64,000 bases of DNA from assembly GCA_030267565.1 (NCBI GenBank), contig BRXU01000035.1:589001-653000 (forward strand). The letters run 5' to 3'. How positions within the stretch are numbered: the stretch's first letter is position 1; each line of letters starts with the position of its first letter. The notes under the pieces are model-generated. The model was not told the DNA's origin, searched no databases, and saw only the letters and a list, made by a program, of their open reading frames with translations. Position numbers and translations under genes: made by a program. Positions 1 to 64,000 of this stretch are shown in pieces. The stretch comes from Pleodorina starrii. Its lineage: Eukaryota; Chlorophyta; Chlorophyceae; Chlamydomonadales; Volvocaceae.

Positions 1-2358
1 ACCCGCTCCAGTCGTACAGTAGTGACGCCAGCAGTACGTGTCACGTGATATACGGTACATCACATGTATGTATACATCACGGCCGCACTACTGGTGTGAG
101 CTCGTATGGCAGCGCTCTCTTCCCTAAACGAGCGAACCGGTTTGTTTTGTTTTGTCACACTGGACCGAACCGTTTCGACGTGTTCCTGTTGGGTACGAAG
201 CAGAGGCCACGCTGGGTCGTCTGTGGGAGAGAGGGACATGATAGTGGTGGTGGTGGTGGTGGGGAGGGGGGAGGGGTGGCGGCAACCTCCTGAAATCCTG
301 ATGCAGCCGTATGGCGCAGCCAGCCAGCCTACCAGGGTTTGGAGCACGTCCTCACTTCATCCGCACCACCGGCAAGTGCCTGGCTCGCGACGGTACTTCC
401 AGCCTACGAGGTGCACTCTCCGTCCGGCGGGACAACGGGCTTTAGACAACGGGCGACTCGCTCCACTTTCCACTCCCGTGCCCATCGCCGAGGCATTATG
501 TTATGTACTGTACTTGTATTGGTACACCAGCGCACCATTCATCTGGGTTTGTAATTGTACACACAGCGGCTTGCCCGCGCTCGGCCACGTTCACGCCCAA
601 CATCTCTCTTCTTCCGACTGGCGCCACTCCTTGCCTGTCCCTCGAGTCGCGTCCTGTCGCATGGGGTGATCCCCCGGGACTGTCCGCGCACCCTACATCA
701 CAACGACGACGCAATTTATTGATTACCGGTAATTTAGGCGAACAAATGCATTGTAACTTTTGTTTGTGCGACGAGCGGGGGGAAAAAGCCCCGAAAAAAG
801 GAAATCAAAGGCGACTGTCGCTATGCACTCGCAATGTACGGCTAAAACGAAAGGTACAGCAGTTCACCAGACGCCCCCGCCGCAACGGACCGCCGTCGCA
901 CCTTTCACCGCAACACACGGGTGCCAGATCCGCCTCCGTCAAACCGCTGTCCGATGCTACCTGTGCCTGAGCCGCCCACGGCTCGGTTTTAGTGTTAGTG
1001 GGCCGGAAAGAAAATGGCGGCAACCCAGCGAAGGGAACGAACCAACCGCTTGTGGACTGTGTACGACTGATACGTACGTCGTCATCCAGCAGCGCACCGC
1101 CACAGCAGCAGCCCACGTCCTATTGTCCCAATAACGACACCAGCGCCCAACCGTTGACATATCGGTGCAGGAGATCAGCAGCAGCGGCTGCCCTTCCGGG
1201 AGCGAAGCGGAAGGCTCCCGGGTCCCGGAGGCAGCCCACTGACTCGGGACAGATCGATGACATCATGTGGTACGGCACCGTACAGCCGTACAGCACTTAA
1301 CCATAAGTTTGAAGTATGGTACAGCCAGCGAAATCTGGGGGGAATACACGCGCATGCACTGCGACAAACCAGGCATACCATACCATCATGCAACGATAAC
1401 CGACAAAGGAAGGCTAACGAACAAACCAACCAACAGTCAAACAAAAGCAGTAAACGGAAGGCTGCCAACCTAAAGGGTAGGGCAGCGCACCACGTGGAAG
1501 GCCGAGCAGCCCCGCCGGACTCTCAGCACACTCCAAAACGTACTGTACGGCGCTGTCGATACGATGGGACGAGCATGCGCCGGGGCAGCAGCTCCCCTCA
1601 GGCGGATTGATGGTACGCCCCACGCGCCAGGACTTCATCCAGCGACTGAGATACGACAAAAACCGTCTACGACCGGCCGGCCGGCCAAAATTCGAAATGC
1701 GAAGATCATCGGACGAAACATCCCATACCGTATGGCATATGCCCTGCACCGACTGAATACATCTCGCCTCTCGCTCCACTTTTCTCCAGTCTACCGTAAC
1801 CCAACTCATTCGCCTTGACAGGCTGCAACTCAAAAAACAGATGGAATGGCGGGCGTGCCCGCCCTCCTCTCGCTCACCGCCTCAAAGCATCGCTGTTTGC
1901 AGCAGAAAATACCCCCACCTCAAAAAGACACCAACCACCACACGACCTCAGCCTCTCTTCGAACCCGGAAGAGAACACCTTTTGGAGCACAAACGCGGGG
2001 GGGGGGGGGACGGAAGACACCTCGTCAAAAAGGGGCCTAGCTGCGCGCCGCCACCACTACGGCCCCCGCGACCCTTCCCCCGCTTGCATCTGCCCCCTGC
2101 CCCCTCCCGCCGCGCCTTCCCCCAATGCCCAATCTCTCCGCAATCATCACAGCGCATCGCAACACATCACTTAACACCACACCTGCACCGCCGCAGCGCC
2201 CGGCCCGCTGCTGGTGGTGGCACCCACACCACACCGACTTCATACAGGCGGACATGACCTGAGCACCTGACCTGACCTGGCCCGATTGTTCAGGCGTGGA
2301 GCCCACACGGTGTGGGAGTTGACACGATGGTGTGTTCCGGGATGCGGATACCGGGAGC

Positions 2359-2397
2359 GCGGTACGCGGTACCGTGGTGCACGGTACCGCGTGCCGC
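2359..2397. repeat. GC-rich hairpin palindrome
   Basis: Arms 2359-2375 and 2381-2397 are inverted repeats of 17 bp with one mismatch around the 5-nt loop GGTGC. The inner 10 bp (GCGGTACCGT / ACGGTACCGC) pair perfectly. No neighbouring gene explains it. It could be an intergenic foldback or part of a decayed element. Confidence 0.75.
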
Positions 2398-3681
2398 GGT
2401 GCGCAGCCCCCAGCGAGGGGTGGGATTCTGCGTGTGGGGGGGGAGTCCTCTGTGGGGGCCTCATTCGGTATGGGGGCCTCACCTCACCTCACCTCAGGCC
2501 TCACCATACGGTATAAAATGAAATAGGCCAGGCCCCGAAAGCGCATACGTCACTCGGAGAACAACGCACCGCGCAGCCAGAACGGCCGTCGCGTCTCGCG
2601 TGTGCGACCGACCGCGGGCCAAGCAAAGGCCGCCAGACCGCTCCCCGCGGGTCGGGTCGCTCCATCCAGCTTCCAGCAGCAGCAGCTGGAGCGCGACCCA
2701 CGGACCCATGGGTCAGTCACTGCCAAAATTCATCTGCCCGATCGGCGTGTGCACTCTTTTCAGCTGGGTGGCGGGATGGCAGCGCAAAAGCAAAAGCAAA
2801 GCAATACAAAAGCAAAGCGCGTGGGACTGTAGGCACCAGATGTCAAACCGAGATTAGGGCACACGGGCACCTTCACCGTTGTTGGGACACGTGTATATCG
2901 GGATCGGGGGCCGATCTACATCGGCCCCTCTACCGATTTCTAGTTGGCCCGTTCAGCCGTTCATCGTCATCATCATCATCAGCAGCAGCAGCAGCAGCTA
3001 ACAAATCGACACAATCGTCCTGTAAACACCCACCAATCAACCAAACAACCAACAAGCGAACAACGGATCATGGTCATTTATTGACAAAGGGAAAGGGAGT
3101 AGCCGGCGCGGCGCGCGGCGGCCTGCAGCACGCTCCTCCTGCCACACCACGTCGCTCATAGAGTGGCGCCTCCGGAGCGAGTTCCGGAAGTGGACGGCCC
3201 CGTGCAGACGCAGACGCGGACGAGAAACACCCAGGGCGAGGGCGGACCCACCTCCAGACGGCTCCTCGCCGCAACGGGATGGCGAACCACGTGTTCCTTG
3301 GAGAGATCCCCGGGAGGCACACCTCGAGAGCTCTGCGAGCCAAAGCACCACGGCAGCGGGCGACAGCGCACGGCGCCCCCTTTCCCCCCAAAAAGGAGGG
3401 CTCCGCACTTCTTAACCCCCTCCTCACCAAGCGGGAAACGGATAGCCCTTTCATGGAATGACGGCGCTGTTCTCCCGGGGATCAAGTGGGGGGGGGGGCA
3501 AGGGCCTTCGCAAAATCGCGTGTACTGTAATCGTAAAGCCCTGCGCTTCACCGCACAAAAAGGCAGCTTTAAGAATGGCATTCACCGCCGCGGGCTGCCT
3601 CGGACCACACACACACACACCCCTGCCCACCACCATCTGCCATCCACCGCGCTCTGGCCGTTTATCATGTACCGATCAAAC

Positions 3682-3717
3682 GGTTTACGCATCATCGCCG
3701 GTTTACGCATCATCGCC
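3682..3717 (+). repeat. Tandem 18-bp duplication
   Basis: The unit GGTTTACGCATCATCGCC occurs twice head to tail with no mismatch (3682-3699 and 3700-3717). It lies in sequence without a recognised gene. Confidence 0.85.
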
Positions 3718-4879
3718 GGAGAGAGACGGCCGCTTCCCCGGCGCGAGGACAGAGGCCCAAACGCGAGTGCGGCGGCGGCGGGAGCGGGGTCGCCCGGCCT
3801 CCCCAGAACCCTGAGACCCAAACTCGAAAATGAAAGAAAGGAGATCCGTCATGCTCCTGAATTTGAAGGCGCGAAAAAATGGTTTGTGGTTCAGTCAAGA
3901 CGAAAGGGCGAATATGGCGAGGCCCTGGTTCTCTACCTGTGTGCCGACACGGGGAGGGGGGGAGGGAGGGTGCTGTGCTGGTATCCGGTAGCCGGTAACC
4001 GTTGCGTCGCTTGCGGCGGACTTCGGGGACTTAGGATTGTTGGAAACACCCAAAATGCGCCGCCGCCGCTGCCGCCGACAACAACAAACGATTTCCGGCA
4101 CCGTACTGGACCACCGTGACGCGCCGCCTCTTGACACAACCAACCAACCAACCAGTCAACCAACCAACCAACCAACCAACCGACACATGCAATGTCGTTA
4201 GTGCGCACCTCAAAAAAACGCTACCACCTCCCCCCGTCCCCACCATCCCAATGCCAAAGGCTAAAAAACAATGCATGTAAAACAATCGCACGGTTACTTT
4301 TTCCGTCTCTCTCCCGCGCCGTGTCATGATCTCATGATGCGTCCGCACACACCCACCCACACATCACACACACGTGGCCACAACGGGCGGAGCAAGACAC
4401 AAAACACCGCCTCCCGACCACCTCCTGCCCGCTGGGCCCATCAGCCTACCAATGGCCGCTCCGAACCACTCCGCTCCGACCCACACCGCCAGCGACAGCA
4501 GCCAGCAGCTTTCCTGCTCCTCACATCGGCGGACCCCAACCCCGTGTCGCGCTTCTCTGTGTGGGCTCCTCAGCCGCCCGAATCGCACCCATTCTCGGTC
4601 CGCGCCGCTGTTGCGGCCCTGAGGCCCCACGCCCCCACGGGGGCGGAGGGAGGTGGCCACCGCCTCCACCGCCTCCACGGCCACGGCCACGGCCAGCGCA
4701 GCAGCTGCAGCAGCAGTGTTGGGAGCGATATAGCCAAGTGGGTGGCTACAGCCGCACCTGGACCTCCTCGAACAGAGAGTCCGCCGCCGCGAAGCCACCA
4801 CCACCACCACCACCACCCCTGCGCGTTTGGGTGCGAGCCAGAAGGGCATGGCGGCGTGTGGGACGCGGGAACACAAGAG

Positions 4880-4902
4880 CCCTAAAACCCTAAAACCCTA
4901 AA
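4880..4902. repeat. Interstitial telomere-like repeat (CCCTAAAA)n
   Basis: Two full CCCTAAAA units and one CCCTAAA unit are seen. TTTTAGGG is the established Chlamydomonas telomere unit, so this supports a volvocine-type host. It lies about 80 bp past the stop codon of the F-box/LRR gene. With fewer than three perfect units it may be chance, a fill-in scar at a repaired break, or a promoter motif. Confidence 0.6.
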
Positions 4903-4979
4903 CTGGTAGTTAAGTGGTAAAAGAAAAACATAAAGCGGATCCACTCGCTTCGCGATCCTGTACTCGCGCGGCGCTTCTC

Positions 4980-7900
4980 TTAAGTGTATCGCAGTTGCGG
5001 GCTCTCAGCCCAAACCCACCTCGTTCCGTTGGCGCTGCCGCCACAGCCGCCGCTGCCGCTGCCGCTGCTACCCGAGGAGCTAACCCTCCGTGCCGTACCA
5101 GCCGCCGTACCATCAGCCGCAGCGCCAGAGGCCGCTGAGAGGCTCACCACCCGCCAGTGGGCCGTCGCGGCGTCGTCGCCGCCGCCGCCATGCCGTACGA
5201 CGTCGGCCGCCGCCACCCCACGGGGCAGCAGGACGCGCAGGACGCCCGGCGCGGCAGCGCCGCCGCCGCCGGCGTCATCGTCGTCGCCGTCGGCGGCGAC
5301 CGACAACGGCTCCGCGCCGGCCGCCTTAGTCGGCTGGTGCTGCTGCTGGTGGTGGTGGCGCCTGGCGGTCACGGCCTTGATCAAAGCCGCCACCCCCTCC
5401 GCGGTGATGGCGCCCGGCTCACACTTGCAGCAGTCCACCTGCGAGTCGGTTGGCAGTCGGTTGGTAGTCGGTTGCGCAGTCGGTTGGAAGTCGGTTGCAC
5501 AGTCGGTTGCGCAGCGGCAACAATCGACACAGCCCCCTCCCCCGCAAGAACGATGCCAGAGATCGGTATCGGGGGCGGCGGGATAAAGCCAACAAAAGCT
5601 TGTGGAGCGACCTGAGGGACCTAAGTCCTCAAGAAGTAACTTTGGGCGCTCCTCACCACGTCGGGCGTTTACGGTTGTTCGGTAACGTTTGGCGTTTACG
5701 ACTTTCGTTCGTTAAAATTCGTTATGCCAGCCCCAAGCGAAACGGCGAGCAGCGACAAACGTTCGCAGCCACGACAAACGTTCGCAGCCACAAACGTTCG
5801 CAGCCACAAGCGGGCGTGCGCGAACGTACCAGGCGCAGCGCCGTGCAGTGGGCCGCCAGGGCGGTGAGGGAGCGACCTCCCATGGAGCGAGTCAGCTGAC
5901 CCAGGGCGGGTGGGGTCAAGGGAGGGAGCAGGGAGGGCAGGGAGGGCAGAGGGGAGAGAGGAAGTCAAGAGATGATGATGATGATGATGATGAGGAATGC
6001 GGCAATGGTACCTGATGGAGGCAGAGGAGGAGAGTGCGACACTGACAGTCGGAGACGGTGGGGGAGACGCAGGGGGGGCGAGAGGTGAGGTGCAGGCGGG
6101 TGGTGGTGTCGTCGTCGTGTGCAGCGAAGTGCCGCCCATGGCCGGGCAGGACAGGACAGGGAAAACGCCGGCGCGCTGACGGCATGTTGCAAATACACAT
6201 ATACTGACTGATGTATATGCCACCGAACAAGCAACCCTCGAGTGAACACGGCCCCCCTCCCCCCCAGAGCCGCCTCGGGGTTCCCTCGCTCGCCGGGAGC
6301 CCGCTTCCAACGCCACTCCGCGCTGCCCCACAACACCAGCCGGTCACTCGCCTCCCCCCAAGCCCCCATGGACCCACATCCCCTCCGGCCCCCATACGAC
6401 CCACATCCCCTCCGGCCCCCAACGGTCCGAAGTACCCCTCAGTCCCCGCCAGTGCGCAGTTACCCCCCCCCCCCCTCACACACCTTGATCTCGCTCAGCG
6501 CCGCCCCGCTGTTCGCCGCCAGTGCCTCCACCGACTCGTCCGTCACGCGGCGCAGCTTCCCCGACAACACCACCCGCACCAGACCCGAGCAGGCCTGTCG
6601 ATAGCAGGGCCAAGGTAGGACGTGGCCCAGTGAAGCGGGTGTGTGTATGTGTGGGGGTGGGGGTGGGGGTGGGGAGTCTTGGGTGGTATGCTCCTTTACA
6701 TAACAATGAGGGGGTGTGGGGGTGGAGACTGGAGAGTAGGCCGCAGTCAGGATTTCAAAGGAGAGAGAGAGAGAGGGCTACGGCAGACCGAGTGAATGAG
6801 TGAGGGAGGGAGAGAGGAGGGGGAAGAGAAGAGAGAGGGAGAGTTTAAGTAGCGCGAGGGCAGGAGGACCGCGCGCGCTGATGCGAGAGGCTCACGTTCT
6901 CTCTGCCATCCGGGATCCCCCGCAGCCGCTTACCTGGTTACTCCTTTCCCCCCCAAAAAACCGCTGCGGCCCCCGCCCCCCTCTCCTCACCTGGAACAGT
7001 ACGACAGTGCCGTAGTCCGAAATCAGCTCGTGGTACCCGCCTGGGCGATTGCGTGTGGGGTGCGTATAGGTGTGTGTGTGTGTGTAAAGGGGGACAAAAC
7101 AGGGGAGGAGAGTCAAATGCCCGGCCCAGTCAGGGGGCCGGCTTGGGGCCAGGAAACAGAAGAAGTCAGTGCAGGACCGTACACAGCGACCCACCCATTC
7201 CCCGCCCCTTTCAGCCCTCTCTTCCGCCCTTTTCAGCCCCCCATCACCATCACCCCATCGCCGTCACCCCATCACCCCATCACGTCACCATCTCACGCCT
7301 CACCCAGCGCCAGCCTCCTGAGTCCCCGGCAGTGCACCGCCACCGCGTAGAGCGACCGGTTGGTGATGGCTCCGCAGTTGGTTAGGGAGAGGGCGGTCAG
7401 GCGGGGACAGCCGGCAGCAAGAGCCATCATGCCCGCGTCGGTGAAGACCTGCGGAAAGGAGTTGGGGTTGGGGGGTAAAAATGGGGGGAGGGGGAGGGAG
7501 GAGGGAGGTGGGAGGAGGGGCGACGAGGGGTTGGGGGGAGGGGGAGGAGGAGGGCGGGTGTTGGCTTTAACGGCGCATCGAAATGCGGAGGCATTGGTAC
7601 TGAGTGCAGCAGCCCGCGCATGCCCTACGTAACCCTGGAGTCCACAACGCGTATGGCGAAGACCATACGGGGGGAGAGGGGGTTGAACGTGCAATCCCCA
7701 GGTATCATTTTTTTGACCGAAAGGACCCTTTCGCCTTACTGATAGGGAAAGGAACGGACGGCGCGGCCGCGCTCAGCCACCCGCCTCAGCTTCCCTTCGC
7801 TGCGGATCTCTCTATTAAGGTAGCCCCTCAGCTTCCCTCCTCCCCTCCTTCCCGCGCCCCTCCAAACGGCGCCTCGCCTCAGTTACGGTACTTGACCTTG

Positions 7901-8772
7901 CTTCATCTTTCCTTCATCCTTCGTATCAAGGTCACCCACCTCGGACGGCAAGCTGTACCGCGTGAACGACACCTCCAGGCTGACCAGAAGCGGGCAGTGC
8001 GCCGCCACCGCCGCCGCGAACTCGTCCGTCATGCCACCCAGGCAGCTGGTGGCCTCGTGGAGAGCTAGGTGCTGCAGGTTGGGCAGACAGGCAGCCAGGC
8101 GGGCGGCGGCCGGGCCGGTGGTGTAGGGAACAACCTGCGTGCAACGCACGCCGGTGCTGAAGCGGCGGGCGGCGGCGGCGTCGCAGGCGGTGCGCTGCTG
8201 CTGCCTGGGAGGGTGGATGTGGGTTGGATGGGAGAGGAAGGGGAAAGGGAGGGACGGAGGGGAGCGAGGGAGGGAGGGAAGGATGGGCGTGTCGGGAGGC
8301 ACTCGGTGACATGTTGGCCAACGTGATATGACATACTTTCGTTTTGCTTGGGGATGTCAAGTTAGTAGTTTGGCCTACAAGGCGTGGGCCTATGAGCTGT
8401 GGTAGCTTTTGCATATGGAGCGACCGGTTGCGGAGTTCCGTAAAGATGCGGCAAGACCATTAGAGTCGACTGCGCCTACCTGGCTGTGGTCAACGTGACG
8501 ATAGCGCCCTTCGCTCTCTCTATGTATCGTCGGCAGGCCTCCGGGTGGACGCCGTCTGAACTGAGGTCCACCATTGAAGGCGGGTGTTCCGCGCTGACCC
8601 GAGCTAAGCGGCGACAGGCAACGGACGCTGCGACACGACTCTGTATATCTGTGCGCCTCAGTATGTCTTGTAACAAGGAGTCGTGGAGTCGGAGCAGCTC
8701 GCTGGCCTCCGATGCCTCCGAGTTGACCAGCGATGGCCTGCTGGGAGCCGTCTCTGTTGCCGTTGTTGCCAT
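4980..8772 (-). CDS. F-box/leucine-rich-repeat protein (7 exons)
   Basis: Predicted substrate receptor of an SCF ubiquitin ligase. Exons on the minus strand: 8772-8480, 8204-7940, 7448-7304, 7040-6991, 6594-6484, 5895-5830 and 5438-4980. Every intron is GT-AG, every phase agrees, and the sum is 1389 nt (462 aa). The ATG at 8772 leads straight into an F-box (about residues 27-70, core LLRLHDSLLQDILRR). AMN1/FBXL-type leucine-rich repeats then run through exons 2-7, with segments such as CPRLTALSLTNCGAITNRSL, VTDESVEALAANSG and GGRSLTALAAHCTALRL. Exon joints restore the repeat periodicity (CTALRL joins VDCCKCEPGAITAEG), which strongly supports the model. The last exon ends in a Gly/Ala/Ser-rich tail. 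Intron 6 holds short tandem repeats. The recognised substrate cannot be read from sequence. An extra small exon or a different upstream start is possible. Confidence 0.85.
5757..5810. repeat. Short tandem repeat in F-box gene intron 6
   Basis: Three near-identical copies of ACAAACGTTCGCAGCCAC lie head to tail inside the intron between exons 6 and 7. Nearby (about 5450-5510) the motif CAGTCGGTTG also recurs. Probably replication-slippage products. Confidence 0.7.
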
Positions 8773-10433
8773 ACTTCAAATGTACAGGCTCTTTTTTGAA
8801 AAGTGGGTAGGCGGTCCGTTTCGTGTGAGGTTCGTAAGAGGGTATCCCGGCACCGTCCGAAACTATGGCAATGGATACGCGACGAGTAGAGGTATAGGGG
8901 ATGTGTAAGTGTTTTAATATAGGTTGTTGCAAACTGGAAATGCTTCGGAGGCCAGTTGCTTGGGCCGACCGTCTGCGTCATAGAACGAACGGTAACCGAC
9001 AAGGCCGAGTTGCCGACCAACTGCCTCACCATGCTCGTTTGCCGCCGCTCCATTACGCTGTGTCATAATTATATTTTGCTAAAACAAGTGACTGTCCTTC
9101 AGGTGCTATTAACGCGATACAGTTTCACGCAGAAGGTTCACGTGGGAAATCGACAAGACGCCCAGACGGACGCACGGAGCATCCGTTTACACGCAGTGCT
9201 GTTTTTGATAAGCTTGCATCGGATGGTGCTCATGCTTATCCTTTATGCTGGTAAGCATGGTGCCGTTCGACGTTGGGCAGCGCGAACGTCAAAGTTGAAT
9301 CTTCACTTCATTCATGAAGTAATTCTACTACAGTGATGCGAAGGATATTTTATAAAACGAAATTGTCATCTCCGTAAAGGCAGAGATGACCATTCCTTGC
9401 GGAGCCTATTGCACCTCGCACGCAGATGGCCGCAATGCCGCACTGGCGCTTGCCCAGTGTGGCGCCATGGCGACGCCCTATACAAATCAGTATCTGAATG
9501 CCATCTGATCAAGTCAAACTGGGAACAGTACACGCGCTGACGGTGGGAAACACGCACGAGGAGCGCACCTACCCCAGGGACGCCATCGGCCCATCGCCAC
9601 TCAACTTTTCCTTGTCAGGTTTCCCTAATGAACAGGAACGAACCGTAACGCAGTGCCTCGTGGGCTGACGGTTTCCAGTTTCCTCCCAGTTAAAAACGTT
9701 GGACCAAATTCAACTAAATGAACGAACTTACCGGTAACCGAAGGCGGCGGCGCATTCCGCGCACGGCGCACCCGTCAAGCATGTGCCGAACGCAAGGCAC
9801 TCTAAAGGTTGCAACCGGCGCCGCATCCCACATGTTGGGTCTACCCTGGTCACGCATCAGTTCGGGTTGAACGCATCTCCCCCGTCATCACTGCACTTGT
9901 GCGATTCTGGTATCCCCCGTAGTTCTGGCTGTTGCAGTGGGCTCCAATCCCTCAAAAAAGTAGATTCAGCGGGCCAGCTGGCCGGGCACTGTTGCGGAGA
10001 CGACCCATGGTTGTACTTGTTAGGCTGCCTGGTCCCTGCCTGGTGCTGTGTGAATCCCCAGTCGACCGCGCCCTGCCCGTTTTGCCACGGCATTGCGGCG
10101 ATGCCATTGATTCCCTGTCGCTGTTCGTTACCGTCATGTCGTACACTGTCGTTCACAGGTGCACGGGGCGCCCTTCTTATTAACAGTGGGCTCCCAGACC
10201 CTCCAGTGGCCGCCCTTGCAGAGGATCTGTGAAATGGACACCCTTGCACAGGTCTTGCACACCACACTATCAATACATGAACAGGTTCATTAAATGCCGA
10301 CAGAACCTACCCCCCTAGCACCTGCTATGTCCGGGGTGCGCGTGCCTCAGAGGGGTCCCCAGCACCCCAGGCCCATCTGGCCCAACAGCAACAAGACTGG
10401 AAACGGCAAGGAAGCAAGAGGCAAGACGACGGT
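8773..10433. other. Intergenic region, no gene recognised
   Basis: This lies upstream of the F-box/LRR gene and should hold its promoter, but I see no clear TATA or other motif I would defend. The longer open frames here lack ATG starts, domain matches and coding composition. The region ends where the segmental duplication begins. Confidence 0.45.
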
Positions 10434-11842
10434 TGGGTGGCGCTGTGCTGCGCACGTTTTGTGTCGTGACAGTCTGGCGGATCAGAGTCACATGGGTAGT
10501 TGTGGAAGGCATACGAAACGAAACTGTTACGGCAAATCCGTTATTGTGGTTAACGTGTATGTGGCGGCCTGGAGACACGTCTTGCCCGTATCGGGACCCG
10601 TTGGGGGCGGCAACAATTTCGCAATGCGGCTGTGGTGTTTAGAGAATGCTCTCCGCCATGATGCTGTTGCGGGCTGACTCTGAGGTACCGAGCTGGCTCT
10701 TGCGGGCTGACTCTGAGGCACCGAGCTGGCTCTTAGGTACAGATGTTGTGCGTGTGGCGGAAGCGGCGGTGAACACTACAGAGTGCTGTTTCCGTGGCCT
10801 GGCGGCGGCGGACAAATCTGGCGGGGGAAGCTGCTGCTGTGGGGCACTCATGTGCCGAGAAAGACGTGGGGGTGCTGTGCGGTTGTCCTTGAGTGTCATA
10901 AATGGTTCCATCGCCCGCTGGGTTACAACGCTTTTGTGCAAATGTTGGAGAGCCGCAGCATGTATGTGTGGACACGTATCCTGTGCTACCTAGGTCCAAC
11001 AACAAACCTACGGGAAAAACACGTTTAGCCGTACCTAGCTTAATCGTTTTGACAGTCTTCCCTACCTTCACCTTCCCAACCGCTACCCGCGGACTCTTCC
11101 CAACCTCTACCCAACTTCTCTACCGGCGGCTTTGCACGCTGACGCAGACCTATCCTCCTCAGCCGCCAGCCACGACATGTTACCCAAATGCACGATTGGC
11201 GGAGTGGGTTCGTAAGTATCCGACGACTCGGCTTAAATCCGGCGGCAGTGGAGGATTCGTAATGGTTCCGGCATTGGATCCATGCGACGGGCCACACAAA
11301 GGTTAGTCATGGTTCTATGGCGCCAACAAATTTAGCTTGCTCGAGTGAAACGCGTACCCATTTTACCGGCGGCGACGCTTTTGCCCCGGCACAGTCTGCC
11401 GATTATTTGGGCCGGCACTTTATGGCCGATTCAACTAACGCACTGTGGGATATGACCAGGGTGAAAAGTGTTTCAATAGTGCCATCTGCAATAGGAAAAA
11501 AGAGAGCCGAGTAGTATTGCCGGATTGCCGTAGTAGTATTGCCGGAATACCGCGTCCCGTACCGTACTTCGAACGGAAGTCGCAACCGTGACTCACCATT
11601 CGCACCCGCACCTTCTGAATAGTGTGCCAGCTATTTTTCACGAATTTTTGAAATCTTTTTGATGATCATGAAAGCGACCATGATTCTTTCAGGAAGTTGT
11701 CGAGGCGACTGGTTGCAGAAGCACTCATATGCAGCCCGAACGCGGTAGTTTTAGGAGTTTGTCAAGCCGACGACTTTGAACATGGCGTTAAGTATGCATT
11801 TGCGTTGAGTCAGTTTCCGGCTGTTTAGCAGCTTGGCCGAAT

Positions 11843-14800
11843 ATGGCTGCCGGACCCGGAGTCACAGGCATTGAGGGCTGGCGCGTCGCACTTCTGCTAG
11901 TCGGATTTATTGTTGTCACCCTATCTTTCGAGGGAGTAATTGACCATGTGGAGAAGCGGCTCAAGAAACGCAAGGGACTTCTTACAGCCTTCAGAGCACT
12001 AAAAAATGAGCTGCTCTACCTTGGGTTCTTATCTTTGTTGCTTAGCGTAACTCAGGTATGCGCTTGCCAGGGCCCAGGCCGTCCTGCCTCAGGCGAACAG
12101 GTTTCATCGCAACGCACAGCACGCTGCTGGTGTCGTCAATACTCAACAGAGAATGGTGGCACGTGTCCTTTGCCATATACATTTAATTGAAAGCCAGGGG
12201 CTTCGGCCAGACGTGCTACGAACTCACAATTTCTACCACTAGGCGCTGAATCTCTGTATACAGAGCACCCCAAATGCCCCAACCCTGAACCCGTGCTGCA
12301 TGGTCTGGCCCAGCAGCTTAAAGGCTTGCTGCTGGTCCGTCCGTCCGTCCACCGGCACCCTCCACCACCACCCACCGGCTCCCGCCGCGAGCCGGTCAAT
12401 CCTGCCAGCGCCTCCCCCCCCCCGACCTTTCTCTTCTCTCCAACACCCCTGTTTTCCCCCAGGAATACCTCGCCATGATCTGCATCCCCCAAACCGCTGG
12501 CTCCTCCTATTACAAGTACAAACTCAATTACGACCTGAAGGACCACTGCGCGGAGGGCAAGGAGCCGCTGTGGCCCGTATCCGTGCAACATGAAACCCAC
12601 TACTTTATCTTCGCCGTGGCCGTCACGCACATCCTCTATTGCGCTCTCACGATTGCGCTCACGCTGCACAAGGTGCGCCTTGCCGCCCCCTCCCCAAGGA
12701 TTCTGCAGTTACGTTACCGTTCTGGGTTGATTCCAGGGTTGGTTCCAGGGTTTTAGGGTTTGGGATGCGATACAAGGGGCGTGCGTTTGGCCGGGACTGT
12801 GTTGGCTCCCACCGGCCACCGCCACCGCTGCTGCCGCCCGTGGGTCGGCGCCGCCGAGGTGGTGCTGTGCGGGTCGGTGATCCTTGCTCGATGCCGGGCT
12901 CCTGAACCGACCCGAACCGAACCCAGATGGTGTTATGTTGGTTTGTGTTTGCTGCTGTTGGTGCTGTGGACTGCCCGACCCCCAGGTGGGTACGTGGAGG
13001 CCCTGGGAGGAGGAGGCACTGGCGGAGTCCAAGAGCGGCTCGGGGGACGTCAAGGTCATGCAGGAGACCGTGTCGCGGTGAGGCAGCGGGGGAAGGCGGG
13101 GCCGGGGGGGGGGTAATTAAAACGGCCCGGGATGAGGGAACGCAACGCAGTTACGGGGGGGGAGGGGTTCAGGGAGTGATGTGCTCTTCTATACATATCA
13201 ATGAGCCACTGCGGACGTTGTTGGGGGGAGGGAAGCGGGTGGGGGAGGAGTGGGACTGAGGCGGAGTGGGACTGAGGCTTTCCGTAAGGAACGAACGGGC
13301 TGCGGGGGCGGGGGCGGGGGCGGGCTGGTTCTGGGGGGAATGGAGGGAAGCTGCAGCTGTGGCTTGAGGGGGGGAGGGGGCGGGGAATGTGGGGGCGCGA
13401 TGTGGGTACGTGGACGTGTCGGGGAAGAGGAAAGGGGGGCTCCCAGCGGCGCCCGGAGGTCCACAGCGAGCTCCTGACTCCACCGCTCTGCCGGCAAGCA
13501 GGGGGCAGGGGGCTACTTCGGATGGGAGGCCGACGTTGCTGCAGCGGGGTCTGTGTTCCTAGAGCAGGCCGGGGCGGGAGGGCGGAATTAGGGAGGTGGC
13601 CGCCCCTCCCTGCCGCACCCTCCCCCCAAATTACCGTTCACGGGCTCCGGCCTATACGTGGATACCTCTTCCCCCCCAAGTGACTCGTTGTTATATAAAC
13701 GAGCATATCACTCCCTGATCCCCCCCGCCGCCCCCCCCCCCCGACGAGACGACCTGCTTCTGTTATTTTACCGTTCACGGGCTCCGGCCTATACGTTGAT
13801 ATCCCCTCCCCCCCCACCTCCGCCTCCTCCGCAGCTCCCTGATCCGCTCCATGTGCACCTCGGCTCTGGCCGCCATGTCCCGGCAGCGCTCCGCCCTCGA
13901 CCTGGCCGCCCGCGTCCAGGCGCTGGCCACCTCCCTGGCGGCGCAGTTCCGGGTGTCGGTGTCGCAGCCCATGTACCACAACGTCCGCCTCATGTTTATT
14001 GGTGAGAGGGAGGGAGGGGCGGAGGGAGGGGCAGGAGGGGCGAGGGCAGGGCTCGGAATCAGGGAGGATGGGGCGGGCTGCTGCTGCCGCTGCCGCTGCT
14101 GTTGTTGTGTGGGGGTCCGTTTTGAGTCTCAATGGGAGTGGATGTGGGTGGGTGGGTGGGTGGGGGAATACATGGCTCCGTTTCCCCCGTCTGCATTGCC
14201 TCTCAGGACGGCCCCGCCCGCGCCCCCCCCCCCCACACACACTCTTCACCCGCCCTTCAACCCCCCCCTTCGCTCCGTGTCCCGTGTCACCATGTCCCGT
14301 GCAGAGAAAATGGGCCTTACGTACGACTTTGACTTCCACGCCCTCGTCACCAACGGTACGGTGTTGGGAGAGCATTAGCGTGTGTGGTGGTGGTGGTGGC
14401 AGGGGGGCTTCCAGGGGGGCCCCAGAGGGTCACCTGGGTCTGCAGTGTCCGTCGGCCTCCCCCCCCCCCGGCCGGTCGGCTTTGGCGCCGGGCGCAACCC
14501 TGCACCACCCCCACTGTTTGCGGAGCCGCCCGCCCCCCCCCCGGCTCCGGCCTATACGTGGATAACCACCCCGCAGTCCCTAAACAACCTGTCCCCTCTC
14601 CCTTGGTGTTGTGTTTAGATGATGGATGACTGCGGGCGGGCGGCGCCGGTAGCCCCCCTTTGCTGTTTTCGTGTTTGCTCGAGCGACAACTCCCAGCTCT
14701 CCAGCCCCAGCTCTCAGCCCCAGCACCAACACACCCAGCTGAGGGGTTTACGATTACCGCCCCCCCTTTCCCTTTCCCTTTTATTCCCGATCCTTGGGGC

Positions 14801-17800
14801 CCGACACTGCTGGTGCTGCTGCTGGTGCTGCTGCTGCTGCTGGTGCTGCTGCTGCTGCTCCGGCTGCTGCTGGTGCTGCTGGTGGTGATATGTTTCAGGA
14901 ATGGAGAACCAGCTGGCACATGTGGTGGGTGGGGTGGGTGGGGGCACGGGGCTGGGGTGGGGGCACGGGGTTGGGTTGGGGTGGGGTGGGGCGGGGAAGC
15001 GAAGTAGGTGGGCGCAGCTTGGGGCCAGGCGGGTCAATGGTCGGAGCAGGTGTGGTCTGGTCAAGGTCGGAAGGCGCTCTATGCACACACGAATGGGCGG
15101 TCTCGCTGCAGGGCGGTCTCGCACCCGGGCACCAAGCTGCTGGTCGACAACCACGGTGAGAGGCTCCCTGGCCCGACCCCGTCCGATCCCCGCCTGATCC
15201 CCGCCTGATCCCCGCATGTACCCAGCCCAGCCCAGCCCCGTCATACTCTTTACTCAGCGCAGCCCCTCGCCGCGCCCCGTCATCCACTCCACCACTCCAC
15301 CGCGCCCCGCCCCCCCCCCCGCTCCCTTGGCTGCGGTATCCTTTTTCCTCACCCGCCTCCACTCCCACCCCCACCTCGCGCCCCGCCCCCCGCCCTCCGC
15401 TCCCTGCTACCCCGCTCTCCGCCCCCCGCTCGCCGCCCCTCGCCTCCAGGTCCATGCGTCCTGGCCGCTATGGATGATCGCCGTGGTGTTCCTGGTGCTG
15501 CCCACCCCGTCGTACGTGACGTTCTGGTCGTACGGTGTGGTGATGCTGCTGATGCTGGTGGTGGGCGCAAAGCTCGTGTCGGTGACGGCGCTGCTGGGAA
15601 TGCAGGTGCGTGGGAGGGAGGGGAAGGGGGGGGAAGGGAGGGGGAGGGAAGGGAAGGGAAGGGAAGGGAAGGGAAGGGAAGGGAAGGGAAGGGAAGGGAA
15701 GGGAAGGGAAGGGAAGGGAAGGGAAGGGATATAGGTATGCAAAGCTTTCGTTCGGGTGGTGGCACCGTAGTGCAGCCCGTGCAACCCAACACCTTACCCT
15801 CCCGTCTTCCGGCCCCCGTCCGGCTCATGCCGTACAATGTACGACACCAGGTGGCCATCAAGTACGGCGACTCGGTGCTCTTTGGCCGCATGGACTTGGA
15901 GCCGCGCGCGGCGCTGGTGCGCGCCCGCCCCGCTCGCCGCCGCCGCATGAGTCTCTCGCAGCTTGCCGACTCGCTGGGCGACGCCGTCGACGGCGCCGAC
16001 GGCGGCCCCGGCGGCGCCGACGCCGACGGCGACGGCGGGCCCGGTGGCGACGACGACGACGGCGGCGGCGCCGCCGGCGCCGTGTCCGCCGGCGGCGGCG
16101 CGCACGTGCTTGACGAGGCTCTTCCTGCTGGCGCCGGCGCGGAGGTTGCGGCGCAGGTGGCCGCCATTACGGCGCTCACCTGTCGGGAGGAGGCACTGAA
16201 TCTGCTGAGGACCATGGCCGCCAAGCCGCTGCTGGTGCGTGCGTCACTACCGTTGTCACCGTCGTTGACGTTGTCGTTGTTGGTTGGTGGTTAGGTGGGT
16301 GCGGGGGGCCGGGCGGGCTGGCGGGCGGAGGGAGGGGAGGGGTGGGTCTCTCTCCTGCAGGCGGGGCAGCCAATGCAGGCGGGGCCCGTGAGGGCCCGTC
16401 CTTTTGCCGCCCTTCTTCCCTTGCTGCCACTCACCTTCCTTGCTGCTGATCTTGTCGTTACTTGTTGTGTGCATGTGTGTGCGCATGTGTGTGCAAACCA
16501 ACTCAAAAAGTGTCGTTGCCGCCGCATGCCCCCATTATGGAATTGCCCGACCTGCAGCCCGACTCGCCCTCGCCCTCGCTGGCGCCGGCGCCGCTCCCAC
16601 CACCTCCCGAGCTGCTCCTGGAGCCGTCGGACGCCAACGCCGCAGCTGCGGTCGCGAGTACTCCCGCCGGCGTCAGCACCGCCACCGGCGCCGCCGCCGG
16701 TACGCCGACGCTGCTGCCATCCCCCAGCCTGATGCTCGGCATCGCGCCGCCGCGATGGGGCCCGCCGCCGCCAGCGGCGGCGGCGGCGGCGGCGGCGCCG
16801 CCGCCGCTTCCTGGGTTGCCGCCAGCGCGGTCGGCGCCCAAGAAGAAGAAATCCAAGCATCCGCCGCCTGTCCGGCTGCCGCCGCCGCCGCCACCGCCGC
16901 CACTGGCGGCACTTCTGACGGACATTCGGCCGCTGAGCCCCGTGCTCCACATCGCCGCCGGCGCCGGCGGCGGCGCCGCCGCCGCTGCTGCGGTCACGGC
17001 CACGCCGGTCAGTCCCTATTCTCCACCCACCAGCACGCTGCCCAGCCCGCTGCCAACGACCGTCAAGCCGCAATCCGTCTCGGGCGACGTGGCAATCCTA
17101 GTGCTGGGTCCGGGTTCGGAAGAGCCTGCCGCCGCCGCCGCTGCCGCCGCCGACGCCGTGCCCGCCGCCGCCGCCGCAACGGACGCGAGGCCCTCGGCTG
17201 ACAGCGGCCGCGCCGCCCTGGCGGCAAGCGTACGGCCTCATTCGGCGGCGCGGCCCGCCTCTGCCACCAGGCCCGGCAGCGGCGCCGCCGCGGTGCCGCT
17301 GTCGCTGCTGCTGCCGTCGCCTGGCGCGGGCGCGGGGGCGGCAGCAGGCTCATCGGCGGCGGCGTTGGCGGTTCGGCCTGGCAGTCGGGGTCTCAATGCG
17401 GTGGCGGCGGCGGCCTCCTGGGCCAACGCCACCGCGCGCCGCAACGCCTCCCGTCCCAGCGCCGGCCTGATGCTGTGCGGGGTGGCCACTTCCCGAGCGA
17501 CGACTGCGCTGGAACAGATGGAGGCGAGTGGGGGCGGACGGGGGATTTCCGTGTGTCCCGTGGTTTGGTTGGGTGCTTGGGGTTTTAGGGTGTTAGTTGG
17601 GACTTGAGCTGGGTTGGGTTGGCTACCCCAGCGCCTAGGTTAGCCAGGGGCGGGGGTGGAATGCGCCGGTACCGGAACAGAAGACCACTCACCCAGGGAG
17701 GGGTCCTCAGGAAAGCAGTTGGCGGTTGGTGGTTGCCAGTTGGTTTGCACGCCAAGGTTCTGGGATAGATGAGAGATGAGGGGAACTGTCTTGGACAAGG

Positions 17801-18506
17801 TGGGGTGGGGCTCACCGGGCAAGGCGGAGCCGCGCGGGAGCGCCCGGCGCTCGGTTGCTCGTCACCAGGCACATGGTCCATTGCTGTACCATGTGCCGTA
17901 CATCCACACGCAACGACGTGGCGCTTGCGCGCGCACGCACTCTCGTGGCTGTAGGAAGCTCTGGCGATCGCGGCAACGGCCGTGGAGATGTCGGCGGCGC
18001 AGCAGCCCGAGCAGTCGACGTCGCCGTCGTCCTCTTCCGCCGCCGCCGCCACCGCCGCCAGCGGCGGCGCCCTTGGCCTCCTCGCCAGCAGCAGCAGCGA
18101 CCGACGGCCCTCGACGCCATCCACAGTGACCGGCTTCCTGGCATCGCTACGACAAAGCCGCGCCGCCGCCCGCGCCGCAGCCGACAATTCTCGACACCTG
18201 GTCGACGGCGCCCGCTCGACCGACGCCGTCGACGGCGCCCAAGCCAACAGCCCCCGGCACCTCCCACAGCCAGGCAGCCGCCTGGCGGCGACGCTGACCA
18301 GAATGGCCGGCGCGCAGCTCATGTCGCCGACGGCGGCGGCCGCCGCCAGCGGCTGCTGCTGCTGCTGTCGACAGCAGCAACAGCAACAGCCACCGCAGCC
18401 TGCTGGCGCTGCTCGGCCTCCACTTACACCACCACCACCACCACCACCACCACAGGTGCCACGGCCACCACCACCACCACCACCAACACGGCGGCGTCGG
18501 AAGTGA
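11843..18506 (+). CDS. MLO-like seven-transmembrane-family protein, copy 1 (10 exons)
   Basis: MLO proteins are plasma-membrane proteins, in plants linked to calcium/calmodulin signalling. Exons: 11843-12055, 12463-12672, 12986-13077, 13835-14001, 14305-14355, 14899-14924, 15450-15605, 15851-16234, 16558-17523 and 17955-18506. Phases agree and give 938 aa. MLO hallmarks in order: helix 1 WRVALLLVGFIVVTLSFEG with KNELLYLGFLSLLLSVTQ after it (exon 1); CAEGKEPLWP and HYFIFAVAVTHILYCALTIA (exon 2), then TWRPWEEEA; FRVSVSQPMYHNVRLMFI (exon 4); LTYDFDFHA (exon 5); ASWPLWMIAVVFL and MLLMLVVGAKL (exon 7). The last two helices of the family and a calmodulin-binding tail are not visible; exons 8-10 are acidic and then Pro/Ala/Gln low complexity. 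Intron 9 needs a GC-AG boundary (GAG|GCGAGT...GTAG|GAA), and exons 9-10 are less certain than 1-8. Confidence 0.8.
13121..13154 (+). repeat. 34-bp dispersed intronic motif, copy 1 intron 3
   Basis: The motif, starting AACGGCCCGGGATGAGGGAA and ending GCAGTTAC, also occurs at 59115-59148 (same intron of the second MLO copy) and at 62234-62267 (a different intron of the second copy) with only two or three changes. It is therefore mobile or has been copied by conversion. Confidence 0.8.
13172..13721. mobile_element. MITE-like inverted-repeat element in MLO intron 3 (copy 1)
   Basis: The left end TCAGGGAGTGATGTGCTC and the right end GAGCATATCACTCCCTGA are inverted repeats with one mismatch, with weaker pairing further inward (CTATACATATCAATGAG against TATATAACAACGAG). 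No coding capacity is visible between them. No clear target duplication is seen because G and C runs flank both sides. The corresponding element in the second MLO copy has a longer-matching right arm. Confidence 0.6.
13631..13664. repeat. Recurrent motif GGCTCCGGCCTATACGTGGATA (first of several)
   Basis: The motif recurs at 13768-13802, at 14543-14564 in intron 5, and at 59652-59685 in copy 2, always in MLO introns. It sits at or near the MITE-like element and is probably part of the same repeat family. Confidence 0.7.
14806..14888. repeat. GCTGCTGGT microsatellite in MLO intron 5
   Basis: A run of CTG/GTG trinucleotides lies just before the acceptor of the 26-bp exon 6. Copy 2 has a shorter, partly GGT version at the same place (about 61335-61380). 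Confidence 0.75.
15643..15729. repeat. (GGGAA)n microsatellite in MLO intron 7, copy 1
   Basis: About 17 head-to-tail GGGAA units. Copy 2 lacks this array and instead has a different insertion at this point. Confidence 0.9.
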
Positions 18507-18695
18507 CATCGACAGCGACGACGGCTGCTGCTGCCACACCTGCTGGCCGCCCTGTGTGCCCAAACCCTCGGCGCAGGTGCGCTCGCAGCCGCCGCAGCAC
18601 GTGACACCGCTGCCGCTGCCGGCGCCCCGGACGCTGTCACTGTTCCGCAGCCCGCTGGGAATCTGCCTGCGCCTGCTCCGGCCGCGGTCCCACAC

Positions 18696-19515
18696 ATGGC
18701 GGATGCTGCTGCCAATCAGCAGTCTCCTTTGGCTTTGCATCCTGTTGAGCACGCCCAGCTTCCCCAAGCTGTTCCTGGCGTGCACGACGCGCCTGTTTTG
18801 GCGCCGCAACCCGTTGCACTGCTCGCCCCTTGCGGACCGCAACCCGTTGCTCCCTTTTTGCCTGGCGCACCGCAGTCTGCTGCACTTCTTGCGCCTGTTT
18901 CCGGCGTTCCTTGGTCTTCACCGAACGCCTCTCACACTTCGGGCCTGCCCATTTCGGTTGTTCGCTTTCCAGCTACCCAGACAACCAAGGCTGGGCTTCG
19001 CACGTTGGAGGCTTTGATGCGTGCCGAGGAGACTGCCACTGCCCTCCGGGCTGCCACGCTCAACGACGCCGCTGCTGTCGTGCCGGTCGTCCCGCCGGTT
19101 GACCCTGCCGCTGCGGGGCCTTCACAGCCGCCTCCGTCACGTGTCGGTGTGGAGCCGCCGAGTGTTAGTTTGCCTTCTCCGGTCCTGAACCGTGAAGGCA
19201 AGCTTGATGCTAAGCATACTGCCGCGCGGGTTAAGGCCTTCATTCGGGACGTGACTTTGTTCTTTGAGGTGGTGACGTGGGGTAGCGACAGGCACTCTTG
19301 CTGCCTGTTCATTCCTGTCGCAAGCGCTGCATGGCTCCGCCAAGGTCTGGTATGATGAGTGGTTGCTCTCCCAACGTTCGCTCACTGTGTCCCTCATTCT
19401 CGAACACTTGCACGTCCGCTTCGCTCCTCAGATCATTTCCGTTAAGAAGGAGGCGCGTCAGAAGCTCGCTGATCGTGTTTTTGTGATGCGCTCAGGCGAG
19501 AATGTGCCCTCCTAA
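18696..19515 (+). pseudogene. Retrotransposon gag remnant
   Basis: From an ATG at 18696 a frame runs through Pro/Ala-rich repeats into DAKHTAARVKAFIRDVTLFF and stops at 19355. Around 19320 the coding sense moves to another frame, reading ALHGSAKVWYDEWLLSQRSL, then LILEHLHVRFAPQII, and ending at 19515. Together they have the layout of a retrotransposon gag domain (short basic helix, A..W, F.P near the end). One frameshift breaks it, so it is a decayed copy. The sequence directly upstream is the 3' end of the MLO gene model, so the element may have landed just past that gene. Confidence 0.65.
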
Positions 19516-21021
19516 TCACACGTGCTTCGAGGCCCTTATCCAGGATATCCCCACGTGCATTGGAGGATCTTCGGTTATTCCACGGATTTCCGACGCCTTC
19601 GCCGGGTAATTTTATCCCCTCTCAATCACCAACCGGTAGTTATCGTATCAGTACCACCACAAGTGGGCGTGATACAACACTCCCCTTGGCCCTCGCTAAC
19701 GTAACTGAGCAAGCCCTCCTCCCAGCTGGTGCCTGCGATGGCTCCCAATGGCTTGTGTTTGCTATCTGGTGCAGGCATGACGTTGGTAAGGAAGCAGGTT
19801 CGCTTACACATTGCACTTGTGCCACTGAGCACGTTGTGTGCATAGTGCAGACCTTGCAACCCGTTCAGTGCCGCGTGCCTGCGTTCATGCTTGTCTGCGA
19901 GCAGCCGTGCGCCTCGTGGAGGAACGCGTCGGCTGCACAACGTGTCTCGGTTGCCTTGGGAAAGCCGGTGGTTGTTGACGCTGCACGCTTCAGTTCCCTT
20001 GCGCATCACCCACTGGACAATCCTCGCGGCCACCGAGCTGCTTGCCATAACTACTTCAATGGTTCGTCCTGACCATGATATTTCCCTTGAAAGCATTTTG
20101 TCGCCCGGGCGCACGGTCAGACATGCGTGTGAGGGGTGCGGGGGGATGGGGCACGGGGGCGGGCTGGGGTTGTGGAGGAGTGGAGGGGTGTGTGGTGAAG
20201 GGTGCAGAGGGTAGAGGGAGGTGTAAAAGTGGACAAGCGTAAGGCCCTGGAGGCGCCGGGGAGCCAAATCAGTTCAAGCCAAAAATTACGAGGTTCAAAT
20301 GAGCTCCGCATAGAGAAGACGTTACCTCAACAGTTTATGGCGAGGCCAAGTTGGCCCATTAGCTCCGGCTAAACTGGCATTCATCTGAACCTAACTAACG
20401 TTCAGTTGACTGAGTCACAAACCCCACGGAGGAGGCGCACCATACAAACTGCACGCCCAGCGATGATATGCGGCCAGTTTACCCCGAGACCAGGCCCAGC
20501 CCCAGCCCCATGTAGGCTGGAAGTGCTGTCACGATAGTGGCATGTGCTTAGGCGCTAGCCCCCATTGAGCGAGGCCGAAACAGGAAGTGCGCTTGCAGCC
20601 CTTAGCCAGGGAACCGTGAAGTGATGAATAAATATGTTCCCATATACGTCTCCAAATTTATGATAAACAGGGCGAGAGCGCGGTCGGGCGCGAAAAATTA
20701 TGATATATAGGGTGAGAGCGCGGTCGAGCGCGAAGAAGCAAAGACATGCTTGCAGCGGAAACAGTACCGGTATATTGCTTTGACAGGTCAGGTTCCTTAC
20801 GTGCAGTATGGCATATAGGTAGCACTACGTTCAGAAGCAAACGACTGTGGAACTCCGGGGGAGCCAAACAACTGCCCTGGTCGTACCAAAGAAATGACGC
20901 CAACCTGACGCGTGACGCCAACTCGCCAAGCGGCGCCAAGATATGAAGCAGCTCTAGCCCCCGCCGCAACGATTTTCATATATACTGAAAGTGTAAACAG
21001 AAATTTTGGGGACTACTAAAA
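19516..21021. other. Degenerate retrotransposon-like and unassigned sequence
   Basis: A short stretch near 19750-19800 reads CLLSGAGMTLVRKQV on the plus strand, which recalls a retropepsin active-site segment but lacks the catalytic Asp, and the frame stops soon after. Near 20660-20735 a roughly 40-bp unit with the core GAGAGCGCGGTCG occurs twice. I see nothing else that I can assign. Confidence 0.35.
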
Positions 21022-21456
21022 ATGTTCCGCAGCTTCCGCAAGCTCAGCGGCTTTGCTGCAGAAGACATTCCAGTAATGTCTAAGGTCTTTACAACCTGGC
21101 CAGCCATTTTGAAGGTTGGCTCTGCGGTGGTTATCGCCACACAGGCGTTTACCGCTTTGCAGCTCAGAATTGACCGCGTGGGCATTGAGAAAAAGCTTGA
21201 AGGCGTGGAGAAGAAGGTGGAGGAAACGGACAAGAGGCTGCAGAGCGTGGAGAAGAAGGTGGAGGAAACGGACAAGAGGCTGCAGAGCGTGGAGAAGAAG
21301 GTGGAGGAAACGGACAAGAGGCTGCAGAGCGTGGAGAAGAAGGTGGAGGAAACGGACAAGAGGCTGCAGAGCGTGGAGAAGAAGGTGGAGGACGTAGCGG
21401 CTGGAATGCGGCTGCTCGGTATGAAGCTGGACCAGGCTTTGAAGAAGGAGGGCTAA
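21022..21456 (+). CDS. Small coiled-coil protein with 14-residue tandem repeats
   Basis: An intact, intronless ORF of 144 aa from ATG. Residues about 19-50 are hydrophobic (TWPAILKVGSAVVIATQAF) and could be a membrane anchor or amphipathic helix. Four copies of VEKKVEETDKRLQS plus a partial fifth follow (about residues 63-122), two heptads each, predicting a continuous coiled coil. At DNA level this is a 42-bp minisatellite with almost no differences between units, so the repeat number is probably variable. It ends LDQALKKEG. I do not recognise the family. It lies among retrotransposon debris and could be a host gene or cargo. Confidence 0.6.
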   Translation: MFRSFRKLSGFAAEDIPVMSKVFTTWPAILKVGSAVVIATQAFTALQLRIDRVGIEKKLEGVEKKVEETDKRLQSVEKKVEETDKRLQSVEKKVEETDKRLQSVEKKVEETDKRLQSVEKKVEDVAAGMRLLGMKLDQALKKEG

Positions 21457-22329
21457 GGTATCGAGGGTTGATAGCGTTTTACATTTAATGGTTGTGCTGG
21501 ATTCAAATGGCCAGTCGAAAGGGGCCAGCACGCTCGGGAAAAACCTAGGGTAGGTTTGGGCGTCCTCGCTCAGAGAAGGCTCAGAGAAGGCCTGCTGGCT
21601 GACAGGCTGGGTCACCTTGGTAATAAGCGTGTGTGCATCTCTCGTGCTCCAACATAGCTGGTCTCGATGCGGACGCGGAAGCAGTACGGTTGCATATGCG
21701 GGAGCTGCGAGGAGAAGGAGAGCCTGGGTCCGCAGACTCCTGGCGCCTAAAGTTCCTGCGACTGACTCCGACGTTAGGGTCTGCTGTCACTTGTGGTGCG
21801 CGTGAATGCGTGGGCATTTTGTGTATGGGCATGGTGAACTGTTGCATTCGGATCCGCCATCACTTCTGTTAGGATGCGAGAGTTACAATGAGGGACCACT
21901 AGGGTCCTGCACTGGCGCATTCTGAGTCAACTCCAAACCTCACGGGCCTGCCGACTGCAGGCCAGCCCCCCCCCCTCGTGTCCGCTCACCATTGAGGGGT
22001 AGTTGGTCCCACGGGACCGACCGGCGGTTAATGCTAGGGCACTGCCTAGTGTGGCAGCCTCGCACGGCTATGGCCGTTCGCCGTTCTGTTAGTACATAGC
22101 TCACGCAGTTTGTTGCAAGGCAGCTTGACGGGGTCATGCCTGCCGAAACAGGCTGTACACGTGCCCAAGAGTGCAGCACGCTGGGACATGGCGTCTGCTT
22201 TGCTCTGGGCCTGCTGGACTCTTTTCGATAATTGCTCCAACTCACTTTGTAATTTGTCCAGCTTGTCGGGATCACACCCTAGTCGGCAATGGCCGCAACA
22301 CCATTTGATTCCTGTTCACGCAGGTCGGT
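21457..22329. other. Unassigned region with a RING-like fragment on the minus strand
   Basis: On the minus strand around 22046-22270 a frame reads a short coiled coil (KLQSELEQLSKRVQQAQSKA) followed by CTACFGRHDPVKLPC, which resembles the start of a C3HC4 RING finger. It has no ATG start, and the second half of the finger is missing. I treat it as a gene fragment. The remainder shows no gene. Confidence 0.3.
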
Positions 22330-22560
22330 GTGCAAGGTATGTACGGCACGCTGCTCAAAGCGGGGATTGTCGTCGGACACATGGGGCCCACGGTTTGGAT
22401 GGTTAACCCTTTTATTGCGTCGAAAAAGGACCCTGAGACTGGCATGTGGACGGATCGCCGTATGGTGCAGGACTACGGGCCCGTGAACAAAGTCACCCGC
22501 GCGGACCGGTATGGCTTGCACCGTCTGGAGGATGGACATTTTCCAATAATGCGCGAATGA
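22330..22560 (+). pseudogene. Ty3/gypsy reverse transcriptase N-terminal fragment
   Basis: The plus-strand frame reads LLKAGIVVGHMGPTVWMVNP, then KKDPETGMWTDRRMVQDYGP and LHRLEDGHF, the order of the first reverse transcriptase motifs (L..GII, V.KKD, R...DYR.LN, L.R.ED) in gypsy-type elements. It stops before the catalytic Asp box. It has the same orientation as the gag remnant at 18.7 kb and is probably part of the same dead element. It ends about 110 bp before the second duplication copy starts. Confidence 0.7.
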
Positions 22561-23156
22561 TGCAGCACAAGCCGGAGTGCGGCCGCTGGTTGGGGCGGTG
22601 GCAGCGCGATTCGTGGCCTGCGTGCTGAGCCGCCAAGAAGAGCAGTGGTGGGAAGGATTCCTGTGGAGCCTGGTTGGGTGGCGCTGTGCTGCGCACGTGT
22701 TGTGTCGTGACAGTCTGGCGGATCAGAGTCACATGGGTAGTTGTGGAAGGCATACGAAACGAAACTGTTACGGCAAATCCGTTATTGTGGTTAACGTGTG
22801 GCGGCCTGGAGACACGTCTTGCCCGTATCGGGACCCGTTGGGGACGGCAACAATCTTGCAATGCGGCTGTGGTGTTTAGAGCTGCTCTCCGCCATGATGC
22901 TGTTGCGGGCGGACTCTGAGGTACCGAGCTGGCTCTTAGGTACAGATGTTGTGCGTGTGGTGGAAGCGGAGGTGAACACTACAGAGTGCTGTTTCCGTGG
23001 CCTGGCGGCGGCGGACAAATCTGGCGGGGGAAGGTGCTGCTGTGGGGCACTCATGTGCCGAGGACCCCGTCCCATGCTGATAATACGTATGTGCAGCGTC
23101 TCCAAAGCATATGCGACCTCAGCTCCTTGCTCTCGCCGAACGGGCAGCACGGCGAC

Positions 23157-26100
23157 ATGTCCGAAGGAAATAACCAAGAATCTGAAACAAGCGCTGTGGA
23201 CAACATCATAACAGATAGGATTGACGAAATAACATCAACGATTATTACAGCGCATGCAGCCGACAACAGAAGGTCAGCCCAGAGCAACGCAGAAGGGAAA
23301 GCCGTACCACGGGAGAGGGACCCTCAAACGAGAGGTTCAGTGAGGGTGCAAACAGCCAACTGCCACTGCCCACGCGAAACTGGCTCGCCTAAGAAGGGTG
23401 CTCGGGGGAAGATGCGGCTACCTTCCATGGCTGCAAGACTCCGCGCGGCCGTAACCAGGCAGGCGGACGGAGGGAAGGTCGCGACTCATGAAGCTGTAAC
23501 CAGCAGTACCGCATTACAACACTGCCGCGTCAGAGCTGCTACCCGCAGCCACCATAACCCACCCCCCCCAGCCCCCCTCGCGCGCCCCATTGGCACGCCA
23601 GCACGCACACAGCGTGCACAACCAAGCCGCGAGCATAGCCACATGACTGCACCGCGACATCTGACCCGCAGGATAGGATCACCCTTGCCCACACACAGGG
23701 CCCAGCGGATTCAAGCACCACACACCCAGCAAACACGACTGCACCGCCTGACTGTGCTCTGGCCCCCACCCGCGACCACCGCCCCAACCACCTACCAGGA
23801 GCCACAGGAAGCACAGTTCTGCCAAATACACGCCATTAACAACCTCATGGGCCGCCGGGTCCTTGACCCACTGACCGTACTGCAGTACTGCAATGCCGTA
23901 CAGCTCCGGCTCAACGAACTAGCCAGACACAACCCACGAGAAACTGGCACTGCCAAACTCTGGAGCCATGCGTTTAACCGACACACCGGAAACTACAGCG
24001 TCATGCTGGTGAACCACTACCTACGCCACTGCGTCAATCTACAGGGCGGAACCTGCCCCTACCTTGCATCGGTTTCCTGCGGCTACACCATCCCACCCGG
24101 GAGCAGTCGTGAAACCATTCTAGCCGGAATTGCGGCACACACACCCACCGGCAGTACGGCCCTCTCACTCGGATTCGCACTGCAAGGGCCAGCACACGCC
24201 ATAGCGGTTAAACGTGCCGGGGACAACTGGTTTCGCATAGACTCTGCTGAGACGGATGGGCGAAGCCAAAGGCCCATGGACAACAGCCACTGGGCACGAC
24301 TCACAGGCCACGTTCACTACCTGGCGTCGGTAGACATTTTGACCATCAATCAGATGATGCTGGATTTCCGCCGTATCCCGGGACCGGACGAGTGGCACAC
24401 AATGGAAGGACGCACGCAGACCGCGCAGCAACCCACAGCTCCCGCCATCCTAGACCTCACAGATGCTAGCCCCACACCGATGGATCTGGAAGAGTCGGAC
24501 CACTGGCAAAACGCAAAATGCGCGGCAACCAGACACGATGCAGCCGACATCAACCCCGCACCGATGGAGATCGACGAGACAGACCTCACGGGAACCGAAG
24601 GACGTACGCAAACCCCCCCATCACAGCTCGAACCCCCCCTGCCCCCGACCCGTGCGCATGCGGATTTGGACGCCGCAGAGCTAAGCGCTGCCCAGCAAGA
24701 GAACCCCGGTGACAACCCTGCAATCACAGCCGCTGAACCAAATCCCATGGAAATAGATCCTGCGGAACCTGGGACGGGCGCAGTGCAGCCACTGCCGGAT
24801 GCCCACAACGTCGAGCTCCACCCGCGTGAAACGCAGCCAGACCTCCAGGGAGCCCGCCCAGCAGACGCGGGCACCACATCGGCGCGCCGCTCCAACGCGG
24901 ACAGAGCAGCAAACCGCAACCTCGGGCCACAAGCAGCGGCACCTGCAAGTAAAAGTAGGAAACGGACCAGAGGTCAGACGGGAACGACGCCAGCAACACA
25001 CACCATCACATACCACCTCCGTCGTATGCTGGGACTCTCCATCCGACCGGGACGGAACCAACGGGCGGTCGAAACGCCGAACGTAGCAGAGGCAGCTCGG
25101 GGACCCGCACATACCCCTCCCAACCCGGCCCCCGAGCCAACACACACCACGCACGCGCCCGCCGAACCAACCGTCCCACGTACACAACAGCGCAAGCGCC
25201 ACGCAGACAACCTCCCCATGCCGCAACCCCGCCCCCAACCGAAATCAGGACCCCAGCAACAGCACATGACAAAATACGTGCAACCCAAGAAACCCAGGAC
25301 GAAGGCCCCTGCCGCACCTGCTGAAACTCCCCAGAGGACCGCGCCAGCGCCACCCGTCCCCACGCCAGGAGACCCACGGCCCGGCCACCTCAAGATCCTC
25401 ACGATGAATACCCGCGGCCTGCAGGGGCACCGCGAGGGCATAAAACACCTGTTAGACGAACACAAACCAGACGTAATGGTGCTAACGGAAACCAAACTGA
25501 GCGCCCATCACCGACGAGCCATCGCCAGGGTGAAGAACACCCTGAAACCCTACCAGACATACATGAGTAACCACCCGCACGACAGCAACCCCACTACACG
25601 GCAGGCAGGAGTGATGATCGGCGTGGCAGACCGCTTCAATCGCCAAGGCAGCGCAACGGCAGAACCTGTGCCCTCGGAGCTCAGTGGTTACATAGGACAT
25701 GTGCGCATTGCGCCCCCGGGCAGTACGGCTCTACATGTCATAGGGGTATACTGCCCGGCCGACCCCGCCGCCAGGCAGAAAATATACGATTACGGACGGG
25801 CGGCCGCGCTGCAAGCCAGTGCTAAGGGCGAACACCTAGTGATGGCGGGCGACTGGAATGCAACACTCAAACTGAGCGACCGGTCTACGGGCACCTGCAA
25901 TGCGACAGACCGAGTGCACCGACGCTTCTCGGAAGAAACAGGCCTAAAACCGGTAGACACGGCGCGACGTGAGTACACATACACACAAACACAGCAGGGA
26001 CACGATACCCACCACAGCCGCATCGACGATGTCCTCCTCGCCGCTCAAACCAGCGCCGCTGTGGCAAGGGAAGGGAAAGCGTACGAACAGGTCTATGAGT

Positions 26101-26756
26101 GTGGCGGGAACTTTGACCACAAACCGCTCTGCACCCTCCTACCCCTAGCAGGCATCAGGCTCCTGCCCGCACCCGCTGCCCAACCCCCCCCAGACCTTAC
26201 CCCAAGCTCCTGGAGCCGGATCCAACTACCCGTACAAAAAGAGAGCAAAACCAAAGCACGCATGGAGATGGAGGCGACGCTCACAGAGGCCGTCACTCAC
26301 CTGCTAGCCGCACTCAGACCCGCACACGAAACCATATCAGCAGCATCCGCGCGACTGGAGCGTGCGGCGAGCAAAGAGGACGCAAGGCAGATCCTGACCC
26401 ACCTGCGCGATCACGAAGCCATCCAAACAACGAACGTCGCCACCCTCCGCCACGAACTCGGATCACTACTGCTGCGGTGCCTCGGGATCCTTGAAAGCCA
26501 CTGCCAGCACAAGCCCCCCCGCACGGGGCGCCTGCACGCACGAAGAGGCACAGGCAAGCGAATAACCCGTCTGTACGACGAACACAAGGCGCTGAAATGC
26601 GAGCTCACCCGCATACTACGCGCGCCACGACCGGACACCCCATCCCACCCGGCACCCGACGCCCTGCACACGGAAAACACCGACGCAGCGACCCCACAAC
26701 CTCGCTCCACCCCGACCCACCCAGCTGACCACCCCTGCCAACCCCAACCCACCTGA
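23157..26756 (+). CDS. LINE ORF1: Josephin-like cysteine peptidase plus APE endonuclease
   Basis: Starting at the ATG at 23157 this gives 1199 aa; the frame is open further upstream but without ATG and across the insertion boundary. Residues 1-210 are basic and Pro-rich. A cysteine peptidase domain follows with CQIHAINNL (Cys222), His347 in PAHAIAVKR and Asp362 in FRIDSAE. The C-x2-H-x2-NNL signature and the 15-residue His-Asp spacing are Josephin-like; related LINEs are described with an OTU-type protease. A Pro-rich linker holds two acidic PMEIDE/PMEID repeats. The APE endonuclease spans about 747-990: Asn751 in TMNTRG, Glu778 in LTETKLS, GDWNAT at 898-903 and FDHKP with His988. It is expected to nick the target DNA. 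It ends at TGA 26754-26756, and the reading frame of the next domain overlaps it in the +1 frame. Confidence 0.85.
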   Translation: MSEGNNQESETSAVDNIITDRIDEITSTIITAHAADNRRSAQSNAEGKAVPRERDPQTRGSVRVQTANCHCPRETGSPKKGARGKMRLPSMAARLRAAVTRQADGGKVATHEAVTSSTALQHCRVRAATRSHHNPPPPAPLARPIGTPARTQRAQPSREHSHMTAPRHLTRRIGSPLPTHRAQRIQAPHTQQTRLHRLTVLWPPPATTAPTTYQEPQEAQFCQIHAINNLMGRRVLDPLTVLQYCNAVQLRLNELARHNPRETGTAKLWSHAFNRHTGNYSVMLVNHYLRHCVNLQGGTCPYLASVSCGYTIPPGSSRETILAGIAAHTPTGSTALSLGFALQGPAHAIAVKRAGDNWFRIDSAETDGRSQRPMDNSHWARLTGHVHYLASVDILTINQMMLDFRRIPGPDEWHTMEGRTQTAQQPTAPAILDLTDASPTPMDLEESDHWQNAKCAATRHDAADINPAPMEIDETDLTGTEGRTQTPPSQLEPPLPPTRAHADLDAAELSAAQQENPGDNPAITAAEPNPMEIDPAEPGTGAVQPLPDAHNVELHPRETQPDLQGARPADAGTTSARRSNADRAANRNLGPQAAAPASKSRKRTRGQTGTTPATHTITYHLRRMLGLSIRPGRNQRAVETPNVAEAARGPAHTPPNPAPEPTHTTHAPAEPTVPRTQQRKRHADNLPMPQPRPQPKSGPQQQHMTKYVQPKKPRTKAPAAPAETPQRTAPAPPVPTPGDPRPGHLKILTMNTRGLQGHREGIKHLLDEHKPDVMVLTETKLSAHHRRAIARVKNTLKPYQTYMSNHPHDSNPTTRQAGVMIGVADRFNRQGSATAEPVPSELSGYIGHVRIAPPGSTALHVIGVYCPADPAARQKIYDYGRAAALQASAKGEHLVMAGDWNATLKLSDRSTGTCNATDRVHRRFSEETGLKPVDTARREYTYTQTQQGHDTHHSRIDDVLLAAQTSAAVAREGKAYEQVYECGGNFDHKPLCTLLPLAGIRLLPAPAAQPPPDLTPSSWSRIQLPVQKESKTKARMEMEATLTEAVTHLLAALRPAHETISAASARLERAASKEDARQILTHLRDHEAIQTTNVATLRHELGSLLLRCLGILESHCQHKPPRTGRLHARRGTGKRITRLYDEHKALKCELTRILRAPRPDTPSHPAPDALHTENTDAATPQPRSTPTHPADHPCQPQPT

Positions 26757-29700
26757 GGGCACGACAGCCCACGCGCGCGAAAACCCGGAACTCCGAGAAA
26801 CACCAGAGACCCGCGCCCTGCGTGCCGCAATAAGAGAAAAGGGAGGGGAAATTAAGAAGTTGACTACGGAAACCCGTAAATTACATGCGAGCAAAGCCAG
26901 GAAACAATTTCAGAGCCTCTTAGCCAAGAAACCGAAACACGCACACAAACAAATTCTCGAGCCCGACGATCAGCCACGCGGCATAACGGCCATTCGCCAC
27001 CCCGTCGATGGGCACCTGTGCACAACTTCGGACGGCATCCTCGACGCACTCCACACGCACTTCGCGCTCCTAGCCCGGCCCATCTCCGGACCCCGCACTG
27101 GCAAATACCTCCCGAGCGAAGCCCCACGGAACTACCCCTGGGAGACGCCGGGAGCGCCGGACCCTCTACGACAAGGTTTAGCCCGATGGGAAAGCGCACC
27201 CCCGTCCCTCCTCCCTGGCATATTAGACCCATGTAACTTCCGCGCATGCTTAGACCATCTCGCCCGCAAAAAAGCCCCCGGGCCAGACGGCATACCCAAC
27301 GAGCTGCTACAGACACTCCCCGCCGACCTCCAAACCGCAATCCACCACCTGATCACAGTCATGTGGGTCAAGGCCGAAATCCCCCCCCACTGGACGCAAT
27401 CAGACACGGTACTCATTCCCAAAAAGGGCGACCCACTCCTCATCAAGAACAAACGCCCCATCGCCCTGGCAAACACACTCTACAAACTATACACCAGCCA
27501 CATTACGTTCAACATCGTCACCTTTAGTGAACAAGCGCACATCTTCACGGAAGCCCAGGAAGGGTACCTCAGACAGCGAAACACGGAGCGGCAGATTCAA
27601 AATGTACTACATGCCATCGAGGACGCCGGCCTAACCAGCCGAGACCTCTACTTACTATATATCGATTTCACATCGGCATTTAACACCATAGATCACGAAA
27701 AATTACTTATGATCATGTACGACCTAGGATATCCGGAGGACCTCATCGAGGTGGTCGCGAACCTGTACTCGCGCGCCACCACACGCATACGCACCGAACA
27801 CGGCTGCACCGCGGAGATCGCAATCGAACGCGGCACGATTCAGGGCGATACACTATCACCCGTACTGTTTATCATTTACATGGAGCCACTCCTCAGATGG
27901 CTACATAGCGGAGGCCGAGGATACCGCTACGGCTGCCTCCAAGCGGACGAAAACGACCGACACCACTTTAGCTCGGGGGCCTTTGCGGATGACCTAGTGA
28001 TCCTCACCAACACAGTGTCAGACATGCGCACACAGAGCACAAAAATAGAGCGCTACGCCCGCTGGGGAGCACTCAAGGTCAATGTAAGCAAGTGCCAACT
28101 GCAAGGCATTCTGCACGGCCGCGCGCGTTCAGACACTGATCTGAGTCGAGGCCCCGGTACGCAGAAATACAAGGCCGTCCTAGAACGCCTCCTGAAAAAC
28201 CAAATTCGGATCGACGACGTACCCATCCCGTACGAACCCCCAACCGGATCATATAAGTACCTCGGCGTACACATCACCCCTACCCTGGATTGGACGACAC
28301 AGGTGGCCTACACGCGCGCCGAAATAGACCGACGGGGGCAAAGCATACAAAACTCCCTCGCAACCCCAGATCAACGCATAAACATGATCAAAACCCTCAT
28401 TCACCCCTTTGTGGCGTACAGCCTGCCTACCATGGCGTACACCCCGCACGACATCGCCAGCCTCGACGCCCAAATCGCCGGCATAGCCAAGCGCAGCTAC
28501 GGACTCAAGATGGGCTTCCCAACCCGCGCCATCCTCGGCCCAATCTCCCGACTCGGTCTGGGGGTTGGCACCCTACGTACCCTCTATGCGGTCAGAGCGG
28601 CGAAGACGCTTGTCCTGTCCCTCAACGACAAGGGACGCCTTGGGGCAGTAACCCGAGCCCTCCTGCACCTGCAGAGCCGTTACATGGGCACAATACCAGC
28701 GCACACATTCAAACGCGAATGCCGGCACTATACCACACTCAAACAACTTGCTCTCGTGCATGAAGCCGGTATCGAACTCACGGACAAAGGCAGCACCTAT
28801 GAGCCGGCAGCAGGTAGCCTCATTCACCTGATCGGGGCGCACAACCCGACGGCCGAGCCCAAGAATCTCGCGCTCCTCTTCCGATGCATACAGCCCCTGC
28901 TGGAACTTGGCCTGGACCTCAGGGCCCTGAAAGACAAAAACACGGGAGCACACCTCATCACCACCGACCAGCTGCAACGCATCGGCGGCAGGAAGGTGGG
29001 CCCACGCCATCAGATAGCCCTAAACCAGCTCAGCCTCGCCTTGAATGCTGACCCCAGTATTCGCGCCCGGGCGCCGCGCCACCGAGGTGTAGCACCCTTG
29101 CCCCCCGACCTACGACTCCTCCCGGACGGCCCACATCTAACCGATCTTGAGATGGAAGCGACAAGACCCACCCCCATCCCCCACGGAACCCTAAGGCAGT
29201 ACGTACTGGCCAAACCCCGCGACCCGGCCGACACCGTTCCGGCCGCCCCAGCTGAAAACCCACCCCCTCGCCCAGGCCCAACAACCCCTCGTGTGGAGAC
29301 GGCAACCCAAACTGCGGCAGCGTCGTCCGGCACCGCAACAATCCTCGAGTCACGACGCCCGGCCGCCCGGCCAGCCGCCAGGCGCCACCAGCCACAGCGA
29401 AAGACCGATAGTGAGCTGCTCAAAGCATACCTCCTTCGGCAGAACCTGAAACCAGTCGACGGTATCACAGATGCCGAGGCCATTGGGTGGGACCCCCGGC
29501 AAACCCCACTTACCCTTCAGCACTGTGAACGAATCCTGCGCCACCCGCTCCACCGGGGCCTCACGTCCAAAGTGGGCTCCGCCGAACGGCTCCTCCAGAT
29601 GCTCCATGGGGAGACGGCGTGGCCTGCGGGGACACCAGTCCAATACGGCCTAAGCATCACACAGCTTCTCTTCGGGGACCAAGAAAGGGTAGCATGTATC

Positions 29701-32700
29701 AACGCGGAAATCCGGAAACGGGTCGCCGTCAACGCTCCGAACCCCAAGCGACAACGCACAACCGACTCGGCTACCCAACACACACACCGTACGTACTACC
29801 AGGTTGAATGGGAACGTACTATCATCACTAAAGGGGCAATAGCACTGTACACAGAGAATGGCTACCACCCCAAGGCAGTGCACCGGTACGAAGCCCCCAC
29901 CGCCCCCACTCACCCCGAAATGATAGTCGAGGTAGAATGGGCCCCCACCGAAGATGAGGAGTCGCGACTGGCCTCGCAAGACAACTGGACAGAGCTGCTG
30001 AATGCATTCCGGCATCGGCGCGCCATGGAGGCCGAACAGGACCCCGGTCGGATGGAAAATGCACGCGACCACCACCTGACGGAATGGCAACAGCAAGGCA
30101 GATGGGAGACTGAATGCCTCAACGTGACCCGAGGCCAGCGCCTCCTAAGGCAGTATGTTGAAATCAACGTGCAACCGGGTAACCCGGACCGGGATATCCA
30201 CCCGCCCGGGCGATACACGGTCCAAATTGGCAATCGTAACGGCACACACAGGCATGCACCATGGGACGGCAGCGGGGACATACCCGATGGACTGCAAGCC
30301 ATTGGGATGGCATTCGTGTACGATCCTCAAGGGCGCTGCGTCGGCCAGGTATCGGCCAGCCGACTCCGCAGCCTGTGGCTCCGGTACCAAGATGCCCAGC
30401 GAAAACGCCCGGAAGAGCACGCACAGCTCGCGGCCGCAGGTGGCTTTGCGGAGGATATTGCACGCCTCCTTCTGCGGTATCGGGACGGCGGGGGCACCAA
30501 AGCGCACCCCATTAAGGAAGCCCATGAGCGGAGGATATCCGAACGGCTGATGAAATGCCTCATGACCGCGCTGACCGCCACAACAGAGCGCTTTGCATCC
30601 CCCCTCAACGTAGCCGACAGCACCGCCATCTACTACTCGCGGTGCCCCGAAGATCAGCTCTTCGGGGCCAACCACGACGCGTATTCGCAACCATTCACGG
30701 GCGTATCCGTCGCGCACCCCGAACCTACGCCGGACGAGGAGCATCACGCACTGCGATGGGCGCTGGGCTGGGCCGAAGCGACACGGAGCGCAAACAACCC
30801 CACCGCTACCTTACTCCTTCTGCCCACGTCCCAAACGGCACCCTACACCCGATACCTCACCCACCCGCTGGTCACTCTGATCGGTAAAATAGATGCATTT
30901 TCAGGAAAGGGGGACCTGCACAGCGAGGTGAACGTAGACGCTCCCAAATCCTACCCAAACGGACTCACCCTTCTCCTGGTCAGTAACGACTCTGGCCGCG
31001 TTTACATTACCAGCATCCGCCGAGCGCTGGCCATGACGGCGGCCACTCGCGCCCATACTGGCCCCGCCCTCTCTTGGACACCCCCCCAATGGGTGCGCAA
31101 GCGGCTGCGTAGTATGACCGAGAAGCCACCCGCCGCGGCAGCTCCCTCTCGCACGTGCGACAACCTCCCCACGGAAGAGGGAAGCGCCGCGTTCCTGGCA
31201 TTTCCGGCAAAATATGCTCTGCGATACAACGCCCACGACGCCATATACACAGACGGTTCAGTGCAAAAGATCAAAGATGGCGACGAGGAAAGACATCTCC
31301 TGGGGGCCGCGGCCGTCGACGCACTTACCAACACAACGCTCCACATCGATGTGAACGCAGGCCACCATGGCTGCCAAACTATTACACGATGCGAACTGAG
31401 TGCCATCCATCAAGGACTCCAGATGCGCAGAGGCACGCTGCACGACGAAGCTCACCTAACTATATGGACGGACTCTGCCGCGTCGTTACATCTTATTAAA
31501 AAGATGATAAACAACCCACATAAGCTTCAGCTTAGTAAGCACAAGGCGCTGCTTGAGGAAATCGTATTAATCCTTAAACGACGAGCGGCTTGTAACCTGA
31601 AGACGTCTTTGCTTAAAGTGAAAGCCCACACTGGGGTAACCTACAACGAGAAAGCTGACAAAGCAGCCGTACGAGCCGCGCGAGGACTCTCCAAGCTAGA
31701 CCCCGACGCGCTGAGCGCAACCGAGACCTCGGACAATAATCCACGAAGTCAACACTGGTGGCTGCGGAAAATGGCTGGGCCTGAGAAGAACGCTGGGCAC
31801 TATGCAAACGACCTTAACCGCGGTATCGAGTCCTTGGTCAGCCCGGAAACGCACTCGGGATACACGAACGAAACAGATTACATGAAATACGTCGCCAACA
31901 CTCTGCCCGACCTTGATATAAGCACCAGCACCCGGACTCTACAGCGCAAGGCGGGCCGACACAAGCACGTTAAACGGTGCTTCGACTACCTATACGGCCA
32001 GCTATGGAGCGCCAAGCTTGCGAGGCGATTTAAAAGACCAGTGGCACCTGGCCGCCCTGCGTCGTCGGGACATTGCCCCCTATGCAACCAACTCGACTCA
32101 GGGGCACACATCCTCGGAGGCTGCCTTCACCCCCGAATGCGAGCCCTATACATACAGCGGCACAACAAGGCGGTCCAAACCATTACCAGTACGCTAGCCC
32201 GTGGGTCCAATGGAGGCTGTTACATTGTAATGGACGCCGGCCCAGCGGACACCCGACCAGACTACGTGGCCGGCACACGCCTGCCCAAATGGCTGCTCCC
32301 GAGTATCGAGGATGAGAAACGCCTCAAACTCAGGCCCGATATACTCCTTATACCCGACATCCCCCTCCATGAAACGCAAACGCAAGGGTACATGGGACCT
32401 CAGGACCCCAGCCAGCACACCGTACACATTGTTGAGGTCGGCTACACCGCCGACACCAACCACACACAGAAACAGCACGACAAGGCCGTACAACACGCAG
32501 ATCTGGCCAAACTCCTCACGGAAGCCGGATGGAAGGTCCGCTACACAACACAGGAAGCCATCAGCCTCGGCTTTGCGGGCACTATCAGAAAGGACCTACG
32601 CCCTCTACTCCACACCCTAGGCACGGGCAGCAAGGAAGCCCGAGCCTGCTGCAACGACCTCCACGACCATGCAGTTAGGACACTCAACACTATAGTTATA

Positions 32701-32757
32701 ACCCGCAGACAAATGGAACGCAACCCTCATGCGGAACCGACACCGGCCGGCACGTAA
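26596..32757 (+). CDS. LINE ORF2: reverse transcriptase, RNase H, CCHC and restriction-like endonuclease
   Basis: The frame is open from 26596 to TAA at 32757. The first in-frame ATG is at 27361, already inside the RT domain, so it must be entered by +1 frameshifting or was once fused to ORF1. RT: KKAPGPDGIPNELL, RPIALANTLYKLY, YIDFTSAFNTIDHEKLL, QGDTLSPVLF and the active site FADD (27982-27993). RNase H: YTDGS near 31245, CELSAI, WTDSAAS near 31468, and AHTGV with NEKAD near 31630. CCHC knuckle CPLCNQLDSGAHILGGC near 32074. The restriction-like endonuclease follows, with RPDILLI near 32332 and VEVGY near 32431, then a Lys/His-rich helix. No internal stop codons. Confidence 0.87.
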   Translation, partial: NASSPAYYARHDRTPHPTRHPTPCTRKTPTQRPHNLAPPRPTQLTTPANPNPPEGTTAHARENPELRETPETRALRAAIREKGGEIKKLTTETRKLHASKARKQFQSLLAKKPKHAHKQILEPDDQPRGITAIRHPVDGHLCTTSDGILDALHTHFALLARPISGPRTGKYLPSEAPRNYPWETPGAPDPLRQGLARWESAPPSLLPGILDPCNFRACLDHLARKKAPGPDGIPNELLQTLPADLQTAIHHLITVMWVKAEIPPHWTQSDTVLIPKKGDPLLIKNKRPIALANTLYKLYTSHITFNIVTFSEQAHIFTEAQEGYLRQRNTERQIQNVLHAIEDAGLTSRDLYLLYIDFTSAFNTIDHEKLLMIMYDLGYPEDLIEVVANLYSRATTRIRTEHGCTAEIAIERGTIQGDTLSPVLFIIYMEPLLRWLHSGGRGYRYGCLQADENDRHHFSSGAFADDLVILTNTVSDMRTQSTKIERYARWGALKVNVSKCQLQGILHGRARSDTDLSRGPGTQKYKAVLERLLKNQIRIDDVPIPYEPPTGSYKYLGVHITPTLDWTTQVAYTRAEIDRRGQSIQNSLATPDQRINMIKTLIHPFVAYSLPTMAYTPHDIASLDAQIAGIAKRSYGLKMGFPTRAILGPISRLGLGVGTLRTLYAVRAAKTLVLSLNDKGRLGAVTRALLHLQSRYMGTIPAHTFKRECRHYTTLKQLALVHEAGIELTDKGSTYEPAAGSLIHLIGAHNPTAEPKNLALLFRCIQPLLELGLDLRALKDKNTGAHLITTDQLQRIGGRKVGPRHQIALNQLSLALNADPSIRARAPRHRGVAPLPPDLRLLPDGPHLTDLEMEATRPTPIPHGTLRQYVLAKPRDPADTVPAAPAENPPPRPGPTTPRVETATQTAAASSGTATILESRRPAARPAARRHQPQRKTDSELLKAYLLRQNLKPVDGITDAEAIGWDPRQTPLTLQHCERILRHPLHRGLTSKVGSAERLLQMLHGETAWPAGTPVQYGLSITQLLFGDQERVACINAEIRKRVAVNAPNPKRQRTTDSATQHTHRTYYQVEWERTIITKGAIALYTENGYHPKAVHRYEAPTAPTHPEMIVEVEWAPTEDEESRLASQDNWTELLNAFRHRRAMEAEQDPGRMENARDHHLTEWQQQGRWETECLNVTRGQRLLRQYVEINVQPGNPDRDIHPPGRYTVQIGNRNGTHRHAPWDGSGDIPDGLQAIGMAFVYDPQGRCVGQVSASRLRSLWLRYQDAQRKRPEEHAQLAAAGGFAEDIARLLLRYRDGGGTKAHPIKEAHERRISERLMKCLMTALTATTERFASPLNVADSTAIYYSRCPEDQLFGANHDAYSQPFTGVSVAHPEPTPDEEHHALRWALGWAEATRSANNPTATLLLLPTSQTAPYTRYLTHPLVTLIGKIDAFSGKGDLHSEVNVDAPKSYPNGLTLLLVSNDSGRVYITSIRRALAMTAATRAHTGPALSWTPPQWVRKRLRSMTEKPPAAAAPSRTCDNLPTEEGSAAFLAFPAKYALRYNAHDAIYTDGSVQKIKDGDEERHLLGAAAVDALTNTTLHIDVNAGHHGCQTITRCELSAIHQGLQMRRGTLHDEAHLTIWTDSAASLHLIKKMINNPHKLQLSKHKALLEEIVLILKRRAACNLKTSLLKVKAHTGVTYNEKADKAAVRAARGLSKLDPDALSATETSDNNPRSQHWWLRKMAGPEKNAGHYANDLNRGIESLVSPETHSGYTNETDYMKYVANTLPDLDISTSTRTLQRKAGRHKHVKRCFDYLYGQLWSAKLARRFKRPVAPGRPASSGHCPLCNQLDSGAHILGGCLHPRMRALYIQRHNKAVQTITSTLARGSNGGCYIVMDAGPADTRPDYVAGTRLPKWLLPSIEDEKRLKLRPDILLIPDIPLHETQTQGYMGPQDPSQHTVHIVEVGYTADTNHTQKQHDKAVQHADLAKLLTEAGWKVRYTTQEAISLGFAGTIRKDLRPLLHTLGTGSKEARACCNDLHDHAVRTLNTIVITRRQMERNPHAEPTPAGT

Positions 32758-33444
32758 CCAACGTGGGACAAGTCTAAAGCTCCTTGCGGTGGTGGGGGGG
32801 GCTGGGACCGGGGAAACCCGTCACCCCACCCCCTCTGCTCCCATAACCCACGCCTCGGCTACCGGCCGGGCGTATCATTATTATTATTATTTGCCGAGGG
32901 AGACGTGGGGGCGCTGTGCGGTTGTCCTTGAGTGTCATAAATGGTTCCAGCGCCAGGTTGGTTACAACGCTTTTGTGCAAATGTTCGAGAGCCGCAGCAT
33001 ATATGTGTGGACGCATATCCTGTGCTGCCTAGATCCAACAACAAACCTACAGGAAAAACACATTTAGCCGTACCTAGCTTAATCGTTTTGACAATCATTC
33101 CCTACCTTCGCCTTCCCAACCGCTACCCGCGGACTCTTCCCAACCTCTACCCAACTTCTCTACCGGCGGCTTTGCACGCTGACGCAGACCTATCCTCCTC
33201 AGCCGCCAGCCACGACATGTTACCCAAATGCACGATTGGCGGAGTGGGTTCGTAAGGATCCGACGACTCGGCTTAAATCCGGCGGCAGTGGAGGATTCGT
33301 AATGGTTCCGGCATTGGATCCATGCGACGGGCCACACAAAGGTTAGTCATGGTTCTATGGCGCCAACAAATTTAGCTTGCTCGAGTGAAACGCGTACCCA
33401 TTTTACCGGCGGCGACGCTTTTGCCCCGGCACAGTCTGCCGATT

Positions 33445-34247
33445 CACTAAAAGACAGAAGTTCGGGCTCAAACTGCACACCGTTCCACACCCCCAGGCAC
33501 TTGACCTGCCTTAACTCCTTTTCTCTATCGAATTTTTTAAATCTGCAAAGCGTGCGTGGCTCCTAGGCTCAATGCGCATCCGTCGTACTGGTCTAACCAA
33601 CATAAGGCCACAGGGGTGTGCGAGCAAAGCGCCGTACGTGGCCTGAAGCGCAGCCGCAGCTCTTGGCTCTGAGCAGGGCGTTTAGTCCAAGAGACGCTGT
33701 TCACGTAGGAGTCCTTTTCTTGCGACGGCGCCCATTGTACATGATTTTCCCCACATAGCAGCTACTTTTGGTATGCGCGGGAGGCGCTTAGAGCTTTCGG
33801 ACGCGAAAGGGCTTGCGTTGGCATTTACCCTTAGGCTCAGCATGGGGTAGGGGTGGCCGTGGGTGTGGACGGACTCCCATGACCGCCATTTACGTTCCAT
33901 TAGTGAATTGCACGCCCGCTTCGCCACGATTCTACCGTATTGTGTGTTCATAAGACGAGGTTGTGGGGCGCTGGGCTATTGGCATGAATTGGCGACTGGA
34001 GATGACCATTTTCCGGTAGGGGTACGATCGGTGGTCCTGGCGGACGGCTCGGTCACGTTTGTACTCAAACCCTGGCTAAAATTGAACCCGCATTCATTAC
34101 AATTTGTTTTATAGTATACACCTTAACTAGTAAGGATTATGACGGAAAAAGTCCGGCGACAAACGGTGCAGGCCTGGGTCCGGCAGCGGCCATTAAGTGG
34201 GCACAGGGCCCTCTAAACGTTCGGGCCCGAACTTCTGTCTTTTAGTG
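33445..34247. mobile_element. E module, copy 1 (left array end)
   Basis: 803 bp with perfect 23-bp terminal inverted repeats, CACTA outermost. A 14-bp palindrome GTTCGGGCCCGAAC lies at the inner edge of the right repeat. No transposase domain is seen. CACTA-type ends with a 3-bp target duplication match the EnSpm/CACTA rule, so by its ends E looks like a non-autonomous element of that kind. Its left edge is the left end of the whole array. Confidence 0.88.
33682..33951 (-). CDS. Hypothetical 89-aa ORF inside E
   Basis: An ATG-started frame with no family I recognise, rich in Arg and Ser, no membrane segment. A plus-strand frame (about 33866-34114, without ATG) overlaps it, so at most one is likely to be real. 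Identical frames exist in the other six E modules (for example 37103-37372 and 56829-57098). Confidence 0.2.
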   Translation of the reverse strand: MNTQYGRIVAKRACNSLMERKWRSWESVHTHGHPYPMLSLRVNANASPFASESSKRLPRIPKVAAMWGKSCTMGAVARKGLLREQRLLD

Positions 34248-34426
34248 ATGCGGGGAAGGGCCTTCTGACAGCTTTCGTCGCCCTTTCGCCTGCGACAACC
34301 GTATTCGCAATAATAAGTTTTGTACTCAAAAGACGTATTAGCGCACAAAAGCTCCAATCCCGAAATGTCTTCATACCGCGGGGCATTATAGTTGACTTGG
34401 ACTTCCTCGCATCGCCTCCATTCCAC
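34248..34426 (-). other. Coding-like frame broken by E insertion
   Basis: A minus-strand frame without ATG reads CEEVQVNYNAPRYEDISGLE and then YYCEYGCRRRKGDES, followed by CQKALPR, and runs into the E inverted repeat. If E and one AT are removed, the frame continues from the other T end (36865) through MILFENPGTSNSLPLKRHAG to a stop at 36785, 28 nt before the transposase ATG. The function is unknown and it may be an exon. Confidence 0.35.
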
Positions 34427-34731
34427 TAATACACCACTGAATTACCATCTATATAACACTATAGATACCACAGCGCGTCCGGCGGCCGTAATACCAACTC
34501 TTAGGTTGTTGACGCTTCACCCCGCGGAGCGATGCTCGGCCATTGAGCAGCCCGGACGCACAGAACGTACGGATTACCACCGCCCAGCACGTTTACACAA
34601 CATGTGCAAACAGACAATTAAATTACGCGCCCCATCGGTACTGTAACGCAATACTGAAACGCCTATACGGCGCGCACCCACCCCACGCCCCGCCCGCCCG
34701 TCGCTCAGTGAACCCGCCTGGCGAGCCCCCA

Positions 34732-36757
34732 TTAGCGGTATTTCTTTGGAGGGTAGTCCCCATTGGCCTGGAGGATTGCGGGCAGCACGTCGATGAACAG
34801 CCGGTGGGTGGTTGCCTTGGCCCACTCGGGGGTTATGGTTGCCTGAAACAGTTCCCCTAAGCTTTCCGTGTACGGCTCCAGAGAGTCACCCGGGCCGCCC
34901 TCGCGGTTGTTGATGAACTGCTGCATCTCGTGCATGAGCCGCGCGTGGCTCAGCTCGATGACGCTATGCATATCCGGGCTGTACGGCGGCAGCTGCATGT
35001 GGGTTTCGGTGTCGATGCCCAGAGAGCCCCACCCGTCCGCCTCGTCACGATAGTTGCCGTGAATGCGGGTGTTGTCCCATGAAAAGATGGGGGGCAACGT
35101 CTCGCAGAACTCATCGTTCCAAACCTTGAGGCACGCCTTGATAAAGTCCTTGAACTCCGCCGCCGTAGGTCCACGGGCCTTGCACTTACGCCCCTGCAAC
35201 CACAGCGTGGAGGGCACAACAGGAGGGCTTTGGATCCGTGGGCCCGGGCTCATTTCAGCGAGCGCAACTCGGTTTCCGTGGATTCCCTGAGCAGAGATGA
35301 TAGTAAGGTTGTCCTGTGGATCTGCGAGTGTGGCTGTCACGTGGCGATGAGCCCCCATGCCGTCGCCAACAACACTCGGCGCCACTCGGCGCAGGGTGAG
35401 CCCCCGACGTGCTTCAACTGCCCCCTTCACCACCGGGCAAGCACGCTTAGCCAGTACGCAGTCACTGCATTTGCGCACGCTAGCCTGGTGTCGGCCATGT
35501 TGAGCAGGCAGTTTCTAGTAACCGTGGTTTGGGGTGTGCACGCCGTGGAGGGCCACCGTGCCTTTGACATGGCTTTTTACGAGCACAAGGTGTTGATTGA
35601 GGTAGATGGCGAGCAGCACTTTCAGGGAAGGTTCCAATCAATCGGTGCGGAAGAGCAAGCGAGGCTGCCGCCCTCAGCGCGGGTTACCATGTCGTACGGT
35701 TGCACTACCGTGACGTGCCCGCGTTCTTCGCAACGTTGTGGGGTGCCCTGGTGTATGCCATCGCACATGGGTCCCCGAAGCTTTTTGCCACCCCATCGTA
35801 CCCACGTACCTTTGGGGCGTACGTCTTCGCTGGCTTGTAGCCCTTGCCATGGGTGCCGGAAACCAGAACAATAAGGACTGCCCCGAGCTTGTAGTTGACG
35901 GCGCTGTAGTAGTGGACGACCCACGCACCCCTTGCCCGGCTGTCTTGCACCACTATCGAGTCCGAACCGCGCGTGCCCCAGACCTTGTGCGCCTTGGGCT
36001 TAATGTAAAATTTCTTGGCGTCCACCCAAATGACGATCTCCAGCTTGGCGGTGTTCAGGTCCTCCGGCGTCCGCGGGATGGCAACGGGCGGCGGTGGGGT
36101 GTCGTCGGTGGAGGGGGAAGGGGGCGCGGGCTGCTTGGTGAAGCGTCTCATCCACAGCTCAGACGCCCGGACACGCTCCTCCTTCACTTCACTTTTAAGC
36201 GGGGGCCTGTACTCGATCAGCACATGCTTGCCCAGCTTAGGATCGGCTACCTTGACACTCCGCCAGATGGACCGCTCCGAAACATTGTGAGCCGCCTTGA
36301 TGCTAGCGAAGTGTGTCGTCATCTCACGCTGGGTGCGCGGCCGCACGGTCTTGACTAGTGTCAAGGCTTCCTCCACCACTCCCGACGGAAGTTTGCGTGG
36401 GCGGCCCTTGCGCTCCGTGTCCTCTACGCTGCCAGTAGCTTGAAATGCAGCGTGCCATTGGGCGCAGAAGCGGGCTGCGTTTGTCGGACGGGGAAGCGCC
36501 TCACCCCGCAGCTCTGCCTCGTCAAGGTACCTTAGTAAAATCCGGCCAGCTTCAGCGGCCCAGCACCTTGGAGGCTCAGCCTCCTTATTTTTATTTTTGC
36601 GGGCCCCGTGAAGCTCATTACGGGCGATGGAGGAAGCTTCTACGGCAAGCGTGCGCACGGGGAGCCATTTCTGGGCGCGTTTGTTGGTGGGGGTGCTACT
36701 GACCCGCGGGTCACCAGCGGCCGCCCGCGTCCCACCCCGTGAAGCGAAACCCGGCAT
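34732..36757 (-). CDS. Tc1/mariner/IS630-like DDE transposase (T1), two exons
   Basis: Cut-and-paste transposase. Exon 1 is 36757-35810 (ATG at 36757, 316 codons) and exon 2 is 35286-34732 (184 codons plus stop), 500 aa. The intron 35809-35287 (523 bp) starts AAAG|GTACGT and ends TCTCTGCTCAG|GG, phase 0 on both sides. Residues about 70-170 form a helix-turn-helix region including KGRPRKLPSGVVEEAL and NVSERSIWRSV. Catalytic residues: Asp246 in IVIWVDAKKFYI, Asp387 in SWDNTRIHG and Glu427 in LPPYSPDMHSVIE. The last two have 39 residues between them (DD39E-like). Without splicing the protein would stop at 35705 and lose two of three catalytic residues. A short upstream ATG frame lies in the 108-bp leader between E2 and this start. 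Confidence 0.8.
35296..35840 (+). pseudogene. Antisense EDxHD (Vsr/DUF559-like) nuclease in the transposase intron (T1)
   Basis: On the strand opposite the transposase a frame reads KVVLWICECGCHVAM, then a second Cys pair (CFNC), a zinc-ribbon-like pattern, and then AFDMAFYEHKVLIEVDGEQHF, the Asp...Glu-x-Asp-Gly-x-x-His core of Vsr/DUF559-type nucleases. Near 35650-35670 the sense moves to another frame, ALSAGYHVVRLHYRDV, the usual C-terminal strand-helix of that fold, ending at TAG 35838-35840. It lies almost wholly inside the 523-bp transposase intron. There is no ATG before the zinc ribbon, and one frameshift breaks it in all seven copies, so it is most likely a fossil of a homing-type nuclease. 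Confidence 0.7.
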
Positions 36758-36865
36758 GCCGTGCGTGCTGAGCTTCTCCCAGCCTTAGCCGCCGTTCATA
36801 GCATTCCCTGCATGGCGTTTCAAAGGAAGGCTGTTGCTCGTCCCAGGGTTTTCAAACAAAATCAT

Positions 36866-37668
36866 CACTAAAAGACAGAAGTTCGGGCTCAAACTGCACA
36901 CCGTTCCACACCCCCAGGCACTTGACCTGCCTTAACTCCTTTTCTCTATCGAATTTTTTAAATCTGCAAAGCGTGCGTGGCTCCTAGGCTCAATGCGCAT
37001 CCGTCGTACTGGTCTAACCAACATAAGGCCACAGGGGTGTGCGAGCAAAGCGCCGTACGTGGCCTGAAGCGCAGCCGCAGCTCTTGGCTCTGAGCAGGGC
37101 GTTTAGTCCAAGAGACGCTGTTCACGTAGGAGTCCTTTTCTTGCGACGGCGCCCATTGTACATGATTTTCCCCACATAGCAGCTACTTTTGGTATGCGCG
37201 GGAGGCGCTTAGAGCTTTCGGACGCGAAAGGGCTTGCGTTGGCATTTACCCTTAGGCTCAGCATGGGGTAGGGGTGGCCGTGGGTGTGGACGGACTCCCA
37301 TGACCGCCATTTACGTTCCATTAGTGAATTGCACGCCCGCTTCGCCACGATTCTACCGTATTGTGTGTTCATAAGACGAGGTTGTGGGGCGCTGGGCTAT
37401 TGGCATGAATTGGCGACTGGAGATGACCATTTTCCGGTAGGGGTACGATCGGTGGTCCTGGCGGACGGCTCGGTCACGTTTGTACTCAAACCCTGGCTAA
37501 AATTGAACCCGCATTCATTACAATTTGTTTTATAGTATACACCTTAACTAGTAAGGATTATGACGGAAAAAGTCCGGCGACAAACGGTGCAGGCCTGGGT
37601 CCGGCAGCGGCCATTAAGTGGGCACAGGGCCCTCTAAACGTTCGGGCCCGAACTTCTGTCTTTTAGTG
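36866..37668. mobile_element. E module, copy 2
   Basis: Same as E copy 1, between T1 and T2. For the leftward-reading T1 transposase, this module sits directly upstream, 108 bp from its ATG, so it could supply promoter sequence. Confidence 0.88.
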
Positions 37669-38152
37669 ATGCGGGGAAGGGCCTTCTGACAGCTTTCGTC
37701 GCCCTTTCGCCTGCGACAACCGTATTCGCAATAATAAGTTTTGTACTCAAAAGACGTATTAGCGCACAAAAGCTCCAATCCCGAAATGTCTTCATACCGC
37801 GGGGCATTATAGTTGACTTGGACTTCCTCGCATCGCCTCCATTCCACTAATACACCACTGAATTACCATCTATATAACACTATAGATACCACAGCGCGTC
37901 CGGCGGCCGTAATACCAACTCTTAGGTTGTTGACGCTTCACCCCGCGGAGCGATGCTCGGCCATTGAGCAGCCCGGACGCACAGAACGTACGGATTACCA
38001 CCGCCCAGCACGTTTACACAACATGTGCAAACAGACAATTAAATTACGCGCCCCATCGGTACTGTAACGCAATACTGAAACGCCTATACGGCGCGCACCC
38101 ACCCCACGCCCCGCCCGCCCGTCGCTCAGTGAACCCGCCTGGCGAGCCCCCA

Positions 38153-40178
38153 TTAGCGGTATTTCTTTGGAGGGTAGTCCCCATTGGCCTGGAGGATTGC
38201 GGGCAGCACGTCGATGAACAGCCGGTGGGTGGTTGCCTTGGCCCACTCGGGGGTTATGGTTGCCTGAAACAGTTCCCCTAAGCTTTCCGTGTACGGCTCC
38301 AGAGAGTCACCCGGGCCGCCCTCGCGGTTGTTGATGAACTGCTGCATCTCGTGCATGAGCCGCGCGTGGCTCAGCTCGATGACGCTATGCATATCCGGGC
38401 TGTACGGCGGCAGCTGCATGTGGGTTTCGGTGTCGATGCCCAGAGAGCCCCACCCGTCCGCCTCGTCACGATAGTTGCCGTGAATGCGGGTGTTGTCCCA
38501 TGAAAAGATGGGGGGCAACGTCTCGCAGAACTCATCGTTCCAAACCTTGAGGCACGCCTTGATAAAGTCCTTGAACTCCGCCGCCGTAGGTCCACGGGCC
38601 TTGCACTTACGCCCCTGCAACCACAGCGTGGAGGGCACAACAGGAGGGCTTTGGATCCGTGGGCCCGGGCTCATTTCAGCGAGCGCAACTCGGTTTCCGT
38701 GGATTCCCTGAGCAGAGATGATAGTAAGGTTGTCCTGTGGATCTGCGAGTGTGGCTGTCACGTGGCGATGAGCCCCCATGCCGTCGCCAACAACACTCGG
38801 CGCCACTCGGCGCAGGGTGAGCCCCCGACGTGCTTCAACTGCCCCCTTCACCACCGGGCAAGCACGCTTAGCCAGTACGCAGTCACTGCATTTGCGCACG
38901 CTAGCCTGGTGTCGGCCATGTTGAGCAGGCAGTTTCTAGTAACCGTGGTTTGGGGTGTGCACGCCGTGGAGGGCCACCGTGCCTTTGACATGGCTTTTTA
39001 CGAGCACAAGGTGTTGATTGAGGTAGATGGCGAGCAGCACTTTCAGGGAAGGTTCCAATCAATCGGTGCGGAAGAGCAAGCGAGGCTGCCGCCCTCAGCG
39101 CGGGTTACCATGTCGTACGGTTGCACTACCGTGACGTGCCCGCGTTCTTCGCAACGTTGTGGGGTGCCCTGGTGTATGCCATCGCACATGGGTCCCCGAA
39201 GCTTTTTGCCACCCCATCGTACCCACGTACCTTTGGGGCGTACGTCTTCGCTGGCTTGTAGCCCTTGCCATGGGTGCCGGAAACCAGAACAATAAGGACT
39301 GCCCCGAGCTTGTAGTTGACGGCGCTGTAGTAGTGGACGACCCACGCACCCCTTGCCCGGCTGTCTTGCACCACTATCGAGTCCGAACCGCGCGTGCCCC
39401 AGACCTTGTGCGCCTTGGGCTTAATGTAAAATTTCTTGGCGTCCACCCAAATGACGATCTCCAGCTTGGCGGTGTTCAGGTCCTCCGGCGTCCGCGGGAT
39501 GGCAACGGGCGGCGGTGGGGTGTCGTCGGTGGAGGGGGAAGGGGGCGCGGGCTGCTTGGTGAAGCGTCTCATCCACAGCTCAGACGCCCGGACACGCTCC
39601 TCCTTCACTTCACTTTTAAGCGGGGGCCTGTACTCGATCAGCACATGCTTGCCCAGCTTAGGATCGGCTACCTTGACACTCCGCCAGATGGACCGCTCCG
39701 AAACATTGTGAGCCGCCTTGATGCTAGCGAAGTGTGTCGTCATCTCACGCTGGGTGCGCGGCCGCACGGTCTTGACTAGTGTCAAGGCTTCCTCCACCAC
39801 TCCCGACGGAAGTTTGCGTGGGCGGCCCTTGCGCTCCGTGTCCTCTACGCTGCCAGTAGCTTGAAATGCAGCGTGCCATTGGGCGCAGAAGCGGGCTGCG
39901 TTTGTCGGACGGGGAAGCGCCTCACCCCGCAGCTCTGCCTCGTCAAGGTACCTTAGTAAAATCCGGCCAGCTTCAGCGGCCCAGCACCTTGGAGGCTCAG
40001 CCTCCTTATTTTTATTTTTGCGGGCCCCGTGAAGCTCATTACGGGCGATGGAGGAAGCTTCTACGGCAAGCGTGCGCACGGGGAGCCATTTCTGGGCGCG
40101 TTTGTTGGTGGGGGTGCTACTGACCCGCGGGTCACCAGCGGCCGCCCGCGTCCCACCCCGTGAAGCGAAACCCGGCAT
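38153..40178 (-). CDS. DDE transposase (T2), two exons
   Basis: Copy of the T1 transposase with the same 500-aa spliced product. Exons 40178-39231 and 38707-38153; intron 39230-38708. The catalytic residues read as in T1. Confidence 0.8.
38717..39261 (+). pseudogene. Antisense nuclease in intron (T2)
   Basis: Same zinc-ribbon plus IEVDGEQHF nuclease frame with the same frameshift as in T1. Confidence 0.68.
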
Positions 40179-40286
40179 GCCGTGCGTGCTGAGCTTCTCC
40201 CAGCCTTAGCCGCCGTTCATAGCATTCCCTGCATGGCGTTTCAAAGGAAGGCTGTTGCTCGTCCCAGGGTTTTCAAACAAAATCAT

Positions 40287-41089
40287 CACTAAAAGACAGA
40301 AGTTCGGGCTCAAACTGCACACCGTTCCACACCCCCAGGCACTTGACCTGCCTTAACTCCTTTTCTCTATCGAATTTTTTAAATCTGCAAAGCGTGCGTG
40401 GCTCCTAGGCTCAATGCGCATCCGTCGTACTGGTCTAACCAACATAAGGCCACAGGGGTGTGCGAGCAAAGCGCCGTACGTGGCCTGAAGCGCAGCCGCA
40501 GCTCTTGGCTCTGAGCAGGGCGTTTAGTCCAAGAGACGCTGTTCACGTAGGAGTCCTTTTCTTGCGACGGCGCCCATTGTACATGATTTTCCCCACATAG
40601 CAGCTACTTTTGGTATGCGCGGGAGGCGCTTAGAGCTTTCGGACGCGAAAGGGCTTGCGTTGGCATTTACCCTTAGGCTCAGCATGGGGTAGGGGTGGCC
40701 GTGGGTGTGGACGGACTCCCATGACCGCCATTTACGTTCCATTAGTGAATTGCACGCCCGCTTCGCCACGATTCTACCGTATTGTGTGTTCATAAGACGA
40801 GGTTGTGGGGCGCTGGGCTATTGGCATGAATTGGCGACTGGAGATGACCATTTTCCGGTAGGGGTACGATCGGTGGTCCTGGCGGACGGCTCGGTCACGT
40901 TTGTACTCAAACCCTGGCTAAAATTGAACCCGCATTCATTACAATTTGTTTTATAGTATACACCTTAACTAGTAAGGATTATGACGGAAAAAGTCCGGCG
41001 ACAAACGGTGCAGGCCTGGGTCCGGCAGCGGCCATTAAGTGGGCACAGGGCCCTCTAAACGTTCGGGCCCGAACTTCTGTCTTTTAGTG
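40287..41089. mobile_element. E module, copy 3
   Basis: 803 bp, identical ends to copy 1; between T2 and T3. Confidence 0.88.
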
Positions 41090-41573
41090 ATGCGGGGAAG
41101 GGCCTTCTGACAGCTTTCGTCGCCCTTTCGCCTGCGACAACCGTATTCGCAATAATAAGTTTTGTACTCAAAAGACGTATTAGCGCACAAAAGCTCCAAT
41201 CCCGAAATGTCTTCATACCGCGGGGCATTATAGTTGACTTGGACTTCCTCGCATCGCCTCCATTCCACTAATACACCACTGAATTACCATCTATATAACA
41301 CTATAGATACCACAGCGCGTCCGGCGGCCGTAATACCAACTCTTAGGTTGTTGACGCTTCACCCCGCGGAGCGATGCTCGGCCATTGAGCAGCCCGGACG
41401 CACAGAACGTACGGATTACCACCGCCCAGCACGTTTACACAACATGTGCAAACAGACAATTAAATTACGCGCCCCATCGGTACTGTAACGCAATACTGAA
41501 ACGCCTATACGGCGCGCACCCACCCCACGCCCCGCCCGCCCGTCGCTCAGTGAACCCGCCTGGCGAGCCCCCA

Positions 41574-43599
41574 TTAGCGGTATTTCTTTGGAGGGTAGTC
41601 CCCATTGGCCTGGAGGATTGCGGGCAGCACGTCGATGAACAGCCGGTGGGTGGTTGCCTTGGCCCACTCGGGGGTTATGGTTGCCTGAAACAGTTCCCCT
41701 AAGCTTTCCGTGTACGGCTCCAGAGAGTCACCCGGGCCGCCCTCGCGGTTGTTGATGAACTGCTGCATCTCGTGCATGAGCCGCGCGTGGCTCAGCTCGA
41801 TGACGCTATGCATATCCGGGCTGTACGGCGGCAGCTGCATGTGGGTTTCGGTGTCGATGCCCAGAGAGCCCCACCCGTCCGCCTCGTCACGATAGTTGCC
41901 GTGAATGCGGGTGTTGTCCCATGAAAAGATGGGGGGCAACGTCTCGCAGAACTCATCGTTCCAAACCTTGAGGCACGCCTTGATAAAGTCCTTGAACTCC
42001 GCCGCCGTAGGTCCACGGGCCTTGCACTTACGCCCCTGCAACCACAGCGTGGAGGGCACAACAGGAGGGCTTTGGATCCGTGGGCCCGGGCTCATTTCAG
42101 CGAGCGCAACTCGGTTTCCGTGGATTCCCTGAGCAGAGATGATAGTAAGGTTGTCCTGTGGATCTGCGAGTGTGGCTGTCACGTGGCGATGAGCCCCCAT
42201 GCCGTCGCCAACAACACTCGGCGCCACTCGGCGCAGGGTGAGCCCCCGACGTGCTTCAACTGCCCCCTTCACCACCGGGCAAGCACGCTTAGCCAGTACG
42301 CAGTCACTGCATTTGCGCACGCTAGCCTGGTGTCGGCCATGTTGAGCAGGCAGTTTCTAGTAACCGTGGTTTGGGGTGTGCACGCCGTGGAGGGCCACCG
42401 TGCCTTTGACATGGCTTTTTACGAGCACAAGGTGTTGATTGAGGTAGATGGCGAGCAGCACTTTCAGGGAAGGTTCCAATCAATCGGTGCGGAAGAGCAA
42501 GCGAGGCTGCCGCCCTCAGCGCGGGTTACCATGTCGTACGGTTGCACTACCGTGACGTGCCCGCGTTCTTCGCAACGTTGTGGGGTGCCCTGGTGTATGC
42601 CATCGCACATGGGTCCCCGAAGCTTTTTGCCACCCCATCGTACCCACGTACCTTTGGGGCGTACGTCTTCGCTGGCTTGTAGCCCTTGCCATGGGTGCCG
42701 GAAACCAGAACAATAAGGACTGCCCCGAGCTTGTAGTTGACGGCGCTGTAGTAGTGGACGACCCACGCACCCCTTGCCCGGCTGTCTTGCACCACTATCG
42801 AGTCCGAACCGCGCGTGCCCCAGACCTTGTGCGCCTTGGGCTTAATGTAAAATTTCTTGGCGTCCACCCAAATGACGATCTCCAGCTTGGCGGTGTTCAG
42901 GTCCTCCGGCGTCCGCGGGATGGCAACGGGCGGCGGTGGGGTGTCGTCGGTGGAGGGGGAAGGGGGCGCGGGCTGCTTGGTGAAGCGTCTCATCCACAGC
43001 TCAGACGCCCGGACACGCTCCTCCTTCACTTCACTTTTAAGCGGGGGCCTGTACTCGATCAGCACATGCTTGCCCAGCTTAGGATCGGCTACCTTGACAC
43101 TCCGCCAGATGGACCGCTCCGAAACATTGTGAGCCGCCTTGATGCTAGCGAAGTGTGTCGTCATCTCACGCTGGGTGCGCGGCCGCACGGTCTTGACTAG
43201 TGTCAAGGCTTCCTCCACCACTCCCGACGGAAGTTTGCGTGGGCGGCCCTTGCGCTCCGTGTCCTCTACGCTGCCAGTAGCTTGAAATGCAGCGTGCCAT
43301 TGGGCGCAGAAGCGGGCTGCGTTTGTCGGACGGGGAAGCGCCTCACCCCGCAGCTCTGCCTCGTCAAGGTACCTTAGTAAAATCCGGCCAGCTTCAGCGG
43401 CCCAGCACCTTGGAGGCTCAGCCTCCTTATTTTTATTTTTGCGGGCCCCGTGAAGCTCATTACGGGCGATGGAGGAAGCTTCTACGGCAAGCGTGCGCAC
43501 GGGGAGCCATTTCTGGGCGCGTTTGTTGGTGGGGGTGCTACTGACCCGCGGGTCACCAGCGGCCGCCCGCGTCCCACCCCGTGAAGCGAAACCCGGCAT
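41574..43599 (-). CDS. DDE transposase (T3), two exons
   Basis: Copy of the T1 transposase. Exons 43599-42652 and 42128-41574; intron 42651-42129. Confidence 0.8.
42138..42682 (+). pseudogene. Antisense nuclease in intron (T3)
   Basis: Same frame pair and frameshift as in T1. Confidence 0.68.
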
Positions 43600-43707
43600 G
43601 CCGTGCGTGCTGAGCTTCTCCCAGCCTTAGCCGCCGTTCATAGCATTCCCTGCATGGCGTTTCAAAGGAAGGCTGTTGCTCGTCCCAGGGTTTTCAAACA
43701 AAATCAT

Positions 43708-44510
43708 CACTAAAAGACAGAAGTTCGGGCTCAAACTGCACACCGTTCCACACCCCCAGGCACTTGACCTGCCTTAACTCCTTTTCTCTATCGAATTTTT
43801 TAAATCTGCAAAGCGTGCGTGGCTCCTAGGCTCAATGCGCATCCGTCGTACTGGTCTAACCAACATAAGGCCACAGGGGTGTGCGAGCAAAGCGCCGTAC
43901 GTGGCCTGAAGCGCAGCCGCAGCTCTTGGCTCTGAGCAGGGCGTTTAGTCCAAGAGACGCTGTTCACGTAGGAGTCCTTTTCTTGCGACGGCGCCCATTG
44001 TACATGATTTTCCCCACATAGCAGCTACTTTTGGTATGCGCGGGAGGCGCTTAGAGCTTTCGGACGCGAAAGGGCTTGCGTTGGCATTTACCCTTAGGCT
44101 CAGCATGGGGTAGGGGTGGCCGTGGGTGTGGACGGACTCCCATGACCGCCATTTACGTTCCATTAGTGAATTGCACGCCCGCTTCGCCACGATTCTACCG
44201 TATTGTGTGTTCATAAGACGAGGTTGTGGGGCGCTGGGCTATTGGCATGAATTGGCGACTGGAGATGACCATTTTCCGGTAGGGGTACGATCGGTGGTCC
44301 TGGCGGACGGCTCGGTCACGTTTGTACTCAAACCCTGGCTAAAATTGAACCCGCATTCATTACAATTTGTTTTATAGTATACACCTTAACTAGTAAGGAT
44401 TATGACGGAAAAAGTCCGGCGACAAACGGTGCAGGCCTGGGTCCGGCAGCGGCCATTAAGTGGGCACAGGGCCCTCTAAACGTTCGGGCCCGAACTTCTG
44501 TCTTTTAGTG
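43708..44510. mobile_element. E module, copy 4
   Basis: 803 bp, identical ends to copy 1; between T3 and T4. Confidence 0.88.
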
Positions 44511-44994
44511 ATGCGGGGAAGGGCCTTCTGACAGCTTTCGTCGCCCTTTCGCCTGCGACAACCGTATTCGCAATAATAAGTTTTGTACTCAAAAGACGTA
44601 TTAGCGCACAAAAGCTCCAATCCCGAAATGTCTTCATACCGCGGGGCATTATAGTTGACTTGGACTTCCTCGCATCGCCTCCATTCCACTAATACACCAC
44701 TGAATTACCATCTATATAACACTATAGATACCACAGCGCGTCCGGCGGCCGTAATACCAACTCTTAGGTTGTTGACGCTTCACCCCGCGGAGCGATGCTC
44801 GGCCATTGAGCAGCCCGGACGCACAGAACGTACGGATTACCACCGCCCAGCACGTTTACACAACATGTGCAAACAGACAATTAAATTACGCGCCCCATCG
44901 GTACTGTAACGCAATACTGAAACGCCTATACGGCGCGCACCCACCCCACGCCCCGCCCGCCCGTCGCTCAGTGAACCCGCCTGGCGAGCCCCCA

Positions 44995-47020
44995 TTAGCG
45001 GTATTTCTTTGGAGGGTAGTCCCCATTGGCCTGGAGGATTGCGGGCAGCACGTCGATGAACAGCCGGTGGGTGGTTGCCTTGGCCCACTCGGGGGTTATG
45101 GTTGCCTGAAACAGTTCCCCTAAGCTTTCCGTGTACGGCTCCAGAGAGTCACCCGGGCCGCCCTCGCGGTTGTTGATGAACTGCTGCATCTCGTGCATGA
45201 GCCGCGCGTGGCTCAGCTCGATGACGCTATGCATATCCGGGCTGTACGGCGGCAGCTGCATGTGGGTTTCGGTGTCGATGCCCAGAGAGCCCCACCCGTC
45301 CGCCTCGTCACGATAGTTGCCGTGAATGCGGGTGTTGTCCCATGAAAAGATGGGGGGCAACGTCTCGCAGAACTCATCGTTCCAAACCTTGAGGCACGCC
45401 TTGATAAAGTCCTTGAACTCCGCCGCCGTAGGTCCACGGGCCTTGCACTTACGCCCCTGCAACCACAGCGTGGAGGGCACAACAGGAGGGCTTTGGATCC
45501 GTGGGCCCGGGCTCATTTCAGCGAGCGCAACTCGGTTTCCGTGGATTCCCTGAGCAGAGATGATAGTAAGGTTGTCCTGTGGATCTGCGAGTGTGGCTGT
45601 CACGTGGCGATGAGCCCCCATGCCGTCGCCAACAACACTCGGCGCCACTCGGCGCAGGGTGAGCCCCCGACGTGCTTCAACTGCCCCCTTCACCACCGGG
45701 CAAGCACGCTTAGCCAGTACGCAGTCACTGCATTTGCGCACGCTAGCCTGGTGTCGGCCATGTTGAGCAGGCAGTTTCTAGTAACCGTGGTTTGGGGTGT
45801 GCACGCCGTGGAGGGCCACCGTGCCTTTGACATGGCTTTTTACGAGCACAAGGTGTTGATTGAGGTAGATGGCGAGCAGCACTTTCAGGGAAGGTTCCAA
45901 TCAATCGGTGCGGAAGAGCAAGCGAGGCTGCCGCCCTCAGCGCGGGTTACCATGTCGTACGGTTGCACTACCGTGACGTGCCCGCGTTCTTCGCAACGTT
46001 GTGGGGTGCCCTGGTGTATGCCATCGCACATGGGTCCCCGAAGCTTTTTGCCACCCCATCGTACCCACGTACCTTTGGGGCGTACGTCTTCGCTGGCTTG
46101 TAGCCCTTGCCATGGGTGCCGGAAACCAGAACAATAAGGACTGCCCCGAGCTTGTAGTTGACGGCGCTGTAGTAGTGGACGACCCACGCACCCCTTGCCC
46201 GGCTGTCTTGCACCACTATCGAGTCCGAACCGCGCGTGCCCCAGACCTTGTGCGCCTTGGGCTTAATGTAAAATTTCTTGGCGTCCACCCAAATGACGAT
46301 CTCCAGCTTGGCGGTGTTCAGGTCCTCCGGCGTCCGCGGGATGGCAACGGGCGGCGGTGGGGTGTCGTCGGTGGAGGGGGAAGGGGGCGCGGGCTGCTTG
46401 GTGAAGCGTCTCATCCACAGCTCAGACGCCCGGACACGCTCCTCCTTCACTTCACTTTTAAGCGGGGGCCTGTACTCGATCAGCACATGCTTGCCCAGCT
46501 TAGGATCGGCTACCTTGACACTCCGCCAGATGGACCGCTCCGAAACATTGTGAGCCGCCTTGATGCTAGCGAAGTGTGTCGTCATCTCACGCTGGGTGCG
46601 CGGCCGCACGGTCTTGACTAGTGTCAAGGCTTCCTCCACCACTCCCGACGGAAGTTTGCGTGGGCGGCCCTTGCGCTCCGTGTCCTCTACGCTGCCAGTA
46701 GCTTGAAATGCAGCGTGCCATTGGGCGCAGAAGCGGGCTGCGTTTGTCGGACGGGGAAGCGCCTCACCCCGCAGCTCTGCCTCGTCAAGGTACCTTAGTA
46801 AAATCCGGCCAGCTTCAGCGGCCCAGCACCTTGGAGGCTCAGCCTCCTTATTTTTATTTTTGCGGGCCCCGTGAAGCTCATTACGGGCGATGGAGGAAGC
46901 TTCTACGGCAAGCGTGCGCACGGGGAGCCATTTCTGGGCGCGTTTGTTGGTGGGGGTGCTACTGACCCGCGGGTCACCAGCGGCCGCCCGCGTCCCACCC
47001 CGTGAAGCGAAACCCGGCAT
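44995..47020 (-). CDS. DDE transposase (T4), two exons
   Basis: Copy of the T1 transposase. Exons 47020-46073 and 45549-44995; intron 46072-45550. This is the only copy without an E module immediately upstream of its ATG: it abuts T5 instead, so any E-borne promoter would be missing. Confidence 0.8.
45559..46103 (+). pseudogene. Antisense nuclease in intron (T4)
   Basis: Same frame pair and frameshift as in T1. Confidence 0.68.
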
Positions 47021-47128
47021 GCCGTGCGTGCTGAGCTTCTCCCAGCCTTAGCCGCCGTTCATAGCATTCCCTGCATGGCGTTTCAAAGGAAGGCTGTTGC
47101 TCGTCCCAGGGTTTTCAAACAAAATCAT

Positions 47129-47131
47129 CAG
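47129..47131. other. T-T junction with 3-bp CAG in place of E
   Basis: The junction reads ...AACAAAATCAT-CAG-ATGCGGGGAAGG.... Everywhere else an 803-bp E module sits between the same two flanks. CAG equals the first two bases plus the last base of E, consistent with a footprint left by excision. Confidence 0.8.
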
Positions 47132-47615
47132 ATGCGGGGAAGGGCCTTCTGACAGCTTTCGTCGCCCTTTCGCCTGCGACAACCGTATTCGCAATAATAA
47201 GTTTTGTACTCAAAAGACGTATTAGCGCACAAAAGCTCCAATCCCGAAATGTCTTCATACCGCGGGGCATTATAGTTGACTTGGACTTCCTCGCATCGCC
47301 TCCATTCCACTAATACACCACTGAATTACCATCTATATAACACTATAGATACCACAGCGCGTCCGGCGGCCGTAATACCAACTCTTAGGTTGTTGACGCT
47401 TCACCCCGCGGAGCGATGCTCGGCCATTGAGCAGCCCGGACGCACAGAACGTACGGATTACCACCGCCCAGCACGTTTACACAACATGTGCAAACAGACA
47501 ATTAAATTACGCGCCCCATCGGTACTGTAACGCAATACTGAAACGCCTATACGGCGCGCACCCACCCCACGCCCCGCCCGCCCGTCGCTCAGTGAACCCG
47601 CCTGGCGAGCCCCCA

Positions 47616-49641
47616 TTAGCGGTATTTCTTTGGAGGGTAGTCCCCATTGGCCTGGAGGATTGCGGGCAGCACGTCGATGAACAGCCGGTGGGTGGTTGCC
47701 TTGGCCCACTCGGGGGTTATGGTTGCCTGAAACAGTTCCCCTAAGCTTTCCGTGTACGGCTCCAGAGAGTCACCCGGGCCGCCCTCGCGGTTGTTGATGA
47801 ACTGCTGCATCTCGTGCATGAGCCGCGCGTGGCTCAGCTCGATGACGCTATGCATATCCGGGCTGTACGGCGGCAGCTGCATGTGGGTTTCGGTGTCGAT
47901 GCCCAGAGAGCCCCACCCGTCCGCCTCGTCACGATAGTTGCCGTGAATGCGGGTGTTGTCCCATGAAAAGATGGGGGGCAACGTCTCGCAGAACTCATCG
48001 TTCCAAACCTTGAGGCACGCCTTGATAAAGTCCTTGAACTCCGCCGCCGTAGGTCCACGGGCCTTGCACTTACGCCCCTGCAACCACAGCGTGGAGGGCA
48101 CAACAGGAGGGCTTTGGATCCGTGGGCCCGGGCTCATTTCAGCGAGCGCAACTCGGTTTCCGTGGATTCCCTGAGCAGAGATGATAGTAAGGTTGTCCTG
48201 TGGATCTGCGAGTGTGGCTGTCACGTGGCGATGAGCCCCCATGCCGTCGCCAACAACACTCGGCGCCACTCGGCGCAGGGTGAGCCCCCGACGTGCTTCA
48301 ACTGCCCCCTTCACCACCGGGCAAGCACGCTTAGCCAGTACGCAGTCACTGCATTTGCGCACGCTAGCCTGGTGTCGGCCATGTTGAGCAGGCAGTTTCT
48401 AGTAACCGTGGTTTGGGGTGTGCACGCCGTGGAGGGCCACCGTGCCTTTGACATGGCTTTTTACGAGCACAAGGTGTTGATTGAGGTAGATGGCGAGCAG
48501 CACTTTCAGGGAAGGTTCCAATCAATCGGTGCGGAAGAGCAAGCGAGGCTGCCGCCCTCAGCGCGGGTTACCATGTCGTACGGTTGCACTACCGTGACGT
48601 GCCCGCGTTCTTCGCAACGTTGTGGGGTGCCCTGGTGTATGCCATCGCACATGGGTCCCCGAAGCTTTTTGCCACCCCATCGTACCCACGTACCTTTGGG
48701 GCGTACGTCTTCGCTGGCTTGTAGCCCTTGCCATGGGTGCCGGAAACCAGAACAATAAGGACTGCCCCGAGCTTGTAGTTGACGGCGCTGTAGTAGTGGA
48801 CGACCCACGCACCCCTTGCCCGGCTGTCTTGCACCACTATCGAGTCCGAACCGCGCGTGCCCCAGACCTTGTGCGCCTTGGGCTTAATGTAAAATTTCTT
48901 GGCGTCCACCCAAATGACGATCTCCAGCTTGGCGGTGTTCAGGTCCTCCGGCGTCCGCGGGATGGCAACGGGCGGCGGTGGGGTGTCGTCGGTGGAGGGG
49001 GAAGGGGGCGCGGGCTGCTTGGTGAAGCGTCTCATCCACAGCTCAGACGCCCGGACACGCTCCTCCTTCACTTCACTTTTAAGCGGGGGCCTGTACTCGA
49101 TCAGCACATGCTTGCCCAGCTTAGGATCGGCTACCTTGACACTCCGCCAGATGGACCGCTCCGAAACATTGTGAGCCGCCTTGATGCTAGCGAAGTGTGT
49201 CGTCATCTCACGCTGGGTGCGCGGCCGCACGGTCTTGACTAGTGTCAAGGCTTCCTCCACCACTCCCGACGGAAGTTTGCGTGGGCGGCCCTTGCGCTCC
49301 GTGTCCTCTACGCTGCCAGTAGCTTGAAATGCAGCGTGCCATTGGGCGCAGAAGCGGGCTGCGTTTGTCGGACGGGGAAGCGCCTCACCCCGCAGCTCTG
49401 CCTCGTCAAGGTACCTTAGTAAAATCCGGCCAGCTTCAGCGGCCCAGCACCTTGGAGGCTCAGCCTCCTTATTTTTATTTTTGCGGGCCCCGTGAAGCTC
49501 ATTACGGGCGATGGAGGAAGCTTCTACGGCAAGCGTGCGCACGGGGAGCCATTTCTGGGCGCGTTTGTTGGTGGGGGTGCTACTGACCCGCGGGTCACCA
49601 GCGGCCGCCCGCGTCCCACCCCGTGAAGCGAAACCCGGCAT
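47616..49641 (-). CDS. DDE transposase (T5), two exons
   Basis: Copy of the T1 transposase. Exons 49641-48694 and 48170-47616; intron 48693-48171. Confidence 0.8.
48180..48724 (+). pseudogene. Antisense nuclease in intron (T5)
   Basis: Same frame pair and frameshift as in T1. Confidence 0.68.
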
Positions 49642-49749
49642 GCCGTGCGTGCTGAGCTTCTCCCAGCCTTAGCCGCCGTTCATAGCATTCCCTGCATGGC
49701 GTTTCAAAGGAAGGCTGTTGCTCGTCCCAGGGTTTTCAAACAAAATCAT

Positions 49750-50552
49750 CACTAAAAGACAGAAGTTCGGGCTCAAACTGCACACCGTTCCACACCCCCA
49801 GGCACTTGACCTGCCTTAACTCCTTTTCTCTATCGAATTTTTTAAATCTGCAAAGCGTGCGTGGCTCCTAGGCTCAATGCGCATCCGTCGTACTGGTCTA
49901 ACCAACATAAGGCCACAGGGGTGTGCGAGCAAAGCGCCGTACGTGGCCTGAAGCGCAGCCGCAGCTCTTGGCTCTGAGCAGGGCGTTTAGTCCAAGAGAC
50001 GCTGTTCACGTAGGAGTCCTTTTCTTGCGACGGCGCCCATTGTACATGATTTTCCCCACATAGCAGCTACTTTTGGTATGCGCGGGAGGCGCTTAGAGCT
50101 TTCGGACGCGAAAGGGCTTGCGTTGGCATTTACCCTTAGGCTCAGCATGGGGTAGGGGTGGCCGTGGGTGTGGACGGACTCCCATGACCGCCATTTACGT
50201 TCCATTAGTGAATTGCACGCCCGCTTCGCCACGATTCTACCGTATTGTGTGTTCATAAGACGAGGTTGTGGGGCGCTGGGCTATTGGCATGAATTGGCGA
50301 CTGGAGATGACCATTTTCCGGTAGGGGTACGATCGGTGGTCCTGGCGGACGGCTCGGTCACGTTTGTACTCAAACCCTGGCTAAAATTGAACCCGCATTC
50401 ATTACAATTTGTTTTATAGTATACACCTTAACTAGTAAGGATTATGACGGAAAAAGTCCGGCGACAAACGGTGCAGGCCTGGGTCCAGCAGCGGCCATTA
50501 AGTGGGCACAGGGCCCTCTAAACGTTCGGGCCCGAACTTCTGTCTTTTAGTG
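49750..50552. mobile_element. E module, copy 5 (one variant base)
   Basis: 803 bp. Position 50487 is A (GGGTCCAGCAGC) where the other six E copies have G. This is the only unit-specific base I noticed in the array. Confidence 0.88.
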
Positions 50553-51036
50553 ATGCGGGGAAGGGCCTTCTGACAGCTTTCGTCGCCCTTTCGCCTGCGA
50601 CAACCGTATTCGCAATAATAAGTTTTGTACTCAAAAGACGTATTAGCGCACAAAAGCTCCAATCCCGAAATGTCTTCATACCGCGGGGCATTATAGTTGA
50701 CTTGGACTTCCTCGCATCGCCTCCATTCCACTAATACACCACTGAATTACCATCTATATAACACTATAGATACCACAGCGCGTCCGGCGGCCGTAATACC
50801 AACTCTTAGGTTGTTGACGCTTCACCCCGCGGAGCGATGCTCGGCCATTGAGCAGCCCGGACGCACAGAACGTACGGATTACCACCGCCCAGCACGTTTA
50901 CACAACATGTGCAAACAGACAATTAAATTACGCGCCCCATCGGTACTGTAACGCAATACTGAAACGCCTATACGGCGCGCACCCACCCCACGCCCCGCCC
51001 GCCCGTCGCTCAGTGAACCCGCCTGGCGAGCCCCCA

Positions 51037-53062
51037 TTAGCGGTATTTCTTTGGAGGGTAGTCCCCATTGGCCTGGAGGATTGCGGGCAGCACGTCGATG
51101 AACAGCCGGTGGGTGGTTGCCTTGGCCCACTCGGGGGTTATGGTTGCCTGAAACAGTTCCCCTAAGCTTTCCGTGTACGGCTCCAGAGAGTCACCCGGGC
51201 CGCCCTCGCGGTTGTTGATGAACTGCTGCATCTCGTGCATGAGCCGCGCGTGGCTCAGCTCGATGACGCTATGCATATCCGGGCTGTACGGCGGCAGCTG
51301 CATGTGGGTTTCGGTGTCGATGCCCAGAGAGCCCCACCCGTCCGCCTCGTCACGATAGTTGCCGTGAATGCGGGTGTTGTCCCATGAAAAGATGGGGGGC
51401 AACGTCTCGCAGAACTCATCGTTCCAAACCTTGAGGCACGCCTTGATAAAGTCCTTGAACTCCGCCGCCGTAGGTCCACGGGCCTTGCACTTACGCCCCT
51501 GCAACCACAGCGTGGAGGGCACAACAGGAGGGCTTTGGATCCGTGGGCCCGGGCTCATTTCAGCGAGCGCAACTCGGTTTCCGTGGATTCCCTGAGCAGA
51601 GATGATAGTAAGGTTGTCCTGTGGATCTGCGAGTGTGGCTGTCACGTGGCGATGAGCCCCCATGCCGTCGCCAACAACACTCGGCGCCACTCGGCGCAGG
51701 GTGAGCCCCCGACGTGCTTCAACTGCCCCCTTCACCACCGGGCAAGCACGCTTAGCCAGTACGCAGTCACTGCATTTGCGCACGCTAGCCTGGTGTCGGC
51801 CATGTTGAGCAGGCAGTTTCTAGTAACCGTGGTTTGGGGTGTGCACGCCGTGGAGGGCCACCGTGCCTTTGACATGGCTTTTTACGAGCACAAGGTGTTG
51901 ATTGAGGTAGATGGCGAGCAGCACTTTCAGGGAAGGTTCCAATCAATCGGTGCGGAAGAGCAAGCGAGGCTGCCGCCCTCAGCGCGGGTTACCATGTCGT
52001 ACGGTTGCACTACCGTGACGTGCCCGCGTTCTTCGCAACGTTGTGGGGTGCCCTGGTGTATGCCATCGCACATGGGTCCCCGAAGCTTTTTGCCACCCCA
52101 TCGTACCCACGTACCTTTGGGGCGTACGTCTTCGCTGGCTTGTAGCCCTTGCCATGGGTGCCGGAAACCAGAACAATAAGGACTGCCCCGAGCTTGTAGT
52201 TGACGGCGCTGTAGTAGTGGACGACCCACGCACCCCTTGCCCGGCTGTCTTGCACCACTATCGAGTCCGAACCGCGCGTGCCCCAGACCTTGTGCGCCTT
52301 GGGCTTAATGTAAAATTTCTTGGCGTCCACCCAAATGACGATCTCCAGCTTGGCGGTGTTCAGGTCCTCCGGCGTCCGCGGGATGGCAACGGGCGGCGGT
52401 GGGGTGTCGTCGGTGGAGGGGGAAGGGGGCGCGGGCTGCTTGGTGAAGCGTCTCATCCACAGCTCAGACGCCCGGACACGCTCCTCCTTCACTTCACTTT
52501 TAAGCGGGGGCCTGTACTCGATCAGCACATGCTTGCCCAGCTTAGGATCGGCTACCTTGACACTCCGCCAGATGGACCGCTCCGAAACATTGTGAGCCGC
52601 CTTGATGCTAGCGAAGTGTGTCGTCATCTCACGCTGGGTGCGCGGCCGCACGGTCTTGACTAGTGTCAAGGCTTCCTCCACCACTCCCGACGGAAGTTTG
52701 CGTGGGCGGCCCTTGCGCTCCGTGTCCTCTACGCTGCCAGTAGCTTGAAATGCAGCGTGCCATTGGGCGCAGAAGCGGGCTGCGTTTGTCGGACGGGGAA
52801 GCGCCTCACCCCGCAGCTCTGCCTCGTCAAGGTACCTTAGTAAAATCCGGCCAGCTTCAGCGGCCCAGCACCTTGGAGGCTCAGCCTCCTTATTTTTATT
52901 TTTGCGGGCCCCGTGAAGCTCATTACGGGCGATGGAGGAAGCTTCTACGGCAAGCGTGCGCACGGGGAGCCATTTCTGGGCGCGTTTGTTGGTGGGGGTG
53001 CTACTGACCCGCGGGTCACCAGCGGCCGCCCGCGTCCCACCCCGTGAAGCGAAACCCGGCAT
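51037..53062 (-). CDS. DDE transposase (T6), two exons
   Basis: Copy of the T1 transposase. Exons 53062-52115 and 51591-51037; intron 52114-51592. Confidence 0.8.
51601..52145 (+). pseudogene. Antisense nuclease in intron (T6)
   Basis: Same frame pair and frameshift as in T1. Confidence 0.68.
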
Positions 53063-53170
53063 GCCGTGCGTGCTGAGCTTCTCCCAGCCTTAGCCGCCGT
53101 TCATAGCATTCCCTGCATGGCGTTTCAAAGGAAGGCTGTTGCTCGTCCCAGGGTTTTCAAACAAAATCAT

Positions 53171-53973
53171 CACTAAAAGACAGAAGTTCGGGCTCAAACT
53201 GCACACCGTTCCACACCCCCAGGCACTTGACCTGCCTTAACTCCTTTTCTCTATCGAATTTTTTAAATCTGCAAAGCGTGCGTGGCTCCTAGGCTCAATG
53301 CGCATCCGTCGTACTGGTCTAACCAACATAAGGCCACAGGGGTGTGCGAGCAAAGCGCCGTACGTGGCCTGAAGCGCAGCCGCAGCTCTTGGCTCTGAGC
53401 AGGGCGTTTAGTCCAAGAGACGCTGTTCACGTAGGAGTCCTTTTCTTGCGACGGCGCCCATTGTACATGATTTTCCCCACATAGCAGCTACTTTTGGTAT
53501 GCGCGGGAGGCGCTTAGAGCTTTCGGACGCGAAAGGGCTTGCGTTGGCATTTACCCTTAGGCTCAGCATGGGGTAGGGGTGGCCGTGGGTGTGGACGGAC
53601 TCCCATGACCGCCATTTACGTTCCATTAGTGAATTGCACGCCCGCTTCGCCACGATTCTACCGTATTGTGTGTTCATAAGACGAGGTTGTGGGGCGCTGG
53701 GCTATTGGCATGAATTGGCGACTGGAGATGACCATTTTCCGGTAGGGGTACGATCGGTGGTCCTGGCGGACGGCTCGGTCACGTTTGTACTCAAACCCTG
53801 GCTAAAATTGAACCCGCATTCATTACAATTTGTTTTATAGTATACACCTTAACTAGTAAGGATTATGACGGAAAAAGTCCGGCGACAAACGGTGCAGGCC
53901 TGGGTCCGGCAGCGGCCATTAAGTGGGCACAGGGCCCTCTAAACGTTCGGGCCCGAACTTCTGTCTTTTAGTG
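53171..53973. mobile_element. E module, copy 6
   Basis: 803 bp, identical ends to copy 1; between T6 and T7. Confidence 0.88.
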
Positions 53974-54457
53974 ATGCGGGGAAGGGCCTTCTGACAGCTT
54001 TCGTCGCCCTTTCGCCTGCGACAACCGTATTCGCAATAATAAGTTTTGTACTCAAAAGACGTATTAGCGCACAAAAGCTCCAATCCCGAAATGTCTTCAT
54101 ACCGCGGGGCATTATAGTTGACTTGGACTTCCTCGCATCGCCTCCATTCCACTAATACACCACTGAATTACCATCTATATAACACTATAGATACCACAGC
54201 GCGTCCGGCGGCCGTAATACCAACTCTTAGGTTGTTGACGCTTCACCCCGCGGAGCGATGCTCGGCCATTGAGCAGCCCGGACGCACAGAACGTACGGAT
54301 TACCACCGCCCAGCACGTTTACACAACATGTGCAAACAGACAATTAAATTACGCGCCCCATCGGTACTGTAACGCAATACTGAAACGCCTATACGGCGCG
54401 CACCCACCCCACGCCCCGCCCGCCCGTCGCTCAGTGAACCCGCCTGGCGAGCCCCCA

Positions 54458-56483
54458 TTAGCGGTATTTCTTTGGAGGGTAGTCCCCATTGGCCTGGAGG
54501 ATTGCGGGCAGCACGTCGATGAACAGCCGGTGGGTGGTTGCCTTGGCCCACTCGGGGGTTATGGTTGCCTGAAACAGTTCCCCTAAGCTTTCCGTGTACG
54601 GCTCCAGAGAGTCACCCGGGCCGCCCTCGCGGTTGTTGATGAACTGCTGCATCTCGTGCATGAGCCGCGCGTGGCTCAGCTCGATGACGCTATGCATATC
54701 CGGGCTGTACGGCGGCAGCTGCATGTGGGTTTCGGTGTCGATGCCCAGAGAGCCCCACCCGTCCGCCTCGTCACGATAGTTGCCGTGAATGCGGGTGTTG
54801 TCCCATGAAAAGATGGGGGGCAACGTCTCGCAGAACTCATCGTTCCAAACCTTGAGGCACGCCTTGATAAAGTCCTTGAACTCCGCCGCCGTAGGTCCAC
54901 GGGCCTTGCACTTACGCCCCTGCAACCACAGCGTGGAGGGCACAACAGGAGGGCTTTGGATCCGTGGGCCCGGGCTCATTTCAGCGAGCGCAACTCGGTT
55001 TCCGTGGATTCCCTGAGCAGAGATGATAGTAAGGTTGTCCTGTGGATCTGCGAGTGTGGCTGTCACGTGGCGATGAGCCCCCATGCCGTCGCCAACAACA
55101 CTCGGCGCCACTCGGCGCAGGGTGAGCCCCCGACGTGCTTCAACTGCCCCCTTCACCACCGGGCAAGCACGCTTAGCCAGTACGCAGTCACTGCATTTGC
55201 GCACGCTAGCCTGGTGTCGGCCATGTTGAGCAGGCAGTTTCTAGTAACCGTGGTTTGGGGTGTGCACGCCGTGGAGGGCCACCGTGCCTTTGACATGGCT
55301 TTTTACGAGCACAAGGTGTTGATTGAGGTAGATGGCGAGCAGCACTTTCAGGGAAGGTTCCAATCAATCGGTGCGGAAGAGCAAGCGAGGCTGCCGCCCT
55401 CAGCGCGGGTTACCATGTCGTACGGTTGCACTACCGTGACGTGCCCGCGTTCTTCGCAACGTTGTGGGGTGCCCTGGTGTATGCCATCGCACATGGGTCC
55501 CCGAAGCTTTTTGCCACCCCATCGTACCCACGTACCTTTGGGGCGTACGTCTTCGCTGGCTTGTAGCCCTTGCCATGGGTGCCGGAAACCAGAACAATAA
55601 GGACTGCCCCGAGCTTGTAGTTGACGGCGCTGTAGTAGTGGACGACCCACGCACCCCTTGCCCGGCTGTCTTGCACCACTATCGAGTCCGAACCGCGCGT
55701 GCCCCAGACCTTGTGCGCCTTGGGCTTAATGTAAAATTTCTTGGCGTCCACCCAAATGACGATCTCCAGCTTGGCGGTGTTCAGGTCCTCCGGCGTCCGC
55801 GGGATGGCAACGGGCGGCGGTGGGGTGTCGTCGGTGGAGGGGGAAGGGGGCGCGGGCTGCTTGGTGAAGCGTCTCATCCACAGCTCAGACGCCCGGACAC
55901 GCTCCTCCTTCACTTCACTTTTAAGCGGGGGCCTGTACTCGATCAGCACATGCTTGCCCAGCTTAGGATCGGCTACCTTGACACTCCGCCAGATGGACCG
56001 CTCCGAAACATTGTGAGCCGCCTTGATGCTAGCGAAGTGTGTCGTCATCTCACGCTGGGTGCGCGGCCGCACGGTCTTGACTAGTGTCAAGGCTTCCTCC
56101 ACCACTCCCGACGGAAGTTTGCGTGGGCGGCCCTTGCGCTCCGTGTCCTCTACGCTGCCAGTAGCTTGAAATGCAGCGTGCCATTGGGCGCAGAAGCGGG
56201 CTGCGTTTGTCGGACGGGGAAGCGCCTCACCCCGCAGCTCTGCCTCGTCAAGGTACCTTAGTAAAATCCGGCCAGCTTCAGCGGCCCAGCACCTTGGAGG
56301 CTCAGCCTCCTTATTTTTATTTTTGCGGGCCCCGTGAAGCTCATTACGGGCGATGGAGGAAGCTTCTACGGCAAGCGTGCGCACGGGGAGCCATTTCTGG
56401 GCGCGTTTGTTGGTGGGGGTGCTACTGACCCGCGGGTCACCAGCGGCCGCCCGCGTCCCACCCCGTGAAGCGAAACCCGGCAT
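54458..56483 (-). CDS. DDE transposase (T7), two exons
   Basis: Copy of the T1 transposase. Exons 56483-55536 and 55012-54458; intron 55535-55013. Confidence 0.8.
55022..55566 (+). pseudogene. Antisense nuclease in intron (T7)
   Basis: Same frame pair and frameshift as in T1. Confidence 0.68.
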
Positions 56484-56591
56484 GCCGTGCGTGCTGAGCT
56501 TCTCCCAGCCTTAGCCGCCGTTCATAGCATTCCCTGCATGGCGTTTCAAAGGAAGGCTGTTGCTCGTCCCAGGGTTTTCAAACAAAATCAT

Positions 56592-57394
56592 CACTAAAAG
56601 ACAGAAGTTCGGGCTCAAACTGCACACCGTTCCACACCCCCAGGCACTTGACCTGCCTTAACTCCTTTTCTCTATCGAATTTTTTAAATCTGCAAAGCGT
56701 GCGTGGCTCCTAGGCTCAATGCGCATCCGTCGTACTGGTCTAACCAACATAAGGCCACAGGGGTGTGCGAGCAAAGCGCCGTACGTGGCCTGAAGCGCAG
56801 CCGCAGCTCTTGGCTCTGAGCAGGGCGTTTAGTCCAAGAGACGCTGTTCACGTAGGAGTCCTTTTCTTGCGACGGCGCCCATTGTACATGATTTTCCCCA
56901 CATAGCAGCTACTTTTGGTATGCGCGGGAGGCGCTTAGAGCTTTCGGACGCGAAAGGGCTTGCGTTGGCATTTACCCTTAGGCTCAGCATGGGGTAGGGG
57001 TGGCCGTGGGTGTGGACGGACTCCCATGACCGCCATTTACGTTCCATTAGTGAATTGCACGCCCGCTTCGCCACGATTCTACCGTATTGTGTGTTCATAA
57101 GACGAGGTTGTGGGGCGCTGGGCTATTGGCATGAATTGGCGACTGGAGATGACCATTTTCCGGTAGGGGTACGATCGGTGGTCCTGGCGGACGGCTCGGT
57201 CACGTTTGTACTCAAACCCTGGCTAAAATTGAACCCGCATTCATTACAATTTGTTTTATAGTATACACCTTAACTAGTAAGGATTATGACGGAAAAAGTC
57301 CGGCGACAAACGGTGCAGGCCTGGGTCCGGCAGCGGCCATTAAGTGGGCACAGGGCCCTCTAAACGTTCGGGCCCGAACTTCTGTCTTTTAGTG
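56592..57394. mobile_element. E module, copy 7 (right array end)
   Basis: 803 bp. Its right inverted repeat is the right end of the array and is followed by the ATT target duplication and the continuation of duplication copy 2. Confidence 0.88.
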
Positions 57395-57824
57395 ATTATT
57401 TGGGCCGGCACTTTATGGCCGATTCAACTAACGCACTGTGGGATATGACCAGGGTGAAAAGTGTTTCAATAGTGCCATCTGCAATAGGAAAAAAGAGAGC
57501 CGAGTAGTATTGCCGGATTGCCGTGAGAATACCGCGTCCCGTACCGTACTTCGAACGGAAGTCGCAACCGTGACTCACCATTCACACCCGCACCTTCTGA
57601 ATAGTGTGCCAGCTATTTTTCACGAATTTTTGAAATCTTTTTGTTGATCATGAAAGCGACCATGATTCTTTCAGGAAGTTGTCGAGGCGACTGGTTGCAG
57701 AAGCACTCATATGCAGCCCGAACGCGGTAGTTTTAGGAGTTTGTCAAGCCGACGACTTTGAACATGGCGTTAAGTATGCATTTGCGTTGAGTCAGTTTCC
57801 GGCTGTTTAGCAGCTTGGCCGAAT

Positions 57825-60800
57825 ATGGCTGCCGGACCCGGAGTCACAGGCATTGAGGGCTGGCGCGTCGCACTTCTGCTAGTCGGATTTATTGTTGTCA
57901 CCCTATCTTTCGAGGGAGTGATTGACCATGTGGAAAAGCGGCTCAAGAAACGCAAGGGACTTCTTACAGCCTTCAGAGCACTAAAAAATGAGCTGCTCTA
58001 CCTTGGGTTCTTATCTTTGTTGCTTAGCGTAACTCAGGTATGCGCTTGCCAGGGCACAGGCCGTCCTGCCTCAGGCGAACAGGTTTCATCGCAACGCACA
58101 GCACGCTGCTGGTGTCGTCAATACTCAACAGAGAATGGTGGCACGTGTCCTTTGCCATGTACATTCAATTGAAAGCCAGGGGCTTCGGCCAGACGTGCTA
58201 CGAACTCACAATTTCTACCTCTAGGCGCTGAATCTCTGTATACAGAGCACCCCAAATGCCCCAACCCTGAACCCGTGCTGCATGGTCTGGCCCAGCAGCT
58301 TAAAGGCTTGCTGCTGGTCCGTCCGTCCGTCCACCGGCACCCTCCACCACCACCCACCGGCTCCCGCCGCGAGCCGGTCAATCCTGCCAGCGCCTCCCCC
58401 CCCCCCGACCTTTCTCTTCTCTCCAACACCCCCTTGTTCCCCCAGGAATACCTCGCCATGATCTGCATCCCCCAAACCGCTGGCTCCTCCTATTACAAGT
58501 ACAAACTCAATTACGACCTGAAGGACCACTGCGCGGAGGGCAAGGAGCCGCTGTGGCCCGTATCCGTGCAACATGAAACCCACTACTTTATCTTCGCCGT
58601 GGCCGTCACGCACATCCTCTATTGCGCTCTCACGATTGCGCTCACGCTGCACAAGGTGCGCCTTGCCGCCCCCTCCCCAAGGATTCTGCAGTTACGTTAC
58701 CGTTCTGGGTTGATTCCAGGGTTGGTTCCAGGGTTTTAGGGTTTGGGATGCGATGATTACAAGGGGCGTGCGTTTGGCCGGGACTGTGTTGGCCCCCACC
58801 GGCCACCGCCACCGCTGCTGCCGCCCGTGGGTCGGCGCCGCCGAGGTGGTGCGGTGCGGTGCGGGTCGGTGATCCTTGTTCGATGCCGGGCTCCTGAACC
58901 GACCCGAACCAAACCCAGATGGTGTTGTGTTGGTTTGTGTTGCTGCTGCTGTTGGTGCTGTCGACTGCCCGACCCCCAGGTGGGCACGTGGCGGCCCTGG
59001 GAGGAGGAGGCGCTGGCGGAGTCCAAGAGCGGCTCGGGGGACGTCAAGGTCATGCAGGAGACCGTGTCGCGGTGAGGCAGCGGGGGAAGGCGGCGGGTGG
59101 GCGGGGGTAATTAAAACGGCCCGGGACGAGGGAACGCAACGCAGTTACGGGGGGGGAGGGGTTCAGGGAGTGATGTGCTCTTCTATACATATCAATGAGC
59201 CACTGCGGACGTTGTTGGGGGGAGGGAAGCGGGTGGGGGAGGAGTGGGACTGAGGCGGAGTGGGACTGGGCTTTCCGTAAGGAACGAACGGTTTGCGGGG
59301 GCGGGGGCGGGGGCGGGCTGGTTCTGGGGGGAATGGAGGGAAGCTGCAGCTGTGGCTTGAGGGGGGGAGGGGGCGGGGAATGTGGGGGCGCGATGTGGGT
59401 ACGTGGACGTGTCGGGGAAGAGGAAAGGGGGGCTCCCAGCGGCGCCCGGAGGTCCACAGCGAGCTCCTGACTCCACCGCTTTGCCGGCAAGCAGGGGCCA
59501 GGGGGCAGGGGGGCAAGGGGCAAGGGGGCTACTTCGGATGGGAGGCCGGCGTTGCTGCAGCGGGTTCTGTGTTCCTAGAGCAGGCGGGGGCGGGAGGGAG
59601 GGCGGAATTAGGGAGGTGGCCGCCCCTCCCTGCCGCACACCCCCCCCCAAATTACCGTTCACGGGCTCCGGCCTATACGTGGATACCTCTCCCCCCCTCC
59701 CCAAAGTGACTCATTGATATATACAGGCCCATATCACTCCCTGATCCCCTCCCCCCCCACCTCCGCCTCCGCCTCCGCAGCTCCCTGATCCCCTCCCCCC
59801 CCACCTCCGCCTCCGCCTCCGCAGCTCCCTGATCCCCTCCCCCCCCACCTCCGCCTCCGCCTCCGCAGCTCCCTGATCCGCTCCATGTGCACCTCGGCCC
59901 TAGCCGCCATGTCCCGGCAGCGCTCCGCCCTCGACCTGGCCGCCCGCGTCCAGGCGCTGGCCACCTCCCTGGCGGCGCAGTTCCGGGTGTCGGTGTCGCA
60001 GCCCATGTACCACAACGTCCGCCTCATGTTTATTGGTGAGAGGGAGGGAGGGGCGGAGGGAGGGGCAGGAGGGGCGAGGGCAGGGCTCGGAATCAGGGAG
60101 GATAGGGCGGGCTGCTGCTGCTGCCGCTGCCGCTGCTGTTGTTGTGTGGGGGTCCGTTTTGAGTCTCAAACTCTCAATGGGGTGGGTGGGTGGGTGGATG
60201 TGGGTGGGTGGATGTGGGTGGGTGGATGTGGGTGGGTGGGTGGAGGTGGGTGGGTGGAGGTGGGTGGGTGGATGTGGGTGGGTGGACGTGGGTGGTTGAA
60301 TGTGGGTGGTTGGATGTGGGTGGTTGGATGTGGGTGGGTGGATGTGGGTGGGTGGATGTGGGTGGGTGGATGTGGGTGGGTGGATGTGGGTGGGTGGATG
60401 TGGGTGGATGTGGGTGGGTGGGTGGGTGGGTGGGTGGATGTGGGTGGGTGGATGTGGGTGGTTGGATGTGGGTGGGTGGGTGGGTGGATGTGGGTGGGTG
60501 GATGTGGGTGGGTGGGTGGGTGGGTGGATGTGGGTGGGTGGATGTGGGTGGGTGGATGTGGGTGGGTGGATGTGGGTGGGTGGGTGGGTGGGTGGATGTG
60601 GGTGGGTGGATGTGGGTGGGTGGGTGGGTGGGTGGGTGGGTGGATGTGGGTGGGTGGGTGGGTGGGTGGGTGGATACATGGCTCCGTTTCCCCCGTCTGC
60701 ATTGCCTCTCAGGACGGCCCCGCCCGCGCCCCTCCCCACCCCACACACACACTCTTCACCCCCCTCCCCCTCCATGTCCCGTATCACCGGGTCCCATGCA

Positions 60801-63800
60801 GAGAAAATGGGCCTTACGTACGACTTTGACTTCCACGCCCTCGTCACCAACGGTACGGTGTTGGGAGGGCAGTTGGGGGGGAGTGTGGCAGGGGGGCTTC
60901 CAGGGGGGCCCCAGAGGGTCACCTGGATGTGCACTGTCCGTCGGCGCCCCCCCCCCCCCCGGCCGGCCGGCTTTGGCCCCGGGTGCCGGGCGCACCCCTG
61001 CACCACCCCCACTCTTTGCAGCGCCGCCCGCTCCCCCCCATATATAACCCCCGCATATATCAAGGAGCATATCACTCCCTGACCCACCCCCCGGCAGTCC
61101 CTAAACAACCTGTCCCCTCTCCCTTGGTGTTGTGTTTAGATGATGGATGACTGCGGGCGGGCGGCGCCGGTAGCCCCCATTTGCTGTTTGTAGGGTTTGC
61201 TCGAGCGGCACCTCCCAGCTCCCAGCCCCAGCTCTCAGCCCCAGCACCAATACACCCCAGCTGAGGGGGTTACGATTATCGCCCCCCCTCCCTTTCCCTT
61301 TCCCTTCCCCTCACGATCCTTGGGGCCCGACACTGCTGCTCTGGCTGCTGCTGGTGGTGGTGGTGGTGGTGGTGGTGGTATGTTTCAGGCATGGAGAACC
61401 AGCTGGCGCATGTGGTGGGTGGGGTGGGGGCACGGGGGTTGGGGTGGAGTGGGGTGGGGGCACGGGGGTTGGGGTGGAGTGGGGTGGGGGCACGGGGGTT
61501 GGGGTGGAGTGGGGGCACGGGGGTGGGGTGGAGTGGGGTGGGGGCACGGGGTGGGGTTGGGGTGGGGTGGGGTGGTTGGGAGGTGAAGTAGGTGAGCGCA
61601 GCTTGGGGCCAGGCGAGTCAATGGTCGGGGCAGGTGTGGTCTGGTCAAGGTCGGAAGGCGCTCTATGCACGCACGAATGGGCGGTATCGTATTAGGGCGG
61701 TCTCGCACCCGGGCACGAAGCTGCTGGTCGACAACCACGGTGAGAGGCTCCCTGGCCCGACCCCGTCCGATCCCCGCCTGATCCCCGCCTGTACCCAGCC
61801 CCGCCCAGCCCCGTCATGCTCTTTACGCAGCGCAGCCCCTCGCCGCGCCCCGTCATTCATTCCACCACTCCACCGCGCCCCGCCCCCGCCCCGCTCCCTT
61901 GGCTACGGTATTATCCGCCTCCGCCCTCGCTCCCCGCCCCTCGCCCCTCACTCCCCGCACCCCGTCCCCGCCCCCCTTTATACCCCCGCCCCCCTTTATA
62001 CCTCCGCCCCCACCCCCACCTCGCCCCCCGCTCGCCGCCCCTCGCCTCCAGGTCCATGCGTCCTGGCCGCTATGGATGATCGCCGTGGTGTTCCTGGTGC
62101 TGCCCACCCCGTCGTACGTGACGTTCTGGTCGTACGGTGTGGTGATGCTGCTGATGCTGGTGGTGGGCGCAAAGCTCGTGTCGGTGACGGCGCTGCTGGG
62201 AATGCAGGTGCGTGGGAGGGAGGGGATAAGTAGAACGGCCCGGGGCGAGGGAACGCAACGCAGTTACCTGGAATATTACCTGAGGATTACCTGAAATCTC
62301 CAGCAGAAATAAAGCGAGCGCGCGGCCGCGTCGCCGCCGACCAACCCCAGACGGACCGGCACACGACAGCACGAGACCAACACAGACACACAGCCCGGAC
62401 AGCACAAAAGGAACGAGGGTTTACTCACCTGCGCTCAGTGGAGGAAAGGAATCGGAAAGAAGCGAAGTAAAGGGTGTAAGTAATGGCAATGGGCAGTGGG
62501 AGGGAGGGGAGGGGGAGGGAGAGGAGGGATGGGAGGGAGGGAGGGGAAGGGGAAGGGAAGGGAGGGGGGGGGGGAAAGGTATATAGGTATGCAAAGCTTT
62601 CATTCGGGTGGTGGCACCGTAGTGCAGCCCGTGCAACCCAACACCTTACCCTCCCGTTTTCCGGCCCCGTCCGGCTCATGCCGTACAATGTACGACACCA
62701 GGTGGCCATCAAGTACGGCGACTCGGTGCTCTTTGGCCGCATGGACTTGGAGCCGCGCGCCGCGCTGGTGCGCGCCCGCCCCGCTCGCCGCCGCCGCATG
62801 AGTCTCTCTCAGCTCGCTGACTCGCTGGGCGACGCCGTCGACGGCGCCGACGGCGGCCCCGGCGGCGCCGACGCCGACGGCGACGGCGGGCCCGGCGGCG
62901 GCGGCGACGACGACGACGGCGGCGGCGCCGCCGGGTCCGTGTCCGCCGGCGGCGGCGGCGGCGCGCACGTGCTTGACGAGGCTCTTCCTGCTGGCGCCGG
63001 TGCGGAGGTTGCGGCGCAGGTGGCCGCCATTACGGCGCTCACCTGTCGGGAGGAGGCGCTGAATATGCTGAGGACCATGGCTGCCAAGCCGCTGCTGGTG
63101 CGTGCGTCACTGCCGTGGTCGTCGTTGACGTTGTCGTTGTTGGTTGTTGGTTGGTTGGTTGGGTGGGTGGGTGGGTGGGTGGGTGGGTGCTTTATGGGGG
63201 GTTGTGCGGGTACCTTGGTGTCCACCCACTTGGGTGGAGGGGTGGCTGGAGGAGGAGGAGGAAGGGGGCGGAGGAGGAGGAGGGGGGGGAAAGGGGGAGG
63301 AGGAGGAGGAGGAGGAGGAGGAGGAGGAGGAAGGGAGCTTTGGGAGCTGCGGGAGGCGTCGGGGCGCGCGGGCGTATCCTGCACCACCTCCCGACGATGC
63401 AGGGGGGGCCCGTGAGGGCCCCTCCTTTTGCCGTCCTCTTTCCTTTGTTCCCCTTTCCCTTTTCCCCTTACCCCCTTGTTGTCGCTCACCTGCTTGTTGT
63501 TACCCGCTCGTTGTCGCCGCCGCGTGTCCTATGGAACCGCCCCTGCAGCCCGACTCGCCCTCGCCCTCGCCGGCGCCGCTCCCACCACCTCCCGAGCTGC
63601 TCCTGGAGCCGTCGGACGCCGACGCCGCCGCTGCGGCCGCCGCGAGTACTCCCGCCGGCGCCAGCACCGCCACCGGCGCCGCCGCCGGTACGCCCACGCT
63701 GCTGCCATCCCCCAGCCTGATGCTCGGCATCGCGCCGCCGCGATGGGGCCCGCCGCCGCCAGCGGCGGCGGCGGCGGCGCCGCCGCCGCCGCCGCTTCCT

Positions 63801-64000
63801 GGGTTGCCGCCAGCGCGGTCGGCGCCCAAGAAGAAGAAATCCAAGCATCCGCCGCCTGTCCGGCTGCCGCCGCCGCCGCCGCCGCCACTGGCGGCACTTC
63901 TAACGGACATTCGGCCGTTGAGCCCCGTGCTCCACATCGCCGCCGCCGCCGGCGCCGGCGGCGGCGGCGCCGCCGCTGCTGCGGTCACGGCCACGCCGGT
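57825..64000 (+). CDS. MLO-like protein, copy 2 (runs off the window)
   Basis: Second copy of the MLO-like gene, by the same logic as copy 1. Exons: 57825-58037, 58446-58655, 58980-59071, 59869-60035, 60802-60852, 61389-61414, 62052-62207, 62702-63097 and 63549 onward (incomplete). All boundaries are GT-AG and in phase, with no stop or frameshift in the exons seen, so it may be functional. Exon 8 is 12 bp longer than in copy 1, from extra Gly/Asp codons. The core reads as in copy 1 (HYFIFAVAVTHILYCALTIA, LTYDFDFHA, ASWPLWMIAVVFL). The E/T array ends 430 bp before the ATG, so its original upstream region is now displaced by 24 kb. Confidence 0.8.
59115..59148 (+). repeat. 34-bp dispersed intronic motif, copy 2 intron 3
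   Basis: Counterpart of 13121-13154 in the duplicated gene. Confidence 0.8.
59162..59748. mobile_element. MITE-like inverted-repeat element in MLO intron 3 (copy 2)
   Basis: Left arm TCAGGGAGTGATGTGCTC..., inverted at the right as ...CATATCACTCCCTGA. The inner arms TATACATATCAATGAG and its inverse (CTCATTGATATATA on the plus strand) also pair, giving an imperfect arm of about 42 bp. No ORF of its own. Confidence 0.62.
59737..59868 (+). repeat. Tripled 44-bp repeat containing the exon-4 splice acceptor
   Basis: The block CCTCCGCCTCCGCAG|CTCCCTGATC, which in copy 1 marks the exon-4 acceptor once, occurs three times with a 44-bp period (AG ends at 59780, 59824 and 59868). Only the last is followed by CGCTCC and the coding sequence. 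Confidence 0.85.
60178..60673 (+). repeat. GGTGGATGTGGGT minisatellite in MLO intron 4, copy 2
   Basis: About 490 bp of GGTG, GGTGGATGTG and GGTTGGATGTG units. Copy 1 has only about 40 bp of this at 14129-14163. All long His/Pro/Thr or Gly/Trp/Val frames here are repeat translations, not genes. Confidence 0.92.
61418..61575 (+). repeat. 30-bp minisatellite in MLO intron 6, copy 2
   Basis: Four to five units of GGGGTGGGGGCACGGGGGTT plus GGGGTGGAGT, directly after the donor of the 26-bp exon 6. Copy 1 has a shorter version (about 14928-14990). Confidence 0.85.
62228..62480. other. Insertion in MLO intron 7, copy 2, with antisense splice signals
   Basis: Replaces the GGGAA array of copy 1. It begins with the 34-bp motif (62234-62267). 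On the minus strand it contains GCAG|GTGAGTAAAC (donor at 62428) and GAGATTTCAG|GT (acceptor at 62291), which would bound a 138-bp intron. No protein domain is seen. It may be a fragment of another gene or an introner-like insertion. Confidence 0.45.
63237..63339 (+). repeat. GGA-rich microsatellite in MLO intron 8, copy 2
   Basis: A long GGA/GGGGA run, largely absent from the corresponding intron in copy 1. Confidence 0.85.

Follow-up and report, generated by a model that had tools for sequence, protein, structure and literature searches.

Among eukaryotic transposons, KolobokP is a group of animal elements with the plan LTDR-INT-LTDR and is reported, in the title of the paper describing it, as a unique eukaryotic lineage of composite-like transposons (Kojima & Bao 2022, PMC9587614). 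Its LTDRs have their own terminal inverted repeats (TIRs) around an internal coding region, solo LTDRs, (LTDR-INT)n-LTDR forms, INT-INT joints and outer target-site duplications (TSDs) occur, INT carries a transposase gene, accompanied in most families by an opposite-strand nuclease, and LTDR excision has been inferred (PMC9587614). In bacterial composite transposons and IS26 translocatable units the end modules are likewise mobile and a circle route is discussed, but in them the transposase gene is part of the end modules (PMC9587614). The locus described here, which has it in the middle module, lies in a window of 64,000 nucleotides (the whole stretch of DNA that was analysed) from the green alga Pleodorina starrii, and it shares with KolobokP the features listed for that group. 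The FB-NOF elements of Drosophila, in which mobile repeat elements flank a transposase gene, are also similar, but they have foldback repeats and a Mutator-like transposase.

Sequence comparison within the window confirmed that positions 33445-57394 are filled by seven 803-bp E modules and seven 2,618-bp T modules (Table 1), as an earlier note made from the sequence alone had described. There is no doubt that this array is real, 24 kb of near-identical units, the copy number of the modules resting on the assembly. The seven T copies are identical and so are six of the seven E copies. E stands at both outer ends as claimed, but the alternation is not strict. From left to right the modules read E T E T E T E T T E T E T E; a fully alternating array bounded by E would contain eight E, and the one that is missing belongs between T4 and T5, which are linked by CAG. 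The inverted repeats of E begin with CACTA (29 nt at 93%, the first 23 nt perfect), a repeat search of T found no terminal repeats of its own at the T ends, and the best match between E and T is at chance level (E = 0.26). E is a transposable unit, apparently without coding capacity, that has inverted repeats and is flanked by 3-bp target duplications. The single ATT duplication proposed for the entire 24 kb was also found, outside the outermost E copies; the flanks joined with one ATT match letter for letter a site at 11385, in a flank that is duplicated within the window, so the array sits in one ATT. The TIR-bearing E does behave as a long terminal direct repeat enclosing the transposase module, with one target duplication set by the E ends.

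Table 1. Features of the E-T array and its empty target site (positions in the window)
Feature	Position	Strand	Remarks
Left target-site duplication ATT	33442..33444	.	single ATT in paralogous empty site 11385-11424
E1	33445..34247	+	803 bp, CACTA...TAGTG, 29-nt TIRs 93%
T1	34248..36865	+	2618 bp, own terminal repeats not found
Predicted transposase exon 2 in T1	34732..35178	-	second D and E of DDE triad
Predicted transposase intron in T1	35179..35809	-	631 nt (616 nt by P0001 model)
ORF starting DUF559-like nuclease	35230..35874	+	antisense, mostly inside transposase intron
Predicted transposase exon 1 in T1	35810..36757	-	HTH_32-like, first D of triad
E2	36866..37668	+	
T2	37669..40286	+	
E3	40287..41089	+	
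T3	41090..43707	+	
E4	43708..44510	+	
T4	44511..47128	+	
CAG at T4-T5 junction	47129..47131	.	E missing; read as excision footprint; same junction in C52
T5	47132..49749	+	
E5	49750..50552	+	one substitution at 50487
T6	50553..53170	+	
E6	53171..53973	+	
T7	53974..56591	+	
E7	56592..57394	+	
Right target-site duplication ATT	57395..57397	.	
Empty paralogous target site	11385..11424	+	one ATT, 40 bases identical to joined array flanks

Both of the simpler forms that the note had suggested looking for, solo E and single E-T-E, are present in the P. starrii genome outside the array, as is E-T-T-E, and E has at least 41 matches genome-wide. Matching 3-bp duplications occur in 24 of 24 copies read at both outer ends (18 solo and six composite; 22 of 22 once two duplicated loci are removed), a changed terminal base in the C20 E copy being allowed for and C16, C3b, C1:5416484 and three E fragments, whose two ends were unreadable or unexamined, lying outside this count. 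The 18 T matches fall in eight loci with E attached in every one, and among them no T with its own ends and without E was found. The transposase, its relative P0007 and the nuclease relative P0009, used as queries, match T copies only. In addition, a genome search for the TIRs (up to 3 mismatches) gave 74 matches against 0 for a reversed control; three matches outside the listed E copies lie inside E fragments, and this search revealed no element other than E copies or fragments with these TIRs. Outside T, a genome profile search gave one CACTA-type transposase candidate (PF02992, C3:2918025) and six DDE_3 matches.

T encodes a predicted spliced transposase which looks IS630/Tc1-mariner-like, so the term "CACTA-type" given in the note suits the ends but not the enzyme. 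The likeness to the IS630-Tc1-mariner (ITm) group consists of HTH_32-like, IS630 and DDE_3 signals and a D-N...E motif, with 39 residues between the second D and the E in T1 (counted by eye). Exon 2 does not vary among the T copies of the array; in P0001, the GenBank-derived protein for the C12 copy, the exon 2 joint is longer by five residues, which corresponds to an exon start 15 nt earlier. The five proteins scanned with the IS630 profile gave 4.3e-8 (P0002), 1.2e-7 (P0004), 9.5e-7 (P0003), 0.048 (P0001) and no match (P0006), all scores being below the NCBI curated cut-off and the assignment by E-value holding in relatives only; the DDE_3 profile gave 7.8e-4 in P0002. The IS630, HTH_32 and DDE_3 signals speak against a Kolobok enzyme. 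The ends CACTA...TAGTG and the 3-bp TSD, which is typical of CACTA/EnSpm, are CACTA/EnSpm-like, but Transposase_21 (EnSpm-type) is absent from the T proteins by Pfam scan. The alignment of P0007 to T begins in exon 1 and runs beyond the exon end, with 47% identity over the whole match and one internal stop. Selection ratios among the T copies, based on few changes, are 1.05-2.99 for exon 1, where purifying selection was not seen, and 0.07-0.56 for exon 2. Searched against PDB sequences, the transposase alignment gave no match up to E = 1, and the best PDB values for the single sequences P0002 (1.3) and P0009 (0.56) are at chance level; a viral_contigs scan with the alignment gave 92 pattern matches, with a relative confirmed in none. 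The structure model of the transposase (pLDDT 41) was not used.

Most probably, a composite-like DNA transposon, E-T-E, has become multimeric here; it would be moved by the T transposase through the E ends and lengthened by recombination. The enzyme would accept every combination of a left and a right E end: a single E would then move as a small non-autonomous element, and the outermost ends would move E-T-E or longer units, in both cases most likely by cut-and-paste from the inverted repeats of E. Excision of one E would leave CAG at a T-T joint, and the array would grow when identical units undergo unequal crossing-over or gene conversion. The same set of element forms is published for KolobokP, which is counted for this interpretation (PMC9587614). 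Counted against it are the weak profile scores of the transposase, the CACTA-like ends of E and its targets, as among 12 distinct duplicated triplets only TAT contains TA and the other 11 do not. Most IS630/Tc1-mariner elements are described as duplicating TA, with TATA for Sailor and TAA or TAAA for some pogo elements; E-T differs from the group in this respect and in its composite plan. The transposase-like genes outside T could act on E. As an alternative, E would be a MITE moved by another transposase, of CACTA/EnSpm or other DDE_3 type, with T as a passenger between two E. The CACTA-like ends, the 3-bp duplications and the presence of the PF02992 candidate and the DDE_3 matches favor this idea, but it is improbable in view of the genome search, which gave only E copies and fragments with these ends, of the transposase carried by T and the linkage of T to E at all eight loci, and of a C. 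incerta gene model containing two identical transposase stretches back to back.

The E and T lineages, as far as their sequences tell, largely agree: distances of E and T are correlated with r = 0.88 over five loci (4 of 120 permutations as high) and r = 0.64 over six loci (6 of 720), C3b being left out as too fragmentary, and 10 of 18 solo E, in three of four lineages, are within 0-3 changes (gaps ignored) of the E of one composite. This agreement argues against frequent capture by unrelated solo E, capture within one lineage being less affected. It is rather unlikely that an E-T circle from a composite recombined into an older solo E, whose duplication became the outer one, even though this homologous integration would produce E-T-E and longer arrays with no further target duplication and a translocatable-unit-like route is proposed for KolobokP (PMC9587614). 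The two E of one composite share lineage variants in C7 and in C52, including one variant unique to the latter pair, and those of the present array (C35) are nearly all alike, while the C12 pair shares fewer; the two E of one unit are probably kept alike by passage through arrays or through E-T circles that recombination produces. Such sharing, except in C12, and the outer 3-bp duplication in six of six composites with ends read would also suit the replicative cointegrate put forward in the note, in which circular E+T joins the target by the E ends and copying of E would yield target-E-T-E-target at once. Such a cointegrate is possible but not needed and seems quite improbable, because cut-and-paste of E-T-E with recombination yields the same products and the T-CAG-T joints, found in both C35 and C52, suggest that E was cut out. 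Moreover, the IS630-Tc1-mariner group is known for cut-and-paste. An assembly artefact, that is, a collapsed or inflated array with mainly the copy number at issue, is very improbable. Its units are identical, and 24 kb exceeds the usual HiFi read length. The genome was produced from two assemblies which were merged and gap-filled (PMC10256686). However, a 4.2-kb E-T-E flanked by an ACT duplication of its own is present in C12, the T-CAG-T joint recurs in C52, and the E5 substitution and the T-T joint mark the array interior.

A side-specific history of E (left E alike and right E alike), expected of a long-lived two-E composite without exchange, was looked for and not seen; the pairs share lineage variants, in a comparison with few informative sites in which C1a is uninformative and C12 mixed. 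C12_L is nearer to two solo E than to its own partner E, and between C52 and C16 the divergence is 0.2% in T and 1.5% in E; this kinship, this divergence and the absence of purifying selection on exon 1 were counted against the composite interpretation.

The layout, which the note had thought unknown in eukaryotes, is that of KolobokP (PMC9587614), and the algal lineage looks like an independent second origin of it. A description of this algal element was not found in the open-access literature searched. The hosts of KolobokP are animals and here a green alga, the transposase is Kolobok and in T an apparently different, IS630/Tc1-mariner-like one, the LTDRs are about 450 or 660 bp against 803 bp for E, the TSDs are 3-5 bp against 3 bp, and INT-INT joints almost always lose 3-4 bp (PMC9587614), whereas the T-T joints keep three extra bases. 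The same plan with a seemingly unrelated transposase and nuclease in an alga suggests convergence, and for a second independent origin in green algae, with another transposase group and an antisense nuclease of a different family, we consider the chances evenly balanced. If this were true, the repeated pairing would make a DNA-cutting enzyme and terminal direct repeats one working unit, which perhaps rebuilds or multiplies E-T by recombination, and an IS630-group enzyme would have shifted to 3-bp targets. The E-T array is also a recent, nearly identical copy set for studying the movement of such elements.

The nuclease of KolobokP is a His-Me finger protein encoded downstream of the transposase (PMC9587614), whereas that of T is DUF559-like and lies inside the transposase intron. 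For the full opposite-strand ORF of T, DUF559 is the sole Pfam match (0.0088, below the cut-off; the relative P0009 is above it). The frame is broken near 35664 in this array and also in C12, and is open in one other T copy. Since the array with a broken frame is yet the longest one seen, a cis-encoded nuclease may not be needed for multimer growth, and the recurrence of the plan in an alga makes the role of the nuclease testable. The codons before the break have dN/dS values of 1.14-1.99, no sign of constraint in this genome (few changes). The model of P0009 has a mean pLDDT of 49, with block means of 66-80 from about residue 161 to 220. As for antisense codon compatibility, seven pairs gave runs of 14-27 nt, only P0006/P0008 (27; null 15-22) being above its own null, and P0003/P0008 gave a run of 77 nt, against 15-26 in ten shuffles.

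The array is a real, recent, composite-like transposon multimer. It is built of seven modules bearing terminal inverted repeats (E, 803 bp) and seven transposase modules (T, 2,618 bp), a reading of the earlier note which was borne out by comparison of the copies: T1-T7 are identical to each other, as are six of the seven E's, E5 differing at one position. The inverted repeats of E are 29 nt long (93%, first 23 perfect) and start with CACTA; own terminal repeats of T were looked for and none were found. The E/T alternation described in that note holds at most junctions but fails at T4-T5, where E is missing and CAG joins the two T's. The single duplication that it placed around the entire array stood: ATT lies on both sides, the flanks have a duplicate at about 10.4-17 kb of the same window, and the flanks joined via one ATT match 40 bases there exactly, so this site, with its single ATT, is the empty site of the array.

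The genome search covered 136.06 Mb in 95 contigs; the assembly, from strain NIES-4479 (95 contigs, 136.1 Mb), was made from PacBio high-fidelity reads by merging and gap-filling two assemblies, according to an excerpt of its description (PMC10256686). E gave at least 41 matches and T at least 18, and among the matches listed T was confined to eight loci. Of the forms which the earlier note had proposed to look for, solo E and single E-T-E are present; free T was not found among these matches, E being attached at 8/8 T loci. The T-T joint of the C52 copy is CAG, as in the window array. The C7 and C1b copies, on two contigs, are one and the same E-T-E and also have their near flanks in common, letter for letter; they possibly lie within the GCS1-cluster duplication which that excerpt places between contigs 1 and 7 (PMC10256686).

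Composite copies (named by contig) and other features; bare coordinates are window positions
Feature	Location	Description
C35, window array	33445-57394	multimer, E T E T E T E T T E T E T E
T4-T5 junction	47129-47131	CAG
E5 difference	50487	
Empty site	11385	in duplicated flank
C12		E-T-E
C1a (L039)		E-T-E, deletion spanning first E-T joint
C52		E-T-T-E, one deletion, one insertion
C7	C7:2372890-2377388	E-T-E, deletion within T, one E interrupted
C1b	C1:4470332-4474830	duplicate of C7 copy; E-T-E, T deletion, interrupted E
C3b		disrupted
C16		E + 424 bp of T
DDE_3 outside T	C67:148164, C10:586929, C40:545518, C42:723279, C10:2678835, C5:3360235	Tc1/IS630-type, above cut-off
PF02992 (L074)	C3:2918025-2918336	Transposase_21, 1.7e-7
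Segmental duplication	10431-17009; 22672-23062 + 32889-33444 + 57394-64000	~82-96% identical
LINE	23053-32898	~9.8 kb, two long ORFs
Minisatellite	21203-21392	42 bp, 4.5 copies, 100%

Both outer ends were read in 24 copies, 18 solo E's (one in a tandem-duplicated locus) and six composites (one a duplicate), the C20 copy being counted with one changed terminal base allowed, and all 24 have matching 3-bp duplications. Outside this count, their two ends being unreadable or unread, are C16, C3b, C1:5416484 and three pieces of E (C20:1225303, C2:7461119, C3:7333901). The duplicated triplets are AAT, AAC, GTT, ATT, TAT, AGT, ACT, CAT, AGA, GGC, AAG and GTG, and therefore a TA rule is absent for E targets. 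A search with the E inverted repeat (up to three mismatches) gave 74 matches, against 0 for the reversed control; the three outside known E copies each lie inside E fragments, and therefore no other family with these ends was found in the genome.

On its minus strand T carries a transposase gene, predicted to consist of two exons around a 631-nt intron; P0001, the protein derived from GenBank for the C12 copy, has its exon joint at this same position and is five residues longer there. An HTH_32 signal in the T transposase is below the cut-off. Among the transposase-type database proteins, the IS630 profile gave E-values of 4.3e-8 (P0002), 9.5e-7 (P0003) and 1.2e-7 (P0004), all below the curated cut-off, 0.048 for P0001 and no match for P0006; DDE_3 gave 7.8e-4 for P0002. 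The second D to E spacing, counted manually, is 39 residues in P0001 and P0002. An identical 295-residue stretch occurs twice in P0002, a C. incerta gene model, which suggests tandem copies there too. Elsewhere in the genome, DDE_3 has six matches outside T and there is a single CACTA-type transposase match, around which no matches of the E inverted repeat search occur.

Antisense to the transposase, mostly inside its intron, lies a DUF559-like reading frame. Among copies holding the region, all seven of C35 and that of C12 have the frame broken, and in C52 an insertion interrupts it; C1a is the sole P. starrii copy seen with it open, its DUF559 match (0.0088) being below the cut-off. The relative P0009 scores above it (21.1 bits; Pfam cut-off, 20.6). 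Residues common to all three nuclease-like proteins compared include D...EVDGEQH, which resembles PD-(D/E)XK/Vsr-type nucleases. The antisense layout is probably conserved in the relative represented by the unnamed entries P0003 and P0008, because these could be antisense readings of a single DNA for 77 nt, where ten shuffles gave 15-26 nt; the other seven pairs tested reached at most 27 nt.

The layout was unfamiliar to the earlier note, but the animal KolobokP transposons (LTDR-INT-LTDR) already have it, and in the excerpted account they occur in the same range of forms, INT-INT joints among them, and have a nuclease on the opposite strand (PMC9587614). The E/T element works like KolobokP, yet it is not classed there because its nuclease differs and its transposase, judged by its HTH_32, IS630 and DDE_3 profile signals, points to another group; convergence is probable. 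It departs from the IS630-Tc1-mariner group in target duplication and from CACTA/EnSpm in transposase.

E and T groupings are concordant ({C12, C35}, {C1a, C3b}, {C52, C16}, {C7}), some overlaps being short; C52 and C16 differ by 1.5% in E and 0.2% in T. With C3b left out, E and T distances correlate over five loci (r = 0.88; 4/120 permutations as high) and six (r = 0.64; 6/720). Ten of the 18 solo E's are within 0-3 changes of one composite's E (lineages C12, C7 and C1a); the C52 lineage has variants in common with solo E's, but none that close. It therefore seems that E and T move together, as a unit which gives off solo E's, whether because E transposes or because a unit's two E's recombine.

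Cut-and-paste in which E ends pair freely is the simplest reading, and it would move E alone, E-T-E or longer stretches. CAG between T's would be the three-base scar of E excision, CA from the left end and G from the right, left by separate events in C35 and C52 or by one inherited event. The array may have grown by unequal exchange between identical units, and a circular intermediate is possible. By analogy with KolobokP, whose nuclease is proposed in the same excerpt to cut the terminal repeat and provoke exchange (PMC9587614), the nuclease might do so at E; as the frame is broken in C35 and C12, any role there would be in trans or earlier.

As for the surroundings, the first copy of the segmental duplication provides the empty site, and the LINE and the array break up the second. 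The window also holds a minisatellite. The intact-looking LINE encodes Josephin (2e-6) and endonuclease (9e-12) domains, then reverse transcriptase and RNase H, with a sub-threshold PCIF1_WW match, and short TGCCGAG repeats are read at each end against the duplicated flank.
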